A DNA stretch of 64,000 bases from Enterocytospora artemiae (taxonomy: Eukaryota > Microsporidia): NCBI GenBank assembly GCA_038659295.1, contig JASNGC010000002.1, forward strand, positions 186,001 to 250,000, given 5' to 3'. A model generated the notes under the pieces. It was not told the origin of the DNA. It did no database searches and saw only the letters and a list, made by a program, of their open reading frames with translations. Of this stretch, positions 1 through 64,000 are shown in pieces. A program made the translations under genes and the position numbers. The first letter of the stretch is position 1. The number at the start of each line of letters is the position of its first letter.

Positions 1-395
1 TTAGTATTCAGGATTTTAAAATAACAGTTGAGCAATTGAAATAAATGTTGAGTTTAGAAGTTTTTATTGGGATTGTTGTTTTAGTGTGCAAGGTATAAAT
101 ATTCCTGAGTCTTTATCTTAATAGATCAACATCTGGCTGATATTTTTGCATTGACTACTGCCAGTTGAGAATCATAAACAAACGGCACTATGAGATGTAA
201 GAGTCTCATGCTAATGGATGCTGGAAAGACTAGTGTTGCAGTCCATTGAACTCAGACTCAAGAACCTTAATTATGAGTGCGGCTGTTTGGATAACATCCT
301 CCACAGAATTTATCGAGAGGTTTCTCTTTCTTAAAATAGATTCACTAATGTGCTTCAGAGTAGCCGTTTAAATTTTATTTTTAAAATATTGACCC
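1..395. other. Leading region without a recognisable gene
   Basis: AT-rich stretch before the first gene. I see no ORF of useful length, no tRNA and no repeat. An AATAAA-type signal near position 40 could end a gene lying outside the window. The right end carries the C-triplet directly before the phosphatase ATG. Confidence 0.5.
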
Positions 396-1301
396 ATGAT
401 AGACAGAATTTTAGAAAATGTTTTGAAGTGTAATCCGCCGTCAGAGTCGGAGATAGAGACTATTTGCCAGCTTGCTACGGATATCTTTATGAAAGAGGAG
501 AATGTGATAAGTGTGCCGAGTCCAATCACAATATGCGGAGATATTCACGGACAGTTCTATGATTTATTGGAGTTGCTTAAGATAGGAGGGATGCCCCCGT
601 TAACTAACTACCTGTTCATGGGAGATTATGTTGATAGGGGATATCATTCTGTTGAAACATTAACTCTACTAATCTGCTTAAAAATCAAATATCCAGACCG
701 AATTTGGCTTCTCAGGGGAAATCATGAATGTAGACAAATCACACAAGTATACGGATTCTACGACGAATGTTTAAGAAAATACGGCTCAACACAGGTTTGG
801 AGATATTTCACCGATATGTTTGATTATATCCCGCTTTCTGCAGTGGTGAACAATGATACCTTTTGCTGCCACGGAGGACTGAGCCCGGCAATGGAAACAT
901 TGGACCAACTGAGATCCCTGGATAGAAAGGTGGAGATACCACACGAAGGAGTAATGTGTGACATTCTGTGGAGTGATCCAGATGAGAAATTAGGTTGGGG
1001 ACAGTCGCCCCGAGGGGCTGGCTATACATTTGGTAAAGACATTACAACAAGGTTTAACGAACGAAATAAGCTTAAGTTGATCTGTAGGGCCCACCAATTG
1101 GTCAATGACGGTTACAGCTGGAATCACCCTGACACCTGCGTAACTATTTTCAGCGCTCCAAACTATTGCTACCGTTGTGGAAATGTAGCTGGATTGATGG
1201 AGATGGATGACTATGGAAACTATGAGTTCACCCAATTTGACCCATCACCTACAAAAGTCGAAGATTTTGCGGCATCCAAGATCCCTGATTACTTTTTGTA
1301 A
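396..1301 (+). CDS. Serine/threonine protein phosphatase 2A-type catalytic subunit
   Basis: A 301-residue metallophosphatase of the PPP family, full length for a PP2A catalytic subunit. The metal-binding signatures are intact: GDIHGQ (48-53), GDYVDRG (76-82) and RGNHE (107-111). [10 protein letters not shown] and [11 protein letters not shown] follow, as in PP2A rather than PP1 or calcineurin. The C-terminus ends PDYFL, the tail whose last leucine is carboxymethylated in PP2A, PP4 and PP6. It should dephosphorylate phospho-Ser/Thr in the cytosol and nucleus together with scaffold and B subunits, none of which is visible here. CCC at 393-395 touches the ATG. PP4 is the main alternative identity. 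Confidence 0.95.
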
Positions 1302-1896
1302 CATTAAATTGATTTCAAATATAACTTTTCTCAGAATCAGCAGTTGTCTCTCTGCCATGCTTATGTTATAACACGGTATAATGGTATTTCGGTTGATCAA
1401 CCTTTTAAAAGTATTAACAAATATGTTTTGTCTAGTATTTGCGCAAAGTTGTTTTTAGCATAGTAGTTTTTGAATAAACACCTGAGGTTGTTCTATTGAA
1501 ATAGTATAATATAAATTTAATCCAAGGATCCATTTATTTATTTTGAATAAGCAAAGAGACTGAGGATGAGAATACAAAGGACTTTACATATCCTAATAAC
1601 AAACACCTCTTTTTGGAATCTATAATGTAAAAGCCGTATTATCTAGCCAACACGATGGAACTTATGAAGATATCACAGATTGTAGTTAGTAAGGGCTAGG
1701 TATTATGAAAATTTTCGATATGCTTTGATAGTGGAATTAGGAAGCACTTGAATAAGGTTGATTAAAAAATTGTGGTGTATTTCATTCATCTTCGAATCGT
1801 ATGCTTGTCTTCTATACAGTGGAGTTCTTAGATGGTTTTACTTTGGGTTATTACCATTTTTGGGTGTTGTTTTGCTTTGCTTTTCTGACCCATAGG
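1302..1896. other. Intergenic region of about 595 bp
   Basis: One of the longest gaps in the window. The apparent ORF extension starting at 1801 is a non-conserved N-terminal run on of importin alpha. I see no other supported gene. A small structured RNA cannot be excluded by eye. Confidence 0.4.
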
Positions 1897-3435
1897 ATGA
1901 CTAAAAATTTTATGTTTACAGACAGAACCAGTAACAGCCAGCGACGTCAAAGAGAAGACCAGCAGGTAGAGTTGAGACGTGTAAAGAATGAAGAGATATT
2001 GAAGAGGAAAAGGGAGGTTGTTCCTAGTAAGCAAGAAGTGTCTTTTATGGCAGCAAGAGAGAAAATATTCGATAGTTCATTGGAGGTAATCTATCAGGGA
2101 GTTTATGACTTTAGAATTGGTCTCAGCATTGAGTCAAATCCACCAATCCAGACTGTGATTGATACAGGGATTATACCTCGGTGCATCCAGCTACTCAACC
2201 CGTCATTCTATTCAGATTTAGACATGCTATCCAACAACATCAGGGTAGAGGCGGCCTGGGTTTTGACAAATATTTGCACGGGTACGTCGGAGCAAACGGG
2301 AGAGGTGGTGAAAAATGGAGCAATTCCTTTTCTGATTGACATGCTCAAGGACTCTATGTCCAATGTGGTAGATCAAAGTGTCTGGTGCTTGGGGAATATT
2401 TCGGGAGACTGTGAAGTATTCAGAGATGCTATACTGGAAAGTGGAGCAATGGAACATGTAGTTAACCAAATCAAACACTTTTCTCAATCAGTCACGAGTG
2501 ATTCTGTGGAAAATATAAAGGTGCTTAGAAATTTGATATGGTTGCTTGCAAATTTGAATCGAGGCCGAAATCCCCCACCCAAAATGGAGAATATGATATT
2601 GAGTTTTTCAATGATAGAGTCTGTAATTCATCTGAACGATCCTGAAATTGTATCAGATTGCTTCTGGGGAACATCATACATTTGTGATGTTGACAGCACC
2701 ATGACGGATCGTGTTTTGGGTTCTTCGGTGATGAGAAGATGCTATGATTTGCTGTCTGGGCTGGATAATCAGTTAAATTATGGTGGAATTAACCAAAACG
2801 GCAAGATTTGTGCGTATTCTATATGCCCAATAGTCAGAGTGATAGGAAACATAGTAACTGGGAATGAAGCACAGACACAGAAAATTATTGACCTTGGGTT
2901 TTTGGATTTTTTTAACTCCATATTCTACAAATATGAGAACAAGAAACTGCCTAGAATTAGAAAAGAGATCTGCTGGACACTATCCAATGTTTCTGCAGGT
3001 TCCTATGACCAGGTCAAGGCTCTTTTTGATAAAGGATTGGTTGCTTTGCTAATTGATGCGATATCGAACTATGAACTATACATTCGAAAAGAAGCCATTT
3101 ATGCAATACTGAACATTTCACACTTTACAGTCTTTAACATGGAATATCTGCAGGTACTTTTGGATAATAAAATAGTTACAGCCTTAAGACACCATCTGGA
3201 AGCATCCAAGAATAATGTGGAGATCCAGATGCAGATTTTAGACTCGTGCAAGAATCTGTTGGAAGCAGGAAATAAGCTGAGGCTGAATGTGGGGGAGAAT
3301 CCTGTGATAGATCTTATGATAGATGATAAGATAGTGGATGTGATAGAGGATTTGCAAGATTCCAGGAATAATTCTGTTTCTAGAAAAGCATATAATTTAA
3401 TAATTGACTTTTTCGATGGTGAAGATGAGGAATAA
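1897..3435 (+). CDS. SRP1: Importin subunit alpha (karyopherin alpha)
   Basis: A nuclear import adaptor of 512 residues from the chosen start. The N-terminal importin-beta-binding region is basic (repeated RRQR and LKRKRE around residues 12-42). It is followed by armadillo repeats with the NLS-binding Trp-Asn pattern, for example EAAWVLTNI, QSVWCLGNISGD, LIWLLANL and ICWTLSNVSAG. An acidic C-terminus (DGEDEE) fits the family. It carries NLS cargo to importin beta at the pore. The frame is open from 1801, but those 32 hydrophobic residues are unlike the family. CCC lies at 1889-1891, just before the ATG at 1897, which decides the start. The stop codon sits inside AATAAA. Confidence 0.93.
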   Translation: MTKNFMFTDRTSNSQRRQREDQQVELRRVKNEEILKRKREVVPSKQEVSFMAAREKIFDSSLEVIYQGVYDFRIGLSIESNPPIQTVIDTGIIPRCIQLLNPSFYSDLDMLSNNIRVEAAWVLTNICTGTSEQTGEVVKNGAIPFLIDMLKDSMSNVVDQSVWCLGNISGDCEVFRDAILESGAMEHVVNQIKHFSQSVTSDSVENIKVLRNLIWLLANLNRGRNPPPKMENMILSFSMIESVIHLNDPEIVSDCFWGTSYICDVDSTMTDRVLGSSVMRRCYDLLSGLDNQLNYGGINQNGKICAYSICPIVRVIGNIVTGNEAQTQKIIDLGFLDFFNSIFYKYENKKLPRIRKEICWTLSNVSAGSYDQVKALFDKGLVALLIDAISNYELYIRKEAIYAILNISHFTVFNMEYLQVLLDNKIVTALRHHLEASKNNVEIQMQILDSCKNLLEAGNKLRLNVGENPVIDLMIDDKIVDVIEDLQDSRNNSVSRKAYNLIIDFFDGEDEE

Positions 3436-3629
3436 ATTAGAAAGGTGATTTTGATGCAAATGGTCTTATATCCAATTTTCAAACAGATTTTGAAACTTCG
3501 ACATTAAATAAAGCATATAAGATCATAGTACTGTATGTTTGTTATTGTTGTATTTTCAACAGCTATTGTCAGCAAATCCTCTCATAGATTTATATAATTT
3601 AATTTTCACAACTTTCCAAGCCCCTTTTA

Positions 3630-4115
3630 ATGTCAAGAAAAGATGTTGAAATTTCCAAAGCATTTCGTATGTTTGCAAAAAATAATAATTCGACAATCCC
3701 TAGTTCTGAAATTGAAACAGCTGTAAGGGTCTTGGGGTTTCCAATAAACACTTCGCTGAAATTACCCGAGGGGGACATTGACTTCTATGGGTTTAAGAAA
3801 CTAATAGGATCGATGGATGAAAATGAGAACATATTCACAAGGGATGTTGTTGAAGGAGCATTTAAGCGCTTGGAGATGATGGGAAGGAATAATATGCAGT
3901 GTGATGAAGTTACCAACAATACACAACGTGCAGAAGCTACCGATGGCTCGGAATGCTCAGGCTATATTTCAGCCACTAACCTTGCCGCAATCTTATCCAC
4001 GGGCTCAAATGCTCTTTCACAAGAGGATATCAGTGATTTCCTAATGAATTTTCCTGCGAATGAACAGGGCCAAATTTGCTATGAGCTGCTGCTCAAGGAG
4101 ATATTTGATGAATAA
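3630..4115 (+). CDS. Degenerate EF-hand (calmodulin / myosin light chain-like) protein
   Basis: A 161-residue protein with the overall look of a four-EF-hand protein. The opening helix pattern AFRMFAK...IETAVRVLGF is typical of calmodulin, centrin or an essential light chain, and a later half has GYISATNLAAIL. The calcium loops are degenerate or missing their acidic residues, so calcium binding is doubtful. That would fit a myosin light chain or a Cdc31-like structural role. An insertion rich in polar residues lies near 85-115. CCCC at 3621-3624 precedes the ATG, and the stop lies in AATAAA. The family call is inferred from pattern only. Confidence 0.6.
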   Translation: MSRKDVEISKAFRMFAKNNNSTIPSSEIETAVRVLGFPINTSLKLPEGDIDFYGFKKLIGSMDENENIFTRDVVEGAFKRLEMMGRNNMQCDEVTNNTQRAEATDGSECSGYISATNLAAILSTGSNALSQEDISDFLMNFPANEQGQICYELLLKEIFDE

Positions 4116-4230
4116 AGTATTGATGTGGTGTTGACACCGGAATTTATTGAATGTATCGATGAGGAAGAAATATTATGACTCACCTGTTGAATGCCCAAAT
4201 ATTTAGGTAATTTTCTTTTTTTGACCCTTA

Positions 4231-4743
4231 ATGTCTTCCATTACTGACCTGCTTAACAATCCGCAAATTAGAACTCAGAATGAGTTAAAAAGGTTTATTA
4301 AGAGGGTGCAAATTGAAATTGGTAAGGTGGAGAAGGAGATTTATGAAGAGTATTCTGACGAGAAGTGGAATGAAATTAAGGGATACAGAAGAAGATTGAT
4401 GGAAATAATCAATGAGCATAAGAATATTTCCGAAGACGGTGTGGAAAAGGATACTTCAAATCTTGGAAGTGACTCTTCAGCTTCGGTTGAAACGCTAAGG
4501 CTGCTCAATAGGCAGCTAGAACAGGCAGAAGTCAATCAGAGGATATTAGAGTCTGGAACACTTAAGCTAATTGGACTCGACTACACAAACAACGATATAG
4601 AAGAAGCAATTAAGAAAGCTGGAGAGAATTTAAACAGAAGTAAAAGATTGGAGGAGATTGAAATAAGAAATATAAGAATAGGGTTTGCTGTATTTGTTTG
4701 TGTGTGCATGTTAATAATCATGGATAAATTATTAAAGAAGTAG
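4231..4743 (+). CDS. Tail-anchored SNARE-like protein, Sec20-type
   Basis: 170 residues: a helical, charged cytosolic part followed by one C-terminal membrane segment (about 149-166) and a short KLLKK tail, so it is tail-anchored. The heptad-rich stretch from about 90 to 145 ends in ...AGENLNRSKRLEE, resembling the SNARE motif and linker of Sec20, the Qb SNARE for Golgi-to-ER retrieval. Sec20 homologues diverge strongly, so other tail-anchored SNAREs (Use1, Bos1) remain possible. The neighbouring Sar1 gene at 35 kb shows that ER-Golgi traffic is retained. CCC is at 4225-4227, three bases before the ATG. Confidence 0.5.
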   Translation: MSSITDLLNNPQIRTQNELKRFIKRVQIEIGKVEKEIYEEYSDEKWNEIKGYRRRLMEIINEHKNISEDGVEKDTSNLGSDSSASVETLRLLNRQLEQAEVNQRILESGTLKLIGLDYTNNDIEEAIKKAGENLNRSKRLEEIEIRNIRIGFAVFVCVCMLIIMDKLLKK

Positions 4744-4953
4744 GTTGTTGGTATATAATGCCGCTGCCGTATCATCTGGCATCAGGATTGAATAGGATGC
4801 CATGGTTTGATAACTTTGTGTTGCTTTTAAATTTATTGATCTGAGGAATAATAAATTACTCAGCACTTACTGTGTATAGTCAAAATTCCCTCTATTTATT
4901 TTGTTTCAGTAAGTTTCAGAATTGCATTTATAAGAAAATGCTATTTTGTTTTT

Positions 4954-5397
4954 ATGTTTAAGGCATTGATCTTGGTGGTTATCCTACTTTTACAATTGGG
5001 AATATTTGCGGTGATATTCTTTGGTGCTGACAAGTCAATGGATCAGGCCGTTGATGCGCTGGGCAAGGCAGGTGTACAGGTTCCCAAGCCAGAGCATAGT
5101 GATAAGTCAAAGAAAGGTGATGATAAGCCAAAGGATGATGGGGATAAAAAGAAAGAGAGTGGAGAAACAAAATTGATTGAGAATTCTGATGTAAAACCAG
5201 AAAATGATGAATCAGGATTAGTGAACAAATCAAAGGAAAGCGAAATATCAGAAGATGACAGCTCTAAAAACAATTCCCCAGATACTCCCCAAGCCTCTCA
5301 ACTGGTAAAAAAATCCAACTCCATTGGTTTAGTGGGTGAAGGAAAAAATTTCAGTTCGGCAGGAATAGACCTGGGGTTAGATGATATAGTTCAATAA
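4954..5397 (+). CDS. Small protein with N-terminal signal anchor and charged tail, unknown function
   Basis: 147 residues. An N-terminal hydrophobic segment (about 4-24) acts as signal peptide or signal anchor. It is followed by a low-complexity region rich in Lys, Asp, Glu and Ser (about 45-120) that is surely disordered. The last 20 residues are more hydrophobic. I recognise no domain. No C-triplet precedes the ATG; the upstream region is T-rich. The stop is inside AATAAA. It could be a secreted or surface protein or a small ER membrane protein. Confidence 0.6.
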   Translation: MFKALILVVILLLQLGIFAVIFFGADKSMDQAVDALGKAGVQVPKPEHSDKSKKGDDKPKDDGDKKKESGETKLIENSDVKPENDESGLVNKSKESEISEDDSSKNNSPDTPQASQLVKKSNSIGLVGEGKNFSSAGIDLGLDDIVQ

Positions 5398-5662
5398 AAG
5401 AATGGGAATCTAACGGAGCTTTCTTATAATGTTTTTTTATCAAATTAATGAATTCTAATCTGTTGCGACTGCCAAGGCATATTTGGGAAATAGTTCGGTA
5501 GATTAGGTTCCAGGATAAACTTCCCAATATTAATAATCTTAATGGGATGGAAACACAGAGTTACCTAGGGCATGAGTGACTTATTAGGATTCTAACCCAG
5601 ATTCATCGCACTTAAAACGTGGTTTCAGAAACTGTTTATAATTTTCGTCCAAAAACAACAAA

Positions 5663-6268
5663 ATGGTAACGCTGGGTATAAGGTCATTGGTATTTGCTAG
5701 TATACTATGTGCCATGGTAAGTGAGGACAACAAGCAGATTATTAGTGTCACCAATGAAGCAAATGAGTTTAGCAGTAGAAAAGACTCCAATTATGCTGGT
5801 AATGATTTCGTTGACGACAATTTCTATGATGAGGAATTTGTTGATGACAGCTTTAATAGTCCACTAAGATCAATTGTCAAGGAAAAGGTAAAAACGGACA
5901 TAAAAGATATTAGAAATGTATTGAAAAGTGAAATGGAAGAGATGAGTCCAGAACTCAACGAAAAAATAGCATCAACCATCAATAATTCGAAAATAGATAG
6001 AAAGAAGTTCAGGGATATCTTTTTGATCAAAAAGAGGATCATCACCGATGGAGACAAAAAAATAGTCAGCTTTGATATACAAGAACGAGTAATACCAAGA
6101 GAACCCACACTTTCACAAATTACCGAGAACAAATACACCTCCTATCTCTTTATTGGAATACTGATACTGCTTTCTAGCCTGGTCTTAACAACTACCATGA
6201 AAATGTATCAGAGTTTGATCAAATTGAAATACATTGAGAACAACATCAAGGAAATCCCAATCCAATAA
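5663..6268 (+). CDS. Predicted type I membrane protein with signal peptide, unknown function
   Basis: 201 residues: an N-terminal signal peptide (about 1-20), a lumenal acidic region rich in Asp and Asn (about 45-68), a helical middle (70-130), then a membrane segment (about 155-178) and a short basic cytosolic tail. The layout suggests an ER or surface protein, but I recognise no family. The start lacks a C-triplet and follows an A-rich leader. The gene ends in AATAAATAAA. Together with the preceding gene it forms a pair of small secretory-pathway proteins on the same strand. Confidence 0.6.
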   Translation: MVTLGIRSLVFASILCAMVSEDNKQIISVTNEANEFSSRKDSNYAGNDFVDDNFYDEEFVDDSFNSPLRSIVKEKVKTDIKDIRNVLKSEMEEMSPELNEKIASTINNSKIDRKKFRDIFLIKKRIITDGDKKIVSFDIQERVIPREPTLSQITENKYTSYLFIGILILLSSLVLTTTMKMYQSLIKLKYIENNIKEIPIQ

Positions 6269-6478
6269 ATAAAAGTATATTTTTAATCATATATATCAAC
6301 CAAATATGCTTCTTTATTACCTCTATAGAATAACGTTACCCAATATGGTAATACTTTGTGGTTCAAAACTGCCACATATCTTTTTTCCTTAAGAACACAT
6401 AACACAGGGTTCCAGTCAACCCCCGTCTCTTGAAAATGTAAGTCTCACAAAAAATTATCTTCTAAAAATCAAATTAGT

Positions 6479-8641
6479 TTATTGTTGATTCTTGTCAGTG
6501 AAAGCCTGCTCTGTATCACTACATTTTTCAGTTTCTTTGTCGGTGCTATCCTTACACTTCGAATTCTTAGGATCCTCCTTCTCACCATCAGCTTGATCGT
6601 TTTTGAGTTCTTCAGAGCCTTTTTCATTGTCAGTCTTCTTATTCTCCTCCTTAACGTCGGCTTCCTTCTTTAAATCAGCCGCAGCCTTCTCAATCTCTTC
6701 TTGTTGAGTCATTTCCTTTATTACTTCCTCCATTGTCTTCTTAAAACCATTAATAAGCTTGCAATACATGTCCATGTCAAACTTATCACTTGTGGCAATG
6801 GAAATTTTAACATTCTCCAAGGCTAATTTGAACTGATAATCAAACCTAATCAACTCTCTTTTACTCCTGGTCATCTTATCACTGGCATTGAGAAACTCAT
6901 TCAGTTGAGACTTCATCTCCTCAATATCTTTCTTTAATTTGGATTCCTGTTCTGCAAACTTCGCTTCAACAAAATTCAATTTGTCAAACACTTCATTCCT
7001 GCTCTTTTCCTCAACTTTCAAAACCTTGGTGACTGTCTGATCATAGTATTCGTCACAGATTTCATTTACCCTGTCAATTTCAGAGGTTGAAAGCAGCCCT
7101 GGAAAGTTTTTTTCGGAAAAATTAACCAAATTATCCAAAATTCGTTCTGTCTCGTTCCTTAAATCACCCGCCAGCTTTACTTCATTTTCCAATTTAACAA
7201 ACTCGCTTTCAATCTCATGCATCCTACTGATAGCCTCATTTGAAACTTGGAATTTTTCGAGGAGTAGTTCTACACATTTGTAATCGGCAGATTTACTGGC
7301 ATCACCCTCTGCTGCCTCTTCTCCATCATTTATCACCTTCTGCTTACCCTCTACAATCTCAAGCAAACCATATGAGTTCATCATAACTGTAATCACAACC
7401 TCTCCAGCTGGAATATTCCTAACTACCCCAATCTCCTTGCCATTTTCCAAAAAGCAAATGTCAAATACCTCTTTTCTGTTATACTTAATATTTACTGAGC
7501 TGCCCTGTAAACTCTCCCTCCGGAAAATAACTGTTGGCTCAACCTCCTCAGTCATTATCTTTACTGAAATCTCTCTGCCAATAATTTCCTCGATTCTGTA
7601 TTTAATATTCTTTGAATTAACAGCCAGAGCAAGACAGGCACCATGTGCTGCTGATTCTGAGGAATGAAGAGACAAGTTTAGGGTTGTATTTTGCAAACTA
7701 CAATCAGACTGTTCTGCCTTCTCTCTCTGTTGCTCTGTTATATTCTTATACATCTCACGGACAATTTCTTGAATAAAGGCATTCTGATAATTCTTCCCAA
7801 CGATCTCGACATGGCCTGCAAACTTGGTTTTCTCAAAAATCGTATGCAAGAAGCTTCTAATATCTTCCAGAACTGGTTTAGCAGCCTCAAGAAACTCTTC
7901 TTTTGTAATCAGAATATCAATCTTTTCATAACTATCGGAAAATATAAAGTCCTTTCCAAACTCTATGGTGTTGAGAGATGCCTTTAACTTTCCTAGCTTA
8001 CAATAAATTCTTTCTCTGCTCAGTTTCGAGTCTGGCAAACCATGCTTTTTGACCAATATCTGATAAATAATCTCATCAAGGTCAGTAGCACCTGCTTTTA
8101 TACAAAACCTTTCAACCGGAATACATTTGAAGTCCACAAACCTGAATATCCCCACACATGTCTTATGGCTACCAAAATCAATAACCATAAAACATTCCGG
8201 AACATCATTCTTTAGCAGTGCTGCATAGGCCCCAATAGATGTTAGATGAGTAATGAACCCGCACACCTTCAAACCTGACGCATCAGTAATTGCCTTTAGA
8301 ATAGTTCTCTCCTTTTCACAAAAATACTCTGGAATCGATAGCTGAGCACTCTTATATTCTCCCTTTGTGGAAATCAGTCTGTGGAGGTGCTCTAAAAACA
8401 TGTATGTATTCTGCTGGGCCTCCTCGTTCAGAATGTTTTGGAAGAAAAATCTTTCTCTCTTCAAGATATTCTCAACATTATCGCTTGAACATGCCTTTCC
8501 AAAGCTACGCTTGGGTGTGGTTAGCTCCATCACCGTAGCTATTTCTCTCTTGTCAAACTCATCAGTAATAACAGTCCCATTGGAACGACTTGTGTAAATT
8601 ACTGTCTTAGTTGTTCCAACATCAATGCCAATTCTATCCAT
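6479..8641 (-). CDS. Hsp110/Sse1-type Hsp70-family chaperone
   Basis: 720 residues. The N-terminal actin-like ATPase shows the phosphate-1 motif GIDVGTTKT (5-13) and phosphate-2-like VIDFGSHKT near 170. The region after about 380 matches the elongated substrate domain of Hsp110: a beta part, an acidic insertion, and a long helical C-terminus ending in a Lys/Glu-rich tail. There is no EEVD end, unlike cytosolic Hsp70. Hsp110 proteins exchange nucleotide on Hsp70 and hold unfolded clients in the cytosol. It diverges from the Nsp1 gene over 208 bp containing two TTCTAGAA sites. No C-triplet is seen. The stop lies in AATAAA. Confidence 0.88.
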   Translation of the reverse strand: MDRIGIDVGTTKTVIYTSRSNGTVITDEFDKREIATVMELTTPKRSFGKACSSDNVENILKRERFFFQNILNEEAQQNTYMFLEHLHRLISTKGEYKSAQLSIPEYFCEKERTILKAITDASGLKVCGFITHLTSIGAYAALLKNDVPECFMVIDFGSHKTCVGIFRFVDFKCIPVERFCIKAGATDLDEIIYQILVKKHGLPDSKLSRERIYCKLGKLKASLNTIEFGKDFIFSDSYEKIDILITKEEFLEAAKPVLEDIRSFLHTIFEKTKFAGHVEIVGKNYQNAFIQEIVREMYKNITEQQREKAEQSDCSLQNTTLNLSLHSSESAAHGACLALAVNSKNIKYRIEEIIGREISVKIMTEEVEPTVIFRRESLQGSSVNIKYNRKEVFDICFLENGKEIGVVRNIPAGEVVITVMMNSYGLLEIVEGKQKVINDGEEAAEGDASKSADYKCVELLLEKFQVSNEAISRMHEIESEFVKLENEVKLAGDLRNETERILDNLVNFSEKNFPGLLSTSEIDRVNEICDEYYDQTVTKVLKVEEKSRNEVFDKLNFVEAKFAEQESKLKKDIEEMKSQLNEFLNASDKMTRSKRELIRFDYQFKLALENVKISIATSDKFDMDMYCKLINGFKKTMEEVIKEMTQQEEIEKAAADLKKEADVKEENKKTDNEKGSEELKNDQADGEKEDPKNSKCKDSTDKETEKCSDTEQAFTDKNQQ

Positions 8642-8677
8642 GCGTGAGAAAACCAGAAAAAATTTATTAGAAAAAAT

Positions 8678-8709
8678 TTCTAGAAAATTTCAGACAAAAA
8701 ATTCTAGAA
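8678..8709. promoter_or_regulatory. Two heat-shock-element-like sites upstream of the Hsp110 gene
   Basis: TTCTAGAA occurs at 8678-8685 and again at 8702-8709, 24 bp apart, and lies 37 to 68 bp before the Hsp110 start codon. TTCnnGAA is the inverted pentamer pair bound by heat-shock factor. Additional GAA/TTC units flank both copies. Function is inferred from the match and from the gene it serves. Confidence 0.5.
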
Positions 8710-8849
8710 AAGTTAAATTTAAGAGAAACCTACCTGCCATGATTATTAATGGATGAATGGAACTGGAATTTCCATTTTTATTAATATTGTTCCATTCTAT
8801 TATTTTTCCCTTTGGGTATTACAAATTTATTTAGAATTCCTTACCGTTA

Positions 8850-10031
8850 ATGTGGAATAGTAGTGACAAAAATGCATCTACACAGAATAACCAAAATCCA
8901 TTTGGACAGGGTAGCACCACTAATCCATTCGGACAAAACAATACTACCAATCCATTCGGACAAAGTAACACCGCCAATCCATTTGGGCAGAACAACACCA
9001 CTAATATATTTGGGCAGAGTAGCACCACCAATCCATTTGGGCAGAACAACGTCACTAATTCATCTCTGCCATTTAATCAGACTTCTACGAGTAATCCACT
9101 TAGCCAGTCTCAAAATCAGCCATCGTCTATTACTCAGAACACAGCAAACAGTCCTTTTAATCAAATTGTGGCGAATTCTCCATTTGGACAAAACACAAAT
9201 AACAGCATACCCGGTCAAAACACAACAGGTAACCCGTCCGGAGAAAATTCAGCCAAATTCCAGTTTGGAACTCAACAACCTAGTTCTTTACCTTTTGGAC
9301 AACAGCCAAACCAGACTTTTGGATCACAATCTAACAATAGTATTACACAACAGCCTATTGCTAGCATGCCAGATCAGACCAGTATCTCTACATCTACTCC
9401 CTTCGTTCATTCTGAGCAAAATTCAACATTTAACAATGCTCAGTCTTTCCCACCATTTGGCAACCAATCTGTATTTGATTCCAATGGATCAGCAGTCAAG
9501 CCTACAAATTTGGTAAACCCCACCATTACTAATTCCTTCAGCCCCTCGGCTGCACAGGCAAGCTCAAGGCTGATAAACTCGACCAAGGATAGTGGTGTTA
9601 ATTTGTACAACTTGACAGTCCAGGAGATCATTGAAAGACAGACCGCTATTCTAGAGAAAAATTTGAAAGATTTTAAGGCAGAGGCAGGAAAAATATTCGA
9701 AGAGGATATGAAGTTGATTAATGCTAAAAATAACTATATCAATATTCAGAAGAAAATAGATATAGAGGAATCCAAAATGAACGAAATCATGGAAGGACTT
9801 GATTTTTTTGAGATGGAATTGAAGCGACTCGATGTGGAAGGATTCGACAATAATTCGGAAATGCTGTTAAACATCCAGGAATTTGAAAAAGTTAGTGATA
9901 AATTTTACGAAAAAGTTGAAAACTTTAAGGATGAAAATGAGGGTGTGCTGGATTTATTGAATGAAAACTATGAAATGATTGAAGCTATAGATAGAAAAAT
10001 GGATATTCTACAGAAGTACAAAGAGTTATGA
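8850..10031 (+). CDS. NSP1: FG nucleoporin Nsp1/Nup62-like
   Basis: 393 residues with two parts. The N-terminal half (about 16-240) is Asn/Thr/Ser/Gln-rich with NPFGQ, PFGQ and related FG motifs, the permeability-barrier repeats of the pore. The C-terminal part (about 250-393) is a heptad coiled coil beginning NLYNLTVQEII, the pattern of the Nsp1/Nup62 C-terminal domain that trimerises with Nup57 and Nup49. It acts in the central channel of the nuclear pore, with importin alpha (1.9 kb) as a transport partner. Yeast Nsp1 is about twice as long, the loss being in FG repeats. The start lacks a C-triplet; the stop is inside AATAAATAA. Confidence 0.88.
   Translation: MWNSSDKNASTQNNQNPFGQGSTTNPFGQNNTTNPFGQSNTANPFGQNNTTNIFGQSSTTNPFGQNNVTNSSLPFNQTSTSNPLSQSQNQPSSITQNTANSPFNQIVANSPFGQNTNNSIPGQNTTGNPSGENSAKFQFGTQQPSSLPFGQQPNQTFGSQSNNSITQQPIASMPDQTSISTSTPFVHSEQNSTFNNAQSFPPFGNQSVFDSNGSAVKPTNLVNPTITNSFSPSAAQASSRLINSTKDSGVNLYNLTVQEIIERQTAILEKNLKDFKAEAGKIFEEDMKLINAKNNYINIQKKIDIEESKMNEIMEGLDFFEMELKRLDVEGFDNNSEMLLNIQEFEKVSDKFYEKVENFKDENEGVLDLLNENYEMIEAIDRKMDILQKYKEL
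8895..9056 (+). repeat. Six tandem 27-bp units encoding NPFGQ-type repeats
   Basis: Residues 16-69 of the nucleoporin are six in-register nine-residue units (NPFGQ plus four polar residues). The DNA is correspondingly repetitive with a 27-bp period. Unit five has Ile in place of Pro. Confidence 0.8.
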
Positions 10032-10434
10032 ATAAATAATCATATTTTATGATTTCTTTCGAGATGTTTAGCAGTTAATAAGTAATTGGATGGCATGAGA
10101 GATTATGGTTTTGTTTTGATAATGTCCAGATTCTTTAACTGGGATAGTAGTGACTCTGATCCATACATGGATATCTATTAATTTTGGGAGGTTTAGACTA
10201 TAGGTATATGTTCTGGCAGGGTAGAGCTTCGGCTTGGTGGGACAATTGCATGTTTTGAAATGATAAATACAACCTGCAATTCTATTTTTGTGGGGATAGT
10301 CTATCATATAGCATTATAAGTTGCATCAATATATCACAAATACAAATTGCATATGAGCAATGCCTTGGCACTGTCTAAATTCTCTTACATGCGAGAACCA
10401 TAACACATTTATCAACTATTTTTTACTCCCCAAA
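10032..10434. other. Intergenic region of about 400 bp
   Basis: Between Nsp1 and the first MFS gene. A 79-codon minus-strand frame at 10068-10307 has no domain, signal or motif support. The upstream part of the MFS reading frame (10360-10434) is regarded as leader. Confidence 0.4.
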
Positions 10435-11856
10435 ATGCTAACTAAGTTAAATTCAAAATTGCTTTTGGTCCCTAAGTTTCTTTACTTTATACATTCGCTT
10501 TTATTCTACTCCATTCATCAGTATAGAAGTGACTTTCTCTGCAGCCAGTTTGGCATTTCTAAGAAAGAACTTGGGATTTATCTTGGAATAACACAGATAT
10601 GTTCATTTGTATTTGGGCTGAAGGCAGCTTCTTATAATGACAGGTTTGGAAAGCAGAGGTTGTTACTCGGATTAACTATTCCAGTGAGTGTGGTTTTGTT
10701 CCGACTTCTATTTGCCTTTGAATCAAAGGCATTTCTTTGGGTCATCTATACACTTTATTTTTCAATATTATCTATAACTCTGCCGATACTTGATAAGGTA
10801 ATGCTGGATTACTTGGAAAACAACACCAGTCTATATGGAAATCAATCTGTATGGTCTACATTTGGATATATAGTAACAAACTATATTGTGGAAAAACTGG
10901 TTCGACCATCGGAAAATAGTGGAGCTGAGAGTAACACTAATTTATCTGTTGATTATTTCAAAATCAACTATTACAACTATGCAGCTGCAACTATTTTGTT
11001 TATCTCTGTGTTTCTATTCATCAAAGATGTAACAATAAAGAAAAAACCAAAATCGGTAATGAGATCCGTTTTCACACTCCTGGGAAATATAGAATATTTA
11101 TTTTTCATAATAATTATTTTGCTTTCTGGAGTCACAAGAGCCTCCATGTCTAATGCTCTGGGGCTGTATTATAAGGAAATATTACACTTCTCATCGAAAC
11201 ATTCTGCTGGGAATAAAACCAGTTTAGCTATAGGCTTCCCTAAATTTCTCTATACTAATAAAATGTCAACCGCATCGACATTTGGAAATATCCTGGAAGT
11301 GATTATCTTCCTCAACTGTAACAAAATTACCAAGGCAATTGGATTGTTCTGGCCGATCCTACTGGGACAAGTCTGCCAATTAATTCGCTTCATCTTCTAT
11401 TATAGGTTAAATCCATCCACAAACTACTGTTTTGAGAAGGTATGCACTGTGGAGCTTCTAAAAGGTGCCAGTTTTGGGTTGCTACATACTTCCGGGGTAC
11501 AGCTTGCAAGTAAATTATGCCCACATAACCTAAGGTCATCCTCACAAGTTCTATTTTCCAGCGCATTTGTGGCCCTCGGGGCTGTTTTAAGTGGAATAGT
11601 ATTCTCTATAATATTCTCTTCAAAGTCCAATGAAGTGGATAGTGGAGATGCTATTAAGGATGAGATGCATGTTTCTCTACTTTTAAGTGAATACAAATCT
11701 CTATTTATGTTCAACGCTGTTGTTACGGTAGTAATTATATTCTTATTTGTGTACAAGTATGCAATCAGGGAAAATCTACTATTGAACCAAAGATTATACA
11801 ATGAAAGGATTGGACAAGAAGTCGAGAGTGTAACAGAGAAAGAGGAGCTCAATTAA
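10435..11856 (+). CDS. Major facilitator superfamily transporter, copy 1
   Basis: A 473-residue polytopic membrane protein with about 11-12 hydrophobic segments and the MFS loop signature between helices 2 and 3 (YNDRFGKQRLL, about 74-84). It resembles the MFS_1-like group of permeases with unknown substrate; I cannot name the solute. It is clearly paralogous to the protein at 17804-19270. Shared stretches include LFYSIHQ, SFVFGLKAA, ILLSGVTRASMS/ILLSGITRASMS and LRSSSQVL. Microsporidia depend on such carriers for host metabolites, so import through the plasma membrane is the inferred role. The frame opens at 10360, but CCCC at 10428-10431 and the paralogue's N-terminus support the ATG at 10435. 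Confidence 0.85.
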   Translation: MLTKLNSKLLLVPKFLYFIHSLLFYSIHQYRSDFLCSQFGISKKELGIYLGITQICSFVFGLKAASYNDRFGKQRLLLGLTIPVSVVLFRLLFAFESKAFLWVIYTLYFSILSITLPILDKVMLDYLENNTSLYGNQSVWSTFGYIVTNYIVEKLVRPSENSGAESNTNLSVDYFKINYYNYAAATILFISVFLFIKDVTIKKKPKSVMRSVFTLLGNIEYLFFIIIILLSGVTRASMSNALGLYYKEILHFSSKHSAGNKTSLAIGFPKFLYTNKMSTASTFGNILEVIIFLNCNKITKAIGLFWPILLGQVCQLIRFIFYYRLNPSTNYCFEKVCTVELLKGASFGLLHTSGVQLASKLCPHNLRSSSQVLFSSAFVALGAVLSGIVFSIIFSSKSNEVDSGDAIKDEMHVSLLLSEYKSLFMFNAVVTVVIIFLFVYKYAIRENLLLNQRLYNERIGQEVESVTEKEELN

Positions 11857-12060
11857 TATGATATGCATCCAATTTAACAAGTACAGTGTAAGATTAACAA
11901 ATTACCAATACATACATTAAATTGAAATTGTTTTAATCTTAAGTAATTGATGTGTGAATAGGTTTTTCTGTAGTGTAATTATCCTCTCCTGTTGGATGGT
12001 TGCCATGTATTTTCAATTGCAAAATTCACTCTAAAGTTTTCCTTTTCCTAACCCCTGTAG

Positions 12061-12894
12061 ATGATTATTAGCGATTGTTTCAAAGTCATATACATTTTAT
12101 CGCCTACATTTGGATTTCTTCCACAGATATTTCAGAATAAAGTCTGTTACAGTCCAACTCTGTCGCTTTTAACCGTTGGCTCCAACATTCTCAAAATATT
12201 CGATTTTCACCAGAAACAGTTTGACATAGTAATTTTATACCAGAGTGTACTACTAATCTGCTTGCATTTCTATATAATAAATTCCTTCAAGGGAACACTC
12301 ATGGCATTTGAGAGAAAACTATTCGATGCTCTATTCAAATGGAATTCGTACAGTGGTATTTTAAAGAAAAGCGATTTCCTCAAAGAAATGCAGGGAAAAA
12401 ATACGATTAGTAGCTATAGTATAGGCACAAACTATAGCAAAGATAGTGACATCACCATCTACGATGACACAAACAATATTAACACCACTACTGGCAGCTA
12501 CAATCTCATTTGCCTAAATTCGCCAAAATTGTCTAGTTATATTGCGAAAAACCCATCCAAATCCTTCACTCCTAACGAGACCAATAACACTTGTCTAATC
12601 AAGCCAACAATTCTACTCACTGCCACGTTTGTTTTCTTGTTGAACCTACTAAAATATACCTTTTTTACGAACTTTTTTGGGAACTTCTCAGTAGTTTTAG
12701 ATCTATCCACTACTGTTTTACAGTATGTCATTTATAAGGGAAATGAAGAAAAGCCCGTGGAGTTATTTTTGGTTTGGATTGTTGGTGATGCTTTTAAGAT
12801 ATTCTTGCTCCTATTTGTCTATAAGGCACCGATAGTTTATAGTTTGGGGGTTACGGCACAATTGATTTTTGATTTGGTAATCCTGTTGAAGTAA
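12061..12894 (+). CDS. PQ-loop membrane protein, SLC66A2/Any1-like
   Basis: 277 residues with two PQ-loop units separated by a polar, low-complexity loop (about 95-180). The first unit has FGFLPQIFQ near 18-26. The second has lost the PQ pair but keeps WIVGDAFKIF near 240, characteristic of the SLC66A2/Any1 group. In yeast, Any1 acts at Golgi and endosomal membranes and opposes phospholipid flippase activity; that role here is inferred. About seven membrane segments are visible. CCCC at 12052-12055 precedes the ATG. It follows the MFS gene by 204 bp on the same strand. Confidence 0.75.
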   Translation: MIISDCFKVIYILSPTFGFLPQIFQNKVCYSPTLSLLTVGSNILKIFDFHQKQFDIVILYQSVLLICLHFYIINSFKGTLMAFERKLFDALFKWNSYSGILKKSDFLKEMQGKNTISSYSIGTNYSKDSDITIYDDTNNINTTTGSYNLICLNSPKLSSYIAKNPSKSFTPNETNNTCLIKPTILLTATFVFLLNLLKYTFFTNFFGNFSVVLDLSTTVLQYVIYKGNEEKPVELFLVWIVGDAFKIFLLLFVYKAPIVYSLGVTAQLIFDLVILLK

Positions 12895-13214
12895 TTAGTT
12901 GAAGTTCAAGTACGGATAATATCTGAATAAAGCCATAAATGAGTTTTCTGCTTTTGATATATAAATTTCATTCAAGATTGTTGATGCTTTATATCCAATA
13001 TATCACATCCTAATGTGTAAATCTTCTATTTTTGATTATCAATTTTTTTAAGTATTGAAAAATAAAAGAATACCATACTGCCGTATTGAACTAGAAATCG
13101 TTACAAAGTGAAAATATTCCTTTCAATTTTCAAAAGTATAATTTTATTTGTAAACAAATATACTTTTATTGGAATATTCATTTGGAATAAACTTTTTTGG
13201 GTGATCTGCTCCAC
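12895..13214. other. Intergenic AT-rich region
   Basis: About 320 bp, strongly AT-rich, with an AATAAA signal at the PQ-loop gene end and no ORF, tRNA or repeat that I can support. Confidence 0.45.
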
Positions 13215-14546
13215 ATGAATGGCATGATATTATGCCAACTCTTTGGATTTAGCAGTGTGATTTGTAATGCAGAGGTATTTCTGGATGGTATCAGGAAAGA
13301 CGTTTCTCCTGTTGATGGTGATAAAATGGTTAGGGAAATGGCACCACATATATATTCAGATGATGCAACTCATCTATTCAAAGAACTATTATCAAAGATC
13401 GAAACGATTGGTGATTTACTACAACCAAATGATGAAGAAAAGAAGACTATCCATGAGATAAAGTCGTTACTGAAATATCAATTGATAAAATATCGTTCAG
13501 GCATTGCTGATGATAGTATAAAATCGCATCAACTGCAGAAGTGGCCCAATTATGAATCATTTAGGGAGCGCATTATGCTATATTGGCATATGGGTAACCA
13601 AAATATTATGTTATTACCTTCAAAAGAGATTGCAATCCTATTTAGGAAATTAACTGCTACAGAAGATAATAGCAAGATGTATATTTCGACCTCAGATGAT
13701 CTAACTCCAGAAGATATTGAATCATTATGGGATTTATATAGCTATGATGATATATATGGATATAATAAAGCACTTGTGTCTGAGGCACATCTGGAGACTC
13801 ATGATTTTCTAGGTATTGATGAGTTATTATTTAAATCAAAAGAAGATTCTGAGGCTAAAGATCATGCCCCATTACCACATAATATTCTAGGAGAATTTCA
13901 ACAACTAATGGATTTTAATCGTACAGAAACACTTAATTATGTCAATGAGGGGGTGTATATGGTGGATATCAATGAAATGCTAAACAGAGAAGAATATGGT
14001 GAAAACTGGAAAATTATAAACAGAAAAGAATATGATGCAATCAGGGAAATTATAAAAGAAAAAACATATAATGATGAAATCAGGGAAATTATAAACTGGG
14101 GGATCGATGATGTACTAGACAGAAGAGTATCTGATGATATCAATAAAGAGATGGATGCTGTGATAAGGATATTGAGATATGTATCATACAAATTTAAAAG
14201 TTCAGAGGACTTTTCTAAATTTTGTAATACCTTGGAAAAGTTGTCGAGATTAATCCAGAAAGCAGAGTACTCACACCTGAAGGGAGTCATAGTTATGTAT
14301 ATTATTGGAAATAATATAGACAATGATTTTATGATCCCTTCTGTTGCTATTAATCTTGTAAGGTTTATAAACGCTTTAGTCTCAATCCAAGAACTGGAAC
14401 TATCTCCAGAGTCTGAAATTATGATAATTCGTGGTGGAGGGTTTATGGAGGAAGTCTTAAGCTTCTTCATGGAGAAACTTTCAGACCTATTAATAGAGAG
14501 AACTTTCAAAGCCACCACATCATCAATCGAAGAATTAAGAGAATAA
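13215..14546 (+). CDS. Predicted secreted protein of unknown family
   Basis: 443 residues from the first ATG. Residues 1-18 form a plausible signal peptide (MILCQLFGFSSVICNA core). The remainder has no further membrane segment and reads as an alpha-helical, acidic protein rich in Glu, Ile, Asp and Tyr. A short imperfect repeat around residues 275-300 contains EIREII-like units twice. I recognise no domain. By eye the wobble positions are more AT-rich than in neighbouring housekeeping genes, which suggests a fast-evolving or accessory gene. There is no C-triplet before the start; the stop is inside AATAAA. The longer frame from 13197 begins with TTG and was not used. Confidence 0.65.
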   Translation: MNGMILCQLFGFSSVICNAEVFLDGIRKDVSPVDGDKMVREMAPHIYSDDATHLFKELLSKIETIGDLLQPNDEEKKTIHEIKSLLKYQLIKYRSGIADDSIKSHQLQKWPNYESFRERIMLYWHMGNQNIMLLPSKEIAILFRKLTATEDNSKMYISTSDDLTPEDIESLWDLYSYDDIYGYNKALVSEAHLETHDFLGIDELLFKSKEDSEAKDHAPLPHNILGEFQQLMDFNRTETLNYVNEGVYMVDINEMLNREEYGENWKIINRKEYDAIREIIKEKTYNDEIREIINWGIDDVLDRRVSDDINKEMDAVIRILRYVSYKFKSSEDFSKFCNTLEKLSRLIQKAEYSHLKGVIVMYIIGNNIDNDFMIPSVAINLVRFINALVSIQELELSPESEIMIIRGGGFMEEVLSFFMEKLSDLLIERTFKATTSSIEELRE

Positions 14547-14705
14547 ATTTTTAAATAACCTATATATGATTTTAGGATTTGAACCGGTATTAATAGTCTA
14601 GTCTCTATCTAAGAATGCTATTGAATTATTATTACAATTCTGGAAAATATCATGGAATTGAATTTTTATCAAATATACTTCATTGTCTCATATTCTGGCT
14701 TTTCC

Positions 14706-14813
14706 ATGAGTATGGTAATCTATCTGCTGATTCTCATTATTATTGGAACTACAATTGGGTATAATAAACTCCATCACATGGTAATATTCCATATCCCGTC
14801 ATATTTTCAATAA
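14706..14813 (+). CDS. Possible 35-residue single-span membrane microprotein
   Basis: A short ORF in the gap between the secreted protein and the Heh-like gene. It encodes one hydrophobic segment (residues about 3-19, rich in Ile and Leu) and a short polar tail. Its stop codon lies inside AATAAA, the same ending seen for many verified genes here. It could be a minimal membrane subunit (Ost4-like in size only) or chance. There is no homology argument. Confidence 0.3.
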   Translation: MSMVIYLLILIIIGTTIGYNKLHHMVIFHIPSYFQ

Positions 14814-14901
14814 AGTCTACCTACAATCCAAGATATCGTACTTTTCACAATACACTTGTTATATATTTTTTAAAATATTTTAGTTGTATATTTTTCCCCT
14901 C

Positions 14902-16539
14902 ATGAAACCTTCAAATTCTGAAAAAGAATTTTACTTGGATTCCTCATTTGACTATTCTAAGCTTACTAAGATGGAGCTAAGAGACATAATGTCCATAAAT
15001 AACATAGATGAGATCCCTCCACTTTCAGCCAAAAAAGATGTTATTTTGCAGGCATATAAAACCAATATCCACGATAGAATCGAACAAATTAAAAAGGCCA
15101 GGAACTTTAGTAGAGAAAATATATTTCAAAGTGAATCTGAAAGTGAAATGAGCAATATCGAGCATAAAAGAAGCTCTATAATTGGACAACAGAGTATCCA
15201 TGAACGATGTTCCATTGGAAGTGTTCGACATGATTCAAGTAATAAAGTTTTTGAAGAATCTCCTACAACAGCCCTTACAGATTCTCATCACAGTGACGAT
15301 AGTTCGTTTTTTGACAGTTCAGGTCAGTCATCTCTTAAGAAAAATATTTCAAAAATAAAAAAGAATAGGATAGTCTTGACTGTCGGGAAAAACAATAGGA
15401 AGGGAGAAGGATCTATGAGTGATATTAATCAGTCATCAGTTGATGTGATTAAAAATCCGGATACAGGTAATACATCCGGCATATTTAATAAGTCAAATGT
15501 TGAAAATAACCAAAGTATTTCTGAGCTTTCTAACCGGTCGTTTACTTCGGAAACCTCAAATGGGACATTTATAAATAGTGTATATAATAGTGCATCGTCC
15601 GTACAAAATATCCCCCTCTCTGACAAAGCCACCAAACAGCCTACATTCACCAATGTTAAGCCAGTGTGCTTCAACATTAGAAAATTTCTAATCTCATTCC
15701 TGCTTTTGACTACTCTATGGTATTTGAAATTTAGGAGTCCTTATTGTGAGAATGGTAGAAGATGGTGTATTCCACCCCCATCAAACTCACACATCCTAAA
15801 TGGACAGATGATATGCAATCCGGGATTTGTAAAGGTTAAGTCAATCATCGACCACTGTGTTCCGGAGAGTATGAAGACATATCAGGTTGAGGCATTCCGA
15901 ATTGTTAAGGAGTTGGAGTATATTCATGGTGAATACATATACAAACTGAGGGCTACTCCAGATGTGCCAATATCCTCATTGACCATAAATCAAAAAGTTA
16001 TAAAGATACTGAAAGAACTGTCGCTCGATCATAAGAATGGCAAAGTTAATGGCTTGCTAGGCTCTGATACGGATATTCACAAAAAACAGGTGATATTTAA
16101 TGACAATAAGATTCGGGCGGTGAGGTACAGAATTTCGACCCTGTGCTTCCTGCATTTTTATGCATCAATTTTGATTAAAATCGTTATTTCATTTCTTACG
16201 ATTTACATTGTGACAAGGTTGGTTGTGCAACGAATTAGACGGAATCGTATTTACAGGATTGAGGCTGTTGAGAAAATGAAGGATGTTAATGACATTTTGA
16301 GTAGGCAACTTCTAATTGCTCTCAAAACAGACCTGATTAGACCCTATGTGTACATTGAGCAGATTAAGTCTGTTCTAAATATCTCAGATAATGTATGGTA
16401 CTATGTCAAGGAGTTGGTAAATACCAGTTGTAACATTGAAGTGAGGCTGGATGAAGAAAGAAGAGTCCAATGGAAGTGGATTGGGCCGATTTTACTAAAA
16501 GGAGAGGCCGAAGATTCCTCAAATAACAATATTTTTTAA
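14902..16539 (+). CDS. Inner nuclear membrane protein, Heh1/Src1/Man1-like (LEM-type and MSC domains)
   Basis: 545 residues. The N-terminus (about 11-50) has the helix-extension-helix pattern LDSSFDYSKLTKMELRDIM...AKKDVILQAY, as in Src1/Heh1. A long Ser/Asn-rich nucleoplasmic linker follows, with a basic cluster near 150-175 that may act as an NLS. Membrane segment 1 is at about 255-275 and segment 2 at about 418-440. The lumenal cysteine-containing region and C-terminal winged-helix part (ending KWIGPIL) match the Man1-Src1 C-terminal domain. It should tether chromatin and help pore assembly. CCCC at 14896-14899 fixes this ATG over the one at 14884. Confidence 0.85.
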   Translation: MKPSNSEKEFYLDSSFDYSKLTKMELRDIMSINNIDEIPPLSAKKDVILQAYKTNIHDRIEQIKKARNFSRENIFQSESESEMSNIEHKRSSIIGQQSIHERCSIGSVRHDSSNKVFEESPTTALTDSHHSDDSSFFDSSGQSSLKKNISKIKKNRIVLTVGKNNRKGEGSMSDINQSSVDVIKNPDTGNTSGIFNKSNVENNQSISELSNRSFTSETSNGTFINSVYNSASSVQNIPLSDKATKQPTFTNVKPVCFNIRKFLISFLLLTTLWYLKFRSPYCENGRRWCIPPPSNSHILNGQMICNPGFVKVKSIIDHCVPESMKTYQVEAFRIVKELEYIHGEYIYKLRATPDVPISSLTINQKVIKILKELSLDHKNGKVNGLLGSDTDIHKKQVIFNDNKIRAVRYRISTLCFLHFYASILIKIVISFLTIYIVTRLVVQRIRRNRIYRIEAVEKMKDVNDILSRQLLIALKTDLIRPYVYIEQIKSVLNISDNVWYYVKELVNTSCNIEVRLDEERRVQWKWIGPILLKGEAEDSSNNNIF

Positions 16540-16688
16540 ATTTAAATAAAAGTGCACTGCAGGATTATTTTTAAGAGAATTTAGTTTTACAAATAATTTC
16601 TTGAAACATGCTCTTATTTATTAATATATATTTGGTACTAACTGAAGGCCGTAACACCATCTTTCTTTATTCATTACCTGCAGATTAA

Positions 16689-17513
16689 TCATCTATTTCT
16701 CCATGTTTCCATAATGTCCAAATACTCTCTCATTTCCTCCCTGTTTTCTATTATGTCCATTACTGTAGGCAAGTCTTTAAACTCTTTAATATTATCTGGA
16801 TCTAGGGGAATTGAAATCTTCATGGTGTCAGGATGTATGGAAAATGGCATTTTTATCAGATGATTTGTCTTTATTGTAACATCCCTATCTATTCTAATAA
16901 AGTATTTCTGAATCAGATCAGGCCCATGAAAATATTCTGAAATAATCCTTATATATTCCTTGTTTGAAATATTCTTGTCGATTACATTCTGGAAATATCT
17001 ATAAATGTCAAATCTGATGGAACTGTCCATTTCTTCCTCGCCAAAGACCCAACAATGAACTCCTCTTCGACCGCTGAACACGAACCCTAACTGATTAAAT
17101 CCAAACTCATTACGTAAGATGTAATCAAGCAACTTTATAGAGCACTTTATTATTTCAAAGCATTTCTCGCATATCTTCTTACTATCACAGCAGGCACGTG
17201 GATAATCAGTCAGATCAATATCAAACACTAACTCCTTGCCAATAATTTGAGACCCATTCAACTTATTTGGCTTTGTATCATAGATTGCACCCACATCAAT
17301 TCTCAGAGGATTTAATTTAGAAATTCTCTCCAAAAATTCCTCCGCAGTATGGAATGTCTCATATCGAATAAATTGCTTCGAAGTTGTCTGAAAGGTGATT
17401 TCCTTATTTTCACAGACATGAAGAGTAGTGAACAACTCCCTAAATGGGAATACTTCCTTGTAATACTTTTTAAATATGGCATCGTTATTGGCCAGAGTAA
17501 GTTCTTCATCCAT
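16689..17513 (-). CDS. PRI1: DNA primase small (catalytic) subunit
   Basis: 274 residues. The catalytic motif VFDIDLTDY (about 95-103) supplies two metal-binding aspartates, and FSGRRGVHCW (about 145-154) is the conserved primase motif. The third aspartate lies in IRIDRDVTIKTNHL, followed by MPFSIHP as in eukaryotic PRIM1. A CCxxxxxCxxC cluster just after the catalytic Asp pair matches the zinc site. It makes RNA primers for DNA polymerase alpha. It ends about 130 residues earlier than yeast or human homologues, at the C-terminus, while all catalytic motifs remain. GGGGG at 17518-17522 is the C-run on the coding strand, four bases before the ATG. Confidence 0.93.
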   Translation of the reverse strand: MDEELTLANNDAIFKKYYKEVFPFRELFTTLHVCENKEITFQTTSKQFIRYETFHTAEEFLERISKLNPLRIDVGAIYDTKPNKLNGSQIIGKELVFDIDLTDYPRACCDSKKICEKCFEIIKCSIKLLDYILRNEFGFNQLGFVFSGRRGVHCWVFGEEEMDSSIRFDIYRYFQNVIDKNISNKEYIRIISEYFHGPDLIQKYFIRIDRDVTIKTNHLIKMPFSIHPDTMKISIPLDPDNIKEFKDLPTVMDIIENREEMREYLDIMETWRNR

Positions 17514-17803
17514 TTCAGGGGGATTAAATCGAAATTTAGATACTGCTCAAATTTAAATAGTAATCATAAATTGGGTGGAGAATATTGCTAATTTCCAACG
17601 TAACAAGTCACATTCTAATATAACTATCCACGAAACTTGGTTTACAGAAGTTGTTACAAATGGTCCTGGTGTGGACAACTACTATTTGTAACGCTGCATA
17701 CTGAAAAGTATATATGTCCAAGAACTTTGTTTACGGAAACAATACGGTAACAACAGTCCACTGAAAGCACAAAATAGTATGAATATTTTTATTTATGGGC
17801 CAT

Positions 17804-19270
17804 TTACCTGATCTTTTTGGGATCAACAATCTGATCTTTTAAAATATTTCTAGAAAGTGAATCTTTCAAATGGGCATCCATTTTTTTTACAACTTCTTCG
17901 TCCCTTGGACTCGTTTGCGTACCTTCCTCAATTTTTTGGTTCTCCTCTATCTTTCGGAACTTCTCTATGTAGTTTCGACTGTTAAAGAGTAGATTTTCTA
18001 AAATTCCATATTTGAATATAAACAATCCAATAATTCCAATGGTTAAAATAGAATCACACATGAACACACCCCTGTATTCCTTTAGTAGCACTTCCTTGGG
18101 CTGCTCTGTGTTTGAAGAAAATAGCAGAGAAAATATAATTCCACTCAGGACAGTTCCAAGAGCCACAAATGTTCCTGTATACAATACTTGGGAAGATGAT
18201 CTCAGGTGAACTGGACACAGCTTGGTTGCCATTTGTACTGCTGCCGTCTGGAGCAGCCCATAGTTGGCTCCTTTCAGTAGCTCAATAAAACATGATTTTT
18301 CAAAAACATAATCCGACTGGGGGTCCAGAGCAAAGTACAGAAGAAATCTGGCCAGTTGGCAGAACTGACTGAGCAGAATCGGCCAGAATAAACCCAAATA
18401 AGAGGTAATGGAACTACTGTTGAAGAAAATGATCACTTCTAGCACATTCCCAAACATTGCTGCAGTGGATATTTTACTACGGTAAAACATGTCTATGATT
18501 TTATTCCCCCTCGTAGGTTCTGGATCTGAAAAGTGTAAAATCTCTTGGTAGTAGAGGCTCAAATATGTAGACATAGAGGCCCTGGTGATTCCGGACAGGA
18601 GAATTATAAAAATAAAATACAAGTACTCCTTGTTCTTCAATAGAGAGAATACTGAGGAGGTAGCGCTTCTCTCCTGAGATCGGACAGATGCGTTCTGAAC
18701 AAACAATATCACTGCTACGAGGGCAGCAGTCCCTGCAAAGTAGTTGTATACATTGATCTGTGAATAATCTAAATCTCCAGAATTTGTCTGGATCATCTTT
18801 TCCACAATATAGTTCGTCATTACAAACCCAAATGTAGCCCAAACTCGTTGTTTTCCGTAAGTCTTACTTCCCAGGTTTGGAATCTTTTCCAAGTATTCAA
18901 TCACAACCTTATCAAGCAGAGGCATTGTAATGGATAAAACCGAAAAGTAAAGAATATACAGTGGCCAGAAAATAACAGTGGAACTTATCAAGAAAAATAA
19001 TTGAAAGACCATTATGCTCAACAAGATACTAGAACCTATCAATAACTTCTGGCGTCCAGATTGATCGTTGTAGGCTGCAGCCTTCAATCCAAAGACAAAT
19101 GATATTGTCTGCGCAATACTAAGATAAATTCCAAGACTGGACTTCGAGACTCCGAATCTTGAACAGATAAGCGACCCTCTGAACTGATGTATGGAGTAGA
19201 ACAGCATGGATAGTGACAAATAAAGTATTTTTGGTACAGGAAGAATGAGTCGGTTTAGATTTCTGAACAT
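17804..19270 (-). CDS. Major facilitator superfamily transporter, copy 2
   Basis: 488 residues, about 12 membrane segments, the inverted paralogue of the transporter at 10435-11856 with roughly half of residues identical in aligned blocks. The MFS helix 2-3 loop reads YNDQSGRQKLL. The C-terminal cytosolic tail is longer and more charged than in copy 1. The helix 4-5 region (LSITMPLLDKVVIEYLE) is nearly unchanged between the copies, which suggests the same substrate class. The substrate is unknown. GGGG at 19274-19277 is the C-run three bases before the ATG. Confidence 0.85.
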   Translation of the reverse strand: MFRNLNRLILPVPKILYLSLSMLFYSIHQFRGSLICSRFGVSKSSLGIYLSIAQTISFVFGLKAAAYNDQSGRQKLLIGSSILLSIMVFQLFFLISSTVIFWPLYILYFSVLSITMPLLDKVVIEYLEKIPNLGSKTYGKQRVWATFGFVMTNYIVEKMIQTNSGDLDYSQINVYNYFAGTAALVAVILFVQNASVRSQERSATSSVFSLLKNKEYLYFIFIILLSGITRASMSTYLSLYYQEILHFSDPEPTRGNKIIDMFYRSKISTAAMFGNVLEVIIFFNSSSITSYLGLFWPILLSQFCQLARFLLYFALDPQSDYVFEKSCFIELLKGANYGLLQTAAVQMATKLCPVHLRSSSQVLYTGTFVALGTVLSGIIFSLLFSSNTEQPKEVLLKEYRGVFMCDSILTIGIIGLFIFKYGILENLLFNSRNYIEKFRKIEENQKIEEGTQTSPRDEEVVKKMDAHLKDSLSRNILKDQIVDPKKIR

Positions 19271-19780
19271 TTAGGGGTTAGTAAACAAATTAAAAATATA
19301 GATGACAAATTGATTCTGAAGTATAAAGTTACGAAGAGTTCAAGGTTTTTTAAGAATAAAAAATTTTGTGAAATAAATGTGCCATAACTGCTTTATTAAA
19401 AACACAATTTCCCATTATGGACTAGTGTTTGAGTGCATTACAGTGTATATGATGTGACAAAAACCAAAATGGGTCTAAGTAAACATATTAATTGTGCCAT
19501 ACACAAAACCATATCCACTTATAGATAATTAAGTGTAGCCAATGGTGTCTTCACCAGATTCACAAACTGTACTTTATTGAAGGCATAATTGCGACCACGT
19601 GTCAACACAAGACCAAGATGTTTCAGTTACACTACTTACAGAAGAGTTTGTTTGATATATTGCCAATCTCTATGAAAGTCCACTCTCAACTTTGAAATTC
19701 AGTTATCTAATAAATCATCATTGTTTTACGTAGGATGGAAAATAATCTAAGATTGTGAAATTCAAAACAAATTATCTATA
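19271..19780. other. Intergenic region of about 510 bp
   Basis: Contains AATAAA-like signals and AT-rich sequence. No ORF, tRNA or repeat could be supported. Confidence 0.4.
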
Positions 19781-20269
19781 TTAAAATTTTCTTTCCAGGA
19801 ATCTTAATGCTTTGATAGCTGGCCCATTTAGCAAGCTATCATCTGAGTATGATGCATTTTCCCATGCCTCGTTTTCGGAAACCTCATAGCCTTCTTCAAT
19901 ATCTTCATTACTAGACTCATCAATCTCGATACGCATTGAACAATCACTATGCATATCCTCATTCGAAAAGCTCCCTACAGATTGATCACAGTTTGAAGCA
20001 CTGTCAACTGAAGACCCACTATCCTCTTCATTGACAGAATCATCCTTTACTGAGGATATGGCTTCTTTTCTCTCTGTGTCTTGCACTTTGATCTCTCCAG
20101 AATATTTTTGTTTTATAAATACTCTGTGTTTTTCGTCTATTTGATTTTTTATCTTTTCAAAATCATCTGAGTATTTTATCTGTGCAACTTGAAATAACTC
20201 TTCGGCCGTTAACTTGGTAATTTCAAACTTTTCATCAAAAAATTCCTTGATAATTTCCAAATGTTTCAT
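19781..20269 (-). CDS. Acidic protein of unknown function
   Basis: 162 residues. The first 60 are helical and mixed-charge (FFDEKFEITKLTAEELFQVAQ...). The rest is Ser/Asp/Glu-rich and probably disordered, ending in a short hydrophobic-basic segment (IKALRFLERKF). I recognise no family. GGG at 20275-20277 gives the C-triplet five bases before the ATG, so it is likely a real, housekeeping-type gene. It diverges from a small membrane-protein ORF whose start is only 34 bp away. Confidence 0.55.
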   Translation of the reverse strand: MKHLEIIKEFFDEKFEITKLTAEELFQVAQIKYSDDFEKIKNQIDEKHRVFIKQKYSGEIKVQDTERKEAISSVKDDSVNEEDSGSSVDSASNCDQSVGSFSNEDMHSDCSMRIEIDESSNEDIEEGYEVSENEAWENASYSDDSLLNGPAIKALRFLERKF

Positions 20270-20303
20270 TGTAAGGGAGAAAAAATTTTGTCAAAAATAT
20301 TTA

Positions 20304-20579
20304 ATGGAAGTTATAGGAGCTTTGATAAATATTAAATATCCAAGTACTGGCAAAACCCCTTTCGATCAATATGTTGATGATATGGAGTGTATTATTAAAA
20401 TTACTGAAATATATCTTGTTTCGTCAATACTGTTGATGTTGATCCTTCTAGTTCTTACAAAATCTACTACAATGATTAAAATATCAGAGCCTGAGACTGA
20501 AATACCTACCATTCGAGATATAAACAAAGTTTGTATGAATACAGCTTCATTGAGGAACATCAAGGTTGTACTTCAATAG
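20304..20579 (+). CDS. Small single-span membrane protein, unknown
   Basis: 91 residues from the ATG at 20304; the frame is open from 20214 but that would overlap the divergent gene. One clear membrane segment (about 36-54) sits in the middle, with a hydrophilic N-terminus and a polar tail. No family is recognised. There is no C-triplet. Support comes from the membrane segment and the non-overlapping position. Confidence 0.4.
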   Translation: MEVIGALINIKYPSTGKTPFDQYVDDMECIIKITEIYLVSSILLMLILLVLTKSTTMIKISEPETEIPTIRDINKVCMNTASLRNIKVVLQ

Positions 20580-20872
20580 GTCCGTCAATACCAAGGATTT
20601 AAATATGAATAAAGTGTCTTTTAACATCAAATGCCCCTTCGCTCAATCCCATTTATGTTTTGGAATAATTGACGTCATCATGCAGAAATTAGTTGTTTAG
20701 AATTCTGTGCTACTGAAAATTTATCGAATATGTTTACATCCCTCATTCGAATGTGCATTGCTGCATATTGATTCCTGTTGTGCAAAATATAGCCAAGTAA
20801 ATTTATCAGGTAAAATGAAAAGATAAAACACTGTTTTAGATTGTGTATTTAGATTGAAAGCCAACCACTTTT

Positions 20873-22132
20873 ATGCTTTTGGAAAATATTTTAAAAACTT
20901 CATTTGCAATTGTCGATGCGGATACCAATCTGTATGTTGGCCAAAGTGGTTCAAAGCTAGGCCGTGTTTCTGATAAGCAGAAGGCCCTGGAACTAAAAGG
21001 AACATATGCAGGTGGAAGAGGTATTAATATCGGGTTAAAAACAGATTCTTCTCAGAAGCTTGTAATGAATTACGACGAATTAGCATTGGGTAAAACGTCT
21101 AGTAATGAGGATGTATACATAACACAGGTACAGAATGATGGCTTCAGCATTCGAAGTGGCTCAAAGTGTCTGACCAAATCGGAATCATTGAAGTTTGTGA
21201 ACTGCACAGGCAGTCAAGATGAAGTCTTCAAGGTGGTTGAAACACATTTTGAGGATATGGTTGGACAAACAGAGAATTTTTATGTTAAAGATCCTAAAAG
21301 TGGAAACTTTTTTGGAATGGAAACGATAAAAAAAGGGTCTGGATCATGGATTACTCTTGTCCCCAAAAGTAAGGCTATGCCTGCTATAATTAAGAAAGTG
21401 GCAAAGGCTGATGCACTTGCCATAACTACACCATCACTAAAAAACACAGTATGGGACTATGGTTACTCGATCATATACTTTAATTCGGATTTCCATGGTA
21501 AGGTAAATCAAATGTTTCATTTCAAGAACACCGGAAAAGGATATCAGATTATTACTGATGTCTACAAATGTGCATTTTATGACGAAAAAAACAAGTCCAT
21601 CAGATTTAAAGCTTGTGCTGGGGGAAGTGAGGAGTTCTTTGAAGTGTTAACTCAGGCACAGTTTGACAATACTGAGAAGGAATTCGTAGCACCACCACCT
21701 GCTGCCCCTACTCCAGCACCAGCGCCTGCAAAAGCAGATAGCTCGCCAAGCTATTTGATATTCTTGAAAAACATCGGCTCTAACAGTTATATTGGATTTA
21801 CTTCGTCAAAGGAAGGAAAGGCGGGGCCAAAGTCCGATGCATCCAAAATGTCTTTGGAAGATTACAGTAAGGGAAAGGATACATATATAATAAATTTAAT
21901 CGAGAGGGGACTAGTAATGGATTTGAGGGGAAATGGGGACCAAATCATTGGATATCCTAAGCATGGGGGAGTAAACCAACGATTCAGCCTAGAGCCTTAC
22001 AAAAATGGACAGTTTTATATAAAAAATGCAGGAAAATGTATATCAGTTATTGCCTCAACCCAGCGGCTGCAGAAATCTGAATGTAAGATTGGTGATTCTT
22101 CCCAACTATTCGAACCCGAATTGGCCAATTAA
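20873..22132 (+). CDS. Ricin-B lectin-like (beta-trefoil) protein with three units
   Basis: 419 residues made of three beta-trefoil-like units, about 1-125, 135-258 and 290-419. They are recognisable by repeating patterns such as KCLTKSESLKFVNCTG, VNQMFHFKN, KACAGGSEEFFEV, VNQRFSLEP and GKCISV...LQKSECKIGDSSQLFEPE. A Pro/Ala-rich linker (about 265-287) separates units two and three. Such lectin-like proteins recur in microsporidia, where they are proposed to be secreted and to bind host glycans. The N-terminus is only weakly signal-like, so the export route is unclear. The ATG follows a CC-containing but not CCC leader. The stop is inside AATAAA. Confidence 0.8.
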   Translation: MLLENILKTSFAIVDADTNLYVGQSGSKLGRVSDKQKALELKGTYAGGRGINIGLKTDSSQKLVMNYDELALGKTSSNEDVYITQVQNDGFSIRSGSKCLTKSESLKFVNCTGSQDEVFKVVETHFEDMVGQTENFYVKDPKSGNFFGMETIKKGSGSWITLVPKSKAMPAIIKKVAKADALAITTPSLKNTVWDYGYSIIYFNSDFHGKVNQMFHFKNTGKGYQIITDVYKCAFYDEKNKSIRFKACAGGSEEFFEVLTQAQFDNTEKEFVAPPPAAPTPAPAPAKADSSPSYLIFLKNIGSNSYIGFTSSKEGKAGPKSDASKMSLEDYSKGKDTYIINLIERGLVMDLRGNGDQIIGYPKHGGVNQRFSLEPYKNGQFYIKNAGKCISVIASTQRLQKSECKIGDSSQLFEPELAN

Positions 22133-22434
22133 TAAATTATACGAACACTGGGCTATTACAAGCAATTCTTTATTATTATAACAAATTGCTGATGGAGTTT
22201 TGAGAATAGTGTTTAATTTAACTATTATTCGTTTTTAATCACCTGAATGTTCAAAATTTATGTACTTGAGAAGTGCCGAACATCGTCTGTAACAAAACTC
22301 TAGTTTATATAGAATAAAGTCTACAGAGATGTGTACAGCCAGAAATATTTATTAGACAATTTCCAGATTTAGGTATGCACAATAACATAAATAAACTCGA
22401 TTAAAGAGGAGATTTCATTCCTATAAAAATTTAA
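22133..22434. other. Convergent intergenic region
   Basis: About 300 bp between the lectin and the BET gene, facing 3' ends. It holds AATAAA signals in both orientations and nothing else supportable. Confidence 0.45.
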
Positions 22435-23799
22435 TTAATCTGAATCACTTACTGCATCAATTATGTCTTTCTTGTCCAATCTTTGTGTAAAATCCTCAAT
22501 TTCACACAAGACATGGTCGGGTAGACAGTGCAGATTAATTTCAATTTCATCATTCCCAATATATTGAAAATTACTACAATTCCTCTGTATGATATCCACC
22601 ACTCTTTCTGATTCATCCTTTCCCATATTCAGAATGAGACGGCCTAACTCTTCCCTATCAGCAATAGTAAATACCTTCTTTCCCGTGGAGTGTGCCTTGG
22701 TCTGTTCTAGCACCGCAAGCTTGCTCTTAAACTCACTAATCTTTCTTCTTAGCTCCTCAATCTCCGACTCTAATGTTTTCCTGACTTGGGTTGTATTGGC
22801 ATGGTAAATAAAATCATCTAGAATCTTCTTGTACAACATCTCGAATTCTTCGCCCAATTTATAAACATCCGTATTCTCTGGATTAAACAACTTGCAGTTG
22901 TCAACGATAAGCTGCAAATCGGCCTCAAACTCCTGAATCGTCTTATATTCGGGAACCTTGCTCCTAATAGTGGACAAGTCCATTGGATTGTTGATGATAT
23001 CATGATAGCCAGGAACCTCTTCAGAATTTACAGGCAATAGGAATGGCCAGGTGACTTTGCGATTTCTGTTTTTTTCTAACTCGTTCAAAACCGAGGTGAT
23101 GCTGTTGGAAAGAGGAGTGTTAAGATTAACATTTGGTGGAGAATTTACGGGGCTACCCTGGTGCTTTGTTCTTTTTGGAATTGCCTGCTCCTCGAACTGT
23201 CTTTTCTGTGGTTTTTTTACAATCTCCTTCGGTAGATCCGCCCACAGATTGTCAAAGAGTTTTTCAAGCTCCTTGGCCATCAAGCTTACCGGCGAATCCT
23301 CTCCATTGTAATAGTAGCAGTTGGAAAAAATCAGTTTGACATCATGGCGAAATTCATCAGCCGAGTTGTATGAGTCACCATTCGGAACCTTGGAAACGGA
23401 GGAACGTCTGTCCAATTTGGCCCTTATTGTTGAAATATCCATTGGGTGCTTTATCTTATCATAATAGTCTGGTATACCAAAGGCCACAACATCCACAGGA
23501 TGTAAAAATGGCCCTACATTCTGATTACGCTTTAATCTAGTAATTATCGATGAACAGTACTTCAGTTGGGCCTCGAGCAGCTCTGGATCTGTATTATTGG
23601 ACTGTTTGTCCGATTTGACTGCACCCATACCATCTGTGGACACTTCATTAGTAGAAGCAGCCCTATCCGAGATTTTCCCACCCGGACCATTGTTTTTTTC
23701 ACCGGTTGAATCGACAAATTCACTCTGAGCCGTAACAGACTGGCCCTCCTTGGGTGAGATGTCTTGTGCGGGATTATCCTGTGTTTCTTGTGAAGCCAT
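22435..23799 (-). CDS. BDF1: BET-family double bromodomain protein (Bdf1-like)
   Basis: 454 residues. Bromodomain 1 spans about 75-190 with PVD...IPDYYDKIKHPMDI and the acetyl-lysine-contacting NCYYYN. Bromodomain 2 spans about 228-330 with PGYHDIINNPMDL and NCKLFN. A coiled coil follows (about 335-365). The ET domain at about 375-445 has REELGRLILNM and IEINLHCLPDHVLCEIEDF. The N-terminal 70 residues are polar and disordered. BET proteins read acetylated histone H4 and help place TFIID and the silencing machinery. GGG at 23805-23807 is the coding-strand CCC five bases before the ATG. Confidence 0.93.
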   Translation of the reverse strand: MASQETQDNPAQDISPKEGQSVTAQSEFVDSTGEKNNGPGGKISDRAASTNEVSTDGMGAVKSDKQSNNTDPELLEAQLKYCSSIITRLKRNQNVGPFLHPVDVVAFGIPDYYDKIKHPMDISTIRAKLDRRSSVSKVPNGDSYNSADEFRHDVKLIFSNCYYYNGEDSPVSLMAKELEKLFDNLWADLPKEIVKKPQKRQFEEQAIPKRTKHQGSPVNSPPNVNLNTPLSNSITSVLNELEKNRNRKVTWPFLLPVNSEEVPGYHDIINNPMDLSTIRSKVPEYKTIQEFEADLQLIVDNCKLFNPENTDVYKLGEEFEMLYKKILDDFIYHANTTQVRKTLESEIEELRRKISEFKSKLAVLEQTKAHSTGKKVFTIADREELGRLILNMGKDESERVVDIIQRNCSNFQYIGNDEIEINLHCLPDHVLCEIEDFTQRLDKKDIIDAVSDSD

Positions 23800-23961
23800 T
23801 TTGAGGGTAAAAAAGTAGGAAAACGATTACAATGAAATTTGGAGATGAATCGTGGGTGCCAAGTATTAAAACACCGACTTATGAATACATATGGCTAGAT
23901 TTCATCCTTTATAGTAAGGATCATCGAATTCTCACCAACAGGGCTGATATAAATTCTAAAT

Positions 23962-24528
23962 TTATTGACTAGTAACCTCAGGCTCTGGAACCTCTTTTCC
24001 GTATTTATTCAAATACACTATATTTTTATCTGTTTTCGACGATACTTTGATTCCGAAAAATAACTGTGATTCATCATTTTTGTCGCACTTTTTCTCGACG
24101 AGCAAATATGCATCTTTGGAGTCTATACGAGAACCGATTGCCATACATTCCTTAGACAGGACATCAACAATCTGGTAGTTTTTAGTATTGGGGATCTTAA
24201 GGAAGTTCCAGGTTGAAAGATTACTCTCCAGGCATGTACTGATCTTAGAGCTACCATTGGGAGAGCACAGGAACTGACCGGCAAGATTAATAGATGCATT
24301 GCTAATCCCGGTGCTTGTTGAGACTATTTGAGGTGGAATTACATTATATGAATTTGATGTAAAGAAATCCTTGGTAGGAATAAGATAAGGCGTGTTACCC
24401 TGCCTTGCCAATGTGTGGTTTGGAAACCTGGTACTCTTAATAAGTACCTCTCCAACGTCAATATCTAGATTTGTATTGCTGTTTGCATCCCTCTGAAGCG
24501 TCGTCAGAATATGAACTAAAAAGAGCAT
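23962..24528 (-). CDS. Predicted secreted ricin-B lectin-like protein, single unit
   Basis: 188 residues. The N-terminus (MLFLVHILTTL) could be a short signal peptide. Residues about 90-175 have the trefoil pattern: AGQFLCSPN...STCLESNLSTWNFLKI, then KECMAIGSR...VEKKCDKNDESQLFFG. This matches the third unit of the lectin at 20873 in the spacing of Cys and SQLF. It may be a secreted, glycan-binding host-interaction protein, but this is inferred. There is no C-triplet before the ATG. Confidence 0.6.
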   Translation of the reverse strand: MLFLVHILTTLQRDANSNTNLDIDVGEVLIKSTRFPNHTLARQGNTPYLIPTKDFFTSNSYNVIPPQIVSTSTGISNASINLAGQFLCSPNGSSKISTCLESNLSTWNFLKIPNTKNYQIVDVLSKECMAIGSRIDSKDAYLLVEKKCDKNDESQLFFGIKVSSKTDKNIVYLNKYGKEVPEPEVTSQ

Positions 24529-24858
24529 AGATAAATACTCCTACCGAATTAAATGTTGCTTTGTGAAACAGTTTCACATAATTTCTGTAAATAGAAATCT
24601 AGAAAATTGGCATAGTGAAACCTGGGGTGACGACTTCAAATCAATAAATTTCATGCTGATAATACACCAACTACTTTTGTATCTCTGTTGCAGGAAAGAA
24701 GAATATTTTATTAAACTTCAAATGTGGAATACAGATAATCATGAAATTGTGGTATCATCACAAACTCCAGAATATCAATATCGTGCCATTGACCTGCTTC
24801 ACTCAGCCTACAAGATACCCACAGTTTGTTCTTTTAAAATATTCAATTTTTTACCCAA
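24529..24858. other. Divergent intergenic region with a doubtful frame
   Basis: A frame runs from 24563 to 24871, but it begins with GTG. The first ATG (24653) gives 72 residues with no recognisable domain, and the frame overlaps the C-triplet and start of the next gene. Treated as non-coding. Confidence 0.4.
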
Positions 24859-25776
24859 ATGGAAAAAATAAAGGAATATGTGCATCAGCACTGCCAGAAC
24901 TTTAAATATACAATTACTCCCTCGGAAGAAGACGAAATTGCGGTTCTCTACCGAATGAACCACAAGATCTTTGATAAGAGCTCGCTGATCTTGCATATTG
25001 AAAGGTTCATTGCAAATGTACAAAATCGAGATGGAAATAAGGAAAATAAGGACTGGAGAAGAAAGCGCAGAGCCAGTGTGTGTGCTCAAAAGATCTTTGT
25101 GGACGAACTGACAGAGGAGTTAGATCTTCCTAAAGTTGAAAAAACATGCTCAACACGCTCCATCTTATTGCACGCACTGGGGACTGGCCTTACGAAGGAT
25201 ATTCTGAGCTTTTCGCAAAGAATCAACTTGGTGGATTATATGATTCCGGTCTGTGTTAGCAAAGGTACTGTTTTTCTCAGGGAGGGTGATATCTGTAGTG
25301 AAATGTACATAATTGAAGAAGGGAAGTTTGATGTGTTTGTTGGCGGCCAGCACAGATCGGAATTGACACCTGGGACAGGCTTTGGAGAAATTGCTCTGCT
25401 TCACTCTGTCCCCAGGACGGCCACAGTCATTGCTTCCGAAGACTCTAAGGTGTGGGAAGTGAAGCAAAGTATTTTTTCGGCCATTCGGATAAGAGATAGA
25501 TTGAAAAACAGAGAGTTGATAAAAAATGCACTGTTTCTTAGTGGATTGTTCTCGAGTGATTCCCAGCTTGAGTTGGCCTGCCTAAACTGCACGTGCAAGC
25601 ATATTCCTACTGGAACATGGGTGAGTGTGTACAAGGAGTTAGAAATAGCCGTTGTGCTGACCAGGGGAATGATCAAGGGAGAGTTTGATTCAAGGGTGGA
25701 TGTTGGGGATCTAATAGATGACAATTTCACGGCAATGACTGAGATGGAAATTGCAATGGTTCAACTACCGAAATGA
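24859..25776 (+). CDS. cAMP-dependent protein kinase regulatory-subunit-like protein
   Basis: 305 residues. Residues 66-74 hold the inhibitor site WRRKRRASV, the RRxS/V pattern of type II regulatory subunits that occupies the kinase active site. A first cyclic-nucleotide domain (about 125-230) contains FGEIALLHSVPRTATV near 174, with the conserved Glu and Arg that bind cAMP phosphate. The second domain is short and lacks a comparable phosphate-binding cassette, so only one nucleotide site is likely. The N-terminus has no clear dimerisation-docking motif. The protein is about 70-100 residues shorter than fungal homologues. It should restrain PKA catalytic subunit until cAMP rises. CCC is at 24854-24856. 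Confidence 0.85.
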   Translation: MEKIKEYVHQHCQNFKYTITPSEEDEIAVLYRMNHKIFDKSSLILHIERFIANVQNRDGNKENKDWRRKRRASVCAQKIFVDELTEELDLPKVEKTCSTRSILLHALGTGLTKDILSFSQRINLVDYMIPVCVSKGTVFLREGDICSEMYIIEEGKFDVFVGGQHRSELTPGTGFGEIALLHSVPRTATVIASEDSKVWEVKQSIFSAIRIRDRLKNRELIKNALFLSGLFSSDSQLELACLNCTCKHIPTGTWVSVYKELEIAVVLTRGMIKGEFDSRVDVGDLIDDNFTAMTEMEIAMVQLPK

Positions 25777-26098
25777 TCCTGGCAAATAGATCAGTTCATT
25801 ATATCGTTGAATAAAAAGACCATTTGATTGCCACTGTATTAATAATGGCTGCTGGAAGCAAAAACCGTTTTTCAGCTAGATAGTAAAATGTATTTGGGGC
25901 CACGTACATCAATGGGTTGCACCCGAGTATTAATGAGTAAATTTATTTGTATACCGGAAATCAGAAATAACCTGCTATATTCCAAATATTTTGCTCTGTT
26001 TTGTGGTGTCATAAGGAATTTACGTTTCATTAATCTCACATCTAATATCTTATGGCTGTTTTAATTTTCGGATAAATAAAAAATTTATTCGGTCCCTT
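25777..26098. other. Intergenic region
   Basis: About 320 bp between two same-strand genes. AATAAA occurs shortly after the first stop, and a CCC triplet immediately precedes the next ATG. Nothing else is supported. Confidence 0.45.
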
Positions 26099-28033
26099 AT
26101 GTGTGGAATATTTGGAATAATAACAAATGAAAATGAAGTGACCAGAAAAGAGGTCGCAGTTACCCTTATCAATGCTCTGGAATGTATGGAATATCGAGGG
26201 TATGATTCTGCGGGAATGTGTATACTGGATGGGGAACCGGATCCATTGTATATCAAGGTAAAGGGCAGGATGCATTTATTAATGGAGAAAACCTTAGAGA
26301 CCATGGGCGAACAACCTTTGAAGGGAAACAATTCAACCATGATGGGGATAGCTCATACGAGATGGGCAACTCATGGCGAGGCATCTGAGAAAAATGCCCA
26401 TCCTATCGCGAGTGATGAATCAGGAAGCTTTTTTGTGGTACACAACGGAATAGTGTCCAATTACATCACACTTAAGACTAAACTATTGGGGGAATCTTAC
26501 ATATTTGAAACAGACACAGACACAGAGGTCATCAGTAAACTAGCATTGAAATTGTACAATGAAAACTCTAATATCTCCCTGTTGGAAATTGCCAGGAAAA
26601 TTGAGGATATGTGTGAGGGTTCATATGCATTTATAATAATATCCCGGCTCTATAAAAATCAACTTGTGGCCGTCAGATCTGGTGCTCCACTGATTTTGGG
26701 TGTGAGTGAGAACTCAGACATAATTGATGGAAGGATCCCCAATCAGTCGAAAGTTTACCTAACCTCTGATGTGGTTTCTCTTCTTAACCACACAGAAAAC
26801 TTTGTCAATCTGGTTGATGGAGATATTGTGGTTATAGATGAATGTAGAGTGGAGATATTTCCAAAATCAGGGGCTGTCACATCTGATCCAAAAAGAAAGA
26901 TTTCCAAACTGGAAAATAATTTTGGTAAAGCAATTAAAGGTGAATACAGCCATTTCATGATTAAGGAGATTAATGAGCAGGTCGAGACAATAGTGAATTC
27001 AATGAGGGGAAGGGTCAACTTTGAAAAAAAGACCGTTTATTTAGAATCATTAAGCCACTGTATCAACGAGCTTATTTGTGCTGAGAGGTATTTCTTTGTT
27101 GCTTGTGGAACATCCTATAATTCGTGCCTGGCGAATAAGAAGCTATTTGAGGAAATGACTGGAAAGCCGGCTGTTATTGAAATTGCGTCGAATTTCATGG
27201 ACTGTAGCCCAAAAATTACTGCAAATGATGTGATATTTTTCATCAGCCAATCTGGAGAAACGGCAGATTTAATATCTGTTCTACATTACTGTAAGGAGTC
27301 GGGAGGTGTTTGTGTTGGGATCACCAACTGCCCATTGAGCACTATTGCGACACAAGCACATTGCAATTTGGAAATCAATGCAGGAATTGAAAAGTCTGTA
27401 GCAAGCACAAAAGCCTATACTAGCCAGTTTGTATGTATTGTACTGATCAGCCTGTACATCAGTGAAATGAAGGATAATAAGGCATCATCCTCCAGATTGT
27501 CTGAAAGGAGAGGCGAAATAATTTCTGAATTGCAAAAAATCCAGGAGAAGATTTCAATTACGCTCAAGAAATCAGTAGAAAAGTTTGTTGGGCAGCTGTA
27601 TGGGCAGGAATCAATGATACTTGTTGGTAGAGGCTACCAAGCAGCCACATGCCTTGAGGGGGCTTTGAAAATCAAGGAAATCGCATATATTCATGCGGAA
27701 GGTATCTATGCTGGAGAATTGAAGCATGGTCCACTTGCTTTAGTAACTCCAAATCTGAGTATCCTTGTAATTATTTCAAATGATGAGTTCTATGCCAAGA
27801 CTCATAGTTCCTTTGAACAGATCCATGCAAGAGGGGCAACCCCAATGGTTATTTGTAGTGAGGATATTGAGAGTCGTTATGAAAATTGTGTTGCCGTTCC
27901 AAGAACAATTGATTGTCTTCAGGCTATATTGACTGTGATTCCTTTGCAGATGATTTCCTACCAGTTAGCCATTAGAAAAGGCATTGATCCTGATTTCCCA
28001 AGAAATTTAGCGAAATCAGTGACCGTAGAATAA
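26099..28033 (+). CDS. GFA1: Glutamine--fructose-6-phosphate aminotransferase (isomerizing)
   Basis: 644 residues, full length. The N-terminal glutaminase has the nucleophile Cys2 in MCGIFGI and later HTRWATHGE and ahpi..HNGIVSNY. The two SIS sugar-isomerase domains follow (about 315-470 and 480-644) with CGTSYNS, ISQSGETADL and KEIAYIHAEG, and the C-terminus NLAKSVTVE is typical. It converts fructose-6-phosphate and glutamine to glucosamine-6-phosphate, the committed step to UDP-GlcNAc for spore-wall chitin. CCC at 26094-26096 precedes the ATG; the stop is inside AATAAATAA. Confidence 0.97.
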   Translation: MCGIFGIITNENEVTRKEVAVTLINALECMEYRGYDSAGMCILDGEPDPLYIKVKGRMHLLMEKTLETMGEQPLKGNNSTMMGIAHTRWATHGEASEKNAHPIASDESGSFFVVHNGIVSNYITLKTKLLGESYIFETDTDTEVISKLALKLYNENSNISLLEIARKIEDMCEGSYAFIIISRLYKNQLVAVRSGAPLILGVSENSDIIDGRIPNQSKVYLTSDVVSLLNHTENFVNLVDGDIVVIDECRVEIFPKSGAVTSDPKRKISKLENNFGKAIKGEYSHFMIKEINEQVETIVNSMRGRVNFEKKTVYLESLSHCINELICAERYFFVACGTSYNSCLANKKLFEEMTGKPAVIEIASNFMDCSPKITANDVIFFISQSGETADLISVLHYCKESGGVCVGITNCPLSTIATQAHCNLEINAGIEKSVASTKAYTSQFVCIVLISLYISEMKDNKASSSRLSERRGEIISELQKIQEKISITLKKSVEKFVGQLYGQESMILVGRGYQAATCLEGALKIKEIAYIHAEGIYAGELKHGPLALVTPNLSILVIISNDEFYAKTHSSFEQIHARGATPMVICSEDIESRYENCVAVPRTIDCLQAILTVIPLQMISYQLAIRKGIDPDFPRNLAKSVTVE

Positions 28034-28039
28034 ATAATT

Positions 28040-28510
28040 CTATCCACGATTTTTAATGAATCAACCCACAGGAACATTTTCCCACTGTATTTAAATGAGG
28101 ATTCGTTGGTAAGAATTCCTAAAACAATATCTCCTCAACAGGAAAAAATTCTATTGGTACGGTATTTGTAGTTGAAAGAAATTGCTACAGCAAGTTTCTT
28201 TCTGTAGAATCTAAAAGCACAACCTAAATGCTTGTAACTAACTACTCATTCAACCATTTTCTACTATGCTTTGCTTCAGTCCACAACTAATTAATTAAGC
28301 TTTTGACACAACATACTTAAACCTCAGGAAGCCCACCACAACTTTCAACCAAGTGTTCAATCCAGATGGATTAACCAGATCCTTGATGTTTCTGTGCGGG
28401 TATCATACCAAACCCACACCATTTTATGATTGTAATCCGAAATTTGAGGTTACAGATGCATCGATTCATAATATTTGTACCTGTTTGTTTGTATTCAAGG
28501 TATTTATATT
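28040..28510 (+). pseudogene. Possible degraded ricin-B lectin-like fragment
   Basis: No intact ORF, but plus-strand pieces in this 497-bp gap read like trefoil lectin sequence. Around 28150-28225 a frame gives FVVERNCYSKFLSVES. From 28299 to about 28500 another frame gives YLNLRK...FNQVFN..., then FLCGYHT...FYDCNPKFEV. The FLC-x(10-11)-C spacing and FNQVF resemble the lectins at 20873 and 23962. Stops and frame changes separate the pieces. This could be a decayed paralogue or a chance resemblance. Confidence 0.3.
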
Positions 28511-28530
28511 TTTGTGAGAAGTAAATATTG

Positions 28531-31191
28531 ATGAGATTTTTTAGCTTACTTTATGCAATGATCATATCCACAGCACAGCATAGAGAAAATCTGGGCACAG
28601 AAATAGTGCCCCATGAATATGACATTAAGATCGACATCTCAGAAGAAAAGTTCGATGGGGAGGTTAGAATATTTGCATATGCACAGAATAGGGTCGATCA
28701 GATACGCCTGAATGCAAAAAATCTAAACATAGAGAAAATACAGGTATTCAACGATAACCGCTCTTCGTTAGAAAATCAATCCAGTCCAACAGAGATACAA
28801 GAAATAACATTCTCTGAAAAAGAAGAATTTCTAACAATAAGGTTGCCTGAGTCAATTTCGGGGAAATTAAATATCCTTGTAAAATACTCTGGAAACTTCT
28901 CAAAGTTAAATGGGCTATACAAATCGGAATACAACGGCACAAATGTCTTTTCTACTCATTTCGAGCCTTCAGATGCTCGTGCTGTATTTCCTTGTTTTGA
29001 CCAGCCTGATTTGAAGGCTGAATTTAATATAAGCCTGGTAGTTCCTGATCAATACATGGCATTAAGTAATTCATCCGAGAAAAGTGTTGAAAAAATTAAA
29101 GACACGAAAAAAACAAGATACATCTTTGAAAAAACACCGATAATGTCCACCTACCTTGTAGCCTTCGTAGTGGGGAAATTAGACTATATCGAATCCACAT
29201 CCACAATACCTATCCGTGTATATGCGGCCCCTGAAGAAAAAGAATGGGGGCTGCATGCTCTCGAAACCGCTTCAAAGTGTTTGAAGTTTTTTGAGGAATA
29301 CTTTGGAATCCCGTACCCACTAAAAAAACTGGATCTGGTGGCAATCCCGTCCTTTGCAATGGGAGCAATGGAAAACTGGGGATTGATTATTTTTAGGAAG
29401 ACCAATTTGCTGTTTGATGAATCATCGTCGTCTATTAGGTCTAAGGTGTATATCACTGTGACTGTTTGCCATGAACTTGCCCATATGTGGTTTGGGAATC
29501 TGGTTACAATGAAATGGTGGAGTGATTTGTGGCTGAATGAGGGATTTGCTACGTGGGCAGCATCTTTAGCAATTGAAAAGACCAAAATTATTGATTGGGA
29601 TGTCTGGACTGCATTTATTAACGATGATGCTGAGAGTGGAATGCTGGCTGATTCCTTGCAATCCACACACAAGGTGGCAGGTGAAGTATACAGGCCAAAT
29701 GAAATAGGCCAAATTTTCGATGCAATCTCATATTCAAAGGGATCCTCGGTCATAAGGATGCTAGAGAACTGGATTTCCCCAAAAAAGTTCCAAAGTGGCC
29801 TAAAGAAATACCTGAAAGAATTTGAGTACAAAAATAGTGCCACAAGTGATTTGTGGAACTCTCTGGACTCGCAAATCGATGCTAAGGATGAAGAAGACAG
29901 TTTGCCTCGGGTAGTCTCCCGAACATTTAACCTGCTTGGGGAGATGAAGATAATAGACGGGAAGCTTAACTTGATTGATGATGAGAAAAAAAAGGATGTT
30001 CTACAAAGTGGAAGTTCTGCAGATACTGTTACATCTATTATAGATCCCTGGATCTTTAGAAACGGATTTCCATATTTAGAAGTTAGAGACGAGCGCGATT
30101 ATATTTATTTGGTCCAAAAAAGATTCACACTTGGCCATAGCAAGGAGAATGAACCGTCCTGGCCGATTCCAATCAAGATACGATGGTTCTACAGCAATGA
30201 TAAGGGAACTGAAATCGTAACAGAAATACTCATGCGGGAAAAAGAAATTAGAATTCAAAAAGTAACTGATCTTTACAAAATTAACGATGATGCTTCCGGG
30301 TTTTACAGGGTATTATATCCCAACGATGTTTTTGAAAGAATTATTCAGCTTAAAATGAGCGACCAGAATAGATTGAATTTGTTTGCAGACTCATTCCAGA
30401 TGGGACTTGCACTAAAGGGAGAGTTTCCCATCAAGTATATTGAAAAATTGACGGATGAGCCTAACCATGAAATTCTCTCGAATGTCTTGGGGAATGTTGT
30501 GGCACTTAAATCCATATTCTATGACATTCCAGACATTAGAGACAGGCTTGTGAGGGTTGTAAATCTGCTTACTGAAAAGAGGGCACAGCAATACGATCTG
30601 TTTTCGCCACCAACATCTATAAAAGAACTGTCATTGGCTAGTATGCTAGTATCGCACGCTGTTCTCACTGGAACCTTAAAGGTAACATCTTTGGATGTCC
30701 ATCAGGAGTTTAAAAAACAATATTTTATGACTATAGTCGATGAGGATTTTGAGCAGGTAAAGGATTTTTATCTTAGTAGTAATCTTCCTGGGCAGAAAGA
30801 AGCAGCCTTATTTGCTCTGGGAACTGTTAAGATTAAGGAGAATCTTGTAAAACTTTTTAAGGACATTTCATTTGTAGAGGATCAGGATATTATCTACCTG
30901 TTTGCAGGCTTAAGCTCGAACTTGGAATTCAGAAACGATATCGCAGAGTTTCTTATTGATAATTTCGATCAAATTAAAGGTCAAGTGGCTGATCCTGGCT
31001 TGCTGAGGCGTGTTATAGAGTATTCCCTAAAGAACGTTTTACAAGATGGCTATAGGGAAAGGGTTCTGGCATTTCTGGATCAAATTAGTGTGGATAAAAC
31101 ACTAAACAGTGTGGTTGAAAAATGTAAGAATTCCATTGCCTACAAAATGAGGGTTCGCAAAGCTTTTGAAGAACGAAGCAGTTTTTATTAA
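28531..31191 (+). CDS. M1-family zinc aminopeptidase with signal peptide
   Basis: 886 residues. The exopeptidase motif GAMENWG is near 276. The zinc site is HELAHMWFGN near 313 with the downstream glutamate in NEGFATW, all intact. The order is N-terminal beta domain, catalytic domain, then a helical C-terminal domain from about 560. Residues 1-15 form a hydrophobic leader ending in alanine and serine, so the enzyme probably enters the ER, unlike cytosolic puromycin-sensitive homologues. A charged insertion of some 60 residues lies near 450-510. It trims N-terminal residues from peptides. A frame from 28528 starts with TTG and was not used. There is no C-triplet. Confidence 0.92.
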   Translation: MRFFSLLYAMIISTAQHRENLGTEIVPHEYDIKIDISEEKFDGEVRIFAYAQNRVDQIRLNAKNLNIEKIQVFNDNRSSLENQSSPTEIQEITFSEKEEFLTIRLPESISGKLNILVKYSGNFSKLNGLYKSEYNGTNVFSTHFEPSDARAVFPCFDQPDLKAEFNISLVVPDQYMALSNSSEKSVEKIKDTKKTRYIFEKTPIMSTYLVAFVVGKLDYIESTSTIPIRVYAAPEEKEWGLHALETASKCLKFFEEYFGIPYPLKKLDLVAIPSFAMGAMENWGLIIFRKTNLLFDESSSSIRSKVYITVTVCHELAHMWFGNLVTMKWWSDLWLNEGFATWAASLAIEKTKIIDWDVWTAFINDDAESGMLADSLQSTHKVAGEVYRPNEIGQIFDAISYSKGSSVIRMLENWISPKKFQSGLKKYLKEFEYKNSATSDLWNSLDSQIDAKDEEDSLPRVVSRTFNLLGEMKIIDGKLNLIDDEKKKDVLQSGSSADTVTSIIDPWIFRNGFPYLEVRDERDYIYLVQKRFTLGHSKENEPSWPIPIKIRWFYSNDKGTEIVTEILMREKEIRIQKVTDLYKINDDASGFYRVLYPNDVFERIIQLKMSDQNRLNLFADSFQMGLALKGEFPIKYIEKLTDEPNHEILSNVLGNVVALKSIFYDIPDIRDRLVRVVNLLTEKRAQQYDLFSPPTSIKELSLASMLVSHAVLTGTLKVTSLDVHQEFKKQYFMTIVDEDFEQVKDFYLSSNLPGQKEAALFALGTVKIKENLVKLFKDISFVEDQDIIYLFAGLSSNLEFRNDIAEFLIDNFDQIKGQVADPGLLRRVIEYSLKNVLQDGYRERVLAFLDQISVDKTLNSVVEKCKNSIAYKMRVRKAFEERSSFY

Positions 31192-31451
31192 TGGAATAAA
31201 AGGCTTATCGAGTTTATTGCTGGGTGGAGAGTTAGTTCATCAACTATGTTATAATGTCAAAATGGTGGAGCTGAGGAATACTCTTATAGATGTCTTTATT
31301 TTCTGTCAGACTAAAATACTTTTAATTTCAACTTAGTTCCTCATTTACTTTGATGCTGGGTTTTCCACATAATATATGGACTCCAGAACTACTATTCTCC
31401 TTTAAAACTATTGGAAATGTGTCTTTTAAATTATAGTATTTTCCTCCTTTT

Positions 31452-32408
31452 ATGAAAAACCTCAGATCAGTTTGTTTTGATCTGGAAAACATCACATTTC
31501 ATCCGGTGACCAGAAAAACAGCAACTGATGTTGAATGGACAGAGGAGGACTCATTAGTTTGGAATAAAATGAGGGCTCTACAGATCTCTGATGAGCATAA
31601 ACCTGAAAAAATGGATGAACAACCATGTGTTGCCATCAATGGCGACAGAATTCATGGTACTTGCAAAATCAATCGACAAGACATTCTTTATGGGTCTAAC
31701 ACAGAGTCTGATAAAATCCTTAGTGCCTTTTCAGAAGCCTTGGAAGACGACGATTCTGAATATTGCAACTTGGAGGAATATTATAAGAGCGGATTCGGAA
31801 GATCGCCGATTGGAAAACCCGTGAACTCTGAAACCTCGGATTTGGCTACTAATAATCAATCAAACTACATTCCAATGGTGAGGTTTTTATTTGAGGATGA
31901 TTCTTCTGATAATTCAGAGACTGCAGATTTTGGAAGATGCCTGCTGGAAAATCAACAGCCATTTACCAAATCACGTGGAAGATACTCCATCCTGGACGAA
32001 AATGTTTTCGGACAATCAAATACATGTGATCAATATGATACAGGTCAGAAATCAATCGATGACATATCAAATGGTGGTTGGTGTTTGGAAAATAAGACAA
32101 AATCAGACGATGGAGTAACTCAACAGAATGAAGTTGGAGATATGAATTTGGAAAGCATAGAATCTGTGGCGAATGTAAAAGATCACAATGACCAAGGCAC
32201 CGTCGAAACCACATCAAAATTGATAGCTCCAAAACATTTGATCATTTTCGATGATGTAAATAATTTCAAACCCAACGAATCTGCGGATAAAATAGAATTC
32301 AACAAAATCCACGGCAAAATGGCTCTGAATGAAAAGAAAAACATTATTTTGTGTCAATTTCCTAAGTTTAAAGAAAATCCGTTTGTGATGAAGGACAAGT
32401 CCAGATAA
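31452..32408 (+). CDS. Acidic, probably disordered protein of unknown function
   Basis: 318 residues rich in Asp, Glu, Ser and Asn with few hydrophobic stretches. No signal peptide, membrane segment or recognised domain. Short clusters such as VRFLFEDD (about 142) and KHLIIFDD (about 260) look like repeated linear motifs: hydrophobic residues followed by acidic ones. The leader is CT-rich without a C-triplet. Coding status rests on length and a clean frame. Confidence 0.55.
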   Translation: MKNLRSVCFDLENITFHPVTRKTATDVEWTEEDSLVWNKMRALQISDEHKPEKMDEQPCVAINGDRIHGTCKINRQDILYGSNTESDKILSAFSEALEDDDSEYCNLEEYYKSGFGRSPIGKPVNSETSDLATNNQSNYIPMVRFLFEDDSSDNSETADFGRCLLENQQPFTKSRGRYSILDENVFGQSNTCDQYDTGQKSIDDISNGGWCLENKTKSDDGVTQQNEVGDMNLESIESVANVKDHNDQGTVETTSKLIAPKHLIIFDDVNNFKPNESADKIEFNKIHGKMALNEKKNIILCQFPKFKENPFVMKDKSR

Positions 32409-32538
32409 CAGTGGGGGAGGTAAAATAAATTATATAAATTATACCAGTATTTGGTAGTCGAATGCTTTGGACATAGGACACTTCCAATGTCATTAAAACA
32501 GTTGCTTTATTAAAATTTTGGGTACTACTTTTATTCAA

Positions 32539-32766
32539 CTAAAATAACTCGGCAAATGCAGCAGATATATCGTATGCCTGCTCATTGTTTTTTGTCAAAT
32601 TACTACTATATCCCTGGCCTAAAAGATTTCTGCCCTGATTTGTACCAGTTAAAAATGAGGCTGCAGAGGTGAAGGGTTTTGTTGAACTTCTCGAGTGTAA
32701 ATTCGAGGATGAATTAAGTATGCCATAGTTAAAAGAATATACTGCTGATAGGAGGAGAAGAAGCAT
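32539..32766 (-). CDS. Small predicted secreted protein
   Basis: 75 residues from the internal ATG at 32766. The first 12 residues are a Leu-rich signal peptide (MLLLLLSAVYS), followed by a Ser/Asn/Thr-rich mature part of about 60 residues. The frame runs back to 32871 but that extension would bury the signal. No family is recognised. The leader has AAATTT-like sequence and no C-triplet. First of four adjacent minus-strand genes for small secreted proteins. Confidence 0.5.
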   Translation of the reverse strand: MLLLLLSAVYSFNYGILNSSSNLHSRSSTKPFTSAASFLTGTNQGRNLLGQGYSSNLTKNNEQAYDISAAFAELF

Positions 32767-32990
32767 ACGGAAATCCAAAATTTTGTTTAAATTTTTGTAT
32801 TGTTTCAGAATTAAAACAAAAGAAGGTTTCGTAAGGGATTCAAAACGAATTATTAAGATATGAATCATCAACTAGTTTTGGAATTCTGGAAGTGCTGGTT
32901 ACAAGAGAGATAATGAGATGTGTGCTGGCATCAAACTAGCATAGTCCTTAGGAGGTTAAAAACTCCATGTGTTTTTAATTGAATTTATAA

Positions 32991-33098
32991 GTATTTTTAA
33001 TATTGTATGTTTTAAGAATAAGTTGTTGAACACAGAATCGACAAATATTTTTAATATTGTTATTTTAAGAATAAATTTTCAAATACAGAATCCGATAA
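32991..33098. repeat. Imperfect tandem duplication of about 54 bp
   Basis: Two diverged copies at about 32991-33044 and 33045-33098 share TATTTTTAATATTGT, TTTTAAGAATAA and ACAGAATC in the same order. The second copy abuts the end of the neighbouring secreted-protein gene, so the duplication includes its 3' flank. Confidence 0.7.
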
Positions 33099-33110
33099 AT
33101 AATTTATAAT

Positions 33111-34010
33111 TCAATTAGATGCTAGGCGACTACCATTTGAGCCATTTTCGAAAATATTAAAGGATGAACCCATTTTGTGGGCATTGTCTGCAATTTGCTT
33201 TGCCTTCTCACCACTAATTGTTGTCTCTATTCTTTCAGGATGGACACGGTGCTCAATTGGAGTCGAAGCCTCATGCTCTGCAACCGATTTTCCCGAAATA
33301 ACATAATCACCGTGCCTAATATCAGTTGGTACATGATAAGTCTCTTCATTGACCTTTTTTACAATATTGTCATAATTTGGACCTTCCTCCAATCCCTTTG
33401 AAGCCTCGACATGTTGGGTAATGTCATCCAAATGAGCCAACTCCTCCTGCCTTGCAATTTCTTTTGCGTTCTTCCGTCTAATCGAGTTGATCTCATCGAG
33501 TATCTTCCTCTCATGGGCTTGGAATGGAATTGTGTGGGCTGGGAATGTAATTACAGCAACGCTCTTTTTAGCCACAAACTCGGGCTTGAATTTCTCCTCA
33601 ATTATTATTCTGTTCTTCTCATCAATGGCTCTTTCAACATCATGCTGAGCTATGTGCTTCTTTTTATCTGCAAGATCCTTCTCAGCTCTCTTTGCCTCCA
33701 GCTCTCTCTCTCCAGCCTCAATTGCAGCCTGTGCAGCCCGGGATTCAGCGGTCTCCAGGTTTGATTTCCTCTTATGTTCTTCTTTAACCTCGTCTAAGCC
33801 TGGTGTTCTTTTACCAGATGGTAGAATTTCTCCTTCTCTGAGGCCATGTGGTACTTCAAAAAGTTCCCCACGATGTGGTCTACCATTACCTTTTGTTGTA
33901 TCCTCAAGCTCCCTATTACAAATTTCACAATCTGAATCGTATTTATGAACATGACTATCCAAGGCAAAAACATTCCAAATCAGAAATAGAAAATTCATTG
34001 TGTGCAACAT
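33111..34010 (-). CDS. Predicted secreted, charged coiled-coil protein
   Basis: 299 residues (295 from the second Met). A signal peptide (about 1-18) precedes a short Cys/His-rich segment (HVHKYDSDCEICNRE). After that comes a long helical region dense in Ala, Glu, Lys and Arg (about 75-140), then a mixed region with repeated HRVHPER- and EARH-like charge clusters, and a Gly/Asn/Ser tail. Such Lys/Glu-rich secreted proteins include microsporidian polar-tube and spore-wall components, but no specific family can be claimed. No C-triplet precedes the ATG. Confidence 0.6.
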   Translation of the reverse strand: MLHTMNFLFLIWNVFALDSHVHKYDSDCEICNRELEDTTKGNGRPHRGELFEVPHGLREGEILPSGKRTPGLDEVKEEHKRKSNLETAESRAAQAAIEAGERELEAKRAEKDLADKKKHIAQHDVERAIDEKNRIIIEEKFKPEFVAKKSVAVITFPAHTIPFQAHERKILDEINSIRRKNAKEIARQEELAHLDDITQHVEASKGLEEGPNYDNIVKKVNEETYHVPTDIRHGDYVISGKSVAEHEASTPIEHRVHPERIETTISGEKAKQIADNAHKMGSSFNIFENGSNGSRLASN

Positions 34011-34445
34011 TCTCGAAACTATTTTAACGCGAATAATGTTTCAGACATACCATCACACCTCTAAAATGGACAAATTATATGGCCGGTATATTTAAATAAT
34101 AATTGATCCATAATTGATTAGGTCTGTGAAACACCCACCAAACTACATTTCAGGAACGATCAAATAATTGACAGGTGATATAAGAGTTTATGCACTGCGG
34201 AATTATCTTATTTTATTAAAGATCCTTTATGCATTAAAAAGAGTATTGTGCATGTTTTAATTCTTGCAATAATTTTTCGATCATTTAATTTAAACCTTCC
34301 CATTATTTATTGGATCAGTTAAATTCTTCTAATTCATTAAGGACTTTGACATGGATTTCTAGCTAAAAACAATATATTAAAACACACACCTTTAACATAT
34401 CTAACAACTATCATAGCGTACTCTTAGTAAATTTGTGTGTATTTA
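34011..34445. other. Intergenic region within the secreted-protein cluster
   Basis: About 435 bp, AT-rich. I found no ORF with a signal peptide on either strand and no repeat shared with the neighbouring 54-bp duplication. Confidence 0.35.
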
Positions 34446-34790
34446 TTAATGTTTTAATATTTCGCGGTAGAGATCCTCATCAGCCACTCGTCTTATAAGC
34501 AGTGGAACATTGGGATGTTGAATGGCAGCTCGCGTATTTTCTTGGCTTTCGAAATCCATCGGAGTCCCCCGAATTTTGGAGTTATATTCATTGAACATGG
34601 GATCGTTGCACAAACTTATTCGCTTGGACAGCAGGTCGTTTATTGTTTTTACAAATTCTGGAGAACTGTTGTATCCTAAAGGGTGCTTATGGAAGCTACT
34701 GGATGTAATGTGTTCTTCTGAACTGTTTTGGGTCTTCAGTGAATCGCATCTGACCGATGTAAGTAACGGGAGCAACACATCTATGAGCAT
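34446..34790 (-). CDS. Small predicted secreted protein
   Basis: 114 residues from the ATG at 34790; the frame to 34799 would start with TTG. Signal peptide at about 1-15 (MLIDVLLPLLTSVRC), then a hydrophilic mature part with a single cysteine near residue 59. No family is recognised. The leader is AT-rich without a C-triplet, and the stop codon is inside AATAAA. Confidence 0.5.
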   Translation of the reverse strand: MLIDVLLPLLTSVRCDSLKTQNSSEEHITSSSFHKHPLGYNSSPEFVKTINDLLSKRISLCNDPMFNEYNSKIRGTPMDFESQENTRAAIQHPNVPLLIRRVADEDLYREILKH

Positions 34791-34982
34791 AATAGACAAC
34801 TACAAAATTATTAAATGGTTTCTTTTGAAACATAAACGATCAGAGAAGAAACATTAAGCTATCCAACCACAATTAGCATGGTGGCACAAAAAACAATGCA
34901 TATATTGCATATTGTCTTTCAATAAAGGATAACTCCCAAGAAATAACAGTTTTGAGAAATTATTTAAATCAATAGTATTTAA

Positions 34983-35156
34983 TCACCTGGAACTAATTTT
35001 ATTCACTGGGTCTATGACTGTGTAACCTTCATCTCTTAAGTGATTTGCTATAAGAGCATCTTCATCTTCGAGTATATTTTGTAAATATTTGGACGGATTA
35101 AAAGAACTTCCTTGCACCACATCTGCGATCATTGAGAAAAGGAAAACCAAAAGCAT
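34983..35156 (-). CDS. Very small predicted secreted protein, 57 residues
   Basis: A complete ORF too short for usual length cut-offs. It starts MLLVFLFSMIADVVQGSS, a good signal peptide with a small-residue cleavage site, followed by about 40 acidic-polar residues (QNILEDEDALIANHL...). TTTAAATTTTTA lies about 40 bp before the ATG, and no C-triplet is present. It is the fourth consecutive minus-strand gene here with a signal peptide, which raises its likelihood. Confidence 0.5.
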   Translation of the reverse strand: MLLVFLFSMIADVVQGSSFNPSKYLQNILEDEDALIANHLRDEGYTVIDPVNKISSR

Positions 35157-35273
35157 CTAGCCAAGTCGGATGCGAAATTAATTCATAAAAATTTAAAACA
35201 GGTTTCGAATCAAAAAATTTATTGGTAGGAAAATCAGTTAAATCTTAGTACCATAAATCTCAATTTGCAACAC

Positions 35274-35921
35274 TCACAATGCTTTATTTTCTCCATCATT
35301 GATTTTTTGGCTTAGCCATGCAAATCCGCTCCTTAGCACTCCATTTTCGTCATAGGTGCTTTCACTCAAAATGCTCAAATAGAGAATTTCTATGTTCTTT
35401 CTATTCTTGTCAATTCCCACAGCAGCCTCCAACTGATCCATCTTGGAGTAATCTTCCACGATGGAATTCTTGTCGTGGCCTATTAAATCGATTTTGTTCA
35501 TCAGAATTAAAATCGGTGCTGATTTCTCCAGGTTGCATACTGTCTGGTAGGCCTCTCTCACCTGGGAGAATCTTTCACTGTCTGCTGTATCTACAATAAA
35601 CACAATTCCATCAACACGGTAAAAATAATCTTTCCAAGCAATTCTGGCTGCCTTGTGCCCTCCTAGATCAAATGCTGTCCCATGAAGATTGTCGATTTGA
35701 AACGACTCTTGAACCATGTGCTTGGTAGGGAGGTGGACATGATTAGTATTATGCTTCAATTTGGCAACCAAAGTTGTTTTTCCTGAATTGTCGATTCCCA
35801 AGAATAAAATACGAGATGGCTTGACAAACAGCCCCTGTATATACTTTCCTAGTGTTTTTTCATAGATGTCTATCACTGCCTCAACAAGTTTATCCTTAAG
35901 TGACTTTATTTCCTTTATCAT
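35274..35921 (-). CDS. SAR1: Small GTPase Sar1, COPII coat initiator
   Basis: 215 residues from the chosen start. G1 is FLGIDNSGKTT (40-50), G3 is the Sar1-type DLGGH (85-89), and G4 is NKID (142-145). The N-terminal amphipathic helix that inserts in the ER membrane lies upstream of G1. It recruits Sec23/24 to form COPII vesicles; the Sec20-like SNARE at 4.2 kb would act in the return pathway. The frame runs back to 36005 with 28 extra hydrophobic residues. GGG at 35932-35934 (CCC on the coding strand) supports the start at 35921, though the longer form would place a membrane anchor. Confidence 0.9.
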   Translation of the reverse strand: MIKEIKSLKDKLVEAVIDIYEKTLGKYIQGLFVKPSRILFLGIDNSGKTTLVAKLKHNTNHVHLPTKHMVQESFQIDNLHGTAFDLGGHKAARIAWKDYFYRVDGIVFIVDTADSERFSQVREAYQTVCNLEKSAPILILMNKIDLIGHDKNSIVEDYSKMDQLEAAVGIDKNRKNIEILYLSILSESTYDENGVLRSGFAWLSQKINDGENKAL

Positions 35922-36473
35922 AGAATAGTATGGGAGAAGAAAACAAAAAATAAAAGAATTTCCAATAAGGAAAAAAACTAGTAAAGCAAGATATCTGATG
36001 TACATGGATGATAAGCTTCCCCAAACAATACTCAGTTACAGACTGTAATTTTTTATTGATGGTCATTCTTTATCCCCATTAACATCATTGTAACATCAAC
36101 ATTAATGGAGACTACTTTCCATGTATATATAATAAATACTTTTCACAGTATTACTTTTATTAAAAAACATATCACTCACAGCAGAGTTGATTACAGTAAG
36201 CTTTCCATCGGCTCAACATTTTTTATGCAAATAATGAGGACTTTAAAGCATGTAATGCAACATACTCTTGAGTTACTGGTGATATATAGTTTCAGCACAT
36301 TATAAACTTGAAATTCACGTAAAAGTCCGAACATACGATTGCTAAGCAACCAAAAATATTATGTTGTGAACCCACAGCTATTTACAGACAACTAAGCTAA
36401 AAATTAGCACATTACAAAACTTTAATAGATAAACAACTTGACCCATATATTTCTAATTAATTCAATTAAAATC
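35922..36473. other. Intergenic region of about 550 bp
   Basis: Contains a 66-codon plus-strand frame at 36105-36305 with no recognisable domain and an embedded AATAAA. I treat it as non-coding. No tRNA or repeat seen. Confidence 0.35.
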
Positions 36474-38216
36474 TCAAAGTGATACAACGCCTCTCTTCAA
36501 CGACAAGTGAATTCCTGCATTCATAATGCCTAAGGTGACAATAGCTCCCAAAAGAATCTTCCAGATCGATGAAATGAAAAACTTGTTATCCCTCATTATA
36601 TAGCCCTGCATAAATTCCATGAAGATCACTTCAAACACATCTACGGGCACCCTCTTTACTGACAGTAAACTATAGATCGATGAAACTAGTGTCTGGAGGT
36701 AAAAGGGCGAATATCTATAGAGATTGATTATGATGCTGTTGAAGTATTCGCTCAAAGGAATTAAAGTAAATATAGATACTTCAAAGCAGAACAAAGCCGT
36801 AGAGATTCCAATGTGCAAGAAAAACAACTTGGTAAGCATTAAAGGATTAATGGTGTACCAGAAATACGTGTGAAGAGCAACGATCACATATCTGACCATA
36901 AAGTAAGGCAATCCATACAAAAGGAAGGAGAATCCGATCTCCGCTCTGGAAATGATACCGCTTTGATAGTCTTTCTTCAGATATTTAAAATTGCTCGAAA
37001 GAGTCTTGGTACCTAGGGAAAGTGTGACATAATCAATGATGGCAAATCCCACAATCATGGCCATCATAGGAGCAGGAAAGAAAGAATCTTTGTCTTGATG
37101 GAAATCAGCAATTTTCTCACTCAAATTATCTGACAATCCTACAGAGAAAAACCTACTGTAAGACTCTTTGGCTTGTTCGTAAAATCTTGGCGAATAAAAC
37201 GCTGATATCGATGGAATCGCAATACACATCAGAAGAACGTAAATAAAGAAGTTTTTCAACTGTCTAATATCTGATTTGAGGAGTATCTTTGCTGTTTCCA
37301 ATAAGAGACTATTTGATTTGCACTCATAGCTCACAGGAATGTCCTGGGTGATTGAGTACTCAGGTTTTATGTCCTTCCATACACTCAAAACATCAGACGT
37401 GATTTTCTCACTCTTCTCCTGAAGCTGATCGGTTCTGGAATCAATAGTAACCATTCTCATGAACGCATCTGCTGGGTTGACAATCGTATCCGTGGGATCG
37501 TATCCGAATTGCTGGAAATGACTCATGGCTGTCTGCAAAGAGCCCAAAAACACAATATTTCCAGTTGTCATCAAAATAATTCCATCAAAGGTCCTCAGAA
37601 TCTCCAGTGAAGGCTGGTGGATTGAGATCAAAAGGGTCTTACCTTGCTTGGAAAGATGATCCAGCTTGTCTACCACAATCTTTGCCGAATGGGAGTCAAG
37701 TCCACTTGTAGGCTCGTCCAGAATCATAATAGGTGTGTCCATCAGAATGCATCTTCCTATTGATAGTCTCAACTTCTGTCCTCCAGACAACTTTTCATAT
37801 ACTGTGTTGGCCTCATCAGCAAGACCAAACTCTCTTAGTATCTCCATCACACGCACATCGGCTTCCTTTCCACTGTACTTCCACTTACTGGAATAATTAA
37901 GTAGTTCAGACACCGTTAAATGTGTGTAATTAACCAATTCCTGGGAAACGTTGGAAATTAATCTCCTAGGATGTTCTTGATCCATCCTCTCTCCATTAAA
38001 GAATATATCTCCCTCTACTCTTAATCCCGAACAGGTGTTCCCAGTCAAAACATTTATCAGTGTTGTCTTACCGCATCCACTTGGACCTAGAAGTCCCATC
38101 GTTTGCCCCGCCTTTATCTGTCCGCTGACGCCATCCAGGATTTTTACTCCATCTTTGGTCGTAACAGTGACATTGTTCCAAGTCACTTCAATTGGACTCT
38201 GTTCTGCAGAACTCAT
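36474..38216 (-). CDS. ABC transporter, ABCG/White-type half transporter
   Basis: 580 residues, nucleotide-binding domain first and membrane domain second, the reverse order that defines ABCG proteins. Walker A is GPSGCGKTT (about 44-52), the signature is LSGGQKLRLSIG (about 143-154), and Walker B is MILDEPTSGLDSH (about 163-175). Six hydrophobic segments follow from about 335 to 575. It must dimerise to work. Lipid or xenobiotic export is typical, but the substrate is unknown. It is a half-size protein like most microsporidian ABCG genes. GGG at 38220-38222 is the coding-strand CCC. Confidence 0.92.
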   Translation of the reverse strand: MSSAEQSPIEVTWNNVTVTTKDGVKILDGVSGQIKAGQTMGLLGPSGCGKTTLINVLTGNTCSGLRVEGDIFFNGERMDQEHPRRLISNVSQELVNYTHLTVSELLNYSSKWKYSGKEADVRVMEILREFGLADEANTVYEKLSGGQKLRLSIGRCILMDTPIMILDEPTSGLDSHSAKIVVDKLDHLSKQGKTLLISIHQPSLEILRTFDGIILMTTGNIVFLGSLQTAMSHFQQFGYDPTDTIVNPADAFMRMVTIDSRTDQLQEKSEKITSDVLSVWKDIKPEYSITQDIPVSYECKSNSLLLETAKILLKSDIRQLKNFFIYVLLMCIAIPSISAFYSPRFYEQAKESYSRFFSVGLSDNLSEKIADFHQDKDSFFPAPMMAMIVGFAIIDYVTLSLGTKTLSSNFKYLKKDYQSGIISRAEIGFSFLLYGLPYFMVRYVIVALHTYFWYTINPLMLTKLFFLHIGISTALFCFEVSIFTLIPLSEYFNSIIINLYRYSPFYLQTLVSSIYSLLSVKRVPVDVFEVIFMEFMQGYIMRDNKFFISSIWKILLGAIVTLGIMNAGIHLSLKRGVVSL

Positions 38217-38695
38217 TGAGGGTGCGTGCTGGAAAAAAGTTTTTTATATTTTCGCAATATTCCAAATTTGGATCGCTTTTGGAAAACTGCATTAAATGAA
38301 TGATAATTGTACTGTGGTATGTAAAGAATAAGCATTATCTATTACATATAGAAATTAGGACAAAGCTTTGTAATTAGATAGTAAATTAACATTTTCTTTG
38401 GAAAATTTTGTCACAAACATTACAGAAGAGCACAACCAGACAATAGACCATACTGTAAATGTGAGATATAGAAATATACTTTTCTGTAGCCTCGTTCGAT
38501 AAGTTTTTCATAGATTATGGTGAACACTTTTGACAATACAAATAACTGTATGATCCAAGTAGTCATTTTAGAACTAGCTATCAATTACCTAGTACTACAT
38601 TGGATAAATCATATCAGTTTGGCCATAATTTATATCTCTCCAGGATTAAACTAGCATATGTCCAGCTATCCCCATTGAAAATAATTTAGCCCCAA
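38217..38695. other. Divergent promoter region, ABCG and SMC5
   Basis: About 480 bp between two divergent starts, each with its own C-triplet at the very edge. The middle is AT-rich with no ORF or repeat that I can support. Confidence 0.45.
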
Positions 38696-41600
38696 ATGGC
38701 AGATTATAGAAACGGCAATATAGTCTCGTTACATTTGAAAAATTTCCAAACTTTTAAGGACCAACACTTTAATTTTGGGCCATCATTGAATTTGATTGCT
38801 GCCCCAAATGGATCTGGAAAGAGTAGCATAGCAAACTCGTTAGCCTTTGTTTTTAATGGGACCACGAAGACTGTTGGCAAATCCAAATCTATAGCTGACT
38901 TTATTCGTTCTGGAACCACAAAGGCCGAAATTGAGTGTGTTATTTACAAAGAGAACAAATTATCGCATGCTTTAAGTGCTGCTGAAGAATCCTTGAGTAA
39001 GAAGCAAAGACTCTCGCAGTTTTGTGGGGCAAACTATGTCCGTTTAAAACGAGTCATCACTGCAGACCGATCCCAAAGCTCCTATTTTATTGACGGGAAG
39101 TTGGTAGATCAGAAATCATACTTGGATTTCGTTGCCTCCTGCAAGATTGACTGTAACAATCTTACAAATTTCTTGCCTCAGGAGAGAGTCTCAGAGTTTA
39201 CTCAGATGACCGGTGTGGAGCTTTTTAACGAGGTCTATAGAAATATGGTGATTGATCACTCAGACTCTGGAGGCGAGTTAATGGATCCCAAAAGGCTGAA
39301 CCATTTGATTGACGAGCTGGAGAGGCTGCAGGAGGCAATTGAGGTCAAGTCAATCGAGATCCAGTCAAAATCGAAGCAGCAAAACATCATTGACTCTGCG
39401 ATTCTCACATTACAGTCTGAGATGGAGAAATTCAAAAAATTTGAAGAAAACGAGAGGCAGATCAGATTGCTGAGGTTTAAGAAATCAAGAATTTCTTACG
39501 AAGAAGCCAAGGCCAGGTATCTGGGATATAAAAACGCAATTCGAGTTTCCACTGAAAAACTGAAGATCTATTCCAGGGAGATTGTAGATCTTGAAAGTAT
39601 GATTTCCGAGCTGGAAAAAGAGCCCAATTTACAGAGATACAAATCAGGAGAAAGGATTCTACAGGCCCAGAACGACAAAATAGAGGATGTTTGTAGACGG
39701 ATTAAAAACTTTACGATGGAGATGGAAGTAAAGCTGTCTGAAAAGGCCAAGATAGAAAAGAAAAATCAAATAATTCTAAAGGAAAATGAGAGCCTAAAGA
39801 GACAGCAAGCAGAGAGTTTGGCTCAGAAGAAGAAAATTGAAGCCCAAGTGTTTAACACTTGCATAGAAATTCTTTCAAACCTGAAGAATCCCAACGGTTG
39901 TGGAGATTTGATTCCAAAAGAGTCGTTTAGCTGTTCTGAGGAGATATCTAAGGTGGAAGACAAAGTCAAAAAGCTCTTCAATGATTCATCTCCAAAGAAT
40001 CTAGATGCCATCGTTGCCGAAATCGAAGCGGTTATTCCGTCCACGAGGCCTGTAATGGCAATTATCCGCAGCTTTGATGATGAGAACAAAAAAATACAGC
40101 AGAAGAGTAAGGATCTGCAGTATAAGGTACAGGATTTGGAAAGACAGAAGCAGGTTTATTCACATGAGAGAAACAAAAGGATGGAGATGCTTAGAAAATT
40201 TCATCTCGACACCTATAAGGCAGTCCAATATTTGAGGGAAAATGACATGGGGGTTGAGTTTCTAGAACCTTCGTTTTTGCACCTAAATATCCATAAAGAC
40301 TATTCAGACGAAGTTGAGAATATCCTAGGGTTTCAGGTTCTCTCCTCATTTATTGTATTTGATCAGCATGATCTATTGAAACTGGCCCATGAGTTGAAGG
40401 ACAAACAGAAGCTTTCGATAAATTTTATTCAGATTAAGAGAAATGCTGTGAACTATTATATCCCAAGCGACCTTCCTGGCCAGCTGAACTTTGATGGGTA
40501 TGCCATTGACTTTATTATAGCTAGCCAGGAGTATAAACAAATGTTTTGTATCTACGGATTTCTGCACACGATCCCCGTATCCAAAAGAGATGTAAATGAG
40601 GAAGAGATTTTTAAGAAGGTTCCAAATTGCCAGAAGATTGTTGCAAACGGCCGAATGATACAGATGATCAGGAACATATACAACTCAGAGTGCGTATACA
40701 ATGCGTATATTTTGAAGAAGCGTGGGCTGTTCCAGCTTTCTGTTGATCTAGACAATATCGATAACAAACTGAATCAGTTTAATGTGGATAGAAAAAACGC
40801 AAAAATACGTCTGGAGGAGATATTGGAAAAAAGACAGAAGCACGACGATGCAATGAAGAGTATGGCAAGACGGTATGATATTACACCACTTAAATCCATT
40901 CTGTTTGGGTTGGAAAGGATAAACCAGAGAATATCCATATCTCCGCAAACTCTCATGGTCTTTGATGAAAAAATCTTTGAGCAGATCAGCACCAGCATTA
41001 TAAGTCTCGAACAAGATTTGCTAGAGCTACTCAGCGTCGAAAACATCCCAACTGTTGATATTGATAAGATGAGGGAGGCAAAACTAGAGTATGAAAATGC
41101 TCTGAGGCAGTTTGGAGTAAAAAGAATGCAGAAACGTGATGCTGATGATGAATTATCAAGTATGAAGGGCCAGAAGGAGATTTCTAAAGCTGTGGCTGGG
41201 GACCTCAGCAAGGAGCTTGAGTCCATGCAGCGGGCAGAAAATGAAAGAAAACAATTGCATGAAAACACTCAAACATTCACGTTCGATAAGAAAGCAAGAA
41301 ACGACCTACAAAATTTTGTAGTAAGTCCCATAGAAGATTTCTATGATGAAATTCCTGGCTTACCAAATGATTTGGTGGATATCTCATCACAAATAAACTC
41401 ACTCACCTCTCAGAACATGCTTTTAGATTCCAAAGGACAGATCCGATCTGAGTTCAGAAGGAAAGAGTCCGAGTTTAATAAGGTCAAGTCCACGGTGGAT
41501 ATTTTGCAGGAAGAGAGAAATAAATTAATAATCCAGCATTTAGAAAAAAAGAAGCTTATCACAGCACACATTTACAGGTACTTAACCCCTGTGAATGACA

Positions 41601-42127
41601 GATTTAAGTCGCTATTTGAGAAATTTGGCTTTCAAGGGGAGATTAAGCTCTGCTTTGCATCAAAAGATGATGGCGAAGATGGAGAAACCAATACAGATGG
41701 GACAAGCACAAAGGATCTGGATCCGAAGTCTCTTGCCGAGTGTATTGAAGAATACCAAGGCGGTAGCTTTGCCCTGAACATTTATGTGAAGTTCAGAGAG
41801 AAAGAGATGATGCAGAAATTATCATCAACAAGACATTCTGGAGGAGAGAAAAGTGTAAGCACTGTTTTATTTCTTTTAAGTCTTCAGAGTTCTTCTACGC
41901 CATTTAGACTGGTTGATGAGATTAATCAGGGAATGGATCAACACAATGAGAGGAAGGTGTTTGAGGTCCTAAAGGATATGGCAAACTCATCACAATTTTT
42001 TATCATTACTCCGAAACTGATTGAGAATCTTGAGTTTTCTGACCAAACAAGAGCCATAATACTCTATTCCAGTAAGGGCATAAAGCAGTTGGAGGAATAT
42101 GCAAACTCTAAACTAATAAATAACTGA
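38696..42127 (+). CDS. SMC5: Structural maintenance of chromosomes protein 5
   Basis: 1143 residues, normal length. Walker A is APNGSGKSS (36-44). Two long coiled coils (about 190-480 and 690-980) flank a hinge around 500-650. The C-terminal head has HSGGEKSVST (near 1049) and the SMC5-specific Walker B FRLVDEINQGMD (near 1075). NGNIVSLHLKNFQTF at the N-terminus is also SMC5-like rather than SMC6 or cohesin/condensin. With SMC6 and the Nse proteins it acts in recombination repair and replication-fork recovery. CCCC at 38690-38693 precedes the ATG by two bases. Confidence 0.96.
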   Translation: MADYRNGNIVSLHLKNFQTFKDQHFNFGPSLNLIAAPNGSGKSSIANSLAFVFNGTTKTVGKSKSIADFIRSGTTKAEIECVIYKENKLSHALSAAEESLSKKQRLSQFCGANYVRLKRVITADRSQSSYFIDGKLVDQKSYLDFVASCKIDCNNLTNFLPQERVSEFTQMTGVELFNEVYRNMVIDHSDSGGELMDPKRLNHLIDELERLQEAIEVKSIEIQSKSKQQNIIDSAILTLQSEMEKFKKFEENERQIRLLRFKKSRISYEEAKARYLGYKNAIRVSTEKLKIYSREIVDLESMISELEKEPNLQRYKSGERILQAQNDKIEDVCRRIKNFTMEMEVKLSEKAKIEKKNQIILKENESLKRQQAESLAQKKKIEAQVFNTCIEILSNLKNPNGCGDLIPKESFSCSEEISKVEDKVKKLFNDSSPKNLDAIVAEIEAVIPSTRPVMAIIRSFDDENKKIQQKSKDLQYKVQDLERQKQVYSHERNKRMEMLRKFHLDTYKAVQYLRENDMGVEFLEPSFLHLNIHKDYSDEVENILGFQVLSSFIVFDQHDLLKLAHELKDKQKLSINFIQIKRNAVNYYIPSDLPGQLNFDGYAIDFIIASQEYKQMFCIYGFLHTIPVSKRDVNEEEIFKKVPNCQKIVANGRMIQMIRNIYNSECVYNAYILKKRGLFQLSVDLDNIDNKLNQFNVDRKNAKIRLEEILEKRQKHDDAMKSMARRYDITPLKSILFGLERINQRISISPQTLMVFDEKIFEQISTSIISLEQDLLELLSVENIPTVDIDKMREAKLEYENALRQFGVKRMQKRDADDELSSMKGQKEISKAVAGDLSKELESMQRAENERKQLHENTQTFTFDKKARNDLQNFVVSPIEDFYDEIPGLPNDLVDISSQINSLTSQNMLLDSKGQIRSEFRRKESEFNKVKSTVDILQEERNKLIIQHLEKKKLITAHIYRYLTPVNDRFKSLFEKFGFQGEIKLCFASKDDGEDGETNTDGTSTKDLDPKSLAECIEEYQGGSFALNIYVKFREKEMMQKLSSTRHSGGEKSVSTVLFLLSLQSSSTPFRLVDEINQGMDQHNERKVFEVLKDMANSSQFFIITPKLIENLEFSDQTRAIILYSSKGIKQLEEYANSKLINN

Positions 42128-42289
42128 TTTGATATACTAACATTCCTGTCGATGTAATGCCTTTGCTGTTTGATGCTTGGTTATTCATTTGTATCAGTCC
42201 ACCAATTTTTCTATTTGTAGAAGAATGTGCTACTCGTGTGATTGTATGAACCCTCCGCAGTGGTTCAGCTCTCCGTGAACACTGCCAGA

Positions 42290-45200
42290 TCAAATTGTCT
42301 TCCTACGGTTCTTTTTTCTGATCGTAAATTTATGTTCGCTTTGACTCGACTTCCATCTTTCAATTGCCTTCTTTGCAGATTCATAACCCACAGCCACTAT
42401 CTCGTCATATTTATGAAAATCAGTGGTTTTATACTTTTCCAGATCGGGTAGAATATGTAATACAAAGCTGTCCGAGTTTTTGCTGTACAGCTCAATGGAT
42501 TTTTTGGAGTTACTTAGAAAGGTCAAGGTATACTGAATCTCCTGTAGGGTCATGTATGCCTTAGATTTGAAATATCTACCGAATGCCAGAATTAGTCCAC
42601 TTCTTGATTCGTACGGAATAAACTTAGGAATGCAGACTGGAGTAGGGCTTTCAGTGTTGTAGACGTTTGATGTATTTTTCTCCTTCATTTCCCCGTGCTC
42701 ATATGCATTGAACATGATGTCGCTCCTCACCGACGATTCTCTGCTCACATCTACAGATATAATATTGTTGACACCCATCTGTCTCATAACATCCACAGGA
42801 ACGTTGTTAGTATAGGCTCCGTCCACGAGTAGAGTATTGTTGTAGAACACGGGGGGAAGATATCCACAAATACTCATAGATGCTCTGACAAATGTGGAAA
42901 GTGGACCTGTGGTATGGACAGACTCTGCGTTGGTTCCCAGGTTTGTAGTGACACAGTAGAAGGGAATATTGCAATCTTCCATGGAAATCATAGACTTATC
43001 ATTTCTCAAACTCTTTTTGAACAAGCAGTAGTTATTGAGCCTTCCCACTTTGGGTCGCTCGACTGTAAACAACTTTTTCAAGAAATAGTCCACGGACACG
43101 CCAGAAAACATGGAGACAAACGGATATGTCAAATCCACCATCATATTCAGGGATGAAGACATAAACCTACTAAATTGCTTGACTCGAGTGTACACTCTCA
43201 CTGAATCCATGTGTATACAGTACAGACTACCCACAAGGGCACCCATGCTTGTCCCACCTATGATATCCACAGAGATTCCGGCATCTTCCAGTGCTCTCAA
43301 AACCCCAACATGGGCATATCCCCTGGCACCACCTCCACCTAAAACCAAACCAATCTGTCTATCTGTTAAATATCTGGATAGCCTGATACAATCAAATTTA
43401 GATCTACAACTGGTCGAGTCGGAAAGATCAATAAGGGAAGAGCTTTTATCTGAATAAACACAGTATTTTGAGGACATCATATTTAGGGCTCGAAGAGTTG
43501 ATGCATTGTGCATGTTGTTATATACCTTGTGGATCCTTCTTCCATTGATGTACTCCCTAAATCTTCTACTCAGCAGAATGTGGATGTTTTCATCGGCTTT
43601 TTTTCTCCTTGCATGTCCGTACCTAAGTGGAAAGACAGATTCTATAAATAGGACAATATATCTGATAAGAAATACCTTAAGGAGTCTCTTATAGAGTGTA
43701 GAGAGTAAACTCTCAACCAAGCTCTTGTAGTTAGTGTCTATTGGAGCTGAAATAATCTGAACAAACTGGATATTGTGAAAGGGGAAATTATATGTAGGAA
43801 AATTATTATTTGGCGTGGTATTATTAGTTGTAGAATTACAGCCCCTACTACTATTCCTATCAGCATTGTCTGTATTTCTGATAGTGTTATCAAATTCCTC
43901 TATTTGTTCCTTATCAAATATCTCCAATTTTAAGTCGACAGATTCCTCTATAAAGCCAGATAAACGATCATTATGAACGAGTAATAGTACCACCGGATAG
44001 TTCAACCTACGCAACATATCACCGATCAGCACAGGCACCAGATGATTTATTAGACTTGTATTGCTGACTAGGTCAATGCTCTTTATGCCAAAGACCTTTT
44101 CTATCTCTTTGTTGATCTCTTCAATCTTTATTAGTACTGATTCTTCCGGCATAGTCGAACGTAGTGATTGAGCCAACTGTAGAATGGGATCAGGTGTGTT
44201 GCTGTCAACTGTACTATTGGCACTGTTGTCAACACCACCCTTCAGCCTATTCCCTTTTTCTAGCAGCACAATCTTTCGTTTTTGGGCTCTTTTCTTACAC
44301 ATCAACAAGTTTTCTAAAACTATTCTGTAGAATTCAGGAACATTGGCTAATAGATAATTCATGGCCAAGGGATTCAGCTTTACATAGTCAGAAATCTTGG
44401 AGTTATCGGTATATCCGGTATTATCAGCACCAGCATTGGTAGAACTGCTGCAAACGGGATCATGATTCATAAACTCTTCCAAAAATATAAACTTGCGGTT
44501 GTTAATAAACATACTTCCCGTGTATTTTACCTGATCAGTACGAATCCATTTAGAAGTCGCTCCAAAAATTAAGAAGGGCTTAGGGATGACTGAGAACAAG
44601 GCTTTGATAAGCATCCTACTGCCATCACAGCCGACACCCATGGCATCATTGGGATCCATACTGGCTAAATTCGTCACCAACCTAATTTGACTATCCATTT
44701 TAAATACCATCCTATATTCTATGCAGCAGTCTGGAAACAGAAATTTGGACAATCCAAAAGTGGCTCCTGGTCTCAAAGTAACAGAACTGTTCCCACTGGC
44801 CACAGGATTGTTTGAGGACGCCACATCATTTCTTATCTCTTCCACCAATACTTCACCACTTTCCAACAACACCACCCCATCTAGCTTCATCTTGTTCCCT
44901 GTCTTATACACTATACTCCTTCCAAACCTAAAAACATCCCTTATTGTGGGATCATACATAGAATTTTCCTCAAGCTGTAGTAGGCTACACTTCCAAACGT
45001 TTATTGATGGAATCACAGAGCATTTCGATATTAGAGATAAGTACAGATAGAAGTATAAGTTCTTCTCCATGGCCTGATTACCACTGTAATGTGTATTGTT
45101 AGTACTCCATTCCCCTATTTTCTCCAGCCTGGCTTCTTTCGATTTAACTCTTTTTACTATTCCACTGGGAATATTTAAATAGTCAAAACAATTAAATGTA

Positions 45201-45508
45201 GAATCTCCATCAGAGAGAGTGGAGATGATGGAACCATCGTACACAATATCGATCTGCCCGGAAAGTATAAAGTAGTTACAATCGTCAATGGTAGAGCCTA
45301 TGGGCAATGTAATGGTATTGCTGAGTGGCTGCTGATTGCTGATGTCCTTTAGTATCCTATTTATGTAAGGCTCAGCCTCCTTATACAACTTTAATGGCAC
45401 ATCAGTTACCATTGGGATATTACTGAAGGACATGGTGGAAATAGAGGACTTAATTAGCAGCAATGCTGTAACCATAAGAAAAATTGTGAATAGGAGCAAG
45501 GGTATCAT
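42290..45508 (-). CDS. NTE1: Patatin-like lysophospholipase, NTE1 type
   Basis: 1072 residues. An N-terminal membrane anchor (about 1-20) is followed by a long region with degraded cyclic-nucleotide-binding-like domains (one around 55-115, others less clear). The patatin domain has the oxyanion loop GGGGARG (near 723), the nucleophile GTSMG (near 753) and the dyad aspartate in VDGAYTNN (near 893). NTE1 hydrolyses phosphatidylcholine to glycerophosphocholine at the ER. Asn/Ser/Thr-rich linkers replace parts of the regulatory region, and by eye none of the nucleotide pockets keeps a full phosphate-binding cassette. GGG at 45509-45511 places CCC directly before the ATG. Confidence 0.92.
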   Translation of the reverse strand: MIPLLLFTIFLMVTALLLIKSSISTMSFSNIPMVTDVPLKLYKEAEPYINRILKDISNQQPLSNTITLPIGSTIDDCNYFILSGQIDIVYDGSIISTLSDGDSTFNCFDYLNIPSGIVKRVKSKEARLEKIGEWSTNNTHYSGNQAMEKNLYFYLYLSLISKCSVIPSINVWKCSLLQLEENSMYDPTIRDVFRFGRSIVYKTGNKMKLDGVVLLESGEVLVEEIRNDVASSNNPVASGNSSVTLRPGATFGLSKFLFPDCCIEYRMVFKMDSQIRLVTNLASMDPNDAMGVGCDGSRMLIKALFSVIPKPFLIFGATSKWIRTDQVKYTGSMFINNRKFIFLEEFMNHDPVCSSSTNAGADNTGYTDNSKISDYVKLNPLAMNYLLANVPEFYRIVLENLLMCKKRAQKRKIVLLEKGNRLKGGVDNSANSTVDSNTPDPILQLAQSLRSTMPEESVLIKIEEINKEIEKVFGIKSIDLVSNTSLINHLVPVLIGDMLRRLNYPVVLLLVHNDRLSGFIEESVDLKLEIFDKEQIEEFDNTIRNTDNADRNSSRGCNSTTNNTTPNNNFPTYNFPFHNIQFVQIISAPIDTNYKSLVESLLSTLYKRLLKVFLIRYIVLFIESVFPLRYGHARRKKADENIHILLSRRFREYINGRRIHKVYNNMHNASTLRALNMMSSKYCVYSDKSSSLIDLSDSTSCRSKFDCIRLSRYLTDRQIGLVLGGGGARGYAHVGVLRALEDAGISVDIIGGTSMGALVGSLYCIHMDSVRVYTRVKQFSRFMSSSLNMMVDLTYPFVSMFSGVSVDYFLKKLFTVERPKVGRLNNYCLFKKSLRNDKSMISMEDCNIPFYCVTTNLGTNAESVHTTGPLSTFVRASMSICGYLPPVFYNNTLLVDGAYTNNVPVDVMRQMGVNNIISVDVSRESSVRSDIMFNAYEHGEMKEKNTSNVYNTESPTPVCIPKFIPYESRSGLILAFGRYFKSKAYMTLQEIQYTLTFLSNSKKSIELYSKNSDSFVLHILPDLEKYKTTDFHKYDEIVAVGYESAKKAIERWKSSQSEHKFTIRKKNRRKTI

Positions 45509-45821
45509 GGGAGGGCAAAAAAATATCGTATTTGATACATTGCGTTTCCTATGGAAAAAAAATACTCTTGTCTGAGTAATATATATTCCTGCAGAAATAG
45601 ATGGGCTTGTTATTTTTTACTGTGTAAATTAATTTGAAGGTAACACTCATACCGAACCGATTTGTGCCCAAAATTCAAATGCACAATAGAAAATGAACTA
45701 ATGAAGTTATAAACAAAAATCATTAATATACAAATCCTTAAAAATTGCTTTATTGATTTAGTTTGGCTCAACTTGTTCTGAAAGAATCGGCAATATTTGG
45801 TTTTTATATTAGATCCTGGCT
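45509..45821. other. Intergenic region
   Basis: About 310 bp between two minus-strand genes. AT-rich, with a TTTATT (AATAAA on the minus strand) at about 45753 that probably serves the membrane-protein gene to the right. Confidence 0.4.
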
Positions 45822-46562
45822 CTAATAAGGTGTTGTATTATAGGTTGGGTATGGCGGGTTAGAAATTGGATATGGTGGATTAGAGGTTGGGTATGGTGGA
45901 TTAGGAGCTTGATTGTAAGTTGAATAGTTTGGGTTATAAGGACTTTGTTTATAACATATCGAATTGACTGATGAGGGACAGGTATACTTCTTCATCTCCT
46001 CATCTTTTCTGACTTCTTGCTCAACTCTTTCAAATCCAAGAAGTGTTGGAGGTGCAGATGGCACGGGATGCTGGACTGTGGGCATTTTTATTCCATTATG
46101 GGCATTTATTCTGTTGGGATAGCTGGTATTATCATTCGCGGTACCATTGCGTGCATTAATTGTGTTGAGATACTTAAGATTAGCCTCATACTCTTGACTA
46201 GTATGTGATATTTTTGGTAATGGCGAAATTGGATGATCATTTGTTGTAGACTTAGATGTCTTTGCTTCTAAGTAGTCTATGTAGACACAGCCCATACCAA
46301 TAATTGCTGTGAGTCCCAAATTTGAATAGTGGAAATAATTCATCAGTCTGACAACACCAGAAAAGTCTTCCGCATAGTTGATGCAGTAGATTGTGGTAAG
46401 AATGGGCACCAATGCGAGATGAAAATACACAAAAGTCCTCATGATTTTTTTGTATTGGAAATACAAATAGAAGCAAAAGTGTAGGGCAGATGTGAAAATC
46501 AGATAACTTACGGTGATCACAAAGAATTGCTTAAGATTGTCTTGGAGGAGTGAATGTGTCAT
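45822..46562 (-). CDS. Four-span membrane protein with Pro/Tyr repeat tail, unknown
   Basis: 246 residues. About four membrane segments occupy residues 8-105. A cytosolic tail of 140 residues follows, ending in three seven-residue NPPYP-type units (about 223-243). PPxY-like motifs in the tail (NPPYP) could recruit WW-domain ubiquitin ligases, which is inference. No family is recognised; the layout recalls LAPTM or small endosomal membrane proteins. GGG at 46568-46570 is the coding-strand CCC five bases before the ATG. Divergent from the tRNA-Val gene. Confidence 0.6.
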   Translation of the reverse strand: MTHSLLQDNLKQFFVITVSYLIFTSALHFCFYLYFQYKKIMRTFVYFHLALVPILTTIYCINYAEDFSGVVRLMNYFHYSNLGLTAIIGMGCVYIDYLEAKTSKSTTNDHPISPLPKISHTSQEYEANLKYLNTINARNGTANDNTSYPNRINAHNGIKMPTVQHPVPSAPPTLLGFERVEQEVRKDEEMKKYTCPSSVNSICYKQSPYNPNYSTYNQAPNPPYPTSNPPYPISNPPYPTYNTTPY

Positions 46563-46691
46563 TTGATGGGAGAGAAAACAAAAAATTGTTTAAAATAATA
46601 TCCGCAAATGGCAAATTATTTCGGCGTGCTTCTTTGGTGAATAATGGGATGGATCTTTATTTGGTACAACATCACAATATCCCACGGTGGA

Positions 46692-46764
46692 GTCACCGTG
46701 GTGTAGTGGTTATCATGTCCGCTTCACATGCGGAAGGTCGCGAGTTCGAACCTCGTCGGTGACA
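46692..46764 (+). tRNA. tRNA-Val (anticodon CAC)
   Basis: A 73-nt cloverleaf. Acceptor GTCACCG pairs with CGGTGAC, discriminator A. The D arm carries AGTGGTTA. The anticodon stem is TCCGC/GCGGA with loop TTCACAT, anticodon CAC, which reads the valine codon GTG. The T arm is GCGAG-TTCGAAC-CTCGT with one G-T pair. No intron. The A and B box regions (TGGTGTAGTGG, GAGTTCGAACC) fit an internal RNA polymerase III promoter. It lies between two divergent protein genes. Confidence 0.95.
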
Positions 46765-46818
46765 GGCAGTTTTTCTCCGGCACTTTTGTTTTGAAAAAAC
46801 CTCGGATCCCATCCATCA

Positions 46819-47313
46819 ATGTCCCACTTACGTTTTCTCGATGCTGCACTGGAAGCTGCGGAGATTGCCTACAACAAATCGGAAATACCGGTAGGGTGTG
46901 CTGTTGTGATGGATAGTGAAGTTCTTTTTACTGCACACAATCAGACGAACATGGACGGGAGCCCCATTAGCCATGCAGAAATGATAGCAGCTAAGATGAT
47001 TTATGCGAATACGGATGCTAAAGCTGGGGACCAATGCTGCAAGACGCATCTTGGAAACAGTGGTACACCTGTGGAGCACAGCTTTCCCCCGCTTACTTTT
47101 TATATCACTATTGAGCCCTGTGTGATGTGTGCCCGTATTCTTAAATCCATCAATGCCAAGGTATATTTTGGATGTTACAATGATATATTTGGATACTATC
47201 GTATCACTGGTAAGAAATATGGAGTGTGCCTGGAGGACAAGAGGTGTATAGAGATATTACAGAAGTGCTATAAAAGAGAAAACATACATGCACCATGCCC
47301 CAAGAAGAAATGA
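46819..47313 (+). CDS. TAD2: tRNA-specific adenosine deaminase catalytic subunit, Tad2-like
   Basis: 164 residues of the cytidine/deoxycytidylate deaminase fold. The zinc site is HAE (near 52-54, with the proton-shuttling Glu) plus PCVMC (near 99-103). IPVGCAVV near 23 is the usual substrate-side motif. Tad2 with Tad3 converts A34 of tRNA anticodons to inosine in the nucleus. The loop between the two zinc motifs is longer than in bacterial TadA. CCC is at 46808-46810. It sits 55 bp downstream of tRNA-Val(CAC), which is itself not an inosine substrate. Confidence 0.9.
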   Translation: MSHLRFLDAALEAAEIAYNKSEIPVGCAVVMDSEVLFTAHNQTNMDGSPISHAEMIAAKMIYANTDAKAGDQCCKTHLGNSGTPVEHSFPPLTFYITIEPCVMCARILKSINAKVYFGCYNDIFGYYRITGKKYGVCLEDKRCIEILQKCYKRENIHAPCPKKK

Positions 47314-47445
47314 AAGCTATGGTTTATGCAGTTTGAAAACCTGTGAATCCTATTCGGACTGGCGACTTCAAAGACCAACAAAGATACATGCATGATACTT
47401 TATCTGGTTAAAACAGACCTTCCTTATTTCCTCACCCCTCTTTTT

Positions 47446-48975
47446 ATGCCCAGAATAGATGTCCTTGTACGGATTCGTCCATCCACAAATTGTATAATCA
47501 AGCATGACAGCTCCACAGTTTCCATAGGGGTTAAAACATACCAGTTTTCTCAAGTATACTCCAGGATCCAGCAGAAAGAATTGTTTGATAGAAATGTCAG
47601 GGGGTATTGCAATCGGGTAATGCAGATAGATGAAAGTGGTGAAGGTGGAGCAGCAGGTGATAGCACCAGTCCGTACAGCTGTACAGTTATAGGTTATGGC
47701 CAGACAGGCTCTGGCAAGACATTCACGATCGGTGCTTCGGTCTACAGCAAAGATGGTCTGATCCAGCAAAGCCTAGAGCACATTTTTAAGAACAAGAGCA
47801 CCATGAAGGTGTCCATCAGTTTTATGGAGATATACAACGAACAAGTCTATGATCTAACCAATATGACGAGAAGAAGGTTGAACATAATACCGATGCGAGC
47901 AGGGTGTGTTGGCAGTGGGATTGAGGTTGTTGGCTTAAACGAGGTGGAAGTGAACAGCTTTGAAGAGGCTGTACTCTTGCTGAAAAGAGGTAGTCTGCAG
48001 AGAGCAACAAGCAACAATAGCATTAATTCGGAGTCGAGCAGGAGTCATGCGATTTTTACGGTAAAGGTAGAACAAAATATTGGAGATGTAGATGATAATG
48101 GTGGTATAAACGGTTGCACTAATCGTCTTGCCAACACCATAACCTTTGTTGATTTGGCAGGCTCGGAAAGATTGAAGCGTACGATGTATTCCAACATTAG
48201 CGAGTCCATCCACATCAATGCGAATCTGCTTGCACTGGGCAATGTCATCTCTGCTCTCTACAAAAAGTCAAAGTACATTCCGTTTAGAGACTCCAAATTA
48301 ACCAGAATATTGCAGAATGTACTGAATGGGCATGTTCTACTGATTGCATGTATTTCGGGCCAGCAGGTTGATCTTTCGGAAAGTATAAACACACTGAATT
48401 ATGCTTCCAAGGCTGCGAAAATAATGCTAGAGTGCAAACCCACCGCTGCTACTGGCAGTGGAGACAACATACTAAAGAGGCAGATTCTGCAGCTGAAGAG
48501 AGAAATTACGAAACTGAAGGATGAGAACTTGGAATTGAAGAGAAGACTGAATGGTAGACTGGATGAAAGGGATATAAACAACAGTGAAATAGTACAAAGA
48601 CTGAGAAAGAAGATACAAGACTATGAGATATGCTTCGCGCAGGATAATAAGAGTGATGTGTCTGCTGGTCTGATTTGTGACAAGTGTAAACAAGGCTACA
48701 ATACAGATAGTGTGGATGATAATGGTTCTTCCGCCTCAGAACTAAATGCCATAAGCAAGATGCGTCTAGGTGTGAAACGACAACTAAATTGTTACAAAGA
48801 CAATTGTGTATTGGTCAATCAGTTTCAGGGCCCGGAAACTCAAAGAAACACCATCTACAACAGATCTATTCCGACAGTAAATGGTGAAGACAATATTAAT
48901 CAAAACAGAGCAAACACAGGTGAGAAAAAAAGACGGAAGAAAGTAACATTTAGCACGGGCGATGAGCAAGAATAG
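47446..48975 (+). CDS. Kinesin motor protein, probably kinesin-4-like
   Basis: 509 residues. Motor domain at about 1-335: P-loop GYGQTGSGKT (near 82), switch I NSESSRSH (near 194), switch II VDLAGSERLKRT (near 234). The SERLKRT and ANLLALGNVISALY stretches resemble the kinesin-4 group (Kif4, Kif21). A short coiled coil (about 338-400) and a polar tail with a Cys pair and a basic end (KKRRKKVTF) follow. N-terminal motor means plus-end movement is likely. The frame is open from 47392. CCCC at 47435-47438 and MPRIDVLVRIRP, typical of a motor start, favour 47446. Confidence 0.9.
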   Translation: MPRIDVLVRIRPSTNCIIKHDSSTVSIGVKTYQFSQVYSRIQQKELFDRNVRGYCNRVMQIDESGEGGAAGDSTSPYSCTVIGYGQTGSGKTFTIGASVYSKDGLIQQSLEHIFKNKSTMKVSISFMEIYNEQVYDLTNMTRRRLNIIPMRAGCVGSGIEVVGLNEVEVNSFEEAVLLLKRGSLQRATSNNSINSESSRSHAIFTVKVEQNIGDVDDNGGINGCTNRLANTITFVDLAGSERLKRTMYSNISESIHINANLLALGNVISALYKKSKYIPFRDSKLTRILQNVLNGHVLLIACISGQQVDLSESINTLNYASKAAKIMLECKPTAATGSGDNILKRQILQLKREITKLKDENLELKRRLNGRLDERDINNSEIVQRLRKKIQDYEICFAQDNKSDVSAGLICDKCKQGYNTDSVDDNGSSASELNAISKMRLGVKRQLNCYKDNCVLVNQFQGPETQRNTIYNRSIPTVNGEDNINQNRANTGEKKRRKKVTFSTGDEQE

Positions 48976-49258
48976 CCAAAACACACATGTATCGTAGATG
49001 TTGGCTACCTCAAACTCATAATCGGTTGTTTTGGCATATTTCGCATCTGTAGATAAATTATTTTGATGAGGTCCAAGGTATTTTAAGTTTTTTGTCTTTC
49101 AGGCTACAAAAATAAGCATCAACTAAGCATGCTACAGTTTCAGCTGTCTAATGCAACAGTCTAGATTCCACACACAACTAGATTTATTGAAGATTAGTTT
49201 CTTATAAATAGTACTCTGTTCAACTATGATGGATAACTCACGAATATGTTTTAACAGC

Positions 49259-50185
49259 CTAGCAGCAAAAGAATCTTCCAAAAAACTTCCGACTTGTAGT
49301 AGTATCATCTATCATCTCAGAAGTAGTAGTGCTATCAGCCAACCCGTGTCCATCATCAAGGGACAGCAGGTTAGCATTCATAATAGCTCTCTTTTCCACA
49401 TCAAATATTTCCCCCATTTTTCTTATCTCTTCATTGTCTCTACAATAAGGCTCTACGCTCAGCAAGTTAAGAAATATCTTTTTATTCTCAGAGTTAACCA
49501 AATCCGGCATAAATGGAAGGGACCTCACAAATGGATTTGAGAAACTCGGATTGCCATCTGTCCCATCATTTATTGAGTTGGAATTACAAACAGCACCCTC
49601 ACTCGATCCTATATATTCAGGCACTTCTGCTAAGGACTGAACTTCACTAAGCTGCTTTGGGCTGTATCTTCCCTCGTGATCCACGTATAGCTCCTCCATA
49701 CTATTTCCCATCTCATTTCTCGACAGCCTAATCGTCTGATTCAAAGCATACTGGTGTTTCTGGGTATAAAACAAAACAATCTCGGATAATTTTTTACTCG
49801 ATGGATTAATAATAGGATTTACATTAATTCTATTGGTGATATCAGAAGATGGTGGTTGATTAGGTTGGAACGAATGAGAATATTGATGTGATGGAATATT
49901 GTCGACATACCCTTCGTCAATGTTAGTGGAATCACCTGGGCTATTGGGGATTTCAATTCCCAGTTCCTTGTAAAACTCTTCATCTGTGTAAAGTCCTGTT
50001 TTAAAGCGAAAAAAACTTAGCCGATCTTCAAAAGATTCTAGTTCTGTGCCCCTACAGTTTGCCTTAACACAGAATGTCTGAATATTCTTCGTGGAATATG
50101 GATCTTCAACGGTATCTGTGTTGCCAGAAGACAAGCCATCGTCCACATTCAATGGGTTGTTCTCTGCCATGCCTTTGCCATCCAT
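49259..50185 (-). CDS. Unknown protein with C-terminal di-cysteine end
   Basis: 308 residues, polar, Asn/Ser/Asp-rich, no signal peptide or membrane segment. The last residues are FFGRFFCC, an aromatic-basic stretch ending in two cysteines, as in geranylgeranylated Rab proteins or palmitoylated tails. That would fix an otherwise soluble protein to a membrane. The adjacent same-strand gene at 50533 has a similar cysteine-ended tail. GGG at 50191-50193 is the coding-strand CCC. Confidence 0.55.
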   Translation of the reverse strand: MDGKGMAENNPLNVDDGLSSGNTDTVEDPYSTKNIQTFCVKANCRGTELESFEDRLSFFRFKTGLYTDEEFYKELGIEIPNSPGDSTNIDEGYVDNIPSHQYSHSFQPNQPPSSDITNRINVNPIINPSSKKLSEIVLFYTQKHQYALNQTIRLSRNEMGNSMEELYVDHEGRYSPKQLSEVQSLAEVPEYIGSSEGAVCNSNSINDGTDGNPSFSNPFVRSLPFMPDLVNSENKKIFLNLLSVEPYCRDNEEIRKMGEIFDVEKRAIMNANLLSLDDGHGLADSTTTSEMIDDTTTSRKFFGRFFCC

Positions 50186-50532
50186 GCAATGGGTGAATTA
50201 TGGAAAACAAATAAATAATATCGGGAGAATTTGTTGAGCAGATAAAAATGATACTGTCACAATGAAGGTATAAGGAGTGCTAAAAATGTTGGAAGGGAAC
50301 TCGTATTGCAAGAACTAACTATTTATTGGCCAATGGATAAGGTCTAAGTTGTAATTAGGAAATATAACCAGTTAAATTCATGATAGAGGGTTGATGCAAG
50401 AAAATGTACAAAAATGAATGATAATGAGATGTTTACAGTTGGCAAGGCAGGGTTTTTTGCTCGATAATGGATACAGTAGGCTCTAAAGATCTTGAATCTC
50501 TATTCATAAAGAAATCTGTAGTCTACATGTAT
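50186..50532. other. Intergenic region
   Basis: About 350 bp between the two tail-cysteine genes. No ORF, tRNA or repeat supported. Confidence 0.4.
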
Positions 50533-51315
50533 CTAGCAAAGCTTCCTAAATATTCCACAGAATAAGCCATCTTCATTCTCAACTCCATCTTCTACGGGCT
50601 TGATAGCATTGTAAGACTGATTGGTTTCGCCAAGTGTGTTTTTTCTATTGGATTCCAGCATTTCCAAGTGTGAAACTTCTATTTCATTCAAAAAATTATC
50701 TTTATCCTTGGATATTACACAATCCCCCTCAATAATCTTCTCATTATTCAATCCAGCATCATTTTCCGGATTTAATGCTAATCCACCCATCTTTCTATCC
50801 ACATCAAACTGTCCAGGTGTTTGGCTTGCAATCCCACTCTCTTCTCGCTTCCTTCTCATATATGATTGAACATAATCCATGGTATACATAGATTTCTTTG
50901 TTTGGCTTGTGAAACTATCCAGATTGGAACTAAATAGAGAGTCTTCCATCAAGATGTTTGTGTGATATGATGAGTATTGATCTTTTTTATTAAAATGCTT
51001 TCTGGGCTCATTGCTACAAAACTTTGAAGACATAATGGCTGTTGGATTGTCATGTTCGGAGACAGGCTGTTGATCATAAAAAACATTTTCTTGCTTATTT
51101 TCTGGAGTACTTCCGGTGCTCTCCTCAGTCCTCACACCAGAATTCATCTCTAAAACGATTTTTTCATCTTCTCTTGTATATGTGAGTGTATCTTTCCTTG
51201 TATGCATATATCCCCTCAGAGATGCAGCCACTCTTCCCATACCTCTTCTTAATCTTCTCTTTACATTTTTTGTAGAGTTATTTTCCACAGTTGGATTGTT
51301 TTGAATTTTCTCCAT
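50533..51315 (-). CDS. Unknown protein with cysteine-ended aromatic tail
   Basis: 260 residues from the ATG at 51315; the longer frame to 51396 adds a hydrophobic run that lacks support. A basic N-terminal segment (KRRLRRGMGRVAASLRG, about 18-34) precedes a long polar Ser/Asn/Glu region. The tail reads LFCGIFRKLC, similar in pattern to FFGRFFCC of the gene at 49259, so the two may be distant tandem paralogues. Lipidation of the cysteines is inferred. No C-triplet immediately precedes the ATG. Confidence 0.5.
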   Translation of the reverse strand: MEKIQNNPTVENNSTKNVKRRLRRGMGRVAASLRGYMHTRKDTLTYTREDEKIVLEMNSGVRTEESTGSTPENKQENVFYDQQPVSEHDNPTAIMSSKFCSNEPRKHFNKKDQYSSYHTNILMEDSLFSSNLDSFTSQTKKSMYTMDYVQSYMRRKREESGIASQTPGQFDVDRKMGGLALNPENDAGLNNEKIIEGDCVISKDKDNFLNEIEVSHLEMLESNRKNTLGETNQSYNAIKPVEDGVENEDGLFCGIFRKLC

Positions 51316-51495
51316 TTTGGCACTGAAAATAATAAACAATTTTTGAACGAAATAAAAATTTAAAAACCGACAAACTAAGCAAAGCCACATAAACAAAACC
51401 GGCCCACATGTCTTCCCATAGAAGCTTTGGGTGTTCTTCCATTAAAATTCAACTTTCCAATAGTTAGTTTGAAAGTCTTCCAGCCCCCATACTTC

Positions 51496-52662
51496 ATGGT
51501 TATTCTAACCGAACATGTCGAAAGCTTCCCGGCAACAGTGAAGGGACTTCCCTCCAACTATAATTTTGAAATCCAAAAAACACTCAGAACTATTAGAAAG
51601 TTGAATGCGAAGAGGATCACATTGCAATTTCCAGATGGGCTGCTCTGCTATGCACCAATTCTTATAGAAGTTATTCAGAGCTATACACAAGCGGATTGTG
51701 TTATTTTAAACGATGTTGTTTATGGTGCTTGTTGTGTGGATGATAGCATCTCGAATGTGGATTTGCTCATTCATTATGGACATTCTTGTTTGATTCCAAT
51801 TTCAGACATGTCCATTCGAGTGCTGTATATCTTTGTAGATATTAGGATTGACGTGGACCATCTTTACGAACTAATTACTAAATATTTCACGGGGACTGTA
51901 GCAATAATTGGAACAATACAGTTCAACACTGCAGTGCACCAGCTGTCGAGAAAGATCAATAAGGTAGGTGTGACATCATCAATCAATCTAGGGATCTCTG
52001 GCTCACCAACTCAAGGTACAAATGGCATTGATTTGGGTGGAGAAGATGCACACTCTAGTTCGGCACTTTCAGCGGTTGTTCCCCAGGCAAAGCCCTTGAG
52101 TGCTGGGGAGGTTCTTGGCTGCACTTCTCCAGTTATTAAATGTGCACAAACAGTCGTCTACATAGGCGATGGTAGATTCCACTTAGAGTCGGCTATGATA
52201 AGAAATCCAGCACTGGAATTCTACAAATATTGTCCATTCAGTCGAAAACTGAGTAAGGAATTTTATGACTTTGATAAAATGAAGGCAACTAGGGAGGCAG
52301 AGATAAAGAAGGCAATGGAAGGGAAAAGCTTTGGAATAATTCTAGGCACGCTGGGCAGGCAAGGAAATAAGCAGATATTCAAGAATTTGGTGGGGTATCT
52401 TGGAAAAAACTACAAAGTATACAAGATTGTGGTGGAGGAAATCAACGAAAACATTCTAGACTCTTTCGATTTCGTCGATTCCTTTGTTCAGGTTGGCTGC
52501 CCTAGACTCAGCATTGACTGGGGCCACAACTACAAGAAGCCCCTACTTTCCCCATTCGAAGTATACTACCGGGGTGGTGAGTACAATATGGACTACTATT
52601 CTAACGAGGGCCATGGGCCCTGGAAGAATTACAATAATACAGACTGTAGTGAGAAGTTATAA
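51496..52662 (+). CDS. DPH1: Diphthamide biosynthesis protein 1
   Basis: 388 residues. Dph1 pairs with Dph2 to form the radical-SAM-like enzyme that transfers a 3-amino-3-carboxypropyl group from SAM to the target histidine of EF2. The three cysteines that bind the 4Fe-4S cluster are visible in YGACCVDD (near 78), LGCTSP (near 208) and GCPRLSIDWG (near 335). LQFPDGLL and HYGHSCL are further family signatures. A Ser/Gly insertion lies near 165-195. CCCCC at 51484-51488 fixes the ATG at 51496; the frame from 51427 begins with TTG. Confidence 0.95.
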   Translation: MVILTEHVESFPATVKGLPSNYNFEIQKTLRTIRKLNAKRITLQFPDGLLCYAPILIEVIQSYTQADCVILNDVVYGACCVDDSISNVDLLIHYGHSCLIPISDMSIRVLYIFVDIRIDVDHLYELITKYFTGTVAIIGTIQFNTAVHQLSRKINKVGVTSSINLGISGSPTQGTNGIDLGGEDAHSSSALSAVVPQAKPLSAGEVLGCTSPVIKCAQTVVYIGDGRFHLESAMIRNPALEFYKYCPFSRKLSKEFYDFDKMKATREAEIKKAMEGKSFGIILGTLGRQGNKQIFKNLVGYLGKNYKVYKIVVEEINENILDSFDFVDSFVQVGCPRLSIDWGHNYKKPLLSPFEVYYRGGEYNMDYYSNEGHGPWKNYNNTDCSEKL

Positions 52663-52796
52663 TGATGGGCATAATCACTACCACATTACACAAGCCAGTC
52701 GCTATAAAAGAAATTGCCTGAGTGTAATAAACTGAGTCTCTAAAATATGATTTATTATATTGTTTTATGTGTTAGTGTGCAGATTTCCCTGAAAAT

Positions 52797-53369
52797 TCAC
52801 CCGTTATGTTCATTACATTCTGATGATTCGTCAACAACTACTATTCTAAATGCAGGGCCAATTACTGTCTCATGCAGAAACCAATCTTTTAAATTGAATT
52901 GTAACATCTGATGCTGCAAAGACTGCTGGTCGTTCGAAATGGAAAATGCAAGTCTGATCATCCTGCCATCTAGAATTTGTAACTCCTCATAACTCTCCAG
53001 CTCTGCATCCTTCCCATCCTCGTCCAAAATTTTCAAGGTAATAAAGGGAAAATGTGATATTGCATCTTTAGAAATGAAGTCTCCACAGATTTCCACAAGC
53101 CTACCATCTATAGATGTTCCAACAGTCATGTTCTCGAAAACACCAAACTCTGTAGCATTGGATGATATCCCAGATATGTTTTCCAATGCCAACTCTTTAT
53201 TGCTTACTGCAGCAGGTCTCCGATCAGAAATAGTCCTTGTGGACTTGGTATAATATGTTCCATATCCCCCTGGGTTGGGTGCTATACCATAAGTCCCATT
53301 TGAACTGCAAGCCATGCCGAAAGCTACTACAACGAGAGCTACTAATCCAATCATACAGGGGCAAAGCAT
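52797..53369 (-). CDS. Predicted secreted or anchored protein, unknown
   Basis: 190 residues from the ATG at 53369. That start puts a hydrophobic signal (MLCPCMIGLVALVVVAFGM) at the very N-terminus and leaves a 34-bp promoter shared with the divergent Dph2 gene. Longer starts at 53402, 53405, 53420 or 53468 are in frame but overlap it. The mature part has a Gly/Tyr-rich N-terminus and then a mixed region without a recognised domain (FPFITLKILDEDGKD, DWFLHETVIGPAFRIVVVDE). Leader is AT-rich with no C-triplet. Confidence 0.55.
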   Translation of the reverse strand: MLCPCMIGLVALVVVAFGMACSSNGTYGIAPNPGGYGTYYTKSTRTISDRRPAAVSNKELALENISGISSNATEFGVFENMTVGTSIDGRLVEICGDFISKDAISHFPFITLKILDEDGKDAELESYEELQILDGRMIRLAFSISNDQQSLQHQMLQFNLKDWFLHETVIGPAFRIVVVDESSECNEHNG

Positions 53370-53403
53370 TTTGAAAAATGAAATAAAATTTTTTATTCCC
53401 ATC

Positions 53404-54702
53404 ATGCCATTTTCGGACATCTCAGTGGCCCAGAATATGCCTTTTGACGGCTTCTCAGAGACAGCCATCCTTTTTTCTCCAGAATATTCTAGAGTGGCCC
53501 AGACGATCTATGATCTCTTGTCTTCAGATGGGACCAATTCATCATTTTTCCTCATCTGCTCATCATCAATTATTTGCCCACTCAAGAGCTTGCCATGTGA
53601 GTCCTATATAATAGTTGGGACAGAGTGTCCTCTTCACAGCTTCAGGAATGCAGTGTATTACAAGAAGGAATTGGCCAATGAAACGAAAAATAAGCTAAGC
53701 ACCATAATCAATCGGAAATATACATCTGAAGTAGACTCCCTGTTCGACAGTGTCTGTGGAAACCCACCGAGCAACAGAACAGTCTTTGATGCAATTTTTT
53801 GCGACAGTATTTATATAATTGAGGATTGCATTCCATCCGTAAAGCTACTGACTATTTCGGAAAGCAGCGGGTTATATGCTCCAAGTGCAGTGGAAGCCAC
53901 AAGTATTAGTGACAGTGCATCATCCAAAGTGAAGCATGGGAAAAATAACCACTATACCATCAATGAGTTGCCGAATCTCGAATCAAACATACTTGTAGTC
54001 ACAGAAAATCAGCACGTATTTGATTTTTATTTACACCATTTTCAGAATTGCGAGTTTGTATGCAGCTTCAATCCAGATCCTGGTGCTTACATATCAAATT
54101 TGATGAAAGAGAATACAAGTGGGCGGTTTTACGAAAATGCAGAAGTTATTGCGATAATTTATACATCTGAGCTGTTTGAGTCTGATGCATCCAGAATTGT
54201 CTTGAATGGGAAGAAATCTAATAAAATCGATGGTACGCCTGGAGCCACCTCCAAGACATTCTACAAATTATTTCTAAGAGATGTTTCTTACGAAAGATTG
54301 ATTTCTGTGGACAGCATCGATTGTATAATACTTATTGATTGTCCAGTATTTAGCTGCTCTATAAAGTTGCATATCCCAGTCATTTCACCATTCAGCACTG
54401 CTGTTGGCGTCACCGGCACATGGATGAATGAATACTATAAAAATTTCATTGGCCACGTGGAAGATCCAGAGGATCTGTCCGATAATTCGATGCCTGTTAA
54501 TAAACAGAGTAAGGACTGTATCTCTGAGGCTGCTGGTGGGGATTTAGCAATAAGCAACAAAGTAGGCGAAATTCTTGCTACTAGAGATTTCCAGGGTGTT
54601 ACATTTAGAAATGACACTGAAGACATGGACCTATACACAGGTAGGTCTGGTACTGCATCTGGATACGATGAAGAAGGAGCAGATCTTGAGAAAAGCAGGT
54701 AA
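53404..54702 (+). CDS. DPH2: Diphthamide biosynthesis protein 2
   Basis: 432 residues. The N-terminal region is diverged, but the C-terminal half shows Dph2 features: IILIDCPVFS, PVISPFSTAVGV, WMNEYYKNF, and the end RDFQGVTFR...GRSGTASGYDEE, which is typical of Dph2. It is the partner subunit of Dph1 (gene 0.7 kb upstream on the same strand) in EF2 diphthamide synthesis. The frame opens at 53314, but CCC at 53398-53400 supports the ATG at 53404. An insertion rich in Ser/Asp lies near 390-410. Confidence 0.85.
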   Translation: MPFSDISVAQNMPFDGFSETAILFSPEYSRVAQTIYDLLSSDGTNSSFFLICSSSIICPLKSLPCESYIIVGTECPLHSFRNAVYYKKELANETKNKLSTIINRKYTSEVDSLFDSVCGNPPSNRTVFDAIFCDSIYIIEDCIPSVKLLTISESSGLYAPSAVEATSISDSASSKVKHGKNNHYTINELPNLESNILVVTENQHVFDFYLHHFQNCEFVCSFNPDPGAYISNLMKENTSGRFYENAEVIAIIYTSELFESDASRIVLNGKKSNKIDGTPGATSKTFYKLFLRDVSYERLISVDSIDCIILIDCPVFSCSIKLHIPVISPFSTAVGVTGTWMNEYYKNFIGHVEDPEDLSDNSMPVNKQSKDCISEAAGGDLAISNKVGEILATRDFQGVTFRNDTEDMDLYTGRSGTASGYDEEGADLEKSR

Positions 54703-54974
54703 TTGAACAGTACTTTATATTATTAGTAAATTGGTTTGTCCGGATTCTTCACAATGGCAGTTACGTGAGGTTACATGTATAATAAGTCTCACTTCTAAGT
54801 TTTCACTGTGTAGGAAAGTGGTGTTATTCTTGGTTAATTTTCAGTTTGAGTTTCAAAGCTCCTTTTCATTCATAGATGCCTAAACAATGGTGGTAATATA
54901 CAATTAATTGGATGCTTAACAAGTACAAATACATTCAGTAATGCATGAACATGCTTTATTAATTCTCTCTTCTT

Positions 54975-55520
54975 CTACCTGCTTCTGCTAAATATTTTGT
55001 AAATATACATTTTTGGACTGTCTGTCCTCAATCTCTTTTTCTCACTCAATTCTGAATATTGCAGATGCCTATAAAGGAATACGATTAAGTCCATGAGGAA
55101 AACAACAAGACAAGTTGTGGCTACTAAGATGAGCAAACTAACACATCTAGAGTTGCCTTGGCTAATATTCAGATTCTCCTCCAAAAAGACATATGAATTG
55201 GAAAGCACATACTCATAGGTCTTGATGTTATCCTTGAGTAGAGAATAGCCAGTAAAGAGAATATCATGATATTGCTTATCGGATATTTGTGAGAATGGAT
55301 TCGGTAGTCTGCTGAGTTTTCTATAGTTCAGTTTTATCTCCCTGATTGTGGCATTTTCAGCCACATTTAGTAGCTCATAGAATGTAGAAACGTTAATGTT
55401 CAAATCATGTAACTTCTTGATCTTTGATTTTACATCATAAATCGATTCTTGTGAGCAGCTTACTAGAGTCAGATATTTTAGTAGGAAAAGAAAACTCAAA
55501 AGAAGAAAATTCCTAGGCAT
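54975..55520 (-). CDS. ER membrane J-like protein with degenerate J domain
   Basis: 181 residues: signal peptide (about 1-22), a J-domain-like segment (about 43-105: STFYELLNVAENATIREIKLNYRKLS...), then one membrane segment (about 125-148) and a basic cytosolic tail. The HPD tripeptide that activates Hsp70 is absent; the expected place reads LPNPF. The layout resembles Erj5 or DNAJC1 of the ER. GGG at 55526-55528 is the coding-strand CCC five bases before the ATG. It is the one signal-peptide gene in the window with that motif. Confidence 0.65.
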   Translation of the reverse strand: MPRNFLLLSFLFLLKYLTLVSCSQESIYDVKSKIKKLHDLNINVSTFYELLNVAENATIREIKLNYRKLSRLPNPFSQISDKQYHDILFTGYSLLKDNIKTYEYVLSNSYVFLEENLNISQGNSRCVSLLILVATTCLVVFLMDLIVFLYRHLQYSELSEKKRLRTDSPKMYIYKIFSRSR

Positions 55521-56031
55521 TTTGAGGGTTACAAAAAGCAACAGAAAAGACCATAAATCGAAATGTATGATGATGGATTTAGTTAATTCTCAGAGTTAAA
55601 GTACCAATATTACTCAAAAGAATCTAGAACCTAGCCCTTGAAAGTCTATTGGAGGGTAAACAAAGCAAGTAAAAAATATGTCCAGGCGCATTAAGTTAAC
55701 TTCAACAAAATTAGGATTGAATAGATATCTCCATATCCTTATTCATATGGTTTGTGTAAACTGAGATGTCTGTGCTTAAAGTCATCGTACTGCAACCTCT
55801 ACATTATGCATAGGCTGCAATTATATTATAATAGCTTTATTCAAAATATTTTAGAAAAATTTGCCCATCTTCTTTTTAGTGTCAAAAGATTGTTCTGTTT
55901 GAACGATTCCAAAGAAGTAAATATCGGTGGATGGGTGAGTGGCTGTTGATACAGTGACTCAGTTTCCATCGAACATTTTAATTAATATGCTTATTATTCT
56001 GTATAAGGTTCCAGCTCCCTCTCTTTTTATC
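55521..56031. other. Intergenic region of about 510 bp
   Basis: A 65-codon plus-strand frame at 55752-55949 lacks an ATG start and any domain. No tRNA or repeat is seen. Confidence 0.35.
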
Positions 56032-56379
56032 CTATAGCAACTTTAATTCTGTAGTTATGCCATCCAGCTTGTCTTCCGCGACTGGTCCGATGGCAATCAC
56101 TGTGTTCGATCCAGGCTCTACCTGAGTTCTTCCAGCATCCTTGATGCTCACAAACGGGATGTTTTTCTCTTGTAGTTTGTGGGAAATAGCCTCCATCTCA
56201 GAAAGTGTGGCTTTCAAAACAATCTTTCCACTGCCTCCACTTCTCCATTGATACAAAACACTCTTGTCCAAGTGAAATCTTTCATTTATTGCATCGTAGC
56301 CATGCATCACTTGGCTAATGATCTTTTCCGTCTTCATCTTAAGATCCTTGTTGACTATAAAAACCAGCCGGGTTGACAT
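56032..56379 (-). CDS. PTH2: Peptidyl-tRNA hydrolase 2
   Basis: 115 residues, normal for the catalytic domain. The family pattern is present: LVFIVNKDLKM at the start, QVMHGYDA, a mid-protein KIVLKATLSEMEAI, and the C-terminal DAGRTQVEPGSNTVIAIGP. It frees tRNA from prematurely released peptidyl-tRNA. The N-terminal membrane anchor of animal Pth2 is absent. GGG at 56382-56384 (coding CCC) supports the ATG at 56379 over the frame start at 56403. Confidence 0.95.
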   Translation of the reverse strand: MSTRLVFIVNKDLKMKTEKIISQVMHGYDAINERFHLDKSVLYQWRSGGSGKIVLKATLSEMEAISHKLQEKNIPFVSIKDAGRTQVEPGSNTVIAIGPVAEDKLDGITTELKLL

Positions 56380-56481
56380 GAGGGAGATTAAAACAAAAAA
56401 CACATCAAGTCAAAAGAGTATTGGCAACAGAATCCCCGGAGTACCAATAGGAAATGGTAGTCTCGACAATGATGTCAGACA

Positions 56482-57582
56482 TCACATATAAAATGTGGGA
56501 AGAATTCTTTCAATGTACTTCATTGCATCTTTGCCATATTTCCCCTCCACAACATCCAAAAATCTGGCTGAAAACTTGTTGCACTCAGAAATCAGCTTTT
56601 GGTCTGTTTTATTTTTGTAGACCAGTTTACAAAGTTCCCTAGCTGTTTCAAAATCCTTCGAATCAAAACTGAAATGAACCCTAGGCTGAATAAACTCAGG
56701 CTGGAAATCCAACAATCTTGACATTGGAGAATCTTCCGTGGTAAGATTGGTTTCACTTACATTTGGGATGCCTCGTTCCTCTAAACTTTTGGGTCCCTTG
56801 TTGTATGGGCATATTGGCTCATAATCTATCTGTCTGCTGTTGATCTTCCTATTATCAACATGCCTATCTTCCTTATCTAGAACCATAAAGCTGTAGCTGT
56901 TAATCCTCGTGGCATAGTTCGATGGGACCTTGTGAGGTCTTACAGATTCACTCAGTAATCTATCCAATATGTTCTGTTTGTTTTTGATGTTGAAATAGTA
57001 TGAACTGATCAAATAGTTGTAAAACTGATTTATACTGCAGTCTAACAGGATGAATACATCCACAAGAGCTTGGTTATTAATAAAATTGTAAATCAAATCA
57101 GACAGTGCACCGCCTGGACCTGAATTATGGTTCAGAGCACTGTGTTCCTTGGAATCAACCAACTCCATCTGCTGATAAATTTCCTGGTTAAAACTCTCTG
57201 CCTCATCTTTATAGTATTTGAAGAAGTCATCCCGGCTGATAACGCTTTTCAGAATTGAAAATGTTTCTTTTGTTTGCAGATCAGTCTCCAAGACATTTTT
57301 GGAGAATCTTTCCGGCTTCTTCATCAAATTCAGCAAGATTGATTTTATTAAATCCCTCAGATGGATTTTAGAAAACTGATAGATATAGAATGAGTCATAC
57401 AGCTTTACTTTCAACAAAAACCTATCTGGAACATCTTCATCGTCGTTCTTTACATGTATCGATCTAATTGAGCTTAGAAAAACCTCCTTACTAGATCCGT
57501 TGGATTCAACCATGGTGATTCTGTCGAAGTCTATTTTCAGTTCAGTTTGGCTGCCTCCAACTTTACAGTTTATAGAAATCAT
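56482..57582 (-). CDS. Probable TFIIH core subunit Tfb1 (p62)-like protein
   Basis: 366 residues. The N-terminal 90 residues look like the divergent PH domain of Tfb1 (IRSIHVKNDD...FLLKVKLYDSFYIYQF). Segments near 100-125 (TKETFSILKSVISRDDFFKYY) and 160-190 resemble BSD domains, and the C-terminus is helical. The overall order PH-BSD-BSD-helical matches Tfb1, but identity is low, so this is a family-level guess. TFIIH opens promoters and excision-repair bubbles. GGGGG at 57586-57590 is the coding-strand C-run. Confidence 0.5.
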   Translation of the reverse strand: MISINCKVGGSQTELKIDFDRITMVESNGSSKEVFLSSIRSIHVKNDDEDVPDRFLLKVKLYDSFYIYQFSKIHLRDLIKSILLNLMKKPERFSKNVLETDLQTKETFSILKSVISRDDFFKYYKDEAESFNQEIYQQMELVDSKEHSALNHNSGPGGALSDLIYNFINNQALVDVFILLDCSINQFYNYLISSYYFNIKNKQNILDRLLSESVRPHKVPSNYATRINSYSFMVLDKEDRHVDNRKINSRQIDYEPICPYNKGPKSLEERGIPNVSETNLTTEDSPMSRLLDFQPEFIQPRVHFSFDSKDFETARELCKLVYKNKTDQKLISECNKFSARFLDVVEGKYGKDAMKYIERILPTFYM

Positions 57583-57884
57583 TGTGGGGGAGCCAAATTT
57601 TGTTTATAAAACGCGAAATATCAATACAGGCATATCCTAACTTGTAGTATGTGATGGACAATAAATACAAATGTTATTGATATGCCTTGGGCCAATCAAT
57701 CACCACTACCCTATGGCATAAAATAGAAATCATCATCCTTGAATATTATCTGTATTTGGATATCCGAAAAAATAATTTAATGACCTGGACAGGCTTAAAG
57801 AACAAGTAAAACCTCATATTACATGGCAAAATTAAAACTTTAATTCTTAATTTACTACTGGCATCTACTTCCACAACTGTGAGG
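57583..57884. other. Intergenic region
   Basis: About 300 bp, AT-rich, same-strand genes on both sides. Nothing supported. Confidence 0.4.
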
Positions 57885-59783
57885 TTATTTTTTCAAATTT
57901 TTGTACAAAGGCGGGCCCAACTCTACCAACGGAACTATCTGAAGCAGCTTTCGAATGGAATATTTTTGGTAGTACTTCGACACATACAGGGTTGGATCAA
58001 AACTAACAATCCCATGCTTTTCAGGCCCCTCTTTAACAATCGAGTTAATGCATGAATCTTTGGATATAAACTCATCAAAGTTTAATAGACTAATTTTTTT
58101 CTGAGTTGATACCGGGATGATTATACTTTTCCTATCTGCATTTGTCAGATTACTGTTTTCTTTGCCCTGGTTTTCCTGGCTACTGTCTAGAAGGGTCGAA
58201 ATGCTGTTCTTGTCAATGATTATTGTCCCACAGCCATTCTCATGTCTGTGGCTTCGCTTCTTTTTTCTCTGAGAAAATAACTTCAGCATGTGTATGGCAT
58301 GAATGCACGGGATCTGGAACTCCTGGAACTTATTGCATTCGCAGGTCTTGGAATACAGGTCCGGCCGAAAGTTTTCCAAATCGATATTGAAGTAATTATT
58401 CCAACTGCCCCCCTTAAATTTAGCCTGCAAGATCATCTCCTCTCCCCTGTTAATGATCTCTTGGACTTGGTCGGAAATGACATTTTCAGATAAGTTGCCT
58501 TGGCTTTTTCTGCTCTTTAGATCATCTGAAATATGCCAAATCAGCAAGTTTAGGCAGTCGAAAAAGTCTAATTTCAGCAATTCCTCACTTATGAATTCGA
58601 AATCGCTCGATCTGGAATTGTTTAGATTAAAAAGATCGAATTTACAAAATCTTTTGAGATATTTTGCTCTGTCCAGATTATCAATCACTTCAGTATTACT
58701 GCTACTCATCCCGCCATAGATATTGCTTAGTAATTCGGTCTCTCCATAGTTTAGGATATTAAACAGCTCCATAATAGAATAGTTTCCATCGTTAATATTT
58801 GTCTCCTCCAAAAATTGAACCAAGCTGCGTGATTTGATAAAAAAATCAACTTTCAGTAGATTTAATATCTCAATCAACTCCAGATCACAATCAATCAGAA
58901 AACCCACCGTGGATACATCAAAGTTCGTATTACCACCGGAGTCAAGACCTTCTAAGGATAGTTTGGAGGCATTTCCCCTTCTGGAAATTACTGTCTTCTC
59001 CTTTTGTCTTACAAACTCTTCGAGAGACTCCTTAATTCCCATTCTTGAGATCAGCACACTCTCTATAATCCCCTCATCATTTGGATCATATCTAATATTC
59101 AGTATTAGAAATCCGTCGGGTCTTTTGTATACCTTAATCTCGTTTACGGGCCTGAGACTATCGTAGGGAATCGAAAAGAAATAGAACGATTCTGAAAATG
59201 CAGTGAAAACAGATGGATTGAGTTTCAAAAACTCGGTATTGAATTCACGCATACAAGCGAGAATGAGATGTGAAGAAACGGTATTGTTCAGAATGGCCTT
59301 ATTCATGGTTAAACTGTTGATTGTGGCCATCTCACTTTCCTGCTCCATCACAGGTGACATGTCTGAAATTAATCTGAATACATCAAAGTATCCTAGTGGA
59401 TAATTCTGCACAAGGATCTCCTTGGTAATATGCCCAAGGGACAACTTCTTGTATTTCTCCGCCTTAAACTCGAACTTAAGAGCCTTCCACAAAATCTCAG
59501 AACTCAAATCCCTTTTGGACATTGATGTGACTGCAGAGGTAGAGTTACCCAAGCCACCACCATTGATGCATGTGTGACTTGGTTGAATTCTTGAAATGAT
59601 ATAAAGATTGGTTTTAGAGTTGTATACGCCATTGATAATAGCCTCGCAGCTGTTACTATGCTCACAAACAAATGTTACCATCAAGTCATTATTAATGATA
59701 TTGTTGGTGATTTTCAAGGAGGCTGCAAACTCATGCATCCGATCAAGTAAATCTGATTTCGTGGTGAATGAAAAATTATACAT
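57885..59783 (-). CDS. MULE transposase-derived protein with SWIM zinc finger
   Basis: 632 residues. N-terminal MuDR/FAR1-like zinc module around 10-75 (FVCEHSNSCEAIINGVY...IIS..QPSHTC). The middle part (about 205-330) has degraded transposase-fold pieces such as PDGFLILNIRYDPNDEG. The SWIM finger near 475-495 reads CECNKFQEFQIPCIHAI, a C-x-C-x(n)-C-x-H site. The DDE catalytic set is not evident, no terminal repeats flank the gene, and the start has a housekeeping-type C-run (GGGG at 59789-59792). This all suggests domestication, perhaps as a transcription factor like FAR1. The frame from 59807 begins with TTG. Confidence 0.7.
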   Translation of the reverse strand: MYNFSFTTKSDLLDRMHEFAASLKITNNIINNDLMVTFVCEHSNSCEAIINGVYNSKTNLYIISRIQPSHTCINGGGLGNSTSAVTSMSKRDLSSEILWKALKFEFKAEKYKKLSLGHITKEILVQNYPLGYFDVFRLISDMSPVMEQESEMATINSLTMNKAILNNTVSSHLILACMREFNTEFLKLNPSVFTAFSESFYFFSIPYDSLRPVNEIKVYKRPDGFLILNIRYDPNDEGIIESVLISRMGIKESLEEFVRQKEKTVISRRGNASKLSLEGLDSGGNTNFDVSTVGFLIDCDLELIEILNLLKVDFFIKSRSLVQFLEETNINDGNYSIMELFNILNYGETELLSNIYGGMSSSNTEVIDNLDRAKYLKRFCKFDLFNLNNSRSSDFEFISEELLKLDFFDCLNLLIWHISDDLKSRKSQGNLSENVISDQVQEIINRGEEMILQAKFKGGSWNNYFNIDLENFRPDLYSKTCECNKFQEFQIPCIHAIHMLKLFSQRKKKRSHRHENGCGTIIIDKNSISTLLDSSQENQGKENSNLTNADRKSIIIPVSTQKKISLLNFDEFISKDSCINSIVKEGPEKHGIVSFDPTLYVSKYYQKYSIRKLLQIVPLVELGPPLYKNLKK

Positions 59784-60093
59784 TAAAAGGGGTCGAGAAC
59801 TAGACAAATTTAAGAAATCAAAAAGCAGGCTTGTTAGATATTATGTTTAATACTGGCATGTATGTGAAAGCATATCATAGGCAACCACGCAGCGTATAAC
59901 AACATCAATCGGTATTTTAATATTGTGGGATTTGTATTGAAAAATTATCATCGCTGATCTGAATTCATGCTCTGCGTTACCTCGATAGAATCCCTTCACC
60001 AAAAAATACTAAGTTACAGACTTGAGAGGTATGTGATCCTCTTGTCTTCTTATTACACAATCTTTGTTTCGTAAAGACATTTTGTACTCTGGA
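59784..60093. other. Intergenic region
   Basis: About 310 bp without a supported ORF; no inverted terminal repeat matching the other side of the MULE-derived gene was seen by eye. Confidence 0.4.
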
Positions 60094-60300
60094 CTACTGT
60101 CTCTCGTATTTATTTTTAGTCTGTACGCCACTACTACCATCACAATTGTGGCTGTCATGAGCTTTGTGGAAAATACAACAAACTTTACTGCTCTTCTTGT
60201 TCATCTTTGAATTGTCTACCGTCCCAGCAGCCCAAGTAACACGCTTGCGCCTAACTAACTTCAGTGTCGTAACGGTCTGCGTAATTGTCTGAAGCATCAT
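60094..60300 (-). CDS. YPI1: Type 1 protein phosphatase regulator, Ypi1/PPP1R11-like
   Basis: Only 68 residues, but the family core is unmistakable: RVTW (20-23, the RVxW/F PP1-docking motif), [19 protein letters not shown] (28-46). In yeast, Ypi1 binds PP1 (Glc7) and helps place it in the nucleus. Both the N-terminal and C-terminal extensions are trimmed compared with yeast (155 residues). GGGG at 60304-60307 is the coding-strand C-run three bases before the ATG. Confidence 0.92.
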
Positions 60301-60670
60301 TCAGGGGTATGCGAAGATGAGAAAAGCTTTGTTGGTTATCGGTGAATTACTACAAATAAAGAACTATTTCCACTGAACCATTTATTGATGTTCTATGTAA
60401 GTGATTATTGAAAATTCCGGTCAAAATGACCATCAGAAATGGCTTAATATTGTATATATCGTTAAATACTCCTATAATCCACTGGATTTTTATTGATCAA
60501 TATCCTTCCGCAGAAAATATGTACTACGAACCAATTAAAGCATGTCAAACATATAAACAGTACACATAATTTGCTATTCGTGAAGTATTACATCACTTTA
60601 ATATCATCAAACTCCGAAACCTGTTTTACCCCTCGGATATTTAATTTTATTTATCGCACCACTCTCCTTT
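60301..60670. other. Intergenic region with an unsupported frame
   Basis: A 79-codon frame at 60493-60732 overlaps the start of the next gene and has no recognisable domain. Treated as non-coding leader. Confidence 0.4.
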
Positions 60671-61039
60671 ATGTGCTTTTGCCAGCCTTGCTGTTTGATA
60701 TGTGGTTGTGTGGACATAGACGTTACCATTGATACTCCAGAGGGCCATTCATCCCCACCGTCGAAGATATTCTGTCCAAAGTGTGATAACCAGTCATCTG
60801 CTGTCTACAGAAGGGAATATGGAATGTGTACCATCTGCTTTATTCCATGCTGTCCTTGTACATCATCAGTACCGTTTCTTGCATGCTCGAGATGCAACTT
60901 CCCACTGGGGTCTGTTAGCTTTAGAGAGTGCTCTAGATGCGGTATGTCTGGGCCATGCAACTCGGATTTCTGTGCGAACTGTGGGGGAGATGAGTTTTTG
61001 GACCAGCAGGGAAGTGGTTCAAACGTGGATAGGCATTAG
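60671..61039 (+). CDS. Zinc-ribbon protein, tandem paralogue 1
   Basis: 122 residues with 14 cysteines in the conserved block and several more at the N-terminus. The block from PPSKIFCPKC to CANCGG contains paired CxxC knuckles and a hydrophobic CFIPCCPC segment. The pattern resembles fungal zinc-ribbon proteins with an FIPxxP motif between the first and second CxxC. It aligns without gaps over 77 positions with the protein at 61955 (about 35 identities by hand count). Function unknown; metal binding is near certain. The CT-rich leader lacks a C-triplet. AATAAATAA follows the stop by about 20 bp. Confidence 0.65.
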   Translation: MCFCQPCCLICGCVDIDVTIDTPEGHSSPPSKIFCPKCDNQSSAVYRREYGMCTICFIPCCPCTSSVPFLACSRCNFPLGSVSFRECSRCGMSGPCNSDFCANCGGDEFLDQQGSGSNVDRH

Positions 61040-61445
61040 AGATCAAAATGTGCCTGAAATAAATAAATAATTGATCTTTTATTTAACTACTTTTGTTATT
61101 AAGCCGATATGTTTCATTAGATGGTGTTGAATATTTGGTGTGCAAGGATGATTGCACTCCAGAGAAACCAAATGCCATAGATTATGTACCATAGTTAGGA
61201 GTAAAATTCAAATTCTACAGATTGGAAAACATTTATTTAGCATTCGGAGTGTGTTGAACCAGCAAAGTCTACTTTGTAGGCTCTGAAGCCTTCAATTAAC
61301 AAATCAAATATTGTTTTTCAGCCAAACAGCCACCTGAGTGTCCGCTCCCCTGATTGGACAATTCTTCAAACATCTTGCAGATTCAGCAGTGTGATTTGAT
61401 TTTATTTGCCCATTCAATATTAAACTAAAATATTACTGATGTCAC
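61040..61445. other. Intergenic region of about 400 bp
   Basis: Separates zinc-ribbon genes 1 and 2. No cysteine-rich relic or other ORF was found. Confidence 0.35.
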
Positions 61446-61778
61446 ATGACCAATGCCGAAGGTGAAACCATTTCGGTTTACGAGATGAATGATGGGGTAG
61501 AGGTTGAGAATGTTTGGTGTCCTAGCTGTCGAAGGCCAGTAACGGGCATCAATTACCTGATTAACGAGGTACATCATACCTGTTGTCTTAAATGGATGGA
61601 GACACAAGAGGAGAGACATGTTCTTGGATGTAAAAATTGTGGATATTTCTTTATCTATAAGGAGAGTGCAAGATGCAAGGACTGTGGAGTACAGATATCC
61701 GACTGCCTAACTTTCTGTCCAGCATGTGGATATCAAATCAAGGAAATGTCATTTGACTTGTGCCAAAGAGCCAAATAA
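61446..61778 (+). CDS. Zinc-ribbon protein, tandem paralogue 2 (diverged)
   Basis: 110 residues. The sequence is diverged, but cysteine spacing matches paralogues 1 and 3: CPSC at the start of the block, CxxC 33 residues later (CKNC), CxxC after 11 more (CKDC), then a lone Cys and CPAC. The CC pair falls five residues earlier than in the others. The C-terminus is short. No signal or membrane segment. The stop is inside AATAAA. No C-triplet. Confidence 0.65.
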   Translation: MTNAEGETISVYEMNDGVEVENVWCPSCRRPVTGINYLINEVHHTCCLKWMETQEERHVLGCKNCGYFFIYKESARCKDCGVQISDCLTFCPACGYQIKEMSFDLCQRAK

Positions 61779-61954
61779 AGTTACTAGAATCAATACTTGA
61801 TATTGGCAAATCTAACACCAATACATTTTTAATCAATGTAGGCTTGAAAACCGTAATACGCTGTGCCCAGACTGCCAACAGATTATAATAACATTCTGTG
61901 GCTATTCCCGTTGATTTTCTTGGATTAAAATATGATTGGTCCCCTTGAGTCGTG

Positions 61955-62305
61955 ATGGGATATATTCAAGTCTATTTTCTCCTTAATATGATATGTCCGC
62001 TCATATGCAGCAAGAGAAAGCAACAGATATCGATTGCAACTCCATTTGGTTACCAGAACCCTCCTTCGAAGATTGTGTGCCCGTGCTGTGCAAGCACATC
62101 TTCATCGGAGTATAGGATAGACAAAAAGTACTGTGACGTGTGCTTTGTATGCTGCTGCCCATGTGGCACCTCAGATCCTTATCTAGCTTGTAAGGAATGC
62201 AATGGAAATATGGGTGGGATCAAAACGTACAGGTGCGACCAGTGCCAGATTTCTACAACGTACAAATCACCTTTTTGCCCAAAATGTGGAAATTCAAAAC
62301 AATAA
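61955..62305 (+). CDS. Zinc-ribbon protein, tandem paralogue 3
   Basis: 116 residues from the ATG at 61955; a second Met at 61988 gives 105 and aligns better with paralogue 1. The N-terminus is hydrophobic (GYIQVYFLLNMICPLIC), so the longer form might be membrane-associated. The cysteine block PPSKIVCPCC...CFVCCCPC...CKEC...CDQC...CPKCG equals that of paralogue 1 in length and spacing. CCCC at 61941-61944 lies ten bases before the ATG. The stop sits in AATAAATAAA. Confidence 0.65.
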   Translation: MGYIQVYFLLNMICPLICSKRKQQISIATPFGYQNPPSKIVCPCCASTSSSEYRIDKKYCDVCFVCCCPCGTSDPYLACKECNGNMGGIKTYRCDQCQISTTYKSPFCPKCGNSKQ

Positions 62306-62493
62306 ATAAATGCTTCTACTTTGTATAGATTTAGTCTTGGAATTAGATATTACCTGGACATTAGAGGTACATTATTAATCATGCATAGCTTTTAAAATCA
62401 CAAATTACAATGATATTAATAACATCAGGGATATCTACTTTCGTCACTGTCTTCCCCCCATTCTATAAGTAGTATGTATAATTTATTAAAGTA

Positions 62494-64000
62494 TTATGAT
62501 GTTTCGAAGTAATCCAAACCCTCCAAGTCCATAAAAATTTTGTCCAATGCATCCAACTGTTTTTCACAGATCGCTTTAACTTCTCTCCTGTACTTCGGTT
62601 CAATTCGCTTGTAGTAGTCTGAAACTATTTTATTAAACAGGCTAGATCCTTTTAGTTGCCCGTTTTTAACCAGCATGCCCCCAACATCCTTACAGTTCTT
62701 AAGCACCCTTTCACTATATTCTCTAGAAATAATATAAAACTGTTTCCTCAGGTCAGTCTCAACCTTGATCCAGTTTTCATAATCACTCCTAATTGTAAAA
62801 ACTTCATTTTCTTTCAAATCCACCTTTTCAGAGTACTCTAACTTAATATCGATTATCTTGTTCTCTCCACAAATTGTTGGATATGAAAATGACCAGCCAT
62901 TTACAACACCAAAATCATAAAATGCCAGGCATCTTTCGGTATTGTAGATTTTTATTACATCGCTCACACAGATAAAGTACGTCTTGCTACAGACGGTGTG
63001 AATATAACTGCTAAGAATGGGCTTCTTGGCAGCAAACACCTTTATGGTTGCCAAGCTCTGTGCATCGCATATTATAAACTGCTTGTGGGTGCATACAATT
63101 ATATACTTGCTGTTGAAATTGGTGGACAAAGCCTTGTCGGAGTTGATAGTCTTCTTTAAATTCAGGCCAAAGTCAAAAAACTTGACTGTTTTATCTGATG
63201 AAGATGTAATAAACAAGCTGTCCGTGATATTGACATGATTGATTTGCTTGGAATGAACCACCTCAGAGTATATCACAGCTCCATTCTTATACACTATCAA
63301 TTCATTGTTGAATGTTGCTACGGATACATACTCCACATCATTGACGCATCGAATATCTACGGATGTAACGGAGACATCAAACTTGTATCCCCGGATTTCA
63401 CAGAGTGTGTTATCCTTAATTGCAAGGATTTTCACAGAGCCATCCTTAGAACCAATTACAATCTTATCCCCACACGCTCTCATTGATGTAATGGCTTCTC
63501 TTGCAACATTAATCAGATGACCAGAGAATAGTGGGTATGAACAATTAGTATATTTTAAACACCCGGAGAGTGTAGATAAGATAAGCATACCTTCGTGGTT
63601 TATTGCATTCGTAACTCCATCGTTGAACATTAAAATCCTTGTTATCCTAAAGCCATCATGAAATATAAAGTCATGATCTGATGTTTTGATCACATTGGAG
63701 CATAACTGGGTGATCTTGTTTGGGTAACAATAGACGCCTTCACTGCCATAAGAACTGCCTTTAATTCTTTTAAAGGAGTCTGCCCCAATCCTATTATATT
63801 CACCCAGAATCTCTTCAAAGTCAATCTGTCTTATCAGATTAAAACCAGTATCAAAATTCAAAATAGTATGTCCGTTTGAAACAAGATACGTGCCACCATC
63901 CTGGAGTGCACAGCATACTTCTATCCCTGTTTGGAATGCATCTTCACCCATTAGGTCACAAACAGCACCCTCCATGTCTACAGCAAATATTGATTCCGGA
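62494..64000 (-). CDS. WD40-repeat protein, N-terminus beyond the window
   Basis: At least 493 residues from the Met at 63975, but the frame stays open to the window end and the extra codons (ESIFAVD before MEGAVC) read as WD-repeat sequence, so the start is probably outside. Repeats are seen as ITSMRACGDKIVIGSKDGSVKIL, INHVNITDSLFITSSSDKTVKFF and others, up to about residue 360. A helical C-terminal domain (about 390-490) follows. This order is found in U3 snoRNP proteins such as Utp13 or Utp12, which is a guess. The gene shows no truncation at its 3' end. Confidence 0.7.
   Translation of the reverse strand, partial: PESIFAVDMEGAVCDLMGEDAFQTGIEVCCALQDGGTYLVSNGHTILNFDTGFNLIRQIDFEEILGEYNRIGADSFKRIKGSSYGSEGVYCYPNKITQLCSNVIKTSDHDFIFHDGFRITRILMFNDGVTNAINHEGMLILSTLSGCLKYTNCSYPLFSGHLINVAREAITSMRACGDKIVIGSKDGSVKILAIKDNTLCEIRGYKFDVSVTSVDIRCVNDVEYVSVATFNNELIVYKNGAVIYSEVVHSKQINHVNITDSLFITSSSDKTVKFFDFGLNLKKTINSDKALSTNFNSKYIIVCTHKQFIICDAQSLATIKVFAAKKPILSSYIHTVCSKTYFICVSDVIKIYNTERCLAFYDFGVVNGWSFSYPTICGENKIIDIKLEYSEKVDLKENEVFTIRSDYENWIKVETDLRKQFYIISREYSERVLKNCKDVGGMLVKNGQLKGSSLFNKIVSDYYKRIEPKYRREVKAICEKQLDALDKIFMDLEGLDYFETS

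Follow-up and report, generated by a model that had tools for sequence, protein, structure and literature searches.

A positioned TGTTTCA element and a probable second promoter type, enriched for secreted-protein genes, in the microsporidian Enterocytospora artemiae

The timing of gene expression in microsporidia is largely an open question, and a 64,000-nucleotide stretch of the Enterocytospora artemiae genome (contig JASNGC010000002.1, positions 186,001 to 250,000; the window) raises one form of it, namely whether genes for secreted proteins are read from a promoter type of their own. An earlier note on this DNA listed eleven genes with a signal peptide or anchor, and proposed that the lack of the CCC triplet just before the ATG in ten of them, together with AT-rich leaders and some AAATTT-like runs, could betray a separate promoter type for host-facing genes. 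Both the coordinates and the hydrophobic N-termini of the eleven genes were confirmed in the window, as was the absence of CCC from positions -15 to -1 at ten of the eleven starts, the only carrier within the list being the gene at 55520. The leaders are indeed AT-rich; the element that appears to matter, a TGTTTCA beginning at about -42, had been missed, and AAATTT runs as the defining mark were set aside by eye without scoring. What emerges is an apparent second promoter type that is enriched for secreted and spore-surface genes, marked by the positioned element and not by CCC absence or AAATTT, and which is not a clean switch between secreted and non-secreted proteins.

The CCC signal itself is strongly non-random, occurring between -15 and -1 in 93 of 150 called genes and between -60 and -46 in 8 of 150. 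GGG was rejected as a stand-in for CCC, being found in 1/150 genes near the start and 5/150 in the control stretch; the BiP gene carries a GGG in -15 to -1. The reported contrast with other genes (29 of 38 with CCC) is significant in the window and weak outside it. The list, compiled by eye, left out three CCC-bearing genes with hydrophobic N-termini, at 45508 (42290..45508, minus strand; a patatin-like protein with an N-terminal anchor, and a counter-example), 46562 (a membrane protein) and 61955. When these are included, 10 of 14 N-terminally hydrophobic genes in the window lack CCC and the Fisher p value against 29/38 moves from 1e-4 to 0.003, or to 0.008 if the three are also subtracted from the other genes. 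We repeated the cross-tabulation with starts chosen by coding potential, and thus free of the motif, in the window and in a sample of 20 ten-kb stretches (200 kb) of another contig holding 111 called genes, signal peptides being called with a simple hydrophobicity rule at a looser and a stricter cut-off. The deficit held in the window (CCC in 1/7 hydrophobic genes vs 22/32 others, p=0.013) and in sample and window pooled (5/17 vs 88/133, p=0.006), but not in the sample alone, either with coding-potential starts (4/10 vs 66/101, p=0.17) or with first-ATG starts (7/13 vs 58/97, p=0.77). CCC also precedes some ER/Golgi or possibly secreted proteins, including a p24/GOLD protein (L020:233) and, provided that an internal ATG is the start, one of two hexokinases (L068), which is possibly secreted.

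A 6-mer scan of 57 upstream regions without CCC, 16 of them from the window, ranked GTTTCA/TGAAAC first, with 11 occurrences between -50 and -36 against 1.5 expected (nominal p=5.5e-7). In the sample alone the element precedes 7/41 CCC-less and 2/70 CCC genes (p=0.012), and 3/10 N-terminally hydrophobic and 6/101 other genes (p=0.034); CCC co-occurs in two of the nine element-bearing sample genes. Since only 11 of the 57 CCC-less genes have the element, the others are unexplained by it, with wrong starts, weaker sites or other signals as candidate reasons. Genome-wide, a TGTTTCA-TTTA-ATG pattern gave 70 matches and the reversed pattern 32, and the distance from element to ATG fell at 40-44 bp in 29 of the 70, the neighbouring 5-bp bins holding 7 and 4. 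The opposite orientation, TGAAACA, showed no such peak (9/74, p=1e-4), while the on-spacing share did not differ significantly from that of a scrambled 7-mer (29/70 vs 5/21, p=0.2). With no peak of its own, TGAAACA at -42 was dropped as a general form, an ORF being opened at one of nine fetched sites from the 74 (L077); the reverse-orientation element is nonetheless present there and at 32766. A tandem pattern matched 14 times, some of these at the same or duplicated loci, and its reversed counterpart never. A TATA-like word stands at -34 to -24 in 6/11 CCC-less genes with the element, 8/46 CCC-less genes without it and 15/93 CCC genes (6/11 vs 15/93, p=0.008, four of the 11 being window genes).

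Within the window, the element precedes six of the listed genes, all without CCC. Upstream of the gene for a 147-aa protein with an N-terminal hydrophobic anchor (4954..5397, plus strand) lies a direct pair at 4902..4918 (TGTTTCA at 4902-4908, GTTTCA at 4913-4918 and -41), followed by TTTATA at -27; a 414-base stretch comprising this promoter and the first 111 codons (4873-5286) is identical at 414/414 bases on another contig (L108). This tandem form was also caught by the genome-wide tandem pattern. The gene for a 201-aa protein with a signal peptide-like N-terminus and no Pfam match (5663..6268, plus strand) has GTTTCA at -41 (5622..5627) and TTTATA at -28. On the minus strand, an inverted pair, TGAAAC-TGTTTCA (24564..24576, GTTTCA at -41), and TTTAAT at -25 stand before the gene for a 188-aa protein with a hydrophobic N-terminus and a weak Pfam match below the cut-off (23962..24528); a reverse element (32801..32807, TGAAAC at -41) and TTTAAA at -25 stand before that for a 75-aa protein whose signal peptide-like N-terminus begins at the second in-frame ATG of its ORF (32539..32766). 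Also on the minus strand are TGTTTCA (34826..34832, GTTTCA at -41), found in the genome-wide pattern list, with TTTAATA at -25, before the gene for a 114-aa protein judged hydrophobic at its N-terminus by eye (34446..34790; rule score 1.2, below the cut-offs), and TGAAACA (34037..34043) before that for a 299-aa protein with a signal peptide-like N-terminus (33111..34010), at -33 from the first ATG (34010) and -45 from the next (33998).

Four listed genes without CCC have no GTTTCA or TGAAAC within 80 bp upstream and are left unexplained by the proposed second type: 13215..14546 and 28531..31191 on the plus strand, the latter encoding an M1 aminopeptidase with an N-terminal hydrophobic stretch and having the TATA-like word TTTATA at -28, and, on the minus strand, a 57-aa ORF (34983..35156) and a gene with a hydrophobic N-terminus (52797..53369), whose start is uncertain, being an internal ATG of ORF 52797-53468. 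The CCC carrier of the list encodes a DnaJ-like protein (26 bits, Pfam cut-off 27.8) with a signal peptide-like N-terminus (54975..55520, minus strand). A ricin-B-like lectin gene without CCC (20832..22132, plus strand, start 20873; Pfam 24.2 bits, cut-off 25.6) has the near-variant TGTTTTA at -41 (20832-20838), and a copy with an identical 60-bp upstream occurs elsewhere (L022).

Genes that carry the element genome-wide were collected from 53 on-spacing sites, which yielded 22 ORFs; all 22 were selected on the element and its distance, and 15 of them on an intervening TTTA as well. The strict TATA requirement was dropped, seven ORFs coming without it from 24 sites. No long ORF opened at the other 31 of the 53, so many sites represent chance. 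CCC precedes 1/22 of these ORFs and 70/111 sample genes (p=3e-7), and a hydrophobic N-terminus is found in 11/22 and 13/111 (p=1e-4), an enrichment that weakens at the stricter cut-off (6/22 vs 10/111, p=0.027). An off-spacing control, a subset of 11 fetched sites, yielded two ORFs, neither with a hydrophobic N-terminus. An exact second copy of the element lies 10-13 bp upstream in 5/22, most genes of the set having a single copy. A spore wall protein is encoded by one of the 22 (PF17018, 51 bits). The half without a hydrophobic N-terminus includes a myosin, a PX protein and a protein with a PPPDE domain, and it is before the gene for this PPPDE protein that the single CCC of the set stands; in the sample, an adaptor subunit gene also bears the element. 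These non-hydrophobic genes, together with the signal-peptide genes that keep CCC, are why the second type is no clean switch. Paralogous promoters were unsupported (mean pairwise identity 0.34, 0.32 when shuffled), and no protein pair among the 22 matched at E<=1e-3. At a further on-spacing site outside the set (L036), a frame of 97 codons opens; its beginning is hydrophobic, and by eye it resembles another locus (L100). The likely PTP1 gene, identified solely as the neighbour of PTP2, lacks CCC and encodes a hydrophobic N-terminus; upstream of it are TGAAAC at -52, GTTTCA at -41 and TATATAA at -30. At the PTP2 gene the element is at -54, not -42.

A candidate reader is suggested by the motif itself, since TGTTTCA is the reverse complement of TGAAACA and so an exact match to the consensus given for fungal Ste12 (PMC7017024). 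The genome contains one STE-domain factor, a Ste12 match (PF02200, 183 bits), and a seven-row alignment with six relatives shows good conservation of the STE domain; among 120 of 1266 matches listed, many of the microsporidian ones share 70-79% identity with the query across about 40% of its length. A sequence search for a solved structure gave one chance-level match (E=0.57). As regards possible self-regulation, the TGAAAC before the gene of Ste12 is at -71 relative to the likely start codon and so off the usual -42. A literature search at the level of listings and text passages returned no report of a Ste12/TGAAACA promoter class in microsporidia.

Taken together, the positioned element, the near-absence of CCC and the presence of Ste12 lend partial support to a two-class scheme with a candidate reader, and we consider it probable that two or more promoter types are in use in the genome. 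In class I the known microsporidian signal, CCC, would closely precede the ATG. Class II would lack CCC and have TGTTTCA starting about 42 bp before the ATG, in some genes as two copies 10-13 bp apart, and often followed by a TATA-like word at about -25 to -33. Ste12 may bind the element right beside the TATA/TBP site, transcription would then start close to the ATG, and invasion or host-facing genes might be switched on together at one life stage. The enrichment for hydrophobic N-termini, with a spore wall protein and the likely PTP1 among the genes, makes such a role probable, and these two genes make stage specificity plausible. More tentatively, and with less than an even chance, Ste12, a regulator of mating and invasion in fungi, could have been kept across the phylum as a dedicated switch for invasion and secretion, acting through TGTTTCA at -42 and TATA, in the absence of CCC, on polar tube, spore wall and secreted genes.

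The element may instead be real and read by another factor, such as one of the two forkhead matches in the genome or an HMG-box protein, which we think unlikely. Forkhead sites resemble TGTTTAC and share TGTTT with the element. A forkhead-like upstream motif has been reported for T. hominis (PMC3486916). The enriched core, GTTTCA/TGAAAC, nevertheless corresponds exactly to the Ste12 site, unlike the forkhead core, and its tandem and inverted copies fit Ste12 sites. In yeast, tandem and inverted Ste12 sites are described. Yeast-type sites are usually active in both orientations, however, and the lack of a peak for the reverse orientation here is a point against the Ste12 reading. It is improbable that secreted genes simply have poor start calls or weak promoters and that their missing CCC is an artefact of annotation. 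That reading draws on the non-significant deficit in the sample and on several window ORFs in which the first ATG lacks CCC and the next has it, but it is hard to square with a peak in ATG distance, and many such genes carry a positive, positioned and oriented element, with CCC nearly gone from the element-selected set.

A closer relative of the two-class scheme, with a chance only a little short of even, is that class II is a general regulated promoter, for example of sporulation, whose secreted bias follows from many stage-specific genes being secreted. The element before myosin, PX, PPPDE and adaptor genes speaks for it, as does CCC before the p24 protein and the possibly secreted hexokinase; in addition, the names of the likely PTP1 and of the spore wall protein mark both as spore components. 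This reading varies the preferred explanation instead of opposing it, and no result here stands against it. If secreted and spore-surface genes are marked by a promoter class of their own, whose candidate reader occurs in many microsporidia, host-facing and possibly stage-specific genes could be listed from sequence alone, and start codons without a CCC could be annotated better. Such a class would also suggest that a regulator of effector genes in plant-pathogenic fungi acts likewise in intracellular relatives.

Compared with known systems, class I agrees with the CCC/GGG-like and AAATTT-like signals described in microsporidia (Peyretaillade 2009, PMC2803860; Cornman 2009, PMC2685015), the same CCC standing within 15 bp of the ATG in most genes called here, and Cornman 2009 gives a TATA peak near -27. 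The TGTTTCA element and the link to secreted genes are not described in the parts of these two papers compared, and a word search of PMC2803860 returned none of 'signal peptide', 'secreted' or 'polar tube'. In T. hominis, upstream regions hold TATA, CCC and 40 further MEME motifs (PMC3486916); TATA-like words and CCC occur upstream of genes here too, the factors named in the passage compared are Lim1-like, forkhead and Cdc5, and overlap in the supplementary motif tables is possible. Fungal Ste12 and pheromone response element regulons (PMC7017024, PMC10789715), including that of the plant pathogen Cytospora, in which CcSte12 controls effector genes (PMC10789715), have the same core TGAAACA as the element in E. 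artemiae, whose genome has one Ste12 match, but the element here differs from those described there in its near-fixed distance to the ATG, its mainly single orientation, its frequent placement by a TATA-like box and the lack of CCC.

By its matches the window is microsporidian. The surrounding genome (3.0 Mb in five contigs, GC 33-40% per 4 kb) encodes the polar tube protein PTP2 (PF17022, 137 bits, a model without a match in 14 control genomes), the M1 aminopeptidase of the window scores highest with Glugoides intestinalis (47%; Vittaforma corneae 43%), and a microsporidian SSU rRNA model is matched at full length, a model that also matches 9 of 14 prokaryote controls. Of 45 candidate SSU rRNA copies, the five that were scored are located within about 8-28 kb of the ends of contigs C1-C4, as expected for subtelomeric rDNA.

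Start codons were re-called without reference to any motif, by a coding-potential model, in the window and in a sample of 20 ten-kb stretches of another contig; of 155 genes called, the 150 with enough upstream sequence were used. CCC close to the start codon is a strong signal, present at -15..-1 in 93 of 150 genes and at -60..-46 in 8 of 150. One sample gene, in stretch L022, duplicates a window gene; a ricin-B-like lectin gene, with a Pfam score just below the cut-off, occurs at 20813-22132 of the window and at L022:5850-7169, with the same length and an identical 60-bp upstream.

An earlier note had claimed that genes for secreted proteins lack CCC, and its ten window starts without the triplet and the one exception that it named were borne out on re-inspection; it had missed three N-terminally hydrophobic window genes, recognised by eye, that carry CCC (45508, 46562, 61955). 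With motif-free starts the contrast stood in the window, where CCC precedes 1/7 genes with a hydrophobic N-terminus and 22/32 others (p=0.013), but was not significant in the sample (4/10 vs 66/101, p=0.17; 7/13 vs 58/97 with first-ATG starts, p=0.77; window and sample pooled, 5/17 vs 88/133, p=0.006), so that beyond the window the rule is only a weak tendency. Counter-examples are a p24 protein, whose gene carries CCC, and an N-terminally hydrophobic hexokinase, whose gene does so if an internal ATG is the start. The BiP gene lacks both CCC and the element described below, but carries GGG at -15..-1. The hexokinase-like genes are two (L068, L069), one with CCC and a hydrophobic N-terminus at the internal ATG, the other without, a pair of interest because glycolysis has been lost in some relatives.

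What several CCC-less genes do share, when their upstreams are read, is TGTTTCA. Its core GTTTCA, or the reverse complement TGAAAC, begins exactly at -41 in window genes 4954, 5663, 24528, 32766 and 34790 (named by start position), and TGAAAC lies at -33 or -45 of gene 34010, according to the ATG chosen; neither word was found in the 80 bp upstream of genes 13215, 28531, 35156 and 53369. When every 6-mer was scored in 57 upstreams that lack CCC (the window supplied 16), GTTTCA/TGAAAC ranked top, with 11 occurrences at -50..-36 against 1.5 expected (nominal p=5.5e-7). In the same interval the sample alone gives 7/41 CCC-less and 2/70 CCC genes (p=0.012), with 0.012 expected per gene. The gene at L011:4298-6076 lacks CCC and has TGAAAC at -46; its product, a FAD-dependent glycerol-3-phosphate-type dehydrogenase, starts with an N-terminal hydrophobic stretch.

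Genome-wide, the pattern TGTTTCA, 4-12 bases, TTTA, 5-35 bases, ATG has 70 matches, against 32 for the reversed pattern. The element stands 40-44 bp from the ATG in 29/70 (flanking 5-bp bins, 7 and 4), compared with 9/74 in the opposite orientation (p=1e-4) and 5/21 for a scrambled 7-mer, the last difference alone not being significant. Distinct on-spacing sites outside window and sample, 29 in number, with 24 further ones found without the TTTA rule among the matches listed, of 248, make 53 on-spacing sites, and the reading frame is open through the end of the retrieved stretch at 22 and not at the other 31. Among the 22 ORFs, picked without regard to CCC or N-terminus, spacing is 41-43 bp in 17, CCC occurs in one (70/111 in the sample, p=3.4e-7) and a hydrophobic N-terminus in 11 (13/111, p=1.4e-4; 6/22 vs 10/111 at a stricter cut-off, p=0.027). 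Among their products are a spore wall protein (PF17018), a match under the cut-off to a ricin-B-like lectin, and glutaredoxin and NUDIX proteins that have a hydrophobic N-terminus; those that look intracellular include a myosin, a PX protein and a PPPDE-domain protein, the last being the sole CCC carrier.

An exact second copy of the element lies 10-13 bp upstream in 5/22 ORFs, and a degenerate one in a sixth. This tandem form has 14 genome matches (two being one locus and two identical copies) against none for the reversed pattern. At each of four further tandem loci that were retrieved, the frame stays open for more than 100 codons and CCC is absent; the spacings are 34, 41, 43 and 50 bp. 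Two of the four (L106, L107) encode a strongly hydrophobic stretch close to the N-terminus. A fifth, L108, is a copy of the 4954 gene: window 4873-5286, the promoter and first part of that gene, recurs at 414/414 bases close to one end of contig C3, and an HSP70-like gene is matched at both locations, so that this part of the window probably belongs to a recent segmental duplication. Of the CCC-less genes with the element, 6/11 have a TATA-like word at -34..-24, against 15/93 CCC genes (p=0.008) and 8/46 CCC-less genes without the element.

The pattern was also tried on known spore genes. PTP2, located by its Pfam model, has a hydrophobic N-terminus, no CCC, TTATAA at -30 and TGAAAC at -54, which is outside the usual spacing. 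Its neighbour is likely PTP1, judged by position, a signal-peptide-like start and composition, a Pfam search having given no match for it; its start is bounded by an in-frame stop 19 codons upstream, and it has TGAAAC at -52, GTTTCA at -41, TATATAA at -30 and no CCC. The gene upstream of it (L103, minus strand, 151-711) has CCC and, by eye, an E2F/DP-type winged-helix look.

The CCC signal was already known, as were a TATA peak and the signals GGG and AAATTT (PMC2803860, PMC2685015). The literature searched reports no TGTTTCA or Ste12 promoter class in microsporidia; a 2012 follow-up on CCC and the supplements that, according to part of the T. hominis paper (PMC3486916), hold its 40 upstream motifs fell outside that search, and an earlier mention is therefore possible. 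What appears new here is an element, which we infer to be of the fungal Ste12 type, within a fixed-position promoter, replacing CCC.

The genome holds a single Ste12 match (PF02200, 183 bits), the candidate reader of the element. Among the matches listed for it (120 of 1266), many microsporidian ones show 70-79% identity across some 40% of the query, and others 41-45% across nearly all of it; the STE domain is well conserved in an alignment with six relatives. A metagenome protein, P0121, is 94% identical to the Ste12 over 70% of its length, indicating that a close relative is present in environmental data. The main rivals are forkhead proteins, of which the genome has two matches and which could read the element instead. 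In a plant pathogen CcSte12 controls effector genes and binds a TGAAACA-containing promoter (PMC10789715), and the consensus of yeast Ste12 is TGAAACA (PMC7017024), of which the element TGTTTCA is the reverse complement.
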